A stretch of DNA of 64,000 nucleotides from Ophiura sarsii. Taxonomy: Eukaryota; Echinodermata; Ophiuroidea; Amphilepidida; Ophiuridae. The stretch is taken from positions 33,959,359 to 34,023,358 of the forward strand of contig CM069456.1 in assembly GCA_035610835.1 (NCBI GenBank), given 5' to 3'. Of this stretch, positions 1-64,000 are shown one piece after another (the first letter of the stretch is position 1; each line of letters opens with the position of its first letter). The translations under genes and the position numbers were made by a program. The notes below the pieces were generated by a model that saw nothing but the letters and a program-made list of their open reading frames with translations, was not told the origin of the DNA and did no database searches.

Positions 1-298
1 TTTCACACGACGAGACAATACATATAATTCTTTGAAATTAGTAGCAATTACTGAATGAATTGTGTTGAAAGTCAGGGACTAGGCAAATTCACACAATGTA
101 GGCAATTTAAGCAGTCTTGAAATTGGAATTAATTTTATTTTAATTAACGAATTAAGATAGGCAATACATATAGTTCTTGAATATAAGTAGCAATCTGTGC
201 AATGGATTTTGTTGAAAGTCAGGGACTTTGGTCTGGAGCTTTGTAAATACCACGTTGTAATTACAGAGATACAAATTCACGCTTCAAGTGATTTCTAT

Positions 299-447
299 TA
301 TAGGTAAATTAATAATTGAACGAACAACGCGAACGCAGTACAAAGATGATCGCGCCTAATATAATCACGCGAATGGTTGTGCGAGCTTCACGCAATGTAC
401 GCGATACGCTGCTTAGTTGTGTTCGTTCAATTATTATTTTACCTATA
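299..447. repeat. Short foldback with 27-bp arms
   Basis: The left arm TATAGGTAAATTAATAATTG and the right arm CAATTATTATTTTACCTATA are inverted around a GC-richer core rich in CGCGA. Confidence 0.6.
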
Positions 448-662
448 GGAATAAATCATTAAAGCAATTTGGTTTTACATTTTGTTAAACATATATCCAT
501 GAAATATAAGTATATGAGTACTGGCTTATAATAGAGGTATTGGATTTAGAACTATAATTAATATGCTTTCATGTTGTACATCAAGCATTTACAATAAAAC
601 CCTAACCCCGGTTTAGGGTTTTTGACCGGGATCACAATTTTGGAAGAAAAAACATCAACTAA

Positions 663-745
663 ATCGCCGTGAATTTGCCGGGATTCGATCCGGGGACCAT
701 CCGGACTCCGGCCCTATGTCCAACCCACTAAGCCATGGCCCTCAG
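663..745 (-). repeat. tRNA-like (SINE-derived) sequence
   Basis: The minus strand has an A-box-like TGGCTTAGTGGGTTGG and a B-box-like GGATCGAATCC with acceptor-like flanks, but the cloverleaf is imperfect. Best seen as a tRNA-derived SINE head rather than a functional tRNA. Confidence 0.45.
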
Positions 746-2340
746 CAGTAACTGCGCTCACTATATAGGCTCGGTTGACTACGTCATTGAAAACCGGCGG
801 CACAGGCGCTTAGAGATGAACTTAGGATTAGCATTTTTTACCATTCAGGGTGTTAGGGTTAATACAGTTTAGCATCCTACATCCTACATTCAAATAATTA
901 TCATCAAACGTTCACCGAACACTTATCCACAGGGATCATTTTTATTGGCATATAAATAGTTTAAAGTTATTTTAAGATTACTTTCAATCAACCTTCCAAA
1001 CTGGGACACTGTGCCCACTTAAGATTAACGTAAATGGGAACACAATACAGTTTTAAAAAGTACCCTTAAGGACCACTGGTCCAATCCACCTCTGTATCTT
1101 AGACCACTTTGAGAATGTTAATTTTTTCAAGCTAAGCATGCCTGCTTTTGAAAGGATTCAAAGATGGCTGCACTTAATGAGAGAGACATATTATTCTAAG
1201 ATGACTTCAACAAAATCCAGGTTGTTGTTGTTGTCGTTATTTTATAGCAAATAACAGATATCTAGTATTGCTATTTATAGTGGATTTGCTCAATATCTGT
1301 CAAGGACAAGTGTAACTCACATGTATATTTGAAGGTTTATTAAAGCATGATGAAAACGGATCAATTAAAGAAATAAAGCGAAAGTCCAGTGACCAAACCG
1401 ATCGCTGTACATGTTGACAGAATTCCGTCAACATGGCATTCGACATTAAGTTGCAGCTTTGTGTCTATTGCTGCGTTCTCGACACAAAACGCACGTGATA
1501 TTGCATTGAATGGTGGGAAAAGAAACACTGCTGCACCTTTCTTGCATTCGAGGGGGTCGCTTAATCCGAGAATGGTGACTGAGAGGGTTAGGGATTCGTA
1601 ACTGAAAATAAATAACATTAGTTTTACAATTATAGTACTCTTGTTGCGCCCATAATATCACTGTTTGCTAATGAATCATCAGACATTTAAGGTTATTTAA
1701 ACGTTTTAGATTAATTGGTTTATAGGTGTAACCTTAAATTTATTAAGGGGGACATTATAATAGCAATGCGAAAATAGTGTTAACATTTAATTGCAGACAT
1801 ATCGCGTTGTTGTACAATACCACTACGCCCGCGTTAAATAGAACGGGTGTGGTATAATAACAACATCTTAATACTAGTATAATTGCCAGTGGATCGTCGG
1901 TTAATAAACAGATAACGGCTAACAGTGCAAACTACAAATAAAACAACACGAGTCTCGCTTATGCAATAATAACTCTAAGAAGTGTAAAAGAGTAACATTC
2001 CATTCTTTGAGCAAACCAAATCAAATTCTAGCAACATTTGCCTCTTTCTGCGGTATTGTAAACAACGCAAAGAATTGAGATATTTTCATATTTTACAGTG
2101 ACTCTGTGTTCCTCTAACAGACGTTCAAAAAGGTTTACATGCATTTATGTTCAGGAGAGAAGTGATGTCTCTACATCACATCATTTGTGAGCAGATATCT
2201 GTATGGGTGTAAAATATACCAGATCTGATTAGAATTTATAAATTGTTGCATGTTTCGTCAATAACTATAGTTACTATTTCACTTGTGAAAAAAAGTTCTT
2301 CATCTGCGAGTGATTAGTAAGCATATATTGAAAACAATTT

Positions 2341-2645
2341 GGACTCTTGTTATTTTTTACCATACGTTAATTATGCTTTCTAGGCGTTTTCAAATACATT
2401 TCGTCATGGTTGTGATTTTATTATCCCTCTGTTAATGGTGGTAGTTACTTTTTATTGATGAAACTGGACGCGACATTTTTAATATAAGACATTAATTTGA
2501 CTCTCGATATTTTTTACCATGATGTTAATTATGCTTTCAAATGAATATCGTCATGGTTGTGGTGTTATTATCCCTGTGCAAATGATGATAGTTACTTGTT
2601 ATTGTTGAAACCGTACGCGCAAATTTTAATATGAGACATACATTG
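2341..2645 (+). repeat. Diverged tandem duplication, period about 155 bp
   Basis: Two units (from about 2,341 and 2,498) share ATTTTTTACCAT, GTTAATTATGCTTTC and TCGTCATGGTTGTG in order. Confidence 0.6.
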
Positions 2646-2809
2646 GAATTTGAAATTTTGAACAACGTTTTTTTCTTTGTTACAACTTACAATACATTAG
2701 TATATCTTCATGTGAATGCCAGTTTTATAAATTTGGAGGAGGAGCATTTTCGTACGAAAACAATGTTAGAAAGCTAGGCATAGTTTTGGAATACCTTCCA
2801 CGGTCTGTA

Positions 2810-3433
2810 CAGGGTGAATCAAAAAGAAGTTGCACGGGAATGAATATTTGTTTAAAAATAGACAAAACAAATTTGACAAACCAATGAGACACGTATTCAA
2901 AGAGCAACTTATTCCGCTCATATGACAAAAGAAATCATTGAAATCGATCAATTACATCAGGAGCTATGCCTGTTTTAATAAAAGAACCCCTTTTTTTAGC
3001 TTTCCACGGAACGCTTAATTCTCTTGATATCTACCCACTCTAAGTGTGCAGCAAAATGTACACACGGTCATTCATATTCAAATAAGATTAAAGCTCGAGA
3101 GTTTCAAACACAGGTGGGAATGGTGTGCCTAAAATAAATAATTAGTGACTATAATAAGACTTTAACCTTCTCTTTTTTACGGATTCTATGATTTTGATTT
3201 ATGAGGAATAAAACAATTACTTCCTGATATGATAATGATAAGTTTTTAAACATTTTCTTTACTTTTAGTAAAAAAGCTTTAACTCTGGATAGGAATGATC
3301 GATTTCAGTCATTCTGTTTTTCAGATGATCGGAAGAATATTCTCGTCAAAATATCGCTTAAGTTTTAGGTCAATTTTTTTCTTTCTCAGGAAAAAATAAT
3401 CAAATCCGTACAACTTCTTTTTGACTCACCCTG
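2810..3433. mobile_element. Mariner-type non-autonomous element
   Basis: A 624-bp element whose ends (CAGGGTGAATCAAAAAGAAG and the complement of CTTCTTTTTGACTCACCCTG) are inverted repeats, flanked by TA on both sides. CAGGGTG ends with TA targets are typical of Tc1/mariner. No transposase frame remains. Confidence 0.7.
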
Positions 3434-3939
3434 TATTATGATACACTTTGTTCCGTAAAACGTAGAGTATGAAGGGTACAATGTGACGAGTGTAATGTGC
3501 AGATGTTGCGTTTCATCAAACAAGCAAACTACTCTATTTTTGATATGTTAAATTCATGTTTCCATCTTATTTTAGATAAGAACAATAACAAACATATTTT
3601 AAATAATCGGTGGGGACGATAAACATGTTACTTATTTTACTAATCACTTAACATTTGTCTTAACCATGGATATATTTACTTTTTGACATAATTGTTGACA
3701 TATGTTAATCACTTTCTGTGAACTTGTATTATAATATGTACCATTTTGTGACACTACCATTATGCATCTTGTTTCTGAGGAGTGAGAGTCTTTTCTCAGG
3801 CCCCCATGAAACAGTACTGTAAAGCACTATGTAAAATCAAATCTTAATTTTTTATTTACTAAGGCTTCCCTTTAGGGTTGAGCACTTTTCCATTGGATGG
3901 TTTTACCCTCGTTATGATCAGATATGTTAAATTCAAAAG

Positions 3940-4455
3940 ATACAAAGAAATAATAGGCGTATACGACGGGTATTAAACAAATTATAAATATTTTAAACAG
4001 GTTCGCCGTCGTGGATAGAAAAGAGACAATTATGGGAAAACGATCTCGCCCGGGAATCGAACCCAGGACCTCTTGCTTACTGCGCAAGTGCCTAAACCAT
4101 TGGGCCACAATTGTTACGTTTTCCCATAATGGTCTCTTTTCTATCCACGACGGCGAACCTGTTTAAAATATTTATAATTTGTTTAATACCCGGCCGTCGT
4201 ATACGCCTATTATTTCTATGTATTTTCCCTCTACAGGGAGGACGGCACTTGATTATTACACTTGTATAGGCCCGAGCTACCCCGGGTAATACTTGTGACT
4301 TTACCATGCGAGGTCTTGTGGCCCAATGGTTTAGGCACTTGCGCAGTAAGCAAGAGGTCCTGGGTTCGATTCCCGGGCGAGATCGTTTTCCCATAATTGT
4401 CTCTTTTCTATCCACGACAGCGAACCTGTTTAAAATATTTATAAATTCAAAAGAT
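3940..4455. repeat. Inverted pair of tRNA-like SINE units
   Basis: tRNA-like heads lie on the minus strand at about 4043-4110 and on the plus strand at about 4319-4387, with identical A boxes (TGGCCCAATGGTTTAGG) and B boxes (GGTTCGATTCC). Their shared flank, containing TTTTCCCATAATTGTCTC and CAGGTTCGC..., occurs three times (3,999-4,040, 4,118-4,160 inverted, 4,388-4,430). The anticodon loop lacks U33 in my fold, so these are not ordinary tRNA genes. Confidence 0.6.
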
Positions 4456-5504
4456 AAAATATTAAGCATAGTCTACATTTAGCTATGAAATATCAGTAAC
4501 CCCTTTAAGGATTATTTTCACTCACGCGAAGTAAATCAATCCTCACTACAACGCAAGTTGTAGCTGCGTTGTAGCTATATGAAAAAACCCCGGTGCTAAA
4601 TACTGTCTACATTTATCTTATAGTGAAACACGAAGACACATACCTAGATATGTAAGAGAAGGTAAACATCCAAATCCAGCCTTGCATCACAATAGAAATC
4701 GAAACCATGTTCACTGAATAAAGCTGATATCCACGAGTATTCCTTATTTCATATATCAATGGTAACACAAAATCGTTATGATGCTCCCAGCATTTACGCA
4801 TTCATTGCTCCCACTATCTTGTTAATCCTAATTAGGTCAGCTGATACCGCAATACCCCTGGTTTATTCTAAGCGAGCTTACAGTGCGACCTCTATGCAAT
4901 TGCTGATATTCAACCGATCATGACATACAGTGCCCTCTTTATACGGCATTTATCTTATATCCATGTTTCCATTTTATCACCGCGGGTAAACCATAAGAAG
5001 CCATTTTGAAGAACGGCAGATACGGAAGGTGAGAGCTTTATTTATTATAGTTGAGTATAAATCAACGAGGGCGTACTTTCACTTGGAGTAAAGCCCTGGA
5101 AACACACAGAGTGAGCAGTCCAGGTGTGCAGAGTTTGCCATACCTCTATTGTATTCTTTAATCTTTAGCATGTATCGAGTAAAACACGAACAGTATGTCA
5201 ACCTCCAAACACATAGTAGGAATATTTTGAATCAAATTTGACAACATTTCAAAATATCGTGTGAAATATAGAAATGCAGCTCTTACTGTCATATGTTAAA
5301 GATTCAAAGATATTGATACGCGAAAAGTTTTAACGCGGACAGTTTTTACTGTCTGTAAACTTAATGAAACTGAAAGTTGTCGCCTTTTACGTAAAAAGTC
5401 AGGTTTGAAATCAAATGCTCTTTATCAATTTACTTCTGCCATGCAGCTTTCAACATTTCGCTAACACGATCATTAAATCCAAACGATCAAAATTTAAACC
5501 CCAT

Positions 5505-5770
5505 ACATAATCATGGAAAAGACATACCACGATGCATGTTCATAAAACCACCAAGCTCCTACAGTCTGCTGAACGTAGGACATTTTATTACACTGCCCCC
5601 TCCATCTGGAATGACCTCCCAATTCACATCAGAGAGTCTCATCTGTAGCCATTTTTAAAAAAGCTCTTAAAACCCATTTGTACAGTAATTAGTTTTGTTT
5701 TGTTGTGTATGCTTATTTTTGTTTTGTCATAAAGCGCTACGATCTCGATGTAGCAGCGCTATATAAATAC
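5505..5770 (+). pseudogene. CR1/Jockey-like LINE 3' end
   Basis: The plus strand encodes R-T-F-Y-Y-T-A-P-S-I-W-N-D-L-P-I-H-I-R-E-S, one stop, then P-F-L-K-K-L-L-K-T-H-L-Y-S-N and a stop at about 5,690. This is the usual C-terminus of many LINE reverse transcriptases. The 3' end follows with GCGCTATATAAATACC and a short (ATGT)n tail. Confidence 0.7.
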
Positions 5771-6049
5771 CAATAATGTATGTATGTATGCATCGATGTT
5801 CTCGGTGCCGACCAAGTAGCTGAATATCCAATTAAATCCAATAGCACTAGATATCTCAGAAATAAATATATCAGACAAATAATAATTTAAAAATACACGC
5901 ATTAACGTCAGCGCAAAATACCGATAAGTAATATAATAATAATAATATCTAATTATATCAGCGCAAAATACAGATAACCAATAAAATAAACAATATATAA
6001 TATTATGTTCTACAATGAAATAAATTGTCCTTCGTCGAGCGTATTTAAA

Positions 6050-6720
6050 AAACAGTAAAATGTCGCCCACTGGAGTCTGGAGTTAAGTCTGTATTTTAAA
6101 AAATTCGCCCTATGGAATTCAGTCTGTATTTTAAAAAAAGAAAAGAATGTCGCCCTCTTGAATTGAAATATGTATCAAAAAAGTAATACGTCGCCTTCTT
6201 AATTTAAGTCTGTATTTAAAAATAAGTGAAATGGCGTCCTCTTGAGTTGAGTCAGATTTAAAAGAAGTAACAAATCGCCCTCTTGAGTTTAAAGGTATAT
6301 TATGTGATCTTTCCAGGGAACGCCCTCAACATCGAAAAAAAATAGAAAGCAGATTTTCTTGCAGATTTACATTTCTGATCATAAATCATGCATACATTCC
6401 AAGTTACAGGGCGATACGATTCTTAATGACTTCAAAATCATGGTTTTAGAGTGAAAATAAACTGTCGGAATCCCGACAGTTTATATTTTTCACTCTAAAT
6501 TCACTCTAAAACCATGATTTTGAGGTAATTAGGAATCGTATCGCTCTGTAACTTGGAATGTATGTATGATTTATGATCGGAAATGTAAATCTGCAAGAAA
6601 ATCTACTTTCTAAAAAAAATCATGAATAGAGGGCGCTCTCTGGAAAAGATCACATAATATGCCTTTAAGTTTTAATTTAATTTGAATTTGAATTTGTAAA
6701 ATGTCGCCCTATTGAGGCAA
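6050..6720. repeat. TCGCCCTCTTGA minisatellite split by a MITE
   Basis: Units of roughly 45-60 bp (TGTCGCCCTCTTGAATT then AGTCTGTATTTTAAAA) run from 6,050 to 6,288 and resume at about 6,700, interrupted by the TTAA MITE 6289-6668. Confidence 0.6.
6289..6668. mobile_element. TTAA-flanked foldback MITE, copy 1
   Basis: A 380-bp palindromic element bounded by TTAA. It begins AGGTATATTATGTGATC, ends with the inverted form, and has a hairpin around CGGAATCCCGACAG at its centre. It is nearly identical to copy 2 at 27212. TTAA ends are characteristic of piggyBac-type insertion, so it is probably a non-autonomous derivative. It sits inside a minisatellite (6,050-6,720). Confidence 0.8.
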
Positions 6721-7466
6721 ATAATAGTGCAACGTTATTCGCTTATGTTTTGAAATGGAAGCTTTCGAGTGTGGTACCAATATGACTTGAAAATGCATCA
6801 CATTTCTTTTTCTTTCTTTATTTCTATTATTATGTGTAAAGATGCCGTATTATTTGTTATAACTAGCTGGATGCCCGTGCTTCGCATGGACTCCAATTAT
6901 TACGTAACGCCTATCAGAACATATTTCACAAAATGAAACAACACATGAGCGTCGGGACAATAACGCCAAAGACAACAATTTATAAAATGTGCGTTAATTG
7001 TCAGTTTTAATATCTGATGAATACGTTACAACGTTCATACAGTATTACGCGCAACGCACAATTTAGTGACATTTATGTGCCATATTTTTTGAAGATTTTC
7101 CGGTAAATTCGTGACGGTTTTCGGCCATTTATAGCTTATAACCCGTCCCAGATCATCATCTATTATCAGGAGAACATTCATGGCGTTTAGATTTGTGATG
7201 GTAAACGTTAATTTCTGGTGAATCAATTTCAACGTTCCCGCATATATTATGAACAGTTCATTAAGAGGCAATGTAGGCAATGGCGTTCCCATGAGTTATA
7301 AGAAATTGATTTAATTATCCTCCTACCTCCCAAAAACATAATTTCATTAACCCCCTACCCTGAATCACGTTGCTTTATTAACCCTCACCGCGCGTACTTA
7401 TACCACATCACTTCATAATCCCCTAGGGCCCACTATAAACCATACGTTACTCAATTATGTGCCCGC

Positions 7467-7607
7467 CAGGCGCGTACCGCGGCATGTGAGCCAGGGGGGG
7501 GGGGGGGGGGGGGGGGGTGCAGAAGTATGTCGTCCCGAAAGTAAATTTTCGTAAAAGGTTGCCCCAAATTTTTTCCCAGTCAGTCACCTCGTGAATTTCA
7601 CGTAAGT

Positions 7608-7638
<31 letters not shown>

Positions 7639-7971
7639 GGGGGGGGGTGTGTGTGTGTGGGGGGGGGGGGGGGGGGGGGCGGTAGTGTCAACAAAAATCG
7701 CAATGGTCACAAAATTTCGCACGGTCACAAAATTTCGCACAGTCACAAAATTTCGCACGGTCACAACATTTCGCAGTCCAAAACCAAAATATTGTCAACA
7801 AATAATGCCCAATCCATAGTCTTTTCGGCCTAGGTATTCTTTTTTTTCCTTATGAGAATTTAGCGTCCCGGTATTACGATTTTAGCGTCCCGGTATTTGG
7901 AGCCAGGGGGGGCAAGTTGCCCCCAACCCCTGCCCCCCCCCCCCCCCCCCCCCCCGGTCGGTACGCCACTG
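7467..7971. mobile_element. hAT-type foldback element with poly-G/poly-C arms
   Basis: A 505-bp element starting CAGGCGCGTACCG and ending CGGTACGCCACTG, flanked by a perfect 8-bp duplication GTGCCCGC (7459-7466 and 7972-7979). The interior has long G and C runs, a (GT)n tract and four 18-bp tandem units GGTCACAAAATTTCGCAC at about 7705-7776. The 8-bp target duplication and CAGNGGCG-type ends fit hAT elements. The ORFs in it are simple-sequence artefacts. Confidence 0.75.
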
Positions 7972-8419
7972 GTGCCCGCCCGTGTATGTGTGCGTCTAAA
8001 GCTGCGTCAGCTCACTATGTGCATACCTCTAAGTGACGCGTTATCACAGTATTATGCGCAACGAACAATAGCGTAGAGCGGGTATGACTGTCTGGTGTCA
8101 ATAAAAAAGAAGGTGACCGTATCTCGGCACAAAGCCCACCCATGGGCCAAAATTTGACGATGGTCGAAAAAGTGGTTAATATGAATATGTATGCTTTCTA
8201 TTTACCCCCACCCCTCCGAGCAGTATGATCAACAGAAAGACAGGCAGTATTTGTAATAGCAAAAATCAGGGTTGGGTTCGCAATCCCTCCTATGTAAGCT
8301 GTGTTACAAAAATAGCCTTGGTAGATGAGAGTTTTAATTCATGGATACGTAGTAGCATATCTTTTTGGTTGGCGGGGCAACCGCCAACCTTTTAGCATCA
8401 GATTGCATATTCTTGGACA

Positions 8420-9570
8420 TTTAGGTCTTTCTACATATACGTGGAGGCTGCCATTTTGTTTTTAGTATATGAAAAATTGTCTAAATTATTTTGCAGTCTT
8501 TGTAAATTACATGTACCTATGCAGTTTATTTTAACAGTCCTGCAGTCTGTGATGGAGTCAAAGCTATATTTGTTTAGCCTTGATGGTTCAATCAGAGAGA
8601 TGTTATTAGACTCCCAACGGAGAGACATAATAGCTTATCTTGTTTGACTAAAGAGAAATCTCCCAAAACTGTCCAGATGTTATACACATTACAATTGTGG
8701 TCTCAGATACTACTGAAAAGCTCAGAGTGTCAACTGTGCAACTGTGTCATAAAACATGGTCAAGGTTTGCATGAAATATCTATGTGTATGAAAAATTTCG
8801 CGACTGGCTAGGATTGGTGAAATTGTCATGCTCACAAGCTTTTAGTATTCTTATTAGACATTATTAGAAAGGTGTACATTTGTAAACATTTCATGATGAA
8901 AAATGTGGGTTCTTCTGCATCACGAACATTAAATGCCGCGAAAAAATAGTGCTTGCTTTAGAATTGGTTCTGGTGATCACTCCATTTCCATGGGAATTTT
9001 TTAGTTGGGGCTTTAGGGACGCACCATTAGATTTTCAGGGGGGGGGGGGTAGGAAGTTTTCGGAGAAAAAAAAATTCACCCTCTATGCAGGCCCCCCAAA
9101 AAAAATTCACCCCCTGATGAGTAAAAAAAAAAAAAAAAAATTCTACCCCCACCAATATCACTCAATATGAATGGATACATTTATAAAAAAAAAATCGCAA
9201 AAAAAAGATTCACCCCTTGAAGCGGCCCAAAAAAAAAAATCACCACCCAACCCAACTTCCTACCCCCCCCCCCCCCCCCCTGTAAATCAAATGGTGCGTC
9301 CCTTAATGAGTTGCGGAAGTCATATATACCTAGATTGTTCTTCAGATGATACCTCCCCCCTCCATGCACAAACATCAACTTTATTGGTTTCCTGTACTAT
9401 TTTTAGACTGTTGTGTTTTGATTTGGTTGGGTTTTTTGTTTGAAAGATACATACACCATATCCCTGGTATTTTGGTATGCAACAGAATGAACAGATGCTT
9501 CAGAAAATGGTTACAAAACATGATTCTTTCTCTTGGATCGCCCCCATTCCATTTCAATGGAATTTTTTCT
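8420..9570 (+). repeat. Dispersed repeat, plus copy (counterpart at 25920-26460)
   Basis: Segments 8,430-8,660 and 9,305-9,570 reappear inverted at 26,230-26,460 and 25,920-26,165. The intervening part here contains the foldback at 9014-9303 and has no equivalent in the other copy. One shared segment encodes the same about 50-residue frame in both copies (see findings). Confidence 0.65.
9014..9303. mobile_element. Foldback element with poly-G/poly-C arms (second family)
   Basis: The left end AGGGACGCACCATTAGATTT followed by poly-G is mirrored at the right by poly-C and the complement (AAATCAAATGGTGCGTCCCT). The interior is A-rich (runs of A within CACCCC contexts). It lies within the larger dispersed repeat spanning 8,410-9,570. 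No target duplication is clear. Confidence 0.65.
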
Positions 9571-9599
9571 ATAATAAACAAATAAATTCTACTTCAACC

Positions 9600-10900
9600 A
9601 TAGTTTTACTAACGAATATTGGCCATATTAAATTGAATATAATTCTAATCAAATTAATTGAATATATATGACATATTTAAAACTTAAATTGAATGTAAAA
9701 TTGATTCATTTGTATATTTCTATATTTACTTATTTACTTTTTATATTATTAATTATCTACATAATTATTCATTTATTTATTTATTAATGTTTTCTCATGT
9801 TTATTTGTTTTAATTTCTTTATTTTATAAGTAATTTTTAATATTTTAATTTTTAATATGCGTGTATTTATGTATTGATTCATTAGTTTATTGATTCATTT
9901 ATTTTCGATTAAAAATGTAATTTTCGATTTATATTATTATTTATTAACAAAATGATTCAACTATTTATTTAAAAGTTTTTAAGAAAAAAAACTCATTTAT
10001 TTATTTCTACATTTATTTATGTATTGATCAAATAAATTGAATACATATGACATATATTTAAAACTTAAATTGAATGTTAAAACCGTGTTTATCACTAAAC
10101 TATGGCTGTAATTTATATTGCTTTCTAGTAATGCCATGCAAGAATCTTGCACAATTATCATCCATGCGCTTGCTTCCTTTGCCACATAATTTTAGCAACT
10201 AAAAGCCGTATCTACAAATGTTGCTATTTTTGCTCTTTCTATTTGCCTTATATCGCAATTTCCTTTTGACCGCCAACTTTCCATTTTAATGGAATTTTTA
10301 TTTGTCTTTGATGTACGAAATGTATTTATGCAATCGTACGTCAGACTATGTGTAGTATATTCATACACGATACGAAAGTGTTATATGATTGAGGATTATC
10401 TTAATATGTAATTACATCCTACAACAGATAAGGTGGTCAGTACATATTGTAAATTTGAAGTAAGATTATATTTATAAATAAAACCAATATTTCCTAATTT
10501 TGTGATTGATGATATAATAGTATCCAAATTCTGAAATAAAGCTTTTAGCAATTTTTAAATCCGTGCACAATCTAAATTCAATTAAATGAATCAATTTTTA
10601 ATTTAATGATAGAATTTTGATTGATAACTACTAGCAATCTGAATTGTGTATCAAATTGATTACACAATTAACTAGTAAAACCACGGTATTACATCATCCA
10701 TCTGCGTCTTCATTTCAGTAGTAATTTGCAAATACATGTATAAACGAACCTGAATGTCTAAGAACATAAATCCAATTTGTATTCATTACCGAACTACAGC
10801 GTGACCCAAAAGACTGGGTCCAAAAACTGCATAATAATTTAAAAAGTAGGACACTTAGCTGCTTCTTATTTAGGGAGATAAAGGTTAACATACCTCACGT
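9600..10900. other. Very AT-rich intergenic stretch
   Basis: Dominated by ATTTATTTATT-type low-complexity sequence from 9,660 to 10,060, then unremarkable AT-rich DNA. No coding signal. Confidence 0.6.
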
Positions 10901-10904
10901 CAAC

Positions 10905-11245
10905 CAGTGGCGTAGCTCAGGGGGGGGGGGGGGGGGGGGCGGGGGGTTGCACCCGACGAAAAAAACCTATTTGTGCCCCCGCCCCACCCCCTAAAAAAAA
11001 GGGGTGAGAAAAAAATGAAATAGAAAAAAATTGAGAAAAAAGACCAATGTTATTATCCAAATAGAAGGCAAAATTGTACATGTAGTACATTTACTGTGCG
11101 ATTTTTTTTTGACTGTGCGAATTTGTTTGACCTCACCCCTCACCCCCCCCCCCCCCAATTTGAGGCAACCTTTTACGATTTTTTTAGAAATCTTGCCCCT
11201 CCCTTCCCCCCCCCCCCCCTGAAAAAAATCCTAGCTACGCCACTG
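10905..11245. mobile_element. hAT-type foldback element, poly-G/poly-C, same family
   Basis: Starts CAGTGGCGTAGCTCAGGGG and ends AGCTACGCCACTG, with interior poly-G on the left and poly-C on the right. The flanks share GTCAAC (6 bp), a partly eroded target duplication. Same terminal motif as the elements at 7467 and 12118. Confidence 0.7.
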
Positions 11246-12117
11246 GTCAACTGTTAAGTCGTGAGACCAATGGAATGAACTTTTTGACACACAAAGCTAT
11301 TAATACAGCGTGGTCAGATCCCGTTTTTTCCAATTTAACAATAAACAACCCATATGTTGCATCTCTGCATTGTGTGCAAGTTTTCCCTGTATATGGTGCT
11401 TATATTCTCCGAAATAAATTATAGTTGGTAAAACAGTATTTTGGATCAATATTAAGCATATGTCAAGGTATTTACACTTGTTAATCACCCATAATACAAA
11501 TTTCCTGAGCAATAATAAAGTCAAAGGCAAAACTTAGATAAAGTCAGTACGATGCGCAAATGCAACGCATGGACGGTTCATGGGCAAAATCTTGAAAAAA
11601 CGGGTTCTGACCACGCTATATTCAAAGCTTTGTATTTCAAAAACCTAATATCCGATTGGTCTCATAATTTAACCAATTTATTTCAAATATATTTACCTTC
11701 ATAACCTTATATTGAGCAGGTATGCTTCCTATATTACGAGTTATAAGCCCTCTGGTTTTGGACCCAGTTTTTTGGTACACGCTGTAGTAGATATATTGTA
11801 CTATAAAAAAGTGAAACTGAAAACAAATTTAGCCAATATGATGCATTTTACGTATGATTTAATTTGGAAATACAAGTACGTATTTGAAACTTTGTTGGTA
11901 GTTATTTTTTGGTATTTTTTTCTTCGTATCAACATCAATACTGTATCTCATATAATCAAGTTCAATTAGATACGTCATCAAAGGTTCTATCTGACAATCT
12001 GGCTATTTTGATTGAAATAAGAAATCATGGTCTTTAACATGTTCCTTTGCCTAGCTACAAAGAAGATTTGTTGTGCAGTCCAGTATGCTACACTTTCATC
12101 ACATGACCAGTGTAGTA

Positions 12118-12337
12118 CAGTAGCGAGTGGGGGTGGGGACGTGGGGGGGAGCAGACTTCCTCCCCCCCCCCCCCCCCCCCCCCCCCGGACGGGGAAAAAT
12201 TGGCAAAATGTGGACGAAAAAGGCGGAAAATCATGTTAAATCAGCCGTTTTTTGACCTGGTTTCTTTGAAATAGGGACCGTTATGGGGATCTATGGGATC
12301 TTGCCCCCTCGGAGTGGCTGGGCTGGCTACGCGCCTG
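12118..12337. mobile_element. hAT-type foldback element with perfect 8-bp duplication
   Basis: Starts CAGTAGCGAGTGGGGG and ends GGCTACGCGCCTG, flanked by perfect GTGTAGTA on both sides (12110-12117 and 12338-12345). Interior poly-C run. Same family as the elements at 7467 and 10905. Confidence 0.72.
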
Positions 12338-12939
12338 GTGTAGTATGTCACCAGTGACAACTGGTTCCCATTTACACTACATTTGCAATGAAAGGCATAT
12401 TATCATCACTTCCACCTCGTGAACTAAGGGAGCACATAAAAACTCGACCGCCCGGCAACCGCCGGTTCCGTGCAGTTCCGTGAGGTTGCAGCCGGTTTCT
12501 ATTGTTCTAAACAATGATATGCGGTCCAACCGGGCGCAATCGACGGTTGCCGCGCGTCGAGTTTTGATTTGCTCTTTAAGTAACTTTGATTTCAAAGGCA
12601 CATTACGTTGTTAGAATCCTGCAGCAAGTAGTACAATTCATGTGACATAAATTCAGTCCTCTGTTATATTCTTAAAGACCGTTTATTTTTTGAATAACAC
12701 ATAGGCCCGTTCAAGTTCTGATTCAACTTTTTGTTCATTACAAAGCTATGCCTATCTGTAGTACCAGGTACTACAAGCTGGAATTAGACGATCTGCTGCT
12801 GTTATTTACTGAAAAACATGTATTGCAAGTTAGTAGTACTAAGCATGCTGGACTGTACAAGAAATCTTCTTCAGCCAAGTTACATATAATTTTAAAAATT
12901 TACAAAAACGTCAAAATTAACATTATCTAAACAAAGTTA

Positions 12940-15380
12940 CACTTACTGTTAAACATCGTTTTCATAATTGATTCCTAACCACATTTTACATAGTTCAAAC
13001 TTATAATTTCAGATCGAAGGCCACGAAAACACAAGCTTGTTCAACACGAACCACTCAGGGAAGGGCGGTCGGGCGGGTTTTTTTTGTGTGAATTTGCAAC
13101 CATTTTTGAAATATTTAAACAATTCAAAATGTTGTCAACAATTTGTCAATTTTGTTGTTGAAAATTCGAAAAGAAAATGGGTTTGATCTGGCCAAGTAGA
13201 CCAGGGTATTTGTTCGTGGTCTAAACCACTGGAATATTTTTATATCCCGACATAGCTTTAAAAGTATAGGCTAAGGTGTCGCCATGTTTTTGCGCTGACT
13301 AGAATCTCGCATTTAATGGTTAATGCTTATTGGTATTTAATGGTGGGTATGATTATCACCAATAGCCACATGGAAGCACGATTATAATTGGATATTGAGT
13401 GCGCATTAAGTTATAGAATCGGTCTTGCTTTCATGAGTGAAAAGTAATAAAAGAATACAATCATTTTCATTTCCATTTCAGATCACATGTCCTTTAAATA
13501 AAATAAGAACATATTTTCCGTATACATCTACATTGTACATCAATCATCTAACCATTGCCATCTGATTTTGAAGCTTCAATCTGCTTGACCGCATCCAACT
13601 ACTTTTGCACAATTTTGAGTGGAGGCAGATTTATTTTCAATCAATGACTAAATCTGAATTGAAATAATTTCTTATGTTATATGACATCTGTTGCGCTGGG
13701 CTGTTCATCGGTCAATCACATTTTGCCTTGTTTTTCTTTAATAAACAATAATCGAAAAGCACTCATCCTTTTGCAGTAGAATACTACAATGCAAACTCAA
13801 CATTGATTAAAAGAGCCCACAAATCGAACCACTCTATGACTAGCTCCCCACCACAACTACTACCATACATATAGGAACAAGGGTTGGGCTGCTGGGCAAT
13901 GTTAAATATTGTTATGGAAGCCAATGAAGGTGAAATCGATCGTTGTAATTTCAAAGATTTCATATGAAATTCTGCGATTGGCGAAGGTATTAGAAGGTAT
14001 TTTCCTATGTAACAATTGTATGAGTTTCAACTGAACATAAGACATAAATAATTGTAGCATTGGCAGTAAAATCACTAAATGAAAGCTACTTTAGAAATTG
14101 TACATCGAGTTATAGTAAAGTTTTCAATTTGTGTCATCTTTTGATTGTAGTTTGATGACAACACTTTTCTATCCACCGCAAACATTAGCCGCTATTGTGA
14201 ATTTATATGTTTATCATAGCGTTGATAAACATATCAGAGTTGATAACATTTTAATCATGTGAACTATTTCTTGATTTAATGGCTCATGAATAAAAATTTA
14301 AAACACAAAGTTTTAAATGAGGAAGTCAGTAAACGATTCCCATCCGATTTATGGCATGAACCACACATGTCGCGGGATGTTTCTTCCCTACATTCAGCCA
14401 TAAAACAGGGAGCAGTATTACTATTATAACTCGAAATATTGAAAACAGGTAGGAATATCAGAAATAGTAGTTGTGGTTAATTGATGTGTTCAATGAAACG
14501 CCCTGGTTAGAATTTGGTTGAACCATTTCCCCGCCCTTTACTAGTAATAAGTATGTAAAATTTACAATATTCACTGTCAATAACTATGCTTGTGAGTTGA
14601 TCACGTGATACAGTTTACCTCACAAGTTGCCGGGTATTCGTCCAATTAGTTCATTTTCCGAATCATAAACACAAATCACTCACTTACAACGGACGTTTAT
14701 GGAATGCAACGGGAATTCAACGCACTCAGTTACTTATACACGTATGGATCATTACTTCAAGACGTTTAATACTGCAACGGCAATCATTTAGCGGTAAATG
14801 TCGATCGCCAACTGAAAGGTAATGTTGAATCATTGTATTAGTGTTACTCTTTACGTGCATAGAACAGACGAATACTGTATCACCTGTCGTGGTTTAAAGT
14901 AGCCAACCCTAACTTTTTTTTCGAAAATAAATAAATAAATTGAAAAAAGTGTTCTTATAGTGGTATTCGAACCATGGACCTCCTATTAAAGGTGAACTGG
15001 CCAGGACACGATTTTAATCTCTTTAAACATTACGGAATAAAGAAATACTACTAATGATTAGTACACATAATACTATGCATAGAGCTGCGATACACATGAT
15101 CGTCTACCCCGGGTTGACAGTCATGTGTGTATTTCCAATACTGCGTAGCACTTTTATTCAAAAGATAACCATGACATCGTGTCGATACTCATAATTGTTT
15201 ATGTTAATTATATATATAAGCTCTACCGTTTACGTTATTGAGCATTCTATCCAAATGTCTAGTCTAACCAGAAATGGTTGTCAATAATAATTAGTACGCT
15301 CCTGATTTACCAGTTGAGCACTCTCTGAATATCTTTTGATGTGTATTGACCACTTCGGGAATATAATGTTGCTTCGACCG
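12940..15380. other. Intergenic, nothing recognised
   Basis: About 2.4 kb without open frames, clear repeats or RNA genes. One B-box-like GGTTCGAATACC on the minus strand near 14,965 lacks a convincing partner A box. Confidence 0.5.
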
Positions 15381-15386
15381 CTGGTC

Positions 15387-15388
<2 letters not shown>

Positions 15389-15417
<29 letters not shown>
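15389..15417. repeat. (AAT)n microsatellite
   Basis: About ten AAT units. Other simple tracts: (TA)n at 15,626-15,645, 45,399-45,421 and 59,574-59,590; poly-C at 26,479-26,492 and 31,038-31,050; poly-G at 24,650-24,660 and 55,424-55,433. Confidence 0.8.
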
Positions 15418-15418
<1 letters not shown>

Positions 15419-15839
15419 GCATTTATAATGCGCCGTCAATCTAGGTAAAACTATTCCGAGGAAACACCATTGATTGTGTATTCGCATTATCATATGTGTA
15501 CCAGATCTGTGATCAGAGAAACGTCCATCGCCTGCAGATTGGACCAAATGACCGTATTGGATTGTCCATTAAACTCAAAGTAGCGATAATATTCCGGAAG
15601 TTCTATACCTCTGAATTTGTATAATATATATATATATATATATAAATTAGAGTCAAATGGACGAGTTGCTACTCAGAGTTTCATGTTATTACTGCATTCG
15701 TCAGGCAACTGATTTTTGTTATTTCATGCTGAAGAAACAAACACAATACGCGGGCGTCGGAAGTTCGGCGAAGATCGCGGGAGCATGCGCGCGCTTGCTC
15801 TACGCTCCTGGCGCGTTGTGTTAGTCAGGAGTGGTTTGA

Positions 15840-16112
15840 GAGATAAAATTTGTTCTCATGACGTCATTTAGATACAAGTTCCGATCTTTTGTTAAGGAGA
15901 AACCGATTGTCGGCGTTGATGATAGTAAGCTTCTTCGATAGACACAGGTCACAGCGTTTGGTACCGTTATTATATGCGCGTGCCCTAGAGATGATGGACC
16001 ATGTGATAGTGAATGATTTGTTCCCCCCTTTGAGCTCCCAAACGTATTTGAAAAGCTCCGTGCTGTACCGGAGTTTCACATTCTTGAAGTTGAAGGCCTG
16101 TTTGTTTTTCAC
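15840..16112 (-). pseudogene. Penelope-like (GIY-YIG type) retroelement C-terminal remnant
   Basis: The minus strand encodes S-T-E-L-F-K-Y-V-W-E-L-K, then F-T-I-T-W-S-I-I-S-R-A-R-A-Y-N-N-G-T-K-R-C-D-L-C-L and L-L-N-K-R-S-E-L-V-S-K. At the expected Cys codon there is TGA, after which the frame continues R-H-E-N-K-F. I recognise this as the conserved end of retroelement polyproteins with a GIY-YIG-like region, most likely Penelope-like; class assignment is from memory of the pattern. The family Cys-to-stop change and upstream frameshifts show it is dead. Confidence 0.5.
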
Positions 16113-16310
16113 TTTTGTGTACAGAAAGGACCCATTCTTTAAAGTGTTGAAAAACCAACCTCGATTCTTGAACTCGACACTTATAAATATACTTTATAGC
16201 CAAGATGATAATCATATTAATAAAAATAGTATTTCTTACCTCATAATACCCAAGACAAACATGGATATATGAAATAATAATTTGAAATTTCAAATCATTT
16301 AACCATTTGA

Positions 16311-16790
16311 TTACTTCCTTTCAAAAGGAAGAAGCCAAATCACACAACAAAACAACTTTAAATGTTTGACAGTTTCCTTAGCGAAAGTACATTTATCACT
16401 CTCAACCTTACTAATTTTAAATAGAAACACATTAGTTGGTAGAATCCTATGAATAAATCTGTACTGAAAATAATGAGAATGTCCATCAATAGTGCACTTA
16501 TAAGGTAATGAGTAAACCTCATTCCAATTGATTTGACTATCAGTATCAAACTCCTCTACCCACTTGTGCTGTGCGGTAGGTGTAATATTCCTCTGGTTCA
16601 ACAATTTATATGCAAATTGGCTTCCTTTCACTGCACTTTCCAAATCAAAGTCAACATATGGCATCCAATGATTATCATGAATTAAATCAGAAATAAAATT
16701 AGCTCCTCTGATTCTCCATGATTTGAAATACACAGTTCTTTTGTTAATCTTTACACATGAGTGATACCATAATACATCATTAATAGACAT
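16311..16790 (-). pseudogene. LINE (L1/Tx1-type) ORF2 fragment
   Basis: A 159-codon minus-strand frame encodes a part of ORF2 homologous to the fragment at 20752-21200: H-Y-F-Q-Y-R-F-I-H-R-I-L-P-T-N-V-F-L-F-K-I, then E-S-D-K-C-T-F-A-K-E-T-V-K-H-L, where the second zinc cysteine is changed to Ala. It loses frame at the right place for the zf-RVT end. The element is 5'- and 3'-truncated; no reverse transcriptase core is present. Confidence 0.7.
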
Positions 16791-17469
16791 TTCTACTATA
16801 CTTTTCTTACTATATCTTTATAATTTCCCTCTACAGTGCAACAGAGCATAAATTTCCAAATATTGAATTATAAATATAGTGCCTCCTGATTGTTGTACAA
16901 CAATGAACATTTCAATCCTAAGTATGTGTATCATATATAATTAAAACAGCTTTGTTTTAAAGTACTATTTCGTGTCCTTGTATGATTATCAGCATTGTTA
17001 CATTTCTTATTAAACCTGATTACGGATTGGCAAATACTTGATTATCCATACACGCTAATCCAACCAGCTACGGCCTACTTCCTTTCATGGCCTTGACTAT
17101 TTAAACATTTCTTTTTTTATTTAGACTTAGTGCAGGCCTTTAACACGATACCTGTTTGTACACCCATGCATGTCAGCACACGGTCAACTAAAATAACATA
17201 CACCATTATGACTGCACACTGGCGAATTGCATTTCAAATTTCATGTAGCGCGAATTTTAAACCACTAGTCCCTTAGCATGGACATGTCCTTGAATATTCC
17301 TTCCATTGTTTGCGTGCATGGCTGCACAAGTATTATTAGACTTTTGCCAAGTCTGTGTACAGTTGTATGAAATAGTGGCTACATGTGGTTTTTTCTCTTT
17401 TTAAATATACTAAATGTTTGGAGAACGATATTTTAAATACTAAAGGGATATTGAATTATCTGCTCAGAC

Positions 17470-18671
17470 CATTCTTTTTATCTTAAAACATGCTGACAAA
17501 CCAAAGTCAATATCACGTATCATAATAACTGACTTCAGCAAGGCTTTTGACAGGGTTGACCATAATATAGCGATCCCCAAGCTGCTCAAAATGGGAGCCA
17601 GACCAGGGGTTATACCCTGGATATGTAGTTTCTTATCTAACAGAGTCCAGTGTGTCAGATACCATAACACTTTGTCTGATTGGAGTGAACTCTCAGGTGG
17701 GGTCCCACAGGGCACGTTGAATGGTCCAACAATCTTTATGGCCTTAGCTAATGATGCTGCCAGAGTGGAGGAGCCAGATAAACTCGCTTTGAAATATGTT
17801 GATGATTTAACTATTGTAGAATATGTGTTTGGAAAACAAATTTCCACCATCCAACATGATTTGGATAAATTTGAACAATGGGCTACAGAGAATCATATGA
17901 ATTTAAACCCGACCAAATGCATGTTTATGGATGTCACCTTTGCGATGGATCCACCGATACTTACCCCCCTCCGTTTGTATGATCAAAACCTTCATTGCAC
18001 TGACATGGAGAAGATTCTGGGCATAAAAATTGCTAAAGATCTGAAATGGAACACCCACATTGGTGACATTACGAAACGTGCAAGTGGACGGCTATTTATG
18101 CTTAACATCCTAAAACGGCATGGGCTAAGGGGCCATATCCAAACTCCAGTGATTTTAAAGCATTTTTCTACCGATTTTACCCCGGTATTCCAACGGTATT
18201 TCGATTTTACCCCGGTATTCCAACGGTATTTCGTTCTATTTTGTTGGAATACCGGGGTAAAATCGGTAGAAAAATGCTTTAAAATCACTGGAGTTTGGAT
18301 ATGGCCCCTAAGTGTTAAAGACCTGGGAACAACCTGGTCTGACAGAAAATCTCCACTATGATTTGGAGCGTATTCAGAAGAGGGCGTGTAGAATCATCTT
18401 AGGTTTTAACTACATAGGCTATCAGGATGCCTTAATAACATGTGCTATTCCGGAACTCAGGAACCGTAAAGACCAAATTTGTTTAAACTTTGCTGAATCC
18501 CTTTTAAAATCTAATGAATTCCGTGGTTGGTTACCAAAATCTAGAGATGAACAAGTGCATAATATGACTCTCCGTAGTGCTCACAAAATAACTGTTCCTA
18601 AAACATGTACCCTGCGTTACGCTCGAAGCTCAATTCCATACATGGTCAAACTCTTAAATCATACATTATAG
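17470..18671 (+). pseudogene. Non-LTR retrotransposon reverse transcriptase, broken by a palindrome
   Basis: The plus strand encodes RT motifs in order: D-F-S-K-A-F-D-R-V-D-H-N (about 17,533), S-G-G-V-P-Q-G-T (about 17,694), Y-V-D-D-L (about 17,796, the catalytic YxDD box), then K-I-L-G-I-K-I and L-K-W-N-T-H-I. A 188-bp palindrome (18125-18312) then interrupts it. The frame resumes one register off with the thumb/C-terminal part (D-L-E-R-I-Q-K-R-A-C-R-I-I-L-G) to a stop at 18669. The 3' tail ends near 18,830 with a TTGAATTGAA-type repeat, as in CR1/L2-like LINEs. No endonuclease domain is present; inactive. Confidence 0.82.
18125..18312. mobile_element. Palindromic insertion in the reverse transcriptase
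   Basis: Long inverted arms (starting CTAAGGGGCCATATCCAAAC and mirrored at the end) around a centre where a 28-bp unit TTTTACCCCGGTATTCCAAC... is repeated twice. It interrupts the RT frame at 18,125, and coding sequence expected there is missing, so the insertion came with a deletion or a rearrangement. Confidence 0.7.
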
Positions 18672-18839
18672 TTCTGTTTCCAATCGGGGGTGGGTTGTTG
18701 TGTTATGCATGCTTAGTTATTTCTATGAATATATATTGGTTCTATTGTTCTATAAATTACATATTGTAAATATTGTTGTAATTCAGCATTTTGCTGCGAT
18801 AATGATATGTTTATTAAACCTTGAATTGAATTTAAGCAC

Positions 18840-20740
18840 ATCTTTACCTTTAATTTGATACCATGCAAGTCTGGTTTGGATACGCAGTATTACTTAATAA
18901 TTTCAACGAGTTTGGTCATTAATTAAGCTTAATTAAGACAGTTTTTGGGTTTTTGTTAAAAGTAAAGATAAATGTTAACTTTTTCTCAGACAGTATTGTT
19001 GGCAATGATGGGAACTTCCTTTCCTGTAACTTTGGTGTTAATAGCATTTATAGTTTTTGCTGGAAATTCCAAAAAGCAAAATGTTAATGTATTTCTTTAT
19101 AATATGCTAATCATATGCAAAAAAGGTCAAACCTTATTTTCTCTATGACATTAATTCACCAAGCTGTATTCTATAATATGATAGTGTCTCCTTGTCTTAC
19201 ATATGTTACTTTTTGAATTAGAGCGTAATTTCAATAACTTGCACTTTTGAAAATTTATGCTCTGTTTCACTGTAGTACATACACTCCTTCGCGCAAGTGG
19301 AGCTTTTGAAATGGAAGATATTCGACACACTCTCGAAGAGTATTGTCTACCCTTTAACGGTTTATCCTTAGTGTAAGACAGCACGGAATTACCTAGCACA
19401 AACTCTTCTATTGATGGATTAAAGGATTATCCAGCTTTATTCCGTAATTGGTCTTTACACTAGTCTAACTTAAGAATGTCTTACACCAAGGATATACCCA
19501 TTTAACCCTGAATTGAACCACTTGAAACGTAAAATTGAAGTATGTTTACATCCTTGAATTGCAAGATATCGACTCTCAAACACGCAATTGACAACATGGC
19601 AGATGTACCAAAGGCGCAACGAAGTACTGCATGGTTCGCATCTCAAAATTGATCGAGAGGTAAATTAACATGTTAATTCGGTGGGCAAATACCTGCCCAG
19701 CTTATTTTTTAGCTCATCTACTTAAATAGACCTGCCCATTACCCAAAATTGCCCTCAAACAATGGCAACCATAATTTAGGTAATTATTATACAAATAATA
19801 CCGAGTTACTTGAATTTCGTCTAAATTGACCCAAATTTGTGTAATTTAAACAGTTCGGTTAAATGAAGGCAACACTTTTTACTTCGGGTATGCGAATGGG
19901 TCGAGTTAAAAGAGTAATGACGTTGCCCACCCAGTTTATTATTTTAGGAAAACTAAATCATAATTGCCTACCCTGGGAATTCTTCTTATTTACTTCCCTC
20001 AAAACAGGCCAGTGGGAATGGTTCTTTTCACAGATAAGCAAGAGTGTTAAAAATGCTGCTCTATTTACTAATTGACATCTTTCTGTGCTGGTTTTTTTTA
20101 ATTATCCCTAATGAACATTTATATTTCAGGTTAATAACAATGAGGAAAACCCCATAACTTATAACATCACATAATAGTCAACGCAATCATGACGATACTT
20201 ACTTTAATTGGTCAAATACATCAGCACATTTTTAACCGAGAAAGTAATCAATATAAAATCTGCAATAAACTGTTCTTTTATAATATAAATTGTCACAAAA
20301 ACACGGTGACTACTGTTAATGGCGAAATAAATAACATGCCTGATTGATTACTGATGCTAATACGACATGTATATTATTATAACCTAGCAATACTAATGAA
20401 CCTTTAACGCTACATAACGATATAATTTATATGTGTTCGGTCATATTTGTTGGGGTTTTTTTTAAATTTTGGCCAGAACCTAATATACCGGGCTGGCCTT
20501 TTATGTTATTTTTCTCGTCTTTTAACAGGTCATTAATGCATAAAAAAACAATAATCACAATAGTAACTACAAATTAAAAATTACCAATGACAAGACCCAT
20601 TCTCCAAGCTTATATAGGCTTTAGTTTATATTAGTCCACTAGAGCCATATCGGTGGTGAACACATTGGTGGAAGGTTCAACCCGCCGAGTACACGTCCAA
20701 AACAATTGCATTCATAGCTAGAAGATAATATTACCAGCAG
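18840..20740. other. Intergenic, one MITE only
   Basis: AT-rich DNA containing only the hAT-type MITE 19359-19498. The small frames here show no family signature. Confidence 0.5.
19359..19498. mobile_element. hAT-type MITE, related copy
   Basis: Ends GGTTTATCCTTAGTGTAAGAC and GTCTTACACCAAGGATATACC, flanked by near-matching 8-bp CCTTTAAC and CATTTAAC. Same family as 41498-41634. Confidence 0.7.
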
Positions 20741-20751
20741 CATTCCATTTA

Positions 20752-21200
20752 TTAAAGTGAATTACCAGCTTCCCTTTTAAAAAGATTATTGAAGACCCGG
20801 ATCGACAAGGGGGACCCTTTACATCTGGTGATATAAATATACCTCTTGCCAATTAAGAGAAGATGGTTCCTCAATTCCCAATTTTCGCTGTTGTTATCAA
20901 TAATACCAAATATTATCTCATCATTCGTAATATCATGAATAATAAAATCCCAATGTGTTTTAAAGATTTTCCAGAACTGATCAACCTCAACACATTCAAT
21001 GAATAAATGATATGCAGTGTTTCAACCTTATTCTTACACTTAGTGCAAATTGGACTATTAATTATACCAATTCTTTGAAGCCATTGATTTGTTGGAAGAA
21101 TACGATGAATGATCCTGTACTGAAGCCATCTAATCCTGTTATCAATTGTAGTTTTCCATGGTAAAATATAAATATCACGACACTTTTCAAATCAAAATTA
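20752..21200 (-). pseudogene. LINE (L1/Tx1-type) ORF2 C-terminal fragment with zf-RVT
   Basis: Read on the minus strand with one frameshift, this encodes the end of a non-LTR retrotransposon ORF2. The segment R-I-R-W-L-Q-Y-R-I-I-H-R-I-L-P-T-N is followed by a C-T-K-C-K-N-K-V-E-T-L-H zinc knuckle, then V-D-Q-F-W-K and finally a block N-H-L-L-L-I-G-K-R-Y-I-Y just before the stop at 20752-20754. These are family hallmarks of L1-like elements. Upstream sequence is cut off by the mariner-like element at 21203. Confidence 0.75.
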
Positions 21201-21202
21201 TA

Positions 21203-22962
21203 CACCTGGAAAAAAGTATCGCACCGCTGGTTGAAAAGTGCAAATGTGGTCTCATATTTTGCCACCATGGTGTGATATTAAGGATCATTTGTTTGCGTAA
21301 GCTGTCCAGCAAAATGTTATGCAATAAAAGGGCCACATTTGAGTTTGTGACGTAATCGATGTAATGTTTTTCAAGACCAAGGGGAAAATGCGTAAAACAA
21401 GTTTGGGTATAACGCGATATTGAGAGGCCCGATGATTAATCTCTATAGTTGTAATCCTTGGTAACACATTCAAGTCTTCCAAGGTGAAAGGTCATCTGGG
21501 GTCAAATTTCAAAAGTTGCACGATTGTCTTCAAACATGAAAAAACTCCCTTTTTCGTAAACCCAACGGTTATGGGGTCAAAGGTCAGAATAGGTCAAATT
21601 TTAAATAAGTTCAAATGACAAAAGCAATATTGCGGAAGTGTTGCCCTAGGTCAAATAAACAAAAACAAATCAACGGTGACCTCTTCGTATAATGCTGAAT
21701 GTATGACCATCAAAAAATGGCATGTTTGGACTCATTCACTGCACTGTAGCCTATAACGTCTAAATGGAACATACCTTGCGCCAAATACAGAACTAATATA
21801 ATGACTATTTTAAGTTTTTAAAGTCTATTCAATATCGTTATACCCGAACTTGTTTCATGCATGCTTTTGGACAAAAAAATGCATTTTCCCCTTGGACTTG
21901 AAAAACATTGCATCGATTACGTCACAAACTGAAATGTGGCCCTTTTATTGCATACCATTTTGTTGGACACATTACGGTTCTGTTCCCTCTATATTCCGAG
22001 CTTTTTTTGACACGGATATGCCATGGTATCCAGGGTTGTAAATCATGATTCCTTTCCCCCAACTCTTTGAGTTATTGCACCAGCTGTTAGTGCCTACAGC
22101 GCTTTGGGTACCTGCTCTGGCCCGTTGGATAACCCGGTTTTGACTAGGGTGTTTTGCAGCAAGGCCGTCACACTAGTGGGTCATTGTCAAATTTAATAAA
22201 TCCAGTTTTTTCTTTATATTCGTGAATTAAAGTACAACAATGAATACATTATATAAAGATAGCACAGTCTGCTTTTTGAACGAGCGGAATTGCTTGGATA
22301 TAACTTGACTTTTAGAAAATATTTAGATGATATTAGAAAATATTTCATGTTCACAATATGTCATACCGAGGCATTGGTCATACTCAATAGCTGTCTATTA
22401 ATAGCTTCTAAACTTCAATACTAATTTGGGCGAGCAAGCCCAAAGTGTTAAGTTTATCATTTGTTATGTTATAAAAATTATACTTTAAACTTTAATTTGT
22501 TAAATTAGGGCTGATTCAGATTTTGTGAAATAAAATGTTCACATTTCGCGTAAAATCACGATTATACTATTGCTTAAGCAGGTTTTAGTTTTAAAAATGA
22601 GCCCAATTAGGACATTAAACAACCCTATGTGGCAACACTCTCATGCCTTGGTCAAGGGAGGAAGCCGTCAAGCAATTGCCACAGCATGTGGGCTTGTCCG
22701 TGGATGGTGCAATGTAGGATTACCAAGGCTGTATGCCTGTATTGGCTAGACAAAGTCAGGATTCATGTTCACGGAGCAATCTTGGTTGTCATTATAGTCA
22801 AAAAACTAAATTCCAAAGTGGCTCAAATTATAAAGGCGATGGAACCGTAATGAGCTTACGCAAACAAATGACCCTTAATATCACACCATGGTGGCAAAAT
22901 TCGAGGCCACATTTGCACTTTTCAACAACAAAAACAGTGGTGCGATACTTTTTTTCCGTGTG
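21203..22962. mobile_element. Tc1/mariner-like element, 1.76 kb, decayed
   Basis: Bounded by TA, with inverted ends (CACCTGGAAAAAAGTATCGC at left; complement of GCGATACTTTTTTTCCGTGT at right) extending about 110 bp each. Inside, 21,885-21,975 is a further inverted copy of the segment around 21,300-21,390, and 22,056-22,190 is an inverted copy of the duplicated repeat at 24,190-24,650. No intact transposase. The insertion point truncates a LINE fragment that ends at about 21,200. Confidence 0.65.
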
Positions 22963-23574
22963 TATATAAGTATTTACCATTGTATACTGACACACTGGCG
23001 TTAAGATACTTTGATTTACAAAAAACTTATATAACTCTTTAGAATGTTAACTATCTCAAATAGTGTGTAATAAGCAATTTACAAAAATATAAACAGAAAT
23101 TATAACCTTGTTATGGTATGATTCCTACAATACATGTATAGAGGTCAGTAGTAACCAAACATCAAGGTATTCTCTGCGCGTTCCTTAAATTGTCCAAATA
23201 AACAACATTAACTATTATTAGCAACTGATGTTTACATAATTCACAGCTAGTGTTATACATTACGTTCCATTTGCCTCTTAACTCTCAGCGAAGGTTTGAC
23301 CATGTTTTGACAGCTCACAAACTACATGTACATTGACAGGTCATACAGGCTAAAGCTACATGTAACACCGACCAAATATTGTGTGGTCCAGTTTATAATT
23401 AGCAGTCAGCCCCAGGCACACACTTCCATACCATTGAACACGGTGTGACTGGTGTGACACTATTTATACGAAGCTAGTATTTTATTTTATTTCAATTTTT
23501 TCTTTTTTTCCCCTCAACATTCTTGTAAACATCCTTACAATCAACTTTTATGCTAGTTGTATGTGTATCATTTA

Positions 23575-23715
23575 TTCATAATTCAATATTTTGCTAAAAA
23601 ATGGTTATAATTGGGCATAGCCAAAACATGTTCAATATGTTCTTTCTCTAAACACAAATGGCACTTGTCATCATAAATAATTTCTACAGACTTCAAGTGA
23701 AGAGAGCTCTTTTAT
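23575..23715 (-). pseudogene. Short LINE zf-RVT remnant
   Basis: The minus strand encodes D-D-K-C-H-L-C-L-E-K-E-H-I-E-H-V, and after a one-base shift F-W-L-C-P. This is the zinc-knuckle segment of an L1-like ORF2. Too short for classification. Confidence 0.5.
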
Positions 23716-24189
23716 TAGAATCGTCATTCAGAAATTGAACATTATCTATCAATGAAATAAATAATAATCTATATATCTACTAAATGTTGAAAATAAGTAT
23801 AAATTGAACAAAAAACATGTTTTTAACCATATCATCCATGACATACCATATCATATTTGAACTTTAGACGGTATTTTAAACAATACATTGACCAACTGCT
23901 TGTTGGCGGCATAAGATTTATTTTAGCCCAATGGTGCGTCTTATAGATGTTTTATTCAACACTGTTGACTTAACTACATGTATGCCTACTACAGCGCGGT
24001 GCGAGCTGATGATGATTTTTATAATCAACCACACGTGGTGAAATCATCATACCCTGCTGCATTGTCCAATCTATACAGTGAACATGAAACATTTTCTTTT
24101 TCATATCTTCCGATATATACCACCAAATTCACCCGTTGAAAATTCAATTTGTTGCTATATAATCTCAATTATTCATTTTTGTACATTAC

Positions 24190-24652
24190 ATCACGAAAAT
24201 TAACCAAATCTGCATTAATTAATTTTCACAAGAACCCCTACTTGTGTGAAAGCCTTCCTACTGAAATACCAAGTCGCACCTGCACTAACGGCCGAAGCAG
24301 ATTTACCTCGACAGGCAATCCACATGGTGTCACAATATCTCAGAGAGTTGGAAAAGAAAATTTGAATTTTTAACCCAGAAATGAAATCCTTTTCAAGACA
24401 TCGGATGTATACCTTCGAATTTAATCGTTCGAAAACCAATTTGTTTGGTATATTATGTCATTTATTCATTTCTGTCCCACAAATCACAAAGAAACAAACA
24501 AAATCTGCATTGATTAAATTTCACAATGACTCCCACCGGTGTGAAGGCCTTGCTACAGAAAACCCTAGTCAAAACCTGCATCCGAACGGCCGGAGCAGGT
24601 ACCCAAAGCGCCGTATGCACTAACAGCTGGTGCAATAACTCAAAGAGTTGGG
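24190..24652 (+). repeat. Tandem duplication, period about 294 bp
   Basis: Units at about 24,190-24,358 and 24,484-24,652 share AAATCTGCATT, GTGTGAA, CGGCCG and CTCA(G/A)AGAGTTGG in order. A related inverted stretch lies at 22,056-22,190 inside the mariner-like element. Confidence 0.55.
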
Positions 24653-25254
24653 GGGGGGGGCGGGGAAATCGAGATTTATAACCACGGATACAGCATCAAA
24701 GCCGTGGTCAGGAAGGTTTTAAAATATACAGGTAACGGAACCGTAATGAACAATAATTGCAATAAATGGCCACATAGAAAAACACAATTCTAAACGGGTA
24801 ATACTAATGAACAATTGGCACTTCATAGTGCATTAATTGTTAGTCGTCATAATTGTTGTCATAAAACGATGATTATGCTTTGATTGGCGAACTATAACAA
24901 CTAACTCATGCACAATTTAATATTTTTTCACACATATCGGAGTAATATTTACGCTTAATGCGAGGCGAATGCAATTAGTATATTAATGGCCGAGTGCATC
25001 CCAGTCCGAGCGTGAATATTTCGTAGCTTACTAGTTTAGTCGCTTATTTCTGTTCGGTGCTCTCGAAATGTCGATTTACTCCTGACTTAGAGCTCTTTTC
25101 CTGTGCACTTGGTCGTATATAAAGTAACACCGGCAAGTAAAGTATTCGTCTGACCCTAATGTGATATTGTCAGTAATCTATAGTTTATTCGATTACTACT
25201 ATTGAAGCGATTTTGACTGCTGATATACATTCCGGAAAAGTGTATTTTAGGTCC

Positions 25255-25430
25255 GAGATTCTGGACTGTACTAGTATCGGTCGATACTAGATACTGGAAC
25301 ACCCAGTATCTGTCAATACTGGTACAAAGTCAGTGTCCCAGTATCTATAAAATGTACCAGTATCGGGTGATTATATGAACCAGTACCAGTATTACCCGAT
25401 ACTGGAACATAAAAACGTTCCAGTAAGGCT
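25255..25430. repeat. CCAGTATCG inverted-motif cluster, copy 1
   Basis: More than ten direct and inverted copies of CCAGTAT(C)G and its complement are packed into 175 bp. An inverted counterpart lies at 49285-49440, sharing the edge GGACTGTACTAGTATCGG. Confidence 0.6.
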
Positions 25431-25919
25431 AGCAATATTGTCATCTTCCGGATTTGGAATCAGCACATTTTTACAATCTAAATTTATCAAATGAAATTCC
25501 CGGCCTGCCTAATTTGCCGTTACATGGGACAGGTGCACAAGGCGGTTAAGCTCTTAAACTGGCTCTGAGCTTTATATTAACATTAAATCTTCAAAAAGGT
25601 TCGGATTTTTGTTTTCAAACTCTAAATGTTCGTACATTTTGTAATTTGTTCACATAGTTTTCAATCACTTGTTTCAGTGCTCAGCCGCTTACTTGGGAAT
25701 GTGTTGAGGTATCAATCAAAATATGCCAAAGCTCCCAACATTCTCAACCTGAAAACTGAAATAAGTGATTGCTATGGATTTCGTTTAATTGGAAAGACGA
25801 ACACAATAGCTTTCTATTGATGTGCCAAACACTAGTTACAATGAAGCGATTGAAAAACGAATGTCCGATTTATTTTTAGGGATTTAGAAGTCGAACCGAT
25901 AATATGATGCCCGTATAAG

Positions 25920-26460
25920 GCCAAATAGAAATTCCATTGAAATGGAATGGGGGCGATCTAAGAGAAAAAAGCATGTTTTGTAACCATTTTCTGTTGCATA
26001 CCAAACAAAATACCATGGAAATGGTGTATGTATTTTCCATAATTCAAACCAAAAAACAAATCAAAACACCGCAGTCTAAAAATAGTACAGGACAACAATA
26101 AAGTTGATTTGTGTGCATGGAAAGGGGGGATACCGTCTGAAGAACAATCTAGGTATATATGACAGCCACAACTCACCATTTATTCAAAGATTTTTCTGAT
26201 TTATTAGACAACCCCATAATAATTGGGAGATTTCTCCTTAGTCAAACAAGATAAGCTATTATGTCTCTCTGTTGGGAGTCTAATAACATCTCTCTGATTG
26301 AATCATCAAGGCTAAACAAATATAGCTTTGACTCCATCACAGACTGCAGGACTGTTGAAATAAACTGCATAGGTACATGTAATTTACAAAGATTACAAAC
26401 ATGGCGGCCCCCACTTATGTCTAGCAAGACCAAAATGTGTAAGTTTTTGCAATAACATGC
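25920..26460 (-). repeat. Dispersed repeat, minus copy
   Basis: Inverted counterpart of 8,420-9,570 lacking its middle. It ends about 400 bp before the start codon of the mosaic receptor. Confidence 0.65.
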
Positions 26461-26850
26461 TATAAGGGTGGCTTCGCCCCCCCCCCCCCCCAAAACACAC
26501 AATGTTTGTCTCAGAAGAAACCTGAAAATGGCTATGAAAATATCTTTAGTAAAGAATGCTATACAAAACGCGGTATATAAAGATGAAATTGGCTCTGTGA
26601 AGCAAGAAAATGAAGCTGATATTATGGTACTTCCCTAACAATTACCCCTTGAATGTATACTGTTTAAATATTGAAGAAAAAACGGTCAAATGCATATTTT
26701 AAAAATCTACGCGCGAGGTCTTTCTGATACAAACTTGTGTTTTTTTATTTGGCCTTATGAATAGAAATCTAAAATTCATGACGGTGTTTCTAGATGTTGA
26801 CTTTTCGTACCGTACTCCTTTTTTCGCAGCTTTTGATTGACTTTATAGTT

Positions 26851-28365
26851 ATGGAAACATCCAATAGGACATTACAAATATTTCTGTGGCTGCTGATTGG
26901 ATTTGCGGTTGTATCTTTTGTGAACAGTCAGGTGAATGGTAAGCAAATAATTACAAGTGACTAGTAACATCAAAAGGGGGCTCTTAGCCTTCAACATTGA
27001 AGTTAAGATTTTATTTCCATTTAAAAGTGTATTGTATAAACTTTAAAATGACACCTTCCTTGGTACATTTTGTCCATGAAGATTGTATGTGAAATATTAG
27101 GTCGGAATTCATTTTTTTAATTATTTGGGGTTTTTTCATGCTTTTGTTGCCTCACTGCATGCTGCCGACCAAAGCCCGCTTTTAATGTTATTGGTCACAT
27201 TGTATTGTCAATTAAAGGTATATTATGTGATATTTCCAGGGAACGCCCTCAACCTCGAAAAAAAAATAGAAAGCAGATTTTCTTGCAGATTTACATTTCT
27301 GATCATAAATCATGCATACATTCCAAGTTACAGGGCGATACGATTCTTAATTACTTCAAAATCATGGTTTTAGAGTGAAAATAAACTGTCGGAATCCCGA
27401 CACTTTATATTTTTCACTCTAAATTCACTCTAAAACCATGATTTTGAGGTAATTAGGAATCGTATCGCTCTGTAACTTGGAATGTATGTATGATTTATGA
27501 TCGGAAATGTAAATCTGCAAGAAAATCTACTTTCTAAAAATAATCATGAATAGAGGGCGCTCTCTGGAAAAGATCACATAATATGCCTTTAAGAATGTAT
27601 GTGATGAAGTGTTTTATATTAGGTACTCTGAGGTTTAACTAGATTCTTCCTGGAGAAATTATTATTCTAACCCTCAGAAGAGCCATTACCAATAGCTTTT
27701 TTTCTTTTCCTGGAAGCACCAATGTGTTGGTACAATGTAAATTATACGAGTCCACTCAGTTATAACATTGCACACCGGTAAATGGATTCTATATATAAGT
27801 GCAAAATTTTGTTACAAACAGTCACTTTTTACGCTCTTAAAATTCATAATGTTAAGTACAATATTTATATAGGATAGCCTAAAGGTTTTGAGAAGTAAAT
27901 CTCTGAAATTTGACAACTGGTGTTTGACAACTGGTGTTGCGCCCATATTCATCATAACAGATGAGAAGTCTTGACAGAATGCATTTAATTACATCCCGTA
28001 AAAACATTCAACATTAGCTAAAATATTGATTTTAAACTTTGGTATTGTGCAATTCTTCTAAATTGAGACTACTGAGATTAGGATAATATATATGAGGAGC
28101 GTAAACGATTCACAATAACAAGGACTCAAATGATTTACCGGAGCTTCTCGGTGTATAATCAAATAGGCCTCTACAGGCTTGCATCATATTGTTAGAATAG
28201 CAACGTCTGCGCCCAAAAATCATTACACTGCAAGTTTTATCATCTACCTTTCAGCACCGTGTTCAAACACTACTTTTGAATGTACAACGGATTTTTGTGT
28301 TGATTTCCATGACGTCTGTGACGGTGAGGAGGAGTGCCCTTACGGTAACGATGAGCGTTATTGTG
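26851..28365 (+). CDS. Exons 1-2: signal peptide and first LDLa module
   Basis: Exon 1 (26851-26938) starts at an ATG and encodes a short polar N-terminus followed by a hydrophobic core ([15 protein letters not shown]) ending near N-S-Q, a typical cleavable signal peptide of about 26 residues. It ends in phase 1. Exon 2 (28255-28365) encodes residues 30-66, an LDL-receptor class A module with six cysteines and the acidic calcium-binding end ([16 protein letters not shown]). The phase 1-1 exon is the standard shuffling unit for LDLa. The start is chosen because it is the ATG immediately before the hydrophobic core, and the frame joins the LDLa exon exactly. Upstream, 26500-26850 shows no convincing TATA box or other promoter signal. 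Confidence 0.85.
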
Positions 28366-31300
28366 GTAAGTTGACGCACTTTCAATAATAATAAAACGTA
28401 GATAAATCTTGAATACGACAATATTTCTACTGAAACTGATGATAGAGATAGCCCATGTAGTGAAATCAAATAGCTTTGACGGTGATAGGAAATCAAAGTT
28501 GTCACGGAATGCCAACATGGAATAAAAAGCACAAAATTAGTTGTTTATTTCGATTTCGTTCAAAAGGTACCATCTCCACTGTCCTAACCACATCAAAGAA
28601 AGTAGAAGTCACGGAGGGACCGTTATCCCGCCTCACTTGAAAAACTACATATCTATTATTTTACACAGGTGGGTGCCCACGTAATTGGCATTATTGGCGA
28701 GAGCATCTTTATTTCGTCGTAGTCCAACCAGATAAATTTGATTCTATCCGAGAGATTTGTGAAGAACTTGACGGGTCATTAGCAAGCATCGTGGATGTTG
28801 ATGAACTTGAATTTATAAAGTGTAAGTCACGACGAACTGAAATACGACGAGACGCATTTTCTCTTTGCATTTTTAAATAGTTTATATATTGCAATCTAAA
28901 TTATTATTGTTTCACACACAATAGCACACTGTTATTGTAGGGTAGCTTTAACAACAAATTCCTCTGTTTCAATATTGCAAACGAATCAGTTTTACAGTTG
29001 GGTGTTACCTGACCCCAAAATTGTCCCCAACATTTTCGAAAGGGTTAACGGCATTCTCTGGTCAATTTACCCGTTCACCAGTTGTTGGTTAAAGGCATAT
29101 TAAGTGATATTTTCCAAGTAGCGCCCTCTATCATTGATTTCTACTATGAAAGCAAATTTTCTTGCAGATTTGCATTTTTATCATAATTTATAAAGATCTT
29201 CTAAGTTACAGATCGATACGATTCCTAATTACTTCAAAATCATGGTTTGGAAATAGATTGTACCGAGCGGTACAATCTATTTTTTCTTCTTCAAATTTTA
29301 CTCTAAATTCACTCTAAAACTATAATTTTGAGGTTATTAGGAATCGTATCGCTCTGTAACTTGAAATATATATTTATGATTTATGATCAGAAAAGTAAAT
29401 CTGTAAGAAAATCTGCTTCCAATTTTTTTCCAGGATTAAAGGCGTCCCCTGAAAAAGATCACATAATATACCTTTAAGCTTAAACCCATTCCTTTTTCTT
29501 TCAATAAGTTAATAAGGATTGTAGATATAACATTAAAATTGAAATTATGTTTAACAAATCCAGGATGTTTACTCACATTTTAGACGGTTTCGTCAATCAG
29601 GTCGGCAGACTTCCTCAGTTATGACTTGATCCACTTTTCCCCGCGAGAGTTGTTTTTTCTCGTTTCCAGGATTCCCAGTTTGAAATATTTCCAAAATATT
29701 TCAAACATTTCAAAGGAAACAAAATGTACGTTTTTAAACTGAACGCTGTAGCATATTGCGTCCTTGATTGTTGATTAATAAGTCTGTCTATTAACGAATT
29801 GTGTTAGTGTTGAGCCCGGCTCGTGACATTGATGACGATCGAAGAATATGTCTACTTTCTCTTAAAACTTACACAACTCTCTCGTGAACATTTTTCAAAT
29901 TCTTACACATTTTACAGATCTTATTAGGACGGAGATCCACGAAGTTATCTGGATCGGCTTTAGTGACGCCAACGAAGAAGGGAAATACGAATGGCTAGAT
30001 GGATCGTCAGTAAGTTTCCATTGGCCCGCGATTTAACATTATATGGAAATTATCTTGAGGCTATAGAGATTCTTATTTTGTTATTCATTTTCAAAATCCT
30101 ACCTAATTGTTAAATGTATTTTCTTCTTTGAATATCCGGGTTTTTCTGGAACAATGATCCTGTGCTTGATCCTATGATTAGTATGCTTGACGCGTGTCTT
30201 TGGAAGACTTGTTGCTGTTGGGTTGTTGTAGGTGTTTGGGAAGGGATAATAATTTCTAGTTTGATGTCGTGTTATAACAAGCTTTTCCAGAAACCTTCAA
30301 ACCGGGGTGGGGGATTTGAACTTATACCCCTGGAGCTGAGGGATCAAACTATGTCAACATTGGTCTAACTGTACAATTCCACGCTTCAAAAACAGGACAG
30401 CTTCACGGAGAACCTTTGAGAGGGCATATATTAATAAAATAGAAAGGGTTAATTATCATCTTGTTTATGTTTAGCCCTCACCTGCTACTGACGCGGTAGC
30501 CCCACGCAAAAACCTCATTATCAAAATCTACAAACAGAATAATTTACGTAAATATGAGGTTCAGGAACACATTCCTCTATTTTCCTGTTATAATTCATAA
30601 ATAAAATGCCTGAAATAGTCAAATTACGGTTTAGTCTTGAAATACATCACAACTGGACAATTTGTACTCCTTTTCCTCGCATTACATTTGACGAGTAAAC
30701 TTCCCTTCACCTGCGGATCTTTTGTCATAATGTTTGTCCGTTGAACTACTGGGTTTTGTTTCATTGCACTTTTGGTTATGTATAATAATATGTTTTTAAC
30801 AAGGGATTGTTATCATAGGAATAATAACACGCGGACGTGCCGAGTGTTCGTGTATGTATGGTCGTATATATTCAACCTGAGTGAGCATACTAGTTTAATC
30901 AGTTCCAAATTGGCGAGAAATATTCGGTTTTTATCTCTCTGCCGGTGGACGTATATCCAAGCGTAAGCCAGAGAGTATGGCCACACGCACGCGGTGTCAC
31001 ACGAACGCGGTATTGGTCACACACACGCGGTATTAGCCCCCCCCCCCCCCTCCCCCAATTTGTTTAAACAATTAAATAGGTCAATCAAGGTCATAGAACA
31101 GTGTTTCTTGTTTTTCGTCGCCTAAGGGTATACGTATAACGCTCTATCATCTAAGTCGCTGTTCCTTCCCTTCTTTCCTTCCTACCCTTCCTACCAAAAA
31201 CACCCATGGTAACATGTTTTAATTATTTTGAAATGTTTTATTTTGGTTGCATATTTCCAGGTCAACTTTACAAATTGGAGATCAGGTCAACCGAACGATG

Positions 31301-34300
31301 TACCACCAGGTGAAGATTGCGCTGAAATGCACAAGGATGGGCTTTGGAATGATAATCGTTGTGATCTAGTGGCACATTCATACATATGTAAAAAGCCATT
31401 AACAGGTACCTAATTTATTTAAGTATACTGGAAGCGTTATCATTGAATTGTTATGCAGGCATTCGCATTTATTTGAATACTTCCTATCAAAATCATGATT
31501 TAATTAAGCTATAAACATTGTGCTTATAAAAGGGTCTCGATTCTCGACCTAATAATCTTAGTATTGGCCGATTGCATTAAAAAGGTATATTATGTGATCT
31601 TTCCAGGGGACACCCTCAATCCTCGAACATAATATGGAAGCAGATTTTCTTGCAGATTTACATTTATGATGATAAATCATAAATATATTCCAAGATACAG
31701 AGCGATATGATTCCTAATTACCTCAAAATCATGGTTTTAGATTGAATTAAGAGTAAACAATAAACTGCCAGTTAACCTGATAGTTTATTTTCACTCTAAA
31801 ACCATGATTTTGAAGTAATTAAGAATCGCATCGCCCTGTAACTTGGAATGTATGTACGATTTATGATCAAAAATGAAAATCTGCAAGAAAATCTGCTTCC
31901 AATTTGTTTTCGAGGATTGAGGGCGTCCCATGGAAAAGATCACATAATATACCTTTAAGTCCCTATTAATACTGGATAAATATTATAAGTAATAAGAAAA
32001 TAATCCTATCTTGCCTCCTAAACAGGCGAATATTTATACTCTTGGGCCCAAAAGTACAAGTTCCCCATCTCCGCCTTGAGTACATTTTATTTCATCACTA
32101 ATTTATATGTTACAGGTGGAATCGAAGAAATTCAACTTTTACTTAATGGTAAGTGCTACTGCCATTTAACAGTCCATGTTTATTCAAAGTGTAGCTTTTG
32201 GCATCTTTTAAAATTTATTTATATCCCATTCCATCATTCTAAATAAGTTATTGATCTGAGTATATGTTTTCTTCAATTATTAGTGTACATGTATACTTCG
32301 GGTATTCTTTTTCGTTCATATCTTTTATACCCTCTGGTGTATGGTTTCTGATAACCAATTGCAACTAACTATAGTTATGTTTGTAACGATGGGAATGAAC
32401 TCATACGATAGAACCGTGATAAAGATTAGATAGTCTGCAGGGCACATTTAAAGAAACGGCTGCAAATATCCAGGAGCTCCGAACACGCCGGTAAAAGAAC
32501 GTACGTTAAAAATTATCCAAACATTTGAATATGCAGACACAGAAAGGACAAGTAGGAGACGATGTTTGGAGTACAAAAAGAGTTTAATATCGATAGAGCG
32601 AGAAGCCACTCAAGTACATGTTAAACCGATAACCCCTCCGTCGTTGCTACACTAACCACTACACTAGAAATTCCACCCCGACATCCCTATCTAACACATA
32701 TGTTAACCCACTCTTTTACGACCCCTCCCCTGCGAACCCTACCCAGCATTTGGGCGGGAGGGAGCGGGAAGGCTAAAGCGAGATAAAGCATGGGCGCAGA
32801 CGGTCTAATAGAAATATACACCTGCCAACCTATCAATGACGTATCATTGATAGTACCCTTTGAGATAATTTGATATGTTCATTAAGATTGTCTCCTTTTC
32901 AGGTGAAACGGATAGCATTCAGGGTTCCATACAAGGTAAGAAACCATGCGTATTTGATAACTCATCGTTAGTATTACATAGTCACGTATTATAGTTTATA
33001 CGTCACTATATTCAAACAAGATTTTTGTCTTAGCTTTCTTTGTACACCAAATCCATTTTTGATTACCAATTAACACATTTCAGCTAATCAATGTCTGGCT
33101 TTGAGAATTTGTGAAAATATTATCTCAATAGAAACAATTACTTATACATAACAAAATCGCCCAATGTTTACCATACGTCACTATGTAATACCACCTATGA
33201 AATATCACCATGAAATGGCTCTGACGTATTGACAGAGTAAGTATATAGACGGACACGTATAGCATTCAGGGTTCCATACAAGGTAAGAAACCATGCATAT
33301 TTATATAATTCATTGTCGGTATTACATAATGAAGTATAGTGTATACGTCACTTTAATGAAACAAGATTTTCTTAGCTTTCTTTATACACCAAATCATTTT
33401 TTTGATTACCTAGGTATTTCAAATAATCAATTTCTGGCTTTGAGACTGTGTAACAATATTATCTAAATTAAAACAATTAGTTATACGTCACAAAATCGAC
33501 CACAATTCACCATACGTTACTATGTAGTATCACCTATGAAATGTCATCATGTAATGGCAATGATGTATTGACAGAGTTAATTTATACACGGCTGTTTCGT
33601 CTCCTGAAACTTATTTGTATTATAACATTAAGTAAATCAGGGGAAAATTAATTAGAATCAATAAAAAGCTATAATTGTTCGACGTGTGTTTTCAAGAAAT
33701 GCCGTGCGGCAATTTCGAAATTGGCTTTTTTGATTACATGACATTGAAGAATTGTCAAAGTCGTGCTTCGCAATTAAAGAGAGCCGATGAAGTGAGTCAG
33801 TTTTAATAATGAACATAAACGTTTTATAGTGGAGCAAACGTTAACACTAACAGTGATCAAACCCTTGTAGTTGTTATTATATTAGAATATTTCAAGATAT
33901 TATTTTGCCATAGGTGGGTGCAGTATGCCTCTACGATTAGAAACAACGAGCGAGCTTGCCGCCCACATATTATATGCGTCTAGCTTTTCAAGTGAGCAAC
34001 ATGCGCCACAATTTGGGCGCCTGTTTAGCAACAGTTACTGGAAACCCAGCCCCAATGACGACCATCCATGGATTCAAGTAACGCTTGGTCAACAAGTTGT
34101 ACTGTCTGGACTGGTCATCGATGGACAACTTAGTTTGAACATTGGATGGATTTGGGTGGACAAGTTCTATGTAACGTACAGCATTGATGGACTTCTGTGG
34201 ATGCCATATGTGTACTTCACTCAGAATGAGCTGGTAAGAAATAAAAGTGTGTGTGTGTTTCGATGCATATGGTACTGGCGTTATAACTGACACAGTAACG

Positions 34301-37300
34301 ACTCCTTCCTAACACATTACAGAAATTTAAAAATACACCGAGATACATCGAGATACAGAGATTGCCCTGATTCACTTGTACGATACCGGTAACATATGTT
34401 GAACAAAACGATACTCTTCCTGACGTTGATAGTTGACCAATAAAAACCAATATGAGAACAAGTCTGGCACAACTTCCCTACAATATCCCTGTTCTAATGT
34501 AATCATTGATATTAGTACGATTTCAAAATGTATCAAATATGTCGTGCCATTATTTTTTCAGTGTGGGCACATACCATGTTACCAAGATCATTTGAATGGC
34601 CATGATATCACAGTGTTTACTAGCCTACATGCTTGTCGACGAGTATTAGTGTTTTATTATCAATTCAAAGCAAGAAATATTCGACTTCACCCTATCGTCG
34701 AGTCGAAAACAACTGCAGAACGTTCTAAAGTTGGATGCAAGATTGATGTGCTGGGATGTTCCGATAATGGTATGTGTCTAAAATTGTTTATAGCTACCCT
34801 ATTCTAGCACAAAATGATATACTGGTTATGCTAGCAGAACCCGTGTGTTGCTCATTACCGATATTTTCGGTGATATCGGTACTGATATTACCGATATCTT
34901 GCAGAGTAGCCATCCCAAATGCGAAAAGTTGACCGATTTTGCACAATGACCCAATGCTTCTATTTATCTAGCAAAGGGCAGGCAAATTACAAACGTGTGG
35001 AACTAGAAACAAGCCTGAGGCGCTGCAGTCTTGCCACATGACTTGGCACACGTGGTGACTTTCCGCCAGATTTGGGCTAGTTTTAAAACTAAAATCTGCT
35101 CTTTGGATAATATAATGTGAATTTTTTTCTCGAAATTTTAACTTTTGTTTTTATAAAACATGATAATTATAGCACTAGGCTTCTAGTTACACCCAGACTA
35201 AAGAGCCTTGAGCTATGCTTAGGACAGCGGTAGATCTAGGTAAAGATCCCAACCCTGGCGCAGCCGGCCGAGCGAAGCGAGGTAGAACGGGGCATGGGCG
35301 GATCCACTACTACGTATATATGTTCACATGGTTTATATTCGGGGTATTGGGTAGGCACGATACCAGTGCTAGACAGCGGTCGAAATGGTAGCACGCACGC
35401 TGTCAAGACACAGTTGGTGTAAAATAAATCAGATAAATGGTGTAAGAGGGGATGATTTATTACCCTGGATAAGTCATCAAAGACGTGGTCAAGAAAGTTG
35501 GATTTTATACAGGGAACGGAACCGTAATGTGACGCTTGTGTACAGAGATATGAAAACCGCATATGTCTGGCCACTTATGAACTCATTAAACCATAGTTCA
35601 ACATTCATGGGTAGTTACAAAGCACCCGCCAAGTTATTTGTATCATGTGTGCTTCACAGATTGTGACTATTCACTCGGGGTGGCAACAGGTGGAGTAACC
35701 GATGTGATGATGACGTCATCTAGTGATCTAACTCCAGCTCACCAGGCACAGACTGCGCGCCTAAGACTTATCCCTGAAGTAGGTGCCCAAGGTACTGGCT
35801 GGATACCCGCTATGAAGGATTCGAACCCGTGGATACGTATTCAGATGAATGATTTCTACGACATTCGCGCCGTTGTAACTCAGGGTTGTGGAGATCAACA
35901 GGCATGGGTTATGGAGTACTGTCTTGCATTTGTTGATAGCTACAATACCGTAAATTATTACGGTGGTTTGACACTCTCAAATTGTCAGGTAATAAATGTT
36001 TAAGGCAATGCTGTAAAGTCAATATTTGGAGTTTCTTTTGCATTACTCATTGAAAAACAGAATTATATTGTGTCCTTTCGCAAAAATCAATCGTAGCCAA
36101 GTACATCTCCTACACTCACAAAACTAACAATTGCATTCTGAGCATTAAGATGATTGGTGCTTTTTTCGGTACAGAGGATATCATTCCGTTGGTCATGTTG
36201 ATAACAATTATAAATAATAATAACAATAACACTAACACTCACACTAATAAAAATAATAATAAATAAATAAATGAATGAAACACAGTCCTTATATTTCGCT
36301 TTCTCCTCAGGCAAATATCGCTTGGGTTGACCGGGCAATTAAGACTGGTATCTTGCCCAAGGACACAAACAAGTTGGCCACGGCGGGATAGAATTCACAA
36401 CCGCGTGATTATGAGTCCCGCCGCGCTATTCCGCTGGACCACACGTGCTCAATTAGTTGCTTTGAAAAGAAACGAGTTGCTCTGAAGTTGGGTGACCCAT
36501 TGTACAACATTAATATTTCTGGCTGTTAATCTGAGACCAGGGCGTACATGTCGGAAAATGACCTTATTTATGGTTATCAGCTAGTTGTCATGAGCAATTG
36601 AACGTACAAGGAATTGCTTGTGCGTCATCGTAACATTTTGACAATTACTACCTACCTAATCCACGTCATAGACCTACTTTGATTATAAATATTCGGGCAC
36701 GAAGAGTTAAATTAGTTTCATGTTTACCTACATGTATGTCAGGCACTTACATGGTCTAGGTTACCATACTGAACAATATTATTATTCCCCAAATGCAGAC
36801 ACAATCGGGAAATGACGACAACGCCAGTTTGACGCGAAATGCTTTGAATCCTCCAATTGAATCCAAAGTAATTGTATTTCATCCGATAGCATGGCAGAAT
36901 CAACCTTGCCTAAGAATTGAGCTAATAGGCTGCGCATCGGGTAATTATATAGGGCAGAATAACTAACAAATAGCAATTACTTAACTAGCAAAATGACGAC
37001 AAGTAAAATGTCTAGCTTAAGTAATTGCTGAAAATGTATTGTATAATGTTTTACTTAACTAACAAACTTTTGCTTGAATGGATTAGTAGATAGTTGGTGT
37101 ATATCAATAGATTGTCAATCATTTACTAGTAATTAATTTAACTTTTACATTTGCTGGCACGGGGGCTGGTAATAATTGATTTCTGATAAATGTGTTAATG
37201 CCAGAGATTCCAACTTTCTAATGATTGAACTGAAACAATGTTCGGTATCACGATGCATGTCTGTGGTCTGATATTCCCTACAAGCTTCAATACTGTGTGG

Positions 37301-40300
37301 GGTTTCCTTAATTTGGATTATCCTATAGTCATTAAACCTTTTTTTATTGTAATGATTTAACTATAGTTTATGAAATTTTATGTAAGTTAATTTTGTTACA
37401 AAGGCTAGCCTATGCAACTTTCTTCAAAAATATCCACAACATGTCCTATAAAGTAGGGAACAGCAAAGAATGAAACATTAACTCTAATCTTAACATTTAA
37501 AAGATAACTCAATTCAGGATTGATGTTCCTATTCCCGCGAGCCAACGTGAAGTGTGCTTGATCAATTTCAATTAAAATAGTCGTAATATGATAAAGCATT
37601 ATTGTCGTTTTTAGAATCTCCATCCTTCCTTTCCGTAAATTTAGGAAGCATGACATTTAGGAGATCCGAGTATTTGCTTGTACACATTGATACAATGTTT
37701 GAATCTTATATATTTACATAGAAATTAAGCGGTGTGAAATGGATCAAGTGGTATCATGTGATTTTACCAGGATGTGCACGTATCGCGAGGGACACATCGC
37801 TTCGTTAGACTACCCGACGCGTTATCCGCAACGAAGCTCTTGCACGTGGCATATCATCACGGAATCGGGAACGTTTATTTTACTTTCGTTTATTGAATTT
37901 GACGTACCGTCTCTTGGCAATTGCGATTCCAGCACAGTTATGTTGTACAATGGTAATTCGCACACGGCAAATGCGCCCTTCGCAATTTACTGCAACTCTT
38001 TGCGTCCACCATGGATGATCACCACTGCTTTCAACAGACTTTTCATCCAGCTTACTTCCGGAGCGGAAGAACCAGGATTAGGATTTTACGCTAAATATGA
38101 ACAGAATAGACGCGGTGACAGCCATTCATTGACACCAAATCAAGGTTAGATATAGATGTAATCGCACTATTAGTGACTATCTAATCAAAACTACCATGAC
38201 TACATGGTCCTATTGCATAAAACGTAAGACTTACCTTTAACCCCTAGGTCCACTCTTACCAGCCAGATCCTTTGGGAATATCTCAAGGTTTAGATTTCTC
38301 CATCTTATCTCTGTGTCATCTGTCAATAAATGAACAGTTGTAAGCCAGTTTGATTCGATTTTGATATCATTTGGGTCCTGTGGGAATGTGTGGCGCAGTG
38401 GGTAGAGCGCCGGACTCTTAAAGGTTGTGGGTTCGAGTCTCGCTGTGGTCAACATGTTGTGCTCTTGAGTAAGGCACTTTACCGCAATTACTCCTCTCTA
38501 CCCAGGTGTATTTTGAATGGGTACCGGCATTCTTCAGTGCTGGGAAGGAAATAGACTCGCGGTGGAGGAGGTGTAGCGAGCCCCACACAGCAATATTATA
38601 AAAAGGAGTGAGTCTAGCCCTATCGCTTTGAAAGAGAGATGGGCACTCCGCTCCTGGAATTACATGATCGACCGCCTTTACCTTTACTACAGACGACCCT
38701 GGATAACACAATAAAATGTTCTTAGATCATCTGTAGGAAGATTGTTTAAGAAATGTGTGAGTTGATCTTGATAGACCCTAGATCATATAATTGGACTCTT
38801 CTTTATAACACTCAACTTAGGAATAATGATTTAACATTCGTATTGACTAGGCACAAGAAGAGTTAATAATAAGTTCTCTTAACACTTTCCACGCGGCAGT
38901 CGTCTGCAGACGACATTTCCAAATGTTCATAAAAGGTTTAAATAATCACCATGAGATATGCATTCAAATAAGTATAAACATGCCTAATATTATTCTCGAG
39001 ATAAGACTTTGAAAGTTTGGCAAGATTTCTGAAAAATCTGTTTTGAATATGGTAAAAGTAATAGCCGCGTGGGAAGTGTTAAGATTAACCTTGATGTTAT
39101 GCAATAGGGCAATGGCCCTGGTACGCTTAGCAAATCTACTCAAGTTCCAATAAAACTTAGTCGTTTTTTTAAGGCCGCACTGCTATACCAGTACGTATGG
39201 CCCATACGCATAATTGACGTTTACGTAAATTGTATACGCTTATGTAATATTGTGCTTCACCATACATAATAAAGCACCAATACAAATTTAACCAATACAA
39301 ACATTTCGATAATTCTATAGAATTATCTGCATCGATCTCAGTTCAGTTTATTGCCGTTTGTACGCAATACAAGATATCATTTGGAATATTATCTGCACCC
39401 AATACAGAAGTACATACAAATATACATGGGATTGAGATACACAAATTTGTATGACAGGTTATAATATATTTATCTAGATTAGCTTTATTCCGTTATAACG
39501 CCCTCAACGGATTAAAGCGGATGACAAAATAGTTTAAGAATATAGGAGTTTACATCTAATTGAGATTTATAGACGGGATGACAGGAATGTTTATAAACAA
39601 CAGCAACGGTTGAAGGGACCGGACTGTCGTTACATGCTTGAGGGAACAGAATATGACCACAACACTGTCCACTATGCCTTATTGCCCTTTGTAATGCTTT
39701 GGCGCGAGTTTTAAAAGCACGGGTCCTAAACAAAACTCAAGTTCGCTAATACACGGCAGTAGAATTCACAATTGCTTTTATTGATCTATCATTTATTTCA
39801 GGCGACAGCAGGAACATAACCAGAAATAGGTGTTTTTTAAATCCCAATCTAATAAATAGTTACTATAGAAATCTCAGTATACATACATTGTAGGAAAAAA
39901 TCTTGGAAAATAACAACATGTTAAACGCCAAACCTAATCTACCAACAAGCAACCCGGTATGAGATGTTGTCGAACATTCAGTTGTTGCTTTGATACCAAT
40001 TACTCTACTTTGGATACCATTGAAAGTTACAAATGCCCGGCCTGGATTGAACAAAATCAAATCGTGAGATTTCAATACTTAGCCAATTTGTCAATGTGAA
40101 AGATAACAATTAATTTCAGATCGACTTTGCCCTAGAAATTGGAAAACGTTCAAAGGGAATTGTTACCGGTTGTTTACCTTCAACGGGTCGCTGAATTGGC
40201 TTGAAGCAGAGGAGATGTGTTTATCTGACGAGGCCCATCTTGTGAGCATTCGAGACGGTGACGACATGGAGTTTATTCACTCATTAATTGTGGATCAACT

Positions 40301-43300
40301 CGAGAATCTCGTTGTTCCTCCTATAAAAACGTATATCGGTAAGAACTGTTTAAGTATATTACAAAGAAATTAATTTATCACCGTGAAACAAGTAGGCCTA
40401 ATATTATCAAGAAACTTTAATTTGAAAGTTTGCCGAATTTGTTGATATGGGTTTTTTTTACAAACTAAGAGTTGTCCAAATTGGTGTTCATAATGTTCCC
40501 ATCCCTTAATCTTAGATGATTTATTACCGGCGAAATGTCAAATCACTGGTCCAAAAGTGTTAAGGGATGGGAACATTAGTATGACAAACAAGGATAGCCA
40601 AGTGGTAAAACCGATCCACTTAAGTAATAAATGTCAAGCGGCAAGTATCAATCTGACTTTATCAGAGGGTTGACTAGCTTCCAGGTCAAGTACTGATCAT
40701 TGACGGAACTCGTATCGTTACAGTCTGTAAAAACCCTATGAGTGTATCGTTGCTATTCAAAAATTAAGATGGATATAATCATCGGAAGGCTATATAACAG
40801 AAGTGTGTCCATTGAAAATGTAACTATTCAACTGACGTTGACTGTTTTTTGAACACCCATATATATGTTGTCTAATGAAACATTGAATCTCGTATTTTGC
40901 ATAACGATATACTTGTCGTGTTATTCAACAAGGCCTTGGATTGGAACGAGGCTCATGGAAACATAGTTGGGTTGACGGAAGACCATTAAGCTACACTGAT
41001 TGGATAGCCCCTTTAAGGTACGTAAAATAATATAGGAATTGTGAATATTTTGCCTAATTATTTATTTCCATCTACCAGTTTCATTTGCCTGCATCTCGAC
41101 GAGAGATGTATCTAGTTTTGGTATTTTTTTTAAAAACATGATTGAAATTATGACACGGTTATGTAGTTGTACATACCATACCCTTGATTGAGTCAAAGAC
41201 CAATTACGTCCGTTAAAACGAGTGTTTAAGGCGCATGTTTTACATGACATGATCACTTAAATTTCAAAATAACACACGTACATGAAGTGTTCAAAAGAAG
41301 TAAATCCCCCGCCCCCCTAAAATTAGATCACGTTTGTTGGCATAGCTCCACACACATTTAGACCTTTTGAGTAATTGAAACGCTTATGAAAAGGAAATAC
41401 GCTAGGCTACCCATAGCAATTTGTTTTCTTTTCAATAGCATGTTAACTTTTCCCAAAACAGTCACATTTCCTCAAGATAATGTCTTTAGAAAAAGTGGGT
41501 TTATCCTGTATAAGACAATGCGGAATTAACCTAGCACAAAGTTCTCTATGGACTGATTATAGGATTATACATCTTTTTCCGTAATGAGGACTATACGTGT
41601 CTAACTTATTAATGTCTTACACCCAGGATACACCAAAAAGTGGCACTTTTCAAGATCCTATACAAGGAAGATACAACACTGTTTCCAGTGCTGTTTTAAT
41701 CAAGTTTCTTTATTTTCAATTGTCTCTATAGCTGCTCTGTGTATATGAAATATATTATATGAAATATGTGAATAGTCAACAGAGTCCACAGTTCACGTCA
41801 ATATCTTACCTGCGTTGTTGAAAAGTGCCACCTTTCGGAAATCATTTTAGGGAAATGTGACTGTTTTTGGAAAAGTAAACATGGTATTGACAGCCAAGCG
41901 TTTTCACTTTTTATAAGTGTATCAATCTCCCACAAACGGCTAACTGTGTGTGGAATTATGCAAACAAATCATATATGATCTTGAAAACATCAATTTGGGT
42001 AAATGTGACTATTTTGTAATATAAACACGATATTGAAAAGGAAAAACTGTCTATAGGTTTTTCTTTTCATAAGTGTGTCAATATCTCAAAACGTCCAATT
42101 GTGCGTGGAGTTATTCAAACAAGCGTGATCTAGTTTTTAAGGGGGAGGGCTTACTTCTTTGTACCCCGTAGTCTTAAATAGATAAGTATACTCAAATTGT
42201 AACTTCTCTTTATACGTAAAATAGGATTGTAAATTATTTTACCTTGTTTTAATAGTTATTTGCTTCAAGACACCTTTTATTCCCTCCAGTTACATTTATG
42301 ACATACTTGTCACTTATGAACATTTTCAGTAAATAATAACTGCCAAGGCTTCTGATAATATGACTCGGATCAACATTGCCTCCGGGGAGAGGGCGGGTTT
42401 TTCCGTAATTAGGACAACGTGTGCCAACCTTTTTTTCCTTGATTGTCTGAGTCCTTTGTTAAAAAAAATCATCTGTGTTGAGTCTTTTGGCTATAACATG
42501 AGATTAAACAAAGATTTCTTCACCAGATTTGGAGGATAGGTTATAACATTGGTCACGTGTTCAAATGTTTTGCATCAACGTACTTTTAGGGACCGGTCAT
42601 TTTTATATACGGAGGTATTTTTTTCACCTAAAATGCCCGTGAAACTATAGACCTGACCAGTTATTCAAATTCAGATGGATGTTCGATCTCATATATCATC
42701 AGCTAAACGTTGAGAAAACATATTTCCGTCGTTTATATATATCTCAAGACCAGTATCTATATCTATATATCTTAATACCAGTGTCTATATAACTTAAAAA
42801 TAAAGACCCAACATGAAATATGCCTGTTTTGTTTTGACAATAAATCAAAGTTGTCAAGCCATGCGTCAACCGTAACATTACGCCCATATATAAGAATGAG
42901 TACATCTGCACTCTTTGAATTAACATGATTAAGTATAACAAAACGATACCAAAATCAAGGACATTATAATTCAAGAAATAGAAGACATAATAATGATAGT
43001 GCCGATTAAAACAAATAATGCAAATCATGATTGTTAGAAAAAAGAAGCAACAAATAATTAATTATCGAATAGAAACTTAGACAAGGATTCGAACCCGGGC
43101 AGCGGCGTGCAAGTCTCATATGTTAACCACTACACCAACCGGGCATGTGTGCATGTTATAACTGAATTATACGCTATCAATACTCGTGTATTGTCATCGC
43201 AATGGTGAATCAATATCAACGGTTCACCATAGCAAATCATAAAATGTGCCATTGTTACGAAATACAGAACTGATTTTTCAATGGATAAGGGATTAGAGAA

Positions 43301-46300
43301 CAAACACCGTTCGTATAGACCCTTTTTAAGCAAAGATAAATCACCACATGCCTACCTTTGAACGGTTCACCAGTGCTGAAATAAAAAAAATCTATAGTCA
43401 TTTATGTTTTATTTCAGCAGGATGAACCGTTCAAACATACCGAAGATGCGACGCATTTCTTATAAAAGATAGCCTATTCGTTTCACATTGTCCACTAAGC
43501 ACTAATCCATTGAGAATAAAAGTTTTGCATTTCAAAATAATGAGAAATTTGATGAGTTGTTATGGTGTACCGTTGCAATGATTCACCGCTGCATTAACAA
43601 TGCACGTGTATTGATAGCGTATAATTCAATTACAACATGCACACACACCCGGTTGGTGCAGTGGTTAACATATGAGACTTCCACGCCGCTGCCCCAGTTT
43701 CGGATCCGTGCCCACGCTTCTATTTTTCATCTTCTTGTGTGTGCTTTTAAGCTTATTTCTAAACGATCATAAAGTCCATTTGTTTAGATAATCGGTACGT
43801 TATCTTAGAGTTTTGTCTCCATGGCGCATTATTTGATATATGTGACTTTATTTATTTGCCATAATTTCATATTTTAATGATAAGAACATAACATGTCATT
43901 GTGTCATTAATTGCTATATAGTAATGTTTGCATGAACTATAACAATGGCAAGGCCTAGTATACACCTATAGTCGCACACAATTAACATACAGAGACAGCG
44001 TTAGTAAATAATGACCAGTCCCTAATACACAAAGTGACTTTTCGTTCTTCTATCTTTGTTTGTATTAGCCATTTTGTATGTGGCTTTATTTATTTTGTAA
44101 ATAAATGTTATTATTATTATTTTCCATGATTATATATTTTAATACTAGGAACATAACATGGCATTGTGTCATTAATTGCTATCTTCTGATGATAGTAATG
44201 TTCGCATGAACTATAACAATTGAAAGGCCTATTATAGACATATAGTCGCACATATTTAATATACAGAGAGAGCGTTAGTAATTAATGACTAGTCCTTAAT
44301 ACACTTTTGTCTGACTTTATATGCCGTTTTATCACATGTTGATAGGAAATCAATTTATACATATACGAACTCTAATTGTTCTTCAATATTTTGTTTCATA
44401 TCCATAAAAATAAATTGTAAAAATAACATGTTTTGACGTATATGTTGCTTAAGTATTGACTAACCAATCCCTAAATGACGTAATTGATACTTGTTACTTT
44501 TAGGGAATGTTTACAATATAGCCTAAACAAATTGTGCAAAACCTCATTAGCATTGGACATTTGGTTGTAAAGTTATAGCCACAAAAAAAAAACAGATGGT
44601 GAATTTAGGATTTCACTCAGACAATCATGGAAAAAATAGTTGGCACAACTTATTACAACTATCCCTGTGCTCGCAATTAAGATCAGACTTGGGACATAGC
44701 ACTGTTTAATAGAAAGCAAAATTCTTCCCTTTCTTATATCCCACATAACATTGATCTTCGGCCCACAGTGGGCCCTTATTGGGCCCTTACTATTTCGTCC
44801 AATTTGGCCCGTACTGTGGGCCGAAGATCGATGTTATGGGGATCCTTCCCCACCCCACATCAATCAATGTTGGGGGAACTGCCAAGGCTTCTGATAATAT
44901 GACTCGGATCAACATTGCCTCCGGGGAGAGGGGCGGTTTTTTTCCGTAATTAGGACTAAGTGTGCCAACCTTTTTTTCCATGATTGTAGCTTATGATATT
45001 ATTATCATCATTGTACAGTGTGGAGAGATGGTCAGAACGACAGCCTGATGGCGGTAGACTAGAGTCTTGTGTTATCATCGACTTAGCAAACGTACATTCC
45101 ACGGATCACTGGTACGATGTACCGTGTGTCTCGAATAATGACGCTCATCAATTCATTTGCATGAAACCGAATAATGGTATGATGTGATTGTTTCAATGTT
45201 TTAAGTGAAAGGATGGGCAGGGATATTTATATATACAATGTTCGTTGCTTGATATTAATAGTGTATTAGTATCAGTCTCTAAGAGTTGACGAATTCGAAT
45301 TTCGGGGAAATCCTTGACGGTCTCTAACTTTTTGTCTAAATATCCACATAACACTACAATACTACAAAGCCTTGTCGTATGTTTAAGTGATCCTTTTATA
45401 TATATATATATATATATATATGTATTTTATACCATAGCGAAGGTATAACATTGATGGTTGCCTTGTCATTTTGTTTATTTTATATTCCTATATTGGGTGT
45501 AGTTTTGAATGTTAATTTGATTGGTTTTCAGATGATTTCCCGCCATTACGTACTATATTATGAGACAAAAGTATACATATTTTGGCAGGGCTTGATTTAT
45601 ATCTTCAGTGCGCATGGTCATCGCGTTTATATGTACAATGGCGTCCTACACAAAGTTGCAAGCGTATGCGTTGTGCGTATAACGCAGCGTGGGGTAAGTT
45701 GCCGTGGGTGTGTGATAACACTGCGAGTATAGTGCGGTGGTCATTAACTAAGACCCAGAAATGATACAGCCTGTACATTATGAGACCAAACGCATATAGC
45801 AAATCAGCTAGGAACTAGATGTTATTCTCTAAACTTCATCCCAGTGTTTATTGTTAAATTTACATTATTATTATTTCTTTTTAGGAAGTGATGACGTAGC
45901 AAAACATCCAGTGATCGACTTTGAAGAATCAGGTAAAAAAGATCATCGTAGTATTGCTATTTAGTCTATGAAACTCAATTGGTTTACTATATAACTGACT
46001 AATGTAGTCAGTTTACAATACTTCATAACCTGATCATGTGTCAGATTAGCTTTATTCCGTAAACAGCGCCCCCATTATGGAATAAAGCGCAATAGCACTG
46101 ACAAAAAGAATCTAGGCCATCCAATATTTATAGTGTAGGCTAGTTAGTAGAGTCATTATCTTGGATTCCGTGACCATTTTCTTCCTACCTTAGTTTCTTA
46201 GTGAATTTGTCAACTAGAACCATTTTAAAAGAAAATGAGCTCCCATGCATTTCTCAAAAGTGGCGGGAACATTCTTTTATAGCGCAAATTCCAAAATGGC

Positions 46301-49300
46301 CGCCATACAGGGGCCCAAAATTAAAATGGCTTTAATTAAGCTAAAAAGCACACCAAATTGTTCGGCTGAGCACAATGATTCCGAAAAAGTATAGTTTGCA
46401 CTACTTCCGATGTTTGGTTAACGAGTTATCGGGTAAAACGTAAAAAGGTCATTGACCTTTACATATGGGGTCAAAATTTAAACTTGGTCCGATTTAAAAA
46501 AATGATATCTCAAATTGTTCGTCTGATTGCAAGGATTCCAGAAATGATAGTTTTTACCACCTAAAGTGTCTGTTGTACCTTATAAAGGGGTCAAAAGGTC
46601 AGATTCTATATAGGTCGGTATACCTTGACCTTTTCACCTACACAAAATATTCCCGGTGGTAAAACCCTATTTCTGGAATCCTTGTGATCATACGAACAAT
46701 ATGAGATATTGTTTTTCAAAATCGGAGCAAGTTAAAATGTTGACCCCATATGTAAAGGTCAACGACCTTTTTACGTTTTACCTGATAACTTGTTAACCAA
46801 ACATCGGAAGAAGTGCAAACTATACTTTATAAGACCAGGTTGATAAACTATATAAGACCAGGTTGATAAAACAAATGATCAATATTACGATTATTTCTTG
46901 GACCAAGTGCCGATTTTGGCTGAGTTGGTACCATGTGTAGGGGCAAAGCCACAGTGGTACTAGTCTGCTTCGTATACCGTGTATTTCACTGTCACACAAT
47001 CGAACAACACCCTCGGATACTTCGCCTTGCGAAAACCGCTCCCATCCGAGAACCGACCAATACACTTGTATTTGGTCGGTTCTTATTTGGCCGGTTCTCG
47101 GATGGGAAGTATCAGAGGGTGTTGTTCGATTGTGTGACAGTGAAATTATAAAAGGTATACAAAGTTGACTACAGTGGTACCAACTTCTTCCTAACCATCT
47201 ACGTTAACTAAAAGTGCTTGCTATAGATGGGGTGACATGTGACGTCACACCGGGCAAAACGTGGCTAGTTGCTATTGTTCTTTGCCCGGCAGTTTGCGCA
47301 CGCATCCTGTTTTGTTTAGGACCCGTGCTTTTAAAACTCGCGCCAAAGCATTATAAAGGGCAATACGGCATAGCGGACAGTGTTGTGGCCATATGCTGTT
47401 CCCTCAAGCGTGTATCGACAGTCCAGTCCCTTCGCCCGTTGCGTTTGTTGATAAACATTGGATGTAAACAACGGTCACCTCATCTATACTACATTGTGCA
47501 GCTTCAGGCCACCATCAGAGGTCAAGTGTTATATAGAAGACAAATTACCAAAAATGCTCGGATTGTATATCCGTAATATATAATTATCAAATTGTTCCTG
47601 AGATCATAAGGAGCACAAGTCAAGTTAGGAGCACAAGTCAATGATAGAAGTTAATGTCCAAGTGTACTAGATTTGACCCTACACATGGTATAAAAAATCA
47701 CGTCTGTTAAGGACTAGAATCGATATCATGTACACATGTCATTATTATCTTCAATTATTATCAGTTTTAAATGTTCTTCAATGATTGATTACAGATAGCT
47801 GTCCTAACAATACGGTGATGTGCAACAACGGTGAATGTATGCATAGTGTGTACGCTTGTGAAGAACCTGGACATTGTCTCCCTAAAACACAATGTAATAA
47901 AGGTATGCCAACCTTCAGATTATATCCGCCACATTTTATAGACCAGGATTGGTATAAAATGAAACTCACATACATTATGAAACTCACACACATGATGACA
48001 ATTTTTTTTTAAAGTTTCTCTAAAGCGTTTGAATATCGGAATGTTTCAAAAGTCGTATACAATATCCTTATTTTATATCTTAGTATCGAATCCTTAGAAA
48101 CGGGTAAAGATTGCCTGATGCGGTCACCTATATAGAACAGAAGTTTCAAAATTGACTGTGGAATGTTATAATTTGACAGATTTAATTCCAGATGTGCCCG
48201 ACGACATCTATAACGCTGTAACTTACAACTACACCTACGATATTATTGGTATTGTTCTCAGTTCACTTTTGTGTAAGAAATTGCTTGTTCGATTCGTGAT
48301 GCCTGGAATATGTTATTACTCTGCGTCATCGTTAAGATCTATGCTATACTCATGATAACAGGGCTAATTAACAGCGTATTCATTTTGCAGCTCCACCTTC
48401 GATAGAATAGCAGTTGTTCTTTAGACATGTTTGTTTTGATTTGTACACAGGTACGACAGGTTCCCCATCAAATCTGATTCAAAAGTCGTGTAGGCGAGGA
48501 GAGTTTCAGTGTGAGCGTAGTGGGGAGTGCATCTCGATTTCATTCTTGTGTGATTTCGTTGCGCAGTGTGAGGACAATTCCGATGAAGAATTGTGCGGTA
48601 TGTATAGATACTCTGCTCAAAATTTGCGAAAAAGATGCCGTAATTATCTCTCCAATCACATCTATCGCTGTACGGTATGCAGCAGGAATTTGGGCACTTA
48701 ACGGTACCACTTGCACAGGTGAAGTTATCTGGATATAATTAAAAGTATTCAGCATAATAACACTTTGTTTGATATGTTATTAACAGGATTTAGCAGATCC
48801 TGTCTATGTGCCTTGTATTGTAAACTAGAGCCAAAAATAATCTACGCGTACGCATTTGATTTTGACATTATAAAACATAATAGATTTAACTGGAAGTTGC
48901 GTCTATAAAAAATATTAACCTTTAAAGAAACTTTTGCATGGGGGATATTATTTTAAAGCTTTAATTATTTTTGCCCTTGTTTACCATCCTTCACAACTAT
49001 CCACCTCGTGGTTTGTATGATATATACTTGTACGGAAATATTAAATCTAAAGGGTCAAACTTGTTTACATTTGTTAGCGCGATTTATTTTTGAAATTAAA
49101 GTACTATTTACGGAATAAAGCTAAACTGCCAAATACGTACAGATTAAATGCGTTACCTTAGTCGTATAATTGTCTTATACATTGTATCTGATGGCCACTC
49201 ATAAAAATGTGCAGTTTATGTCACTTTCTCCATTACCATGCTAGCCTTTCCTTAAACATTAATATACAAATGTCAGGAAAACGTGTACTTTAGATCCCAG

Positions 49301-52300
49301 ATACTGTTATACCAGTACCGTTCAATACTGGAACACAAAGGTTGCCAGTATAGTCCGATACTGGAACACAAACTTTGTACCAGTATCGTACAATACTGGG
49401 TGTTGCAGTATCGGACGTCACTAGTACAGTCCAAAATCTTGGACATAAAGCACGCTTTTCCCAAATGTTATTCTTTCAGAACATTTTGCAATGTCTGTGG
49501 CTTAAAGCTAACTATGGTATCGGAAGCTAAGTTCAATATATTATTTACTGATAGGCCCATTTTCATAAATCAGTTGAAGAACGAAATTTCTATAATTACT
49601 TTAAACAATTTTGAGTACGAAGCCCTCAAATAATCAATGATAACATTATTTTCGTGTTCTTTATAGAATATCCCGTGTGCACGGCGGATGAGTATACCTG
49701 TGCTGATGGGCAGTGCATCGACGCCTCTTTACGATGCAATCTTATTCCAGACTGCGTCTCTGGTTCTGATGAATATATATGCGGTAAGGTACTGTACCTT
49801 TTGCGATGTACTAGATGAGGTGACAGCAATGTTTATCAATAAAAGCAACGGTCAAAGGGACTGGACTATCGATACATGCTTGAGGGTACAGCATATGACC
49901 ACAACACTGTCCGCTATGCCTTATTGCCCTTTATAATGCTTTGGCGCGAGTTTTAAAAGCACGGGTCCTAAACAAAAACAGGATGCGCGCGCACCAGCGG
50001 GCAAAGAACAATGGCAATTTCCGACCAAATGCCCGGCAGGACGTCACATGTCACCCCATCTATACTCCAATAAAAAGACTTTAATCATGTACTTTTTATT
50101 GTTAGATAATCTATGTGTTTTAAACATCTGGCAATACCTGAAAATGCAGTTTTTATAAATGACTTTTCTTTCAGGAGTGTGGTTCATATCAATAAAAAAA
50201 ATCAAATGTTAAATAAAAATGATATTTCTGTTTCTCAATATTTATAAACCAAAGAGGATTCAGCAGCAGGGTTTCAATGTTATGACGGCACGTGGTTACC
50301 CGCTCATGCGCAATGTGATGGTCAACGTGACTGCGGTGGGAAAAACTGGGAAGACGAATACGTTGAATGCGGTAAGGCGATCAGTCATTATTGGATGAAG
50401 GAAGTTTTAATATTTTTATAGTAGCATTATTTCATGATTTGAGATTAAAGAAGGTTAAGAATCTGGCGAATCAGTACAGTAACGTCGGTGTAATTTCTAA
50501 TGTAGGGCGTGACGTTACTGCGAAATGGAGAGTATTCGCTTTAGACAACACGACATTGTTACAATCCTCTATCTCAAAGGCAGTTACATATGCTCGATAT
50601 TTAGCTATGCATCTGCATTTGTCAGTTGCTGCATATGCTGTCATCCGAATCCTTGACAACGTACAACCCTGGAAGAATACAATGGTCAAACGTTGCTTAT
50701 TTTATGAACCTGCTTAAACAAATTATTTTCATAACGTTACCCGGCTAGAAATATAGCGTTAATGGTGTTACTGGTAAAAACAAATCAAATAAACAGTAAT
50801 TATTATGATGTAAAGGGCATTTTGCTTGATTTTTTACAGATATTTATCAAAAGAAAACATCGAATGTCACCTGTGACTTTATCTGCAAAAATGGAGCATG
50901 TGCGAACATGAATCATCGATGTGTAAATGCTGAAGACGTATACGGTTTTCCTAGTGGTTGCCGAGATGCCACACATTTGGAGGACTGCGGTAGGTAGAAC
51001 CAGGCGTGATCTGGATAAAGACGATCCAATCGAAGTCGATTGTTTAAAGGCTAGGGGTCTCCTTACTAAAATGTGTATATTGTTCAAGAGTTACTTTGTC
51101 TGTTCGAAGGGTTTCTATGCTTATGTTAGCATCACGATCTGCAAAGTTCAACGAAATTGAACGATATAGGCTAGACAAACTAACCAGTTGACCTATGCCA
51201 ATTGCCAAGCGGCTATTGGTTTTACCATACACATTATTTTCCATCTTTTTCCGAAACCTTTTCAAAAAGGTCTATTTCATGGATTACTCAATACTATGCA
51301 TGTTTGTGATTATTGTAATGCATTCCTCATGGTGACTCCAAACATGAAATTAATTTCAATAATGTTGACATTTTTGAAACATTTTGTGACATTTTTGAAT
51401 GTTGTTTGTAGACGCCTGCCGCGTAGTATACAATAAAAGGCACACAACAGGATCTACTTAACCTGTTAATAACATATCAAATAAAGTGCTATGTTGAATA
51501 CTATTGATTATATCCAGACAACTTCACTTGTCCAAGCGGTACCGTGAAGTGCCCAAACTCCTACTGCGTACCGTACAGCGATAGATGTGATGGGAAATTT
51601 GATTGTCCAAATGGAGAAGACGAACTCAATTGCGGTATGTATAATTATACTCGTAGTTCCTCTATAGGCCTATACATATGAAAAAGAAATAAAGATTTGC
51701 ATACATTTGTACGGGTTATGAATAAAGGGCTAACTTGTATTTCTCATATGTTATGAACAGCTACTTTTCTTTGTCCTGGATATTACAAATGTCACGGCTA
51801 CGATAACTGTTTAACAGCGGGTCAAATTTGTGATGGGGTACGACAATGTCCAGGTGGTGATGATGAACTGTTTTGTGGTAAGATATTATCAATTGATTCG
51901 CCTTGTTTGTTCCGTGTATAATACATAGATGTAACCACCATGGTAATATGTAACAGGAAATGAATTGTTAACTTTGGTTCCATGCCTTTTTACTAACAGG
52001 TGTAATGTGCCCGCAAGGCTGTATTTGCGACGGACTTTACTTCTATTGTAACGATGTTCCATGGGATATAACGAAAGCTCAACTCATCCCACATGACATC
52101 AGAGAATTGTAAGTAGGACTGTAAATAAGACAACTAAAACTAGCATTTAGTGTTAGAGTAAGTTTACCACAAAAGCCTCTCTGTGAGGTTTTAAACAATA
52201 CCCATTAAAACACTTTCCACGCGGGATGCGTCTGCAGACGACATTCCAGTATAATTTCACAAAATGTTGAATTACTCATTATCACCATGTAAAATGCATT

Positions 52301-55300
52301 GAAATAAGTACAAAATGCCTAATATAGATTCAGTAATCATTTGGCTAGACTAGACCTTTAAAGTTTGGAAAAGGTTGCAGACAAATCTGTTTATGGTAAA
52401 CCTGATAACCGCGTGGAAAGTGTAAAAATACAAAGAACTTACTTTAAATCCTTCGGCGTCCACCCGGCGTCTAATCTGAACCGATCAGGACGAATACTCA
52501 TCACGCTACAAATAGAGGTTGTCCATGAAGCCTGACGAAACGGACAACAAAAGGGATTCGTACCCGGGCTATTCTAATTTATTTGATTGAGTTGTGCATG
52601 ACCTCCAGTTCATAGCATTAAGTATATCATGTAACACTAGTATATTCTTTTTGAAAACCTTAAACACAGTTTATTATTCCCCACAAGAAGGCTGCTTATC
52701 CATTACATATAAGGTCACGCGTTATGAACTCGCCTCCCAATAGGGTGGTGCCGTTACATTTTTTAGTTTCATGCTGTAATTTTCCTCAAATATTTTTAAA
52801 ACCACAAAAGCTATCTCAACAAATTTGGTATCATTTTAAAGCCCTAATAACAAGCTATCTGCCTGCAAAATTGCATTGGTATAGCTAATACAGAATGGGA
52901 GATACAGCTGTTTGATGTTTGGGGACCAGGGGTGGTGCTGGAAGGGGTGTTTCTGGAAGGGGTGCCGCCTGTACAAACTCAATGGGGATAATCCCATGTT
53001 TTGTTCTTTTTACAATAACTAGTCATCTCCTAATGTTACAAACACCATTCTGGTCCCATTTTAAAGGATAATTAGTAGTCTTTAAGTATGTGGTTCAACA
53101 GACTTGTCAACTATTTGTAACAACTAATTAATTATGGATAAGACAATGAACATCAGCTTTCTTCCTATTCGCTACACAGTAAACATGAATAATCAGCCTC
53201 AATTTACCGGATTTATAAAAATGACAATAACAGAAAAAGTTTTCAACCTATGATAGCAAAAGTATACATTTTTGGAAAGCTTGTAACTAGAGGAATTCAG
53301 AAATGCAGTTTATATCAGGGAAGGGTTCATCCTTAAACAAATATTTTTGAAAATTCTAAAAATATATAAAATAACAATTGGAGCTATTCACTAGCCGGTA
53401 TAATTACCATACCGACGTAGTAACTTTAACAATTATATATCATCTAATGGGTAATTTCATGAGAAATTCAAATATGTAAAGTAAATAATGATAGGGGTAG
53501 GTATAAAAAATATATGGATCTCGAATTAAAAATTAAAAACTCTGATATTTTTCCGAACATTTCCGATCATACCATTTTAGTTCTTAGTCGTACTATAATT
53601 TTAATGGCATATTTGGTTTCCTCATGAAATTTACCTTCAGAAAATATATACTTTTACTACCTCAGGGGGGTATACAAGCAAATATAAATGTGTAAAGTTA
53701 AAATCATGTCGTGAAAGCCAAAATCCGTGTGTAACGCGAAAGGAGGCGAGCTTAAAACACATGACCATAACCTCTATTTTAAACGAGACTGTTTACTCTA
53801 TAGATTGTTATCATTGGATCGCAACATAAATACATTTTAAAGCTTAATACCAATTTGAATATACTTCAAAGTTATTTGCTAAAAGCCCATTGAATTGTTT
53901 GTGAAAGTTTTATGTTCTATAAAACGACCAGTAAAGCTACTGTATATGTACAGTAGGGTGGCTTTATTTCATATTGAAAAATTAAATGCAAGGAGCGAGA
54001 TATTCATGAATTAGACTAGTTTAAAGACTCTATTACGTAATACAGCTGTATTATATTTGATCCTACACCAAGGATAAACCGGAAAGCTATGCTCAAAATT
54101 AGCAAACATGCTCAAAATTAGCAAATTCAATCAAGCTTCTATTATTGACCAACCTGTTAAAAGGAAACGATATCCTGATTCGCCGAATATAGAGTCAATG
54201 TTTACTACTTAATCATAATATACATAAAACACAGCATAAAATAACATAACAATTAATATGTGTACGGCGCTCGTCTATCTAGATCATTGTCGCATATAGT
54301 TTTAAACAGTCGTGTCAGGGCCCTTTGAGTGGACTTTAGTCAGTTCTTCACAGAAGTTATGCCTTAAACATGTACACTTGGTGACAGACAGACCATATTC
54401 AACACAATAGGAGAATTCCCTAAGGAACCGGTTGTTCATATCTGGGCTTTTTCTTTAATTTGAATTTCCATGAATCAGTTAATACCATCTAATAAATATA
54501 AACATTTATATTTTTTTATATATACGCAGGCATATGGTTAATCTGGAACACTCGACCGTAATGGACAACGAGGAGGCCACTATCCCTAAACAGTTATTCA
54601 TTGATATTACCGTAATGGAATTCCTTATTGTTATGTAAGAATCATTTTAGTGTCACAAATATTTCTAATTTGTAATTGAAATAAAGTATTTTTACAACCT
54701 CATTGAATTATAACAATACATTAACATTTTTAAGGAGAGCGATACTTAAAGGTATAGCTATATTATGTGATCTTTTCCAGAGGACGCCCTCAATCCTCGA
54801 AAAAAATTGGAAGCAGATTTGCTTGCAGATTTACTTTTCTGATCATAAATCATAAATATATTCCAAGTTACAGAGCGATACGATTCCTAATAACCTCAAA
54901 ATCATAGTTTTAGAGTGAATTTAGAGTAAAATTTAAAAAATAGATTGTACCGATACCGCTCGGTACAATCTATTTTCAAACCACGATTTTGAAGTAATTA
55001 GGAATCGGTATCGATCTGTAACTTAGAAGATCTTTATGATTTATGATAAAATCTGCAAGAAAATCTGCTTTCATAGTAAAAATCAATGATAGAGGGCGCT
55101 ACTTGGAAAAGATCACATAATATGCCTTCAATTCAATCTTTAAATATTAAATTTCCAAAGAGCCTTATTGATTTTTTTCAGGAATCTATCAGGTAATGGG
55201 ATTGACAACATAGATTGGCAGACGTTCTTGAATAATCAAAATCTACAAGTTCTGTGAGTATATTATGCTTATACAGTATCATGTTTTAGGGAACTCCGAT

Positions 55301-58300
55301 GATTTCTAAGAGACACCTGTCACTCAACCTACTTTCATGAAAATTATAACAACTTCTTCTCCCAAATAAAATAAAAAAGAGTGAAAAAACATTGAAATAA
55401 TGTCTAATCCTAATTTTCAAAAAGGGGGGGGGGGAGGGGACGAAAAGCTGTCTTTCTTTACCCCGATTAAGGCTTGTTTTTTTGTTAAGTGCAAGATTAC
55501 GCGAATGATTAACTTCCAATTAAACATTTGAAAATTCCAAGTAAAAGCTCAACTTTATTTTATAATCTGTAATAATTGATTCTCATCCGAAGTGAATGCT
55601 ATTTGGTTACGTTTTTTCATATCTTCCTTAAGCTTATTTCAAATAATTAAATATTTAACCTCATGCGATGTGTTCATCAAATGTGTGAAAGCACCACATT
55701 TTGGTTTTGAACACCTCAGATTGAATTTTGATTAAGAATCGAGATAAGACTACTTCTAAGATGCACTTTCACAACTTGCCAACATATGTAGTTCAATAAT
55801 TTTCTGGAGTGGGGTAGTTATAAAAACAGTAGTTTAATATTCAGTTCTGAAATGAGTAGTAGTATAACCGCATTAGTATCATATTTGGTTGATTGACCAT
55901 TATCATGTTACTTTTATTCACTCAAACAGGTGTCTATCCAACAACCATATAAATGCTATTGGAAATGCTTCATTCTTTGCCTTAACAAAACTAAAATATT
56001 TGTAAGTATGATAAATACATCCTATATTAAGAATCTGAATGTAAAAATTGCACCAAAAAGTAGAATATTGCTAGTAACACGTTATAAAGAGGATAGTTTG
56101 TCTTGATACTTGTGGCCCTAAGGAATTAAATTATATTAGGTGTTACTGTTTTACCTCATTTGTATACTGCCTCTATGATCGTGTTTTAATGATACATAAC
56201 TATTTTGAAATAATTTGCAGGGATTTATCTGGAAACCCATTGACATATCTTGATTCGGGCGCTTTCATAAATCTGCAGCAACTTACCTTTCTGTAAGCAC
56301 ATTGATATAACTGTATAGATAGATATTTCACGTGAAATGCATATCCCCACACCCTGGAAGACATGACCTTAATCTTCCACGCACGTTAGATTTCTAGAGT
56401 CATTCATGCAGGTAACATCATTTGAAATCCAAACACCCTGTGGGGAAGATTAAGGTTATGTCTTTCATAGATGGTGTTATGATTTCAAATAAAATAGCCT
56501 ACAGTATTACTCATACGTTGCTATTAAGATAAACTTTACGTTAGATATTGACGGAAATTACAATATTGTTTTAAAAAAAAATCTTTCGTGTGCGTTAATG
56601 TTTTATTTTAAGCGTAAATGTTAAAATGTTCATACAAATCGTGTTAAAACATAATTTATTCGTCAAGATGTTTGCCCGAAACACATGTATTTATTGGATA
56701 CTTCAAGTAATGCTAGTTTCGACACAATTTAATTTTAATTCTAACTTTCTGTCGTCAAACACTCGCCCAATACATCTAGAATGACATGGTAGAAACATAG
56801 GAATATGAATATTACAGAATCTCAAGTTAACACATGCTGTTTATTCCGTCAGAATGCGATAATATTATTATGGACATTGAAATTAAAATTGGATTGAGGT
56901 CATACATCTCATATTACTACCATGTGATTCTATACTGTAAATGTATTGCCTGGAATACTAGAGTAAAACTTTTATTCTAAAGTTAATCGTAACGTTTCCG
57001 AATTTTTAAAACGGATTATTTGCTCGTTTACATTGTCGTATAATTGTTTTGTTGTAATTTCCCCCCACATAATGATCGCCTATATCAGGAGTTTTCGTGA
57101 TAGTGCACTGGAAGGAGGTGTAAAGGAAACATTTGAACATCTGATTTCTCTAATGACATTGTAAGTTTATTCAATTGAAAGTTCATTTAAAAGAAACGAA
57201 CATCGACAAAAAGACCTAAAGAATGTTTTTAAAAGATTTAAAAATATAAATATAACCATTAGTAACGGCAAAATAAAAATGTGGAAACTGAGATTTATTT
57301 TCTATTTTCGCAACTTATTCATCCTTCAATTTCAGACATTCGGATAACTACTTATTTTGTTGTTTGGTACAACGCCTAGAAACACTGACGGAATGCTTAC
57401 CAGAACCTGACCAGTTTTCCTCCTGTGCTGACCTGATACGTATTCCACTCCTTCGGATATTCATGTGGATTCTTGGTGTAAGCGCCCTTCTAGGCAATGC
57501 GTTTGTGATTATAAAGAGAATCATAACCGATTCTAGGCAATCTCCCAAGAAGCGGATAGGTCGTGTTCAAAATATTATGGTTTCTCATCTTGCAGTAGCC
57601 GATAGCTTGATGGGGGTGTACATGATAATCATTGCATCAGTCGACGTTCTTTACAGAGACCGATATGCTTTCTTTGCTGAACAATGGCAAACAAGTATTG
57701 TGTGTAAATTTGCGGGACTTTTGTCGGTTCTATCAAGTGAATCATCTGTTCTTTTTATGACGGTTATCAGTGTTGACCGGTGCGTCGGATGTCTTTTCCC
57801 ATTTAGTTCATTAAAGTTGGATACAAAATCAGCAAAGATGGCAGCAGCTGCTATATGGTTTATCACTTTGGTTATCAGCCTCATTCCATTGATGATACCT
57901 AGTTATTTTGGCAATGCTTTTTATGGAAGATCCAGTGTCTGCCTGGCACTACCTTTGACTACAGATAGACCTGAAGGATGGCAATATTCTATAGCTGTAT
58001 TCACATTTCTGAATCTACTAGCTTTCATTGTAATGATTGCGTGTTATACCGCCATATACTTTACTGCAAAATCATCATCGGTGCAATCCGGCCGTGATCG
58101 GAGTTCAGTCCGAGCAAAAGAAATCGAACTTGCGCTTAGAATGGCATTCCTAGTATTCTCTGACATGTGCTGTTGGATGCCAATCATTATAATGGGCATT
58201 GTATCTCTAACTAGCAATGTGGAAATCCCTGCTGAAAGCTATGCATGGATAGCGGTATTCGTCTTGCCATTGAATTCGTCTCTAAATCCATATCTTTATA

Positions 58301-59881
58301 CGATACTGACACGTGAAATGTCTAAGAAGGACGCGGCTAAATTGCGAAGGAAGGAGGCAATGATGTCGATTAGTGAAACTCAGTTTTCTAACGCTGGTTA
58401 CTATCCCGATAATCGCCAAGCTGTAAATGATCGTGAGTAATTATTTTCAATTTATGTAAAATAATTAAAACTTTTGTGAAGGCTTATTATAAACTATACG
58501 CGGAAGGAATATATTTCGTTGTACAATACTCACATCTGCTCATACTTGTATATGTGTGTTTGATTAACAGCTATCGAAATCAGACAAGCAATAGGATCTT
58601 CCGACAAAGATTGGTTAGCACATCATATCTTACTGCGTGGTTATTTCAATAATGAAATGAACGACATATATACACCTTTGTCAGCTTACAAGTTTAGTTC
58701 CGAAGAGCTAAAGGCTATTCAGCGTGATCTAGAAACTGCGCTCAGATTTATCCATGGTCAATGTCTAACGTGCAGTGGTGAATTCAAGGAAGATCAGGTT
58801 ATGATTAGTAAGGTATGTAACAAAGCCATCTGAAAAACATTAAATTCAAAAGGTTTGATACGTTATTTAAATTAAATGTGTTTCTCTTGTATAGCAACCA
58901 AAATGATTGATATCTGTTACCAATATCACTGCTGGATATAATATTATTTGAGAAAGGAAAAAAATATGAGAAGGAATATAACAATGAACTTGAAGTAACG
59001 TTGATATCAAACTTAAAAGGAACTTAAATATAAACGGAACCGTACTATTGATCTTAAATTATATTGATACAATAACCATGATTTTACATTGACACTAAAC
59101 GCAGTAGAATCACGCGAGAGGATAAGTGAAATGTAACAGAGATAATGAAATATTTAAGGAGAGTAATGGCGTTTTAATAATCTCGTATAATTAAACCCAC
59201 TTTGCTACAGGAAGTTGTAAATCCCCTTTTGTAACGTCATAAGTCGTCAGTTGGCCAATCCCGTGCCAGCTCTGGCAAGCCCGCGAATTTGACTTTGTTC
59301 ACTAGTGCATTATGGGTGCAATTTGCTGCTCCGCAATGCATTTTCTGTCGGCCTGGGAAATTCCCTCCCACCCACCCTCCCCTTTTTCTTTTGGGGTGTT
59401 TTTTGGATTTCGATTTTCAGATATATTTGATAGCCATCAAAGATTTAATGTCTTTGAGATTTACAGAAAGATCTATATCAGGAGTCAATTTGGGATTTTC
59501 CCGTTACGCAGGCCGAAACCGAGGGTAATGGAACAATCCTAATTGGCCAAAATTACAGTCGTGTATGTGTTATGTTATATATATATATAAAGATATTACT
59601 GAACTATTTTCAAGCCATGTAATAAGAAAGAATAAAATCTCATGTCACCATATAAGAAAAGAATTAGATTATATTTAATATTTGTTTTAAATTTAATAAC
59701 CATTATAATTTTTTTAAATTTCTTTATTTGATTTTTTTTCTTCATTTAGATGGGTGACGAGACAAGAGGTTATCTTGTAATTTCAGATCTACATGTAATT
59801 GGTATGGCGGATATGGATGACGTGCGTGCATTAACTCAGCTCTACCTTAATCAGATGCTGGAGCGGATTGAAACGCAATAA
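26851..59881 (+). CDS. Mosaic LRR-GPCR (LDLa/CTLD/discoidin/CUB/LRR/7TM), GRL101-like, 32 exons
   Basis: Predicted plasma-membrane receptor of 1,810 aa. Exons: 26851-26938, 28255-28365, 28669-28821, 29918-30009, 31261-31405, 32116-32148, 32903-32935, 33914-34233, 34562-34769, 35660-35988, 36799-36940, 37722-38144, 40120-40338, 40933-41017, 45019-45176, 45885-45932, 47795-47902, 48451-48597, 49667-49783, 50255-50371, 50840-50989, 51518-51634, 51761-51877, 52000-52108, 54530-54634, 55182-55253, 55930-56001, 56221-56292, 57089-57160, 57336-58432, 58571-58812, 59750-59881. Every junction is AG/GT, phases chain throughout, and the total is divisible by three, which is strong internal support. Domain order: signal peptide, LDLa, CTLD, two F5/8C, CUB, CTLD, seven LDLa-like, LRRNT, LRRs, Cys hinge, 7TM, cytoplasmic tail. 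LDLa plus LRR plus 7TM is the layout of Lymnaea GRL101 and relaxin receptors; ligand and G-protein coupling are unknown. The 5' UTR and promoter were not identified. Confidence 0.88.
27212..27592. mobile_element. TTAA-flanked foldback MITE, copy 2
   Basis: Same family as the element at 6289, in intron 1 of the mosaic receptor, with TTAA at both ends and inverted arms starting AGGTATATTATGTGAT. It differs from copy 1 at only a few bases, so both moved recently. Confidence 0.8.
28669..31405 (+). CDS. Exons 3-5: first C-type lectin domain
   Basis: Residues 67-196 form a complete C-type lectin-like domain split over exons 28669-28821, 29918-30009 and 31261-31405. It opens with the usual GCPRNWHYW segment. 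A WIG-type core ([13 protein letters not shown]) follows, then a W-x-S-G-Q-P-N-D stretch at 154-161, E-D-C at 166-168, W-N-D at 177-179 and the last cysteine near 193. In the family, the EPN/QPD tripeptide together with WND holds Ca2+ and sugar. Here the tripeptide is QPN (158-160), a hybrid of the mannose-type and galactose-type forms. Calcium-dependent carbohydrate binding is therefore plausible, but the specificity cannot be read off. TTAA-flanked foldback repeats lie in the two introns that split the domain's neighbourhood. Confidence 0.85.
29089..29477. mobile_element. TTAA-flanked foldback MITE, copy 3
   Basis: Same family, in intron 3. The arms are more diverged and the centre is a different hairpin (AGATTGTACCGAGCGGTACA), shared with copy 5, defining a second subfamily. 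Confidence 0.75.
31577..31958. mobile_element. TTAA-flanked foldback MITE, copy 4
   Basis: Same family, in intron 5, TTAA at both ends. The central hairpin is related to copies 1 and 2 but diverged (AAACTGCCAGTTAACCTGA). Confidence 0.75.
32116..32935 (+). CDS. Exons 6-7: two 33-bp linker micro-exons
   Basis: Two phase 1-1 micro-exons of 33 bp each (32116-32148 and 32903-32935) encode 11 residues apiece ([11 protein letters not shown] and [11 protein letters not shown]). They form a polar linker between the lectin domain and the first discoidin domain. Splice sites are TACAG/GTAAGT and TTCAG/GTAAG. They are too short for domain evidence and are supported by phase, splice signals and acceptable length only. 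Either could be skipped without changing frame. A tandem duplicate of the second micro-exon lies at about 33,250-33,282 and was not included because it would be 34 nt and break the frame. Confidence 0.55.
32903..33597 (+). repeat. Tandem duplication (347 bp) including micro-exon 7
   Basis: The stretch from 32903 is repeated from about 33250 (offset 347), including AGCATTCAGGGTTCCATACA and the donor GTAAGAAACCATGC. The second unit's acceptor side is altered. Confidence 0.7.
33914..34769 (+). CDS. Exons 8-9: first F5/8 type C (discoidin) domain
   Basis: Exons 33914-34233 and 34562-34769 encode residues 219-394, a full F5/8C (coagulation factor 5/8 C-terminal, discoidin) domain. Visible hallmarks are the opening Cys near 221 (GCSMPL), the [14 protein letters not shown] segment, the [11 protein letters not shown] strand, an [12 protein letters not shown] run and the closing [12 protein letters not shown] ... 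IDVLGC. Such domains bind membrane phospholipids, collagen or glycans through variable loops. The intron inside the domain is phase 0, and the domain is bounded by phase 1 introns. Confidence 0.88.
35660..36940 (+). CDS. Exons 10-11: second F5/8 type C (discoidin) domain
   Basis: Exons 35660-35988 and 36799-36940 encode residues 395-551. The first half begins D-C-D-Y-S-L-G-V and includes [17 protein letters not shown] and the strand [11 protein letters not shown]. The second half has the usual G-N-D-D-N ... [14 protein letters not shown] and closes with CLRIELIGC. The NPPI-x-(A/S)-(R/K)-x-I-x-x-x-P pattern and the closing xELxGC are the strongest F5/8C signatures. The domain intron is phase 0 at a position equivalent to that in the first discoidin domain, consistent with internal tandem duplication of a two-exon domain unit. 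Confidence 0.87.
36290..36455 (-). repeat. tRNA-derived SINE, minus strand
   Basis: The minus strand begins with an A-box-like TGGTCCAGCGGAATAGCGC, a GACTCATAATC anticodon-type segment (CAT) and a degraded B box (GGTTGTGAATTC). A body follows with GTGTCCTTGGGCAAGATACC, a motif common in tRNA-derived SINE tails. Lies in intron 10. Confidence 0.6.
37722..38144 (+). CDS. Exon 12: CUB domain with an RGD tripeptide
   Basis: A single 423-bp phase 1-1 exon encodes residues 552-692. The segment [14 protein letters not shown] near the start, C-x-W-H-I near the middle and F-x-x-F-D-V-P-S ... [11 protein letters not shown] are standard CUB features. The closing G-L-G-F-Y-A-K-Y strand completes the fold. 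A classic CUB has two disulphides, and the cysteines here fit that. Behind the fold, the exon's end carries R-G-D at 682-684 in a polar linker. RGD is the integrin-binding tripeptide in many extracellular proteins, but whether it is used here is unknown. Confidence 0.85.
38389..38700 (+). repeat. tRNA-Lys-derived SINE
   Basis: The 5' part (TGGCGCAGTGGGTAGAGCGC, then GACTCTTAA and GGTTCGAGTCT) looks like tRNA-Lys(CTT) with A and B boxes. It is followed by an unrelated body containing GAGTAAGGCACTTTACCGC and CCAGGTGTATTTTGAATGGG. Typical SINE2 structure, plus strand, in intron 12 of the mosaic receptor. Confidence 0.7.
38879..39082. mobile_element. TTAA-flanked MITE (CACTTTCCACGCG family), copy 1
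   Basis: A 204-bp element bounded by TTAA with inverted ends CACTTTCCACGCGG and CCGCGTGGGAAGTG. An internal GTCTGCAGACGACA palindrome follows the left end. In intron 12. Confidence 0.7.
39575..39735 (+). mobile_element. Small TIR element, truncated copy
   Basis: Holds the left two-thirds of the family found at 47222 and 49811 (GATGACAGGAATGTTTATAA through GCACGGGTCCTAAACAAAA). The right part is missing. In intron 12. Confidence 0.6.
40120..45176 (+). CDS. Exons 13-15: second C-type lectin domain
   Basis: Exons 40120-40338, 40933-41017 and 45019-45176 encode residues 693-846. The domain starts L-C-P-R-N-W-K, has [14 protein letters not shown] and A-H-L-V-S-I, then [13 protein letters not shown], and ends W-Y-D-V-P-C ... 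H-Q-F-I-C. The sugar-site tripeptide is Q-P-D at 802-804, the galactose-type motif, unlike the QPN of the first lectin domain. The usual WND is WYD (825-827), so one calcium ligand is changed and calcium binding may be weakened. The intron between exons 14 and 15 is 4 kb and stuffed with nested foldback repeats. Confidence 0.85.
41296..42160. mobile_element. Foldback element with internal tandem units
   Basis: Outer ends are inverted (AAGTAAATCCCCCGCCCCCC at left; GGGGGAGGGCTTACTT at right). The interior has two diverged direct units (about 41,851-41,995 and 41,998-42,131) and an inverted one (about 41,330-41,480) built around GGGAAATGTGACTGTTTT. It is interrupted by the 137-bp MITE. In intron 14. 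Confidence 0.6.
41498..41634. mobile_element. hAT-type MITE with perfect 8-bp target duplication
   Basis: A 137-bp element with ends GGTTTATCCTG and CAGGATACACC, flanked by AAAAAGTG at 41490-41497 and 41635-41642. Related copy at 19359-19498. It is nested in a larger foldback (41296-42160). Confidence 0.75.
43084..43706. mobile_element. Foldback element with tRNA-like arm ends
   Basis: Arms of about 150 bp (43084-43236 and 43556-43706) are inverted copies. Each carries a tRNA-like tip (A box TTGGTGTAGTGGTTAACA; B box GGTTCGAATCC on the left arm, mutated on the right). At the centre lies a second inverted repeat (about 43,355-43,435: GAACGGTTCACCAG...GCTGAAATAAA). In intron 14. Confidence 0.65.
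43884..44315 (+). repeat. Diverged tandem duplication, period about 265 bp
   Basis: Units from 43,884 and 44,149 share GAACATAACATG, CATTGTGTCATTAATTGCTA, TAGTCGCACA and GCGTTAGTAA in order. In intron 14. Confidence 0.6.
44741..44841. repeat. Short foldback
   Basis: Inverted arms around CATAACATTGATCTTCGGCC and GGCCGAAGATCGATGTTATG enclose GGGCCC-rich sequence. In intron 14, close to exon 15. Confidence 0.65.
45885..45932 (+). CDS. Exon 16: short acidic linker exon
   Basis: A 48-bp phase 1-1 exon between the second lectin domain and the LDLa array encodes 16 residues ([16 protein letters not shown]). It has a good TTTTTAG acceptor and a GTAAAA donor. No domain is visible; support rests on phase compatibility and splice signals, so it could be optional. 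Confidence 0.5.
46386..46829. repeat. Long foldback, about 200-bp arms
   Basis: The left arm (AAAGTATAGTTTGCACTACTT...) and the right arm (...AAGTGCAAACTATACTTT) are inverted. Inner matches include AAGGTCATTGACCTTTACAT and its complement. In intron 16. Confidence 0.65.
46983..47146. repeat. Compact palindromic element
   Basis: Arms of at least 32 bp are exact complements (ATTTCACTGTCACACAATCG at left, mirrored at right), with a second near-perfect pair around GAGAACCGACCAATAC. In intron 16. Confidence 0.65.
47222..47488 (-). mobile_element. Small TIR element (TATAGATGGGGTGAC family), full copy
   Basis: A 267-bp element with inverted ends TATAGATGGGGTGAC and GTCACCTCATCTATA. Copies lie in opposite orientation at 49811-50064 and, truncated, at about 39575-39735. 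The long open frame in it is incidental. Confidence 0.65.
47795..51877 (+). CDS. Exons 17-23: array of seven LDLa-type modules
   Basis: Seven consecutive phase 1-1 exons (47795-47902, 48451-48597, 49667-49783, 50255-50371, 50840-50989, 51518-51634, 51761-51877; residues 863-1153) each encode one LDL-receptor class A-like module. Modules 2, 6 and 7 keep the calcium cage best ([48 protein letters not shown]). Module 3 has [11 protein letters not shown]. Module 4 has an insertion before its acidic end. Modules 1 and 5 keep cysteines but have lost the acidic calcium motif. In GRL101 and relaxin receptors, LDLa modules sit N-terminal to the LRRs and are needed for signalling in the relaxin receptors. 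Four of the seven exons are exactly 117 bp, a sign of tandem exon duplication. Confidence 0.83.
49285..49440. repeat. CCAGTATCG inverted-motif cluster, copy 2
   Basis: Counterpart of 25255-25430 in opposite orientation, ending CTAGTACAGTCC. In intron 18. Confidence 0.6.
49811..50064 (+). mobile_element. Small TIR element (TATAGATGGGGTGAC family), second copy
   Basis: Starts CTAGATGAGGTGACAGC and ends GTCACCCCATCTATA, with the shared core GGCGCGAGTTTTAAAAGCAC. It begins only about 27 bp after the donor of exon 19. Confidence 0.65.
52000..57160 (+). CDS. Exons 24-29: LRR N-cap and leucine-rich repeats
   Basis: Exon 24 (52000-52108) encodes an LRR N-terminal cap with C-P-Q-G-C-I-C-D-G and a further Cys, and switches intron phase from 1 to 2. 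Exon 25 (54530-54634, 105 bp) is an atypical repeat. Exons 26-29 (55182-55253, 55930-56001, 56221-56292, 57089-57160) are each exactly 72 bp, phase 2-2, one 24-residue LRR per exon. They carry L-x-L-S-G/N-N cores ([36 protein letters not shown]). One LRR per 72-bp phase-2 exon is the known structure of LGR genes such as glycoprotein-hormone and relaxin receptors. The LRR block (roughly six repeats) is shorter than in most LGRs. Confidence 0.85.
52205..52425. mobile_element. TTAA-type MITE (CACTTTCCACGCG family), copy 2
   Basis: Same family as 38879-39082: left end ACACTTTCCACGCGGG with GTCTGCAGACGACA, right end CCGCGTGGAAAGTGT. The TTAA is clear on the left only. In intron 24. Confidence 0.65.
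52430..54529 (+). other. Intron 24 of the mosaic receptor, mostly plain
   Basis: After the CACTTTCCACGCG element, the rest (52,430-54,529) is AT-rich without exons in the required phase. A stretch near 53,950-54,080 (ending TACACCAAGGATAAACC) may be a half copy of the hAT-type MITE. Confidence 0.5.
54746..55131. mobile_element. TTAA-flanked foldback MITE, copy 5
   Basis: Same family, in intron 25, with TTAA on the left and a degraded right end (TTCAA). It carries the GGTACAATCTATTTT-type central hairpin of copy 3. Its right end is only about 50 bp from the acceptor of exon 26. Confidence 0.75.
57336..58432 (+). CDS. Exon 30: Cys-rich hinge and seven-transmembrane domain
   Basis: Encodes residues 1321-1686. 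It starts by completing the last LRR, then a hinge with C-C, C and F-S-S-C-A-D-L (the YxFCC ... FSSCxDL hinge of LGRs). A class A rhodopsin-like 7TM bundle follows at about 1360-1645. Visible signatures: TM1 L-G-N near 1372-1375; TM2 [14 protein letters not shown], close to the LGR NLAxADxLMGxYL; TM3 end D-R-C in place of DRY; TM7 N-P-Y-L-Y at 1638-1642 matching NPxxY. The whole 7TM domain is in one exon, as in LGRs. The donor (C|GTGAGT at 58433) was chosen over reading on to the TAA at 58438-58440, because splicing yields an open tail of 124 further residues. Confidence 0.9.
58571..59881 (+). CDS. Exons 31-32: cytoplasmic tail, degenerate kinase-like C-lobe
   Basis: Exons 58571-58812 and 59750-59881 encode residues 1687-1810, stop TAA at 59879-59881. 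The tail is far longer than in relaxin receptors. By eye it follows the order of a protein-kinase C-lobe: E-E-L-x-x-I-x-x-D-L-x-x-A-L-x-F-I-H (1731-1748, like helix E); then [15 protein letters not shown] where kinases have i-v-H-R-D-l-K-p-x-N-i-l-l (HRD read as CSG); then L-V-I-S-D-L (1776-1781, DFG read as DLH); then [15 protein letters not shown], like helix F. Catalytic Asp and Lys are missing and the N-lobe is absent, so any function would be scaffolding. The assignment is inference from pattern only; the exons themselves are well supported by phase and open frame. Confidence 0.75.
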
Positions 59882-59892
59882 AACGCTCTTGA

Positions 59893-59898
59893 AATAAA
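59893..59898 (+). terminator. Polyadenylation signal of the mosaic receptor gene
   Basis: A canonical AATAAA lies 12 bp after the stop codon. A second one occurs near 59,969. Either could set the 3' end, giving a very short 3' UTR. Confidence 0.55.
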
Positions 59899-60859
59899 AC
59901 TTTTAAACGCCACTGAATTTTATAATTACAATCATCCAGTGAAAGTCATAACAATCTCAACAAAATGTTCAATAAAAAGATACCGTTATATTTAATCGCT
60001 GTCATTCTTTGAGGAACAACGAATCAGTAACCGGCATTTAGCCATTGTAAGATAAAAACAGTAGAGCTCAACACGTGGATAAACGGAAAAGAACAAGCGT
60101 GAGAGACATAATGTTAAAAGAAGAAGCGTTTTACAATGCGATTCCTATTAAATTCAATTTGAGAAAATCCTTATTATGAACAAAAGTAAACATGCAGCAC
60201 GTGATGACAGCGGCGTACACCTTTCATTCTGAAAGTTGAACAATTGTGTTGTATTGTGGAGTTACGTTATCAAACCTTTCAGCGTGTTTTCATTTTATTG
60301 CGCCGCAGAAAATGAGATTCCAAGCATGAGAGAATAGAGATTCCAAGCATGATAGAATAGGTTACACTTTTTGATAAGCCACTTATTTGTTTAGACTAGG
60401 AGAGTTGCATATGCTGCGGCGCATACACAGGAAAATATGGTACCACAATTATATGCAGGTGCCATAATAATATTTGACAGTCTGTCATTGGTTAGACATC
60501 TTACAGCAGGTTTCTGTACTAGAATTGTAAATACCGGTATATAAGTATAGATTTGATGTACATCATCATTATCTCTGCAGGCAGTGAAAGATTGAGATAC
60601 TTACATGCGATCTCGCACCATTTGATATACAGATATGCACACTGTGTGATGATATATCGATATTTAGTTTGCTCTACTTCAGTTTTGTAAATGCTGCGTG
60701 TATTACTGTTTAACGTCTCCACCGATTCTCTGCATGATACCACAATTTTGCTTCAATACACTTAATTGGAAAATCACCATAGTAAGTCGCAGTTGATAAG
60801 GTGTACTTGATGAGTAGTGTTAATCGACAATAGCCCAGTGGGATTCAATGCTACTTCAG

Positions 60860-61440
60860 TGACAGATACGGCTACTTTAGTGGTAGGCCATTCTATTCGC
60901 TCCAGCGGTAGTCAATGCTACTCCAGTGGTGTTATATTCCATTAACTCAACGGTAGTCAACGCTTCTCCAATGGTAGTCAATCATATTTACTCAACGGTA
61001 GTCAACGCTACTCCGGTATCCATTCTATTAGCTCCAGCGTCAGTCAACGCTATTCTACGCTAGTTGGGTGATATCTCCAGTGGAATTCAGCACTATTCCA
61101 GTGGTAGTCCTTTCTAATATCTCCAGTGATAGTCAACTCGTCTCTGGTAGTATAGTCCATTCTATTACCACCAGCAATAGTTGACTCTACTCCTGTTGAG
61201 GCGTTGACTTCAACGATAATCAGCGCTCCTCTGGTAGTAATCATTCTTTTACCTCAATCAGTAGTCAACTCTACTCTGGTAGTAGTTCATTATATTAACT
61301 CCATCGGTAGTCAACACTACTTTAATGGTAGTCCATAGTCCATTCTGTTATCTTCAGAGATCAACTTCCTTTGGTGTTCCAGGTGGAGTCGATGCTGTTT
61401 ACTTCAATAATGGACTACTCCGGTGGTAGTCAATGTCATG
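60860..61440. repeat. Degenerate minisatellite upstream of the second receptor
   Basis: Many imperfect copies of a unit of roughly 20-35 bp built on CTCCAGTGGTAGTCAA and CAACGCTACTCC fill this stretch between the two receptor genes. Spacing is irregular, and the copies are too diverged for a clean period by eye. The rest of 59,900-61,830 is unique-looking AT-rich DNA without a clear TATA box. Confidence 0.7.
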
Positions 61441-61829
61441 TACTTCATTATAGTTTATCACCCTATCCTTCCACTTGTATGCCTACAAAGATAGTATGAC
61501 TTGAAACGTATGCAGCTTCTAATAATACAGACACAAATTTAAAGAATAAGGCTTAAAAAAATTGTGATCTGAGCTGAACAATTATGCCGCTGTCATAATA
61601 CTTTATACCAGACCAGTGCACAGAATGCAACCTGACATGAGAAACGATTTGTAACACTACCTTTTAGGCAATAAATTGCTAGATTGTGTACAGCTTATAT
61701 ACCTTAACTCTTAAAAGAGTGATCAGCTAAGCCTCAGAGATTAAGATTGAAATATCAAACACTAATAACAACTACCAACCACTGTTTAACACCAAGTTGA
61801 TCATCTCCTCGCTGACCATATCCGTTAAA

Positions 61830-64000
61830 ATGGCTCTTCGTATATTTCTGCGTTTATCTGTCATCATACTCACAGTTGAGTTTCACAATAACATAGCGCT
61901 GAACAAACCGGTAGCTACAGCCCTGTTAGTGACACCGTTGTGGGATGCTTCTAGTATTGGTGGAACTCAACCATGCCGCGTTGAAGAGCGAAATTCAAGT
62001 CAAGAAGCGGTTTTGTTGTATGGAAGTGCACATCAAACATGCGGTCTCCAAGTTAACTCTTCGTTGGGATATCATGCTCGAATAGAAATACCAGGTACAA
62101 ATGTTTCACAAGAGCCATATTTTCTTTATATTGAAAGACACGGGGACTTGCTAGACTGTACAGATAGGTATATTGGTTTCTCCAGAAATGCTCAAGTATG
62201 TGCTGCTACTTTTCGACAGGATAGTTTTTACTTAAATGTGCAAGGTAATGTCAATATATTGGTTAGTGAAATATCAGCATTAGAATCACAACCTGTGTGC
62301 CCAGAGTCTAACGTTGATATCTTGCCAAGTCCAAAAGTAAATCAGACACCAGATTGCAATAGAGTAAAGGGATATACTAACCAAATCACATGTCAACTAG
62401 ACTATTATGATAGATGTAGATTGGGATTCCCATCAAATTGTAACGCCACTATTCGCCACGGAGAAGCGCTATTACAATGCATTGATAATGGTGTTTTTCA
62501 AACACAAGAATCATTGATAGTTTACCCCACTGACACATCCATTTTAGATCTAAGTAATAACAATATAGTTGAAATTGATAATCGGCCAAATGTATTTGAA
62601 GGATTATATATGCTACAGCGCCTATATATTTATGGGAATAGATTGACAAAGCTTGATGTACATTTGTTTCAAGGATTAACCAGTTTAACTTACCTGGTTA
62701 TTCATAAAAATAAATTGACCACTTTGAATGAAAGTATTTTTGATGGTTTAGGTAGATTGTTGTACCTCGGTTTAAGTGATAATAAATTGACCACATTGCC
62801 AAGCAAGCTGTTCTGGGAGCTCAAAAGCTTGCTCGTGTTGCAACTGTTTAGAAACCAAATAGTGACCTTAAATGAAAGAACATTTTTTGGTTTAGGCAAT
62901 TTAATTAATCTGAGTTTAAATGACAATACATTGACCACACTGGCAAGTGGTTTGTTTAAGGAACTTGACAGTTTGGTAAAATTGTATCTGTATAATGACC
63001 AATTAGTCACCTTGCATGAAAGTACTTTTAATGGGTTGGGAAGTTTAGCCCTACTAATACTGGATGACAATAAGTTGGTCACATTGCCGGGTAGCTTGTT
63101 TAAGGGGCTAGGAAACCTGCAAAAATTGTACCTCCCTAGAAACCGACTAGTCAGCTTAAATGAAAGTACTTTTAATGGGTTGGGAAGTTTAGCTTTTCTG
63201 AGACTGGATTACAATCATATGACCACATTGCCAAGTAGCTTGTTTAAGGGGCTAGGAAACCTGGGTACATTGTACCTCCATGGAAACCGACTAGTTAGCT
63301 TAAACGAAAGTACCTTGTTGGGGTTAAATAGGCTAAGAGTCCTGGCACTGAATGGCAATGAAATAACGACATTCCCAAGTGGGTTATTTTTGGGATTAGG
63401 CAACATGCGTGAACTGTATCTCTATGAAAACCAGCTAAGCATACTTGATTCTGACTTGTTTCATGATTTGAGATATCTTAAACACCTTATTATTCATACC
63501 AACAGATTAATATCATTGCCAAGTGATGTTTATAATGGCTGTGGTAATCTGGAATATCTCTCTATGCCGTCCAATCAATTAAAGCAGTTGAACTCTGACG
63601 TTTTTCACAGATTATTCTATTTACGTGTTCTAAAGTTGGAAGACAATTTGCTAACACACATTCATTTTGACATATTCAAGGATATAGTAAATATCACTTA
63701 TATTGATTTGTCCAACAACATGCTGAAGGCGGGTCCCAATATTAAAGGCTTGACTCACTTGCGTATTTTTAATCTAAAAGGTAACATACTGGCAGGTGTA
63801 ACTACTGATACCTTCTCTGCCCTCCCTGACAAGTCAGAGTTGGCTGTAAGTCAACATGAGATATGCGAGTGTTATGTGCCTAATGGTGTTAAGTGCAGTG
63901 CATCAGATGAGAGATCCCCGTATCTCACATGTGATAGGTTGTTATCGGACCGGGTATTAGTTGTTTTGATGTGGATCATTGGTATAAATGCACTTGGTGG
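61830..64000 (+). CDS. Second LRR-GPCR (LGR-like), 5' part, single exon, runs off the window
   Basis: The frame is open from ATG 61830 to the window end (723 codons), with no stop and no intron. Residues 1-25 are a hydrophobic signal peptide (MALRIFLRLSVIILTVEF). Residues about 50-150 form a Cys-containing domain that could be CUB-like, not certain. A Cys-rich LRR N-cap follows, then about 18 LRRs of 24 residues (about 240-665) with L-x-x-L-x-L-x-x-N cores, a hinge with C-E-C-Y and S-P-Y-L-T-C-D, and the start of TM1 (VLVVLMWIIGINALGG). TM1 closely parallels [13 protein letters not shown] of the upstream receptor, so this is very likely a 7TM receptor rather than a secreted LRR protein. It lies 1.95 kb downstream of that receptor on the same strand. 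Unlike its neighbour it has no introns between LRRs, suggesting a retrocopy origin or a separate intron-poor LGR lineage. Confidence 0.82.
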   Translation, partial: MALRIFLRLSVIILTVEFHNNIALNKPVATALLVTPLWDASSIGGTQPCRVEERNSSQEAVLLYGSAHQTCGLQVNSSLGYHARIEIPGTNVSQEPYFLYIERHGDLLDCTDRYIGFSRNAQVCAATFRQDSFYLNVQGNVNILVSEISALESQPVCPESNVDILPSPKVNQTPDCNRVKGYTNQITCQLDYYDRCRLGFPSNCNATIRHGEALLQCIDNGVFQTQESLIVYPTDTSILDLSNNNIVEIDNRPNVFEGLYMLQRLYIYGNRLTKLDVHLFQGLTSLTYLVIHKNKLTTLNESIFDGLGRLLYLGLSDNKLTTLPSKLFWELKSLLVLQLFRNQIVTLNERTFFGLGNLINLSLNDNTLTTLASGLFKELDSLVKLYLYNDQLVTLHESTFNGLGSLALLILDDNKLVTLPGSLFKGLGNLQKLYLPRNRLVSLNESTFNGLGSLAFLRLDYNHMTTLPSSLFKGLGNLGTLYLHGNRLVSLNESTLLGLNRLRVLALNGNEITTFPSGLFLGLGNMRELYLYENQLSILDSDLFHDLRYLKHLIIHTNRLISLPSDVYNGCGNLEYLSMPSNQLKQLNSDVFHRLFYLRVLKLEDNLLTHIHFDIFKDIVNITYIDLSNNMLKAGPNIKGLTHLRIFNLKGNILAGVTTDTFSALPDKSELAVSQHEICECYVPNGVKCSASDERSPYLTCDRLLSDRVLVVLMWIIGINALG
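63036..63323 (+). repeat. 144-bp direct repeat (two-LRR unit) inside the second receptor
   Basis: A 144-bp unit encoding two LRRs (48 residues) occurs twice in tandem, starting at 63036 and 63180, with near-identical DNA around the L-F-K-G-L-G-N segment. More diverged versions precede it: repeats alternate between an L-N-E-S-T-F form and an L-P-S-x-L-F form. This indicates growth by duplication of LRR pairs. Confidence 0.75.

What the first reader, a model, noticed from the sequence alone, without database searches (positions are those of the whole stretch)
26851..59881. A GPCR whose ectodomain combines LDLa, two C-type lectin, two discoidin and CUB modules with an LGR core
Seen: 32 exons with fully consistent phases give one 1,810-residue frame with all these domains in order. 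Known: GRL101 and relaxin-type LGRs carry LDLa plus LRR plus 7TM; lectin, discoidin and CUB modules are typical of glycan, lipid and matrix recognition. Inference: this receptor couples pattern- or matrix-recognition modules directly to a class A GPCR, which would make it a candidate sensor of glycans, microbes or self-matrix. The front half is built entirely of phase 1-1 exons (exon shuffling), and the LRR/7TM half uses the LGR phase 2 pattern; the two meet at the LRR N-cap exon (52000-52108).
Basis: partly seen in the sequence, partly recalled or inferred. Interest (0 to 1): 0.88.

Follow-up and report, generated by a model that had tools for sequence, protein, structure and literature searches.

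The report
Lectin-armed LGR receptor with kinase-like tail
A gene, likely from a brittle star, is predicted to encode one 1,810-residue receptor that puts lectin, discoidin and CUB modules in front of a relaxin-receptor-like GPCR and ends in a tail that likely descends from a protein kinase; relatives in four animal phyla share this plan, so it would be an old animal sensor of sugars or matrix.

Summary
Pfam finds LDLa, two C-type lectin, two discoidin, CUB, LRR and 7tm_1 above cut-off. Exons 3-30 run collinear with an Amphiura protein.
It is not unique. Of 124 family proteins (window included), 45 carry discoidin, CUB and the proximal lectin domain with the 7TM, in echinoderms, a hemichordate, molluscs and chelicerates. 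Snail GRL101-like receptors with a lectin domain are published (PMC12297450). The host genome holds at least 25 family 7TM exons.
A profile of 21 family tails matches kinases in the PDB (best VRK3, 6.6e-11; all 60 listed of 798); reversed, it finds nothing. The window's tail alone matches nothing, but fits a profile made without it, recurs in three paralogs, and exon 31 is under purifying selection. It looks like a dead kinase C-lobe. A 2025 survey found GPCR-kinase fusions in animals only in sponges. Ligand and signalling are untested.

The parts
26851..26938 (+). Exon 1: start codon, predicted signal peptide
   Evidence: ATG and hydrophobic stretch, donor GTAAGC, phase 1; no homologue covers it
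28255..28365 (+). Exon 2: LDLa module 1 (aa 32-66)
   Evidence: six-cysteine LDLa pattern, phase 1-1
28669..31405 (+). Exons 3-5 (28669-28821, 29918-30009, 31261-31405): C-type lectin domain 1, aa 67-196, QPN and WND motif
   Evidence: Pfam Lectin_C; 47-62% identical to P0001; does not fit the CTLD1 profile of the other relatives
32116..32148 (+). Exon 6: 11-residue linker
   Evidence: 9 of 11 identical to P0001
32903..32935 (+). Exon 7: 11-residue linker
   Evidence: 8 of 11 identical to P0001
33914..34769 (+). Exons 8-9 (33914-34233, 34562-34769): discoidin domain 1, aa 221-391
   Evidence: Pfam F5_F8_type_C 4.3e-10
35660..36940 (+). Exons 10-11 (35660-35988, 36799-36940): discoidin domain 2, aa 395-551
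   Evidence: Pfam F5_F8_type_C 3.7e-14
37722..38144 (+). Exon 12: CUB domain, aa 570-678
   Evidence: Pfam CUB 5e-14; 58% identical to P0001
40120..45176 (+). Exons 13-15 (40120-40338, 40933-41017, 45019-45176): C-type lectin domain 2, aa 696-843, QPD and WYD motif
   Evidence: Pfam Lectin_C; directly after CUB in 58 of 58 family proteins that have both
45885..45932 (+). Exon 16: 16-residue acidic spacer
   Evidence: phase and splice sites; 3 of 16 identical to P0001
47795..51877 (+). Exons 17-23 (47795-47902, 48451-48597, 49667-49783, 50255-50371, 50840-50989, 51518-51634, 51761-51877): seven LDLa modules, three degenerate by eye
   Evidence: phase 1-1 each; 39-77% identical to P0001; Pfam LDLa
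52000..52108 (+). Exon 24: LRR N-cap
   Evidence: phase 1-2; 53% identical to P0001
54530..57160 (+). Exons 25-29 (54530-54634, 55182-55253, 55930-56001, 56221-56292, 57089-57160): LRRs, all phase 2-2
   Evidence: Pfam LRR_8 1.4e-13; phases
57336..58432 (+). Exon 30: LRR C-cap and hinge plus seven-transmembrane domain (aa 1340-1646), DRC, CWMP, NPYLY motifs
   Evidence: Pfam 7tm_1 1.6e-27; RXFP1 9.4e-52; motifs; dN/dS 0.07 with a paralog
58571..58812 (+). Exon 31: cytoplasmic tail, kinase C-lobe-like part (helix E, degenerate catalytic loop, strand 7 by my reading)
   Evidence: leave-out profile 30.5 bits; present in three paralogs; dN/dS 0.24
59750..59881 (+). Exon 32: end of tail, stop codon
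   Evidence: clean acceptor, stop at 59881; 47.5% identical in one paralog

Best explanation
The gene is predicted to encode one GRL101-type receptor in which lectin, discoidin, CUB and LDLa modules stand outside the cell in front of a relaxin-receptor-like LRR/7TM core, with a cytoplasmic tail that likely descends from the C-lobe of a protein kinase, and it would work by binding a sugar- or matrix-borne ligand and passing this on to a G protein. Shown: the single open frame, the modules and their order, collinearity with relatives, a QPD + WxD motif in the lectin domain next to the CUB that 30 of 68 family copies share, intact CWxP and NPxxY motifs in the 7TM, family-level similarity of the tail to kinases, and the absence of HRD in it. 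Inferred: Ca2+-dependent binding of galactose-type glycans by lectin domain 2; transmission through the LDLa string and LRR hinge to the 7TM, as LDLa does in RXFP1 (recalled); coupling to Gs because RXFP1 is the closest solved 7TM; and a scaffold or docking role for the dead kinase-like tail.
For: Gene model: 32 exons, 1,810 aa, 31/31 introns GT-AG. Domains above Pfam cut-offs. Family: 45 of 124 (window included) with discoidin + CUB + lectin 2 + 7TM, order CUB - lectin 2 - 7TM in 58 of 58. Lectin 2 motif [EQ]P[DN] followed by WxD in 44 of 68 domain copies, QPD in 30. 7TM best PDB hit RXFP1 9.4e-52; Foldseek of a relative's model ranks FSHR, TSHR, LHCGR, LGR4 and RXFP1 first. Tail: 21-tail profile to VRK3 6.6e-11, all 60 listed of 798 are kinases, titin's kinase domain counted; 8-tail profile not chosen for kinase likeness to MK3 1e-4; reversed profile 0 hits; hhalign of the tails against hemichordate GRL101-like tails, probability 58%, E 9.7e-5, against 0.7%, 0.081 for the reversed control; order helix D - helix E - strand 7 - strand 8 - helix F in two AlphaFold models of relatives; window tail against 2,000 shuffles of itself, 30.5 versus 13.7 bits. 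Tail present in 50 of 74 family proteins with lectin, CUB or discoidin modules but 7 of 50 without. Paralogs: tail exon after the 7TM exon in all 3 loci looked at; dN/dS 0.07 for the 7TM, 0.24 for exon 31.
Against: No transcript, binding or signalling data. The window's own tail by itself matches no Pfam family convincingly and no PDB chain; kinase descent rests on the family profile, whose 20 other rows I chose by eye. hhalign gives only 58% probability. Kinases do not appear among the 50 listed structure hits (of 1,949) of the full-length model, where a 100-residue tail has little weight. Exon 32 dN/dS is 0.48 with a bootstrap upper bound of 1.05. One of the three paralogs has a stop in the 7TM stretch compared, and its tail exon was found by profile only. 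24 of 68 lectin 2 copies lack the sugar motif as I wrote it, so sugar binding cannot be universal. GRL101 has been proposed as an IGF receptor on quite different grounds (PMC8286064).
Confidence: 0.6

Rival explanations
1. It is the echinoderm GRL101, a second receptor for an IGF-like peptide. The LRRs bind the insulin core and the LDLa string binds a basic tail; the lectin, discoidin and CUB modules only position the receptor.
For: Proposed for ambulacrarian GRL101 in PMC8286064 (passages); the LRR/7TM core is closest to RXFP1.
Against: The passages seen posit the ligand and show no activation by it. The front modules are kept in four phyla in a fixed order. At least 25 family 7TM exons in this genome (whether each has the front modules was not checked) are many for one IGF; that paper found one GRL101 per ambulacrarian species studied.
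Confidence: 0.25
2. It is a pattern-recognition receptor of innate immunity that detects microbes through the lectin and CUB modules.
For: Lectin-bearing GRL101-like genes lie in a schistosome-resistance region of a snail (PMC12297450, passages); family 7TM exons are many and clustered in this genome.
Against: The snail association is with a region, and its top variants lie in a neighbouring gene that is not GRL101. Strong constraint on the 7TM says nothing about ligands. No expression data here; a starfish GRL101 is reported in sensory tentacles instead (PMC6267866, passages).
Confidence: 0.25
3. The tail is an ordinary helical GPCR tail whose likeness to kinases is chance or convergence.
For: The window tail alone matches no kinase; only 10 of 21 tails match Pfam Pkinase even at E up to 1 (best 3.5e-4; PK_Tyr_Ser-Thr also 10, best 2.9e-4).
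Against: The listed profile hits are kinases only and the reversed control is empty; same order of secondary structure in two models; three hemichordate GRL101-like proteins match Pkinase at 2.3e-6, 5.2e-5 and 2.1e-5, though below Pfam's cut-off score.
Confidence: 0.15
4. Two neighbouring genes (a secreted lectin/CUB protein and a plain LGR) were joined by the reader.
For: No transcript is available; both halves have known stand-alone kinds.
Against: P0001 spans the junction at exon 23/24 with no break; 45 of 124 family proteins have discoidin, CUB and lectin 2 together with the 7TM; all junctions are in phase. Gene predictions in other species could share the same error, but not across four phyla.
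Confidence: 0.03

Closest known systems
GRL101 / type C2 LGR (Lymnaea stagnalis and others)
   Same: Several LDLa modules, LRRs and a class A LGR 7TM; the family search returns proteins named GRL101 from molluscs, arthropods, echinoderms and hemichordates.
   Different: The classic form has no lectin, discoidin or CUB modules, and only 7 of 50 family proteins of that shape have the kinase-like tail.
Lectin-bearing GRL101-like receptors of Biomphalaria sudanica (SudRes2)
   Same: C-type lectin + LDL + LRR + 7TM in one protein (PMC12297450, passages).
   Different: The passages seen do not mention discoidin or CUB modules (0 occurrences of either word in the main text) or a kinase-like tail.
Uncharacterised echinoderm, hemichordate, mollusc and spider proteins in NCBI/UniRef (P0002, P0003, P0006, P0053, P0058 and others)
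   Same: Discoidin - CUB - lectin 2 - LDLa - LRR - 7TM on one chain.
   Different: Usually two or three CUBs; in the ambulacrarian ones another, degenerate lectin domain and often an EGF lie between discoidin and CUB. Only the window and P0001, of 45, have a lectin domain in front of the discoidins.
Relaxin receptors RXFP1/2 (type C1 LGR)
   Same: Closest solved 7TM and hinge; LDLa in front of LRRs (recalled).
   Different: One LDLa, no lectin, discoidin or CUB (recalled).
GPCR-TKL/K and GPCR-TK fusions of choanoflagellates, sponges, oomycetes and amoebozoans
   Same: 7TM followed by a kinase-related domain (PMC12716839, section 26).
   Different: Those are described as kinase or tyrosine-kinase-like domains; here only a C-lobe-like remnant without HRD remains, on a class A LGR.
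Amphioxus Adhesion GPCRs with LDLa, CUB, C-type lectin and discoidin modules
   Same: Same kinds of modules on 7TM receptors (PMC2246102, passages).
   Different: Adhesion class, not the LGR class.

Membership tests
GRL101 / type C2 LGR | Class A (7tm_1) seven-transmembrane domain of LGR type | tested here: met
   7tm_1 1.6e-27; RXFP1, TSHR, FSHR, LHCGR, a C. elegans LGR and LGR4 are the best PDB matches
GRL101 / type C2 LGR | LRR ectodomain with N-cap next to the 7TM | tested here: met
   LRR_8 1.4e-13, N-cap exon 24
GRL101 / type C2 LGR | Several LDLa modules | tested here: met
   5 Pfam stretches; 8 modules by my reading of the exons
GRL101 / type C2 LGR | Groups with GRL101 apart from RXFP and glycoprotein-hormone receptors in a tree | tested here: inconclusive
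   Tree of 123 family 7TMs holds proteins named GRL101 but no outgroup LGR and is midpoint-rooted
Relaxin receptor (type C1 LGR) | A single LDLa module at the N-terminus before the LRRs | tested here: not met
   At least five LDLa modules and five other modules in front of the LRRs
Adhesion GPCR | GPS/GAIN domain and class B2 7TM | tested here: not met
   No GPS or 7tm_2 match at E up to 0.1; 7tm_1 instead
Galactose-type C-type lectin | QPD motif with a following WxD in the Ca2+/sugar site (recalled) | tested here: met
   QPD...WYD in lectin 2; QPD + WxD in 30 of 68 family copies
Galactose-type C-type lectin | Ca2+-dependent galactose binding | not testable with these tools
   needs protein
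Protein kinase (C-lobe descent of the tail) | Sequence similarity to kinases | tested here: met
   Met for the family profile only: VRK3 6.6e-11, reversed 0 hits; window tail alone: none
Active protein kinase / GPCR-TKL | N-lobe, HRD and DFG motifs | tested here: not met
   In the module and the 40 residues after it, 0 of 57 tails have H[RK]D and 1 has D[FL]G; median 58 residues between 7TM and module leaves no room for an N-lobe

The most novel reading that the evidence does not exclude
Bilaterian animals have kept a family of GPCRs fused to a pseudokinase: glycan- and matrix-binding LGRs (discoidin-CUB-lectin-LDLa-LRR-7TM) whose cytoplasmic tail is a dead kinase C-lobe, longer in some hemichordates, trimmed to helices D-F elsewhere. 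The family has at least 25 7TM exons in this brittle-star genome alone and has gone unnoticed because many members sit in databases as 'uncharacterized protein'.
Probability: 0.6. Interest if true: 0.82.

Novelty: new variant of a known kind. Interest (0 to 1): 0.63.

Why it matters
If right, animals hold a large, old receptor class that joins sugar and matrix recognition directly to a hormone-type GPCR and to a built-in pseudokinase. That offers a concrete ligand test (galactose-type glycans on lectin domain 2), a direct way to ask whether GRL101 is a peptide receptor or a glycan sensor, and a bilaterian case of 7TM-kinase fusion, which a 2025 survey found in animals only in sponges (PMC12716839, section 26).

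Tried and rejected
My 29-exon model was replaced after P0001 showed three missing linker exons. A putative exon near 48141-48248 (LRR-N-cap-like, weak donor) was left out: I saw no counterpart in P0001. The second copy of exon 7 inside the 339-bp duplication (near 33250-33284) has no acceptor that keeps the frame, by eye. I tested whether the window's first lectin domain is the family's usual CTLD1: it scores 26 bits with that profile (28 sequences), no better than lectin 2 does (25), and 59 with the lectin 2 profile (53 sequences), so it is a different or duplicated domain. Species: genome size and relatives suggested Amphiura filiformis (1.57 Gb, PMC11310086, passages), but P0001 matches the window's genome at no more than 76%, so it is likely another ophiuroid; Ophiura sarsii is also reported at 1.57 Gb (start of abstract in a search listing), which decides nothing. 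Foldseek of the full-length model shows no kinase among 50 of 1,949 rows, no evidence either way for a short tail. I did not fold the tail alone, since pieces of database proteins are not clearly allowed there. The second model was not searched. Nine of the 18 proteins (P0010-P0018: LDL-receptor-like, LRR, slit and the like) were dropped as no relatives; of the 156 hits only the 120 listed were seen. Claims that the tail or architecture is not in print rest on searches of an open-licence library only.

Full report
Gene. The window lies in a 1.57-Gb animal genome (G000, contig C16:33959359-34023358). I rebuilt the gene from stop-to-stop frames, splice sites and phase. Comparing it with the Amphiura filiformis protein P0001 showed missing linkers, and three small exons and a later CUB donor filled them. 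Exons 3 to 30 align in order with P0001 at 38-82% identity, apart from the 16-residue spacer exon 16 (3 of 16). P0019, another Amphiura protein, covers exons 13-32, weakly at exon 16 (1 of 15), exon 31 (22 of 77) and exon 32 (7 of 43). P0001 has no counterpart of exons 1-2 and ends inside the 7TM.

Domains. Pfam, run on the 1,762-residue version, finds LDLa, two Lectin_C, two F5_F8_type_C, CUB, LRR_8 and 7tm_1, all above the curated cut-offs, and nothing at E up to 0.1 in the last 124 residues. In 1,810 numbering: lectin 1 67-196, discoidin 221-391 and 395-551, CUB 570-678, lectin 2 696-843, 7TM 1340-1646, tail module 1724-1780. LDLa modules stand, by my reading, at exon 2 and exons 17-23. The 7TM has DRC, CWMP and NPYLY. 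Its best PDB match by sequence is relaxin receptor 1 (9.4e-52), then TSHR, FSHR and LHCGR.

Phases. Every module boundary in the front half is a phase-1 intron, but the two lectin and two discoidin domains are split inside by phase 0 or 2 introns, so the front is not built only of 1-1 exons. Exon 24 goes from phase 1 to 2 and the LRR exons are 2-2 (where it is numbered 21).

Family. The whole-protein search gave 18 proteins, 9 of them relatives; the search with residues 860-1762 gave 156, of which 120 are listed; a search with the tail of the hemichordate protein P0098 gave 3, one of them new. I worked with 124 proteins: these relatives as listed, and the window. With profiles built from the window's own domains, 65 have a C-type lectin domain, 67 CUB, 46 discoidin, 58 CUB plus lectin 2, and 45 discoidin plus CUB plus lectin 2, all with the 7TM. 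In 58 of 58 the CUB is directly followed by lectin 2, before the 7TM. By the names given (classes recalled) the 45, window and P0001 included, are echinoderms of all five classes, one hemichordate protein, molluscs and chelicerates; the annelid Capitella has CUB and lectin 2. The fusion is therefore a family trait. In a 7TM tree of 123 sequences (P0001 too short) the window groups with P0019 and sea-cucumber proteins (supports 0.97 and 0.70); the tree has no outgroup. The usual ambulacrarian order is discoidin - degenerate lectin - CUB - lectin 2. Of the 45, only the window and P0001 have a lectin domain in front of the discoidins; it scores 26 bits with the usual CTLD1 profile and 59 with the lectin 2 profile.

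Sugar site. Lectin 2 of the window reads QPD...WYD. In the family 44 of 68 lectin 2 copies have [EQ]P[DN] followed by WxD, 30 of them QPD; 24 do not fit the pattern (that script counted P0001 twice, corrected here). QPD as a galactose-type and EPN as a mannose-type motif is recalled knowledge. Lectin 1 has QPN and WND.

Tail. The last two exons match no kinase alone. A profile of eight tails, not chosen for kinase likeness (P0002-P0008 and the window, starts trimmed by eye; P0001 lacks the tail and P0009's is 46 residues), hits MAP kinase-activated kinase 3 at 1e-4, and 60 of 60 listed rows of 198 are kinases. A profile of 21 tails, 20 chosen by eye plus the window, hits VRK3 at 6.6e-11 and 798 sequences at E up to 10, of which the 60 listed are all kinases, titin's kinase domain counted. 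The same rows reversed hit nothing at E up to 10. Singly, 10 of 21 tails match each of two Pfam kinase families at E up to 1, best 2.9e-4, and the window's matches neither. A profile without the window scores the window tail at 30.5 bits; the best of 2,000 shuffles of it reaches 13.7. That profile finds 57 of 124 proteins, 20 of which built it, always after the 7TM: 50 of 74 with lectin, CUB or discoidin modules, 7 of 50 without. None of the 57 has H[RK]D in the module or the 40 residues after it, one has D[FL]G, and the median gap from 7TM to module is 58 residues, too short for an N-lobe. Three hemichordate GRL101-like proteins have longer tails with Pkinase matches of 2.3e-6, 5.2e-5 and 2.1e-5, below Pfam's cut-off score; their profile hits kinases only weakly (MEK1, 0.0046), and it aligns with the 21-tail profile at probability 58%, E 9.7e-5 (reversed control 0.7%, 0.081). 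AlphaFold models of the relatives P0027 (mean pLDDT 77.5) and P0019 (75.0) both give, after the 7TM, a short strand, helix D, helix E, a loop, strands 7 and 8 and helix F, at block pLDDT of 54-84 in the first and 40-85 in the second; labelling these as kinase elements is my reading.

Same genome. P0001 finds 35 matches in G000: 25 separate 7TM exons, the window's own included (59-76% identical), on contigs C4, C5, C8, C10, C12 and C16; 7 CUB exons, the window's included, some clustered with 7TM exons as on C5 at 45.3-45.5 Mb; and 3 discoidin stretches on C10 (counts are lower bounds, and I did not model the other genes). In three paralogs read further, a tail exon lies after the 7TM exon (two by direct alignment, one by profile only). 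Against the C10 paralog dN/dS is 0.07 for the 7TM (356 codons, dS 1.16), 0.24 for exon 31 (79 codons, bootstrap upper bound 0.50) and 0.48 for exon 32 (40 codons, upper bound 1.05). Against the 5.27-Mb paralog on C16 exon 31 gives 0.24 (upper bound 0.60) at a near-saturated dS of 2.4. For both C16 paralogs synonymous sites are saturated in the 7TM, and the 34.18-Mb one has one stop in the stretch compared. No further copy lies within 50 kb on either side.

Literature. GRL101 is described with LDLa, LRR and 7TM and proposed as an IGF receptor (PMC8286064, passages). Snail GRL101-like genes with a C-type lectin domain lie in a schistosome-resistance region (PMC12297450, passages). A starfish GRL101 is expressed in sensory tentacles (PMC6267866, passages). 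Cnidarian receptors labelled GRL101 have multiple LDLa (PMC4079206, passages). Amphioxus Adhesion GPCRs carry LDLa, CUB, lectin and discoidin modules (PMC2246102, passages). A 2025 survey reports 7TM-kinase fusions from oomycetes, amoebozoans, choanoflagellates and sponges, and not from other metazoan lineages (PMC12716839, section 26). In the open-licence library I found no paper on the discoidin-CUB-lectin LGR plan or on the kinase-like tail; subscription journals are mostly not covered.

Verdict. The reading needs correction: this is, likely, a brittle-star member of an old, large and little-described receptor family, with its own module order. The new part is the tail. Ligand, G protein and the role of the tail are inferences.

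Noticed in passing
window 61830-64000 (+), continuing into L014:2-922: A second, apparently intronless LRR-7TM gene starts 2 kb downstream: 13 LRR_8 stretches and no LDLa in the window part, 41% identical to P0125 and related to Amphiura P0127; its 7TM lies in the flank.
   Followed up: partly
window 63004-63380 (+): 144-bp tandem repeat inside that gene, equal to two LRRs per unit, a sign of recent LRR gain.
   Followed up: no
window about 48650-48738 (-): Inverted, truncated copy of LDLa exon 22 inside the intron after exon 18: 22 of 27 residues identical. Possibly exon shuffling in the act.
   Followed up: partly
window 32908-33591 (+): 339-bp direct duplication that copies small exon 7 but, by eye, no usable acceptor.
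   Followed up: partly
window 17444-18358 (+): Open frame with a reverse transcriptase match (RVT_1, 4.5e-18), probably a retroelement.
   Followed up: no
window 54740-55150: Inverted repeat of a roughly 150-bp element; similar translated stretches recur in other introns, MITE-like by eye.
   Followed up: no
window 38107-38144 (+): The CUB-lectin linker reads NRRGDSHS, an RGD triplet absent from the P0001 linker; probably chance.
   Followed up: no
relatives P0057-P0059, P0064, P0066, P0069, P0071-P0073, P0081, P0111: These spider, mite and bivalve relatives also list Pfam PF16977 (ApeC, name recalled), another possible recognition module, on the same LGR. P0111 also lists PF00067 (P450, recalled), perhaps a fused annotation.
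   Followed up: no
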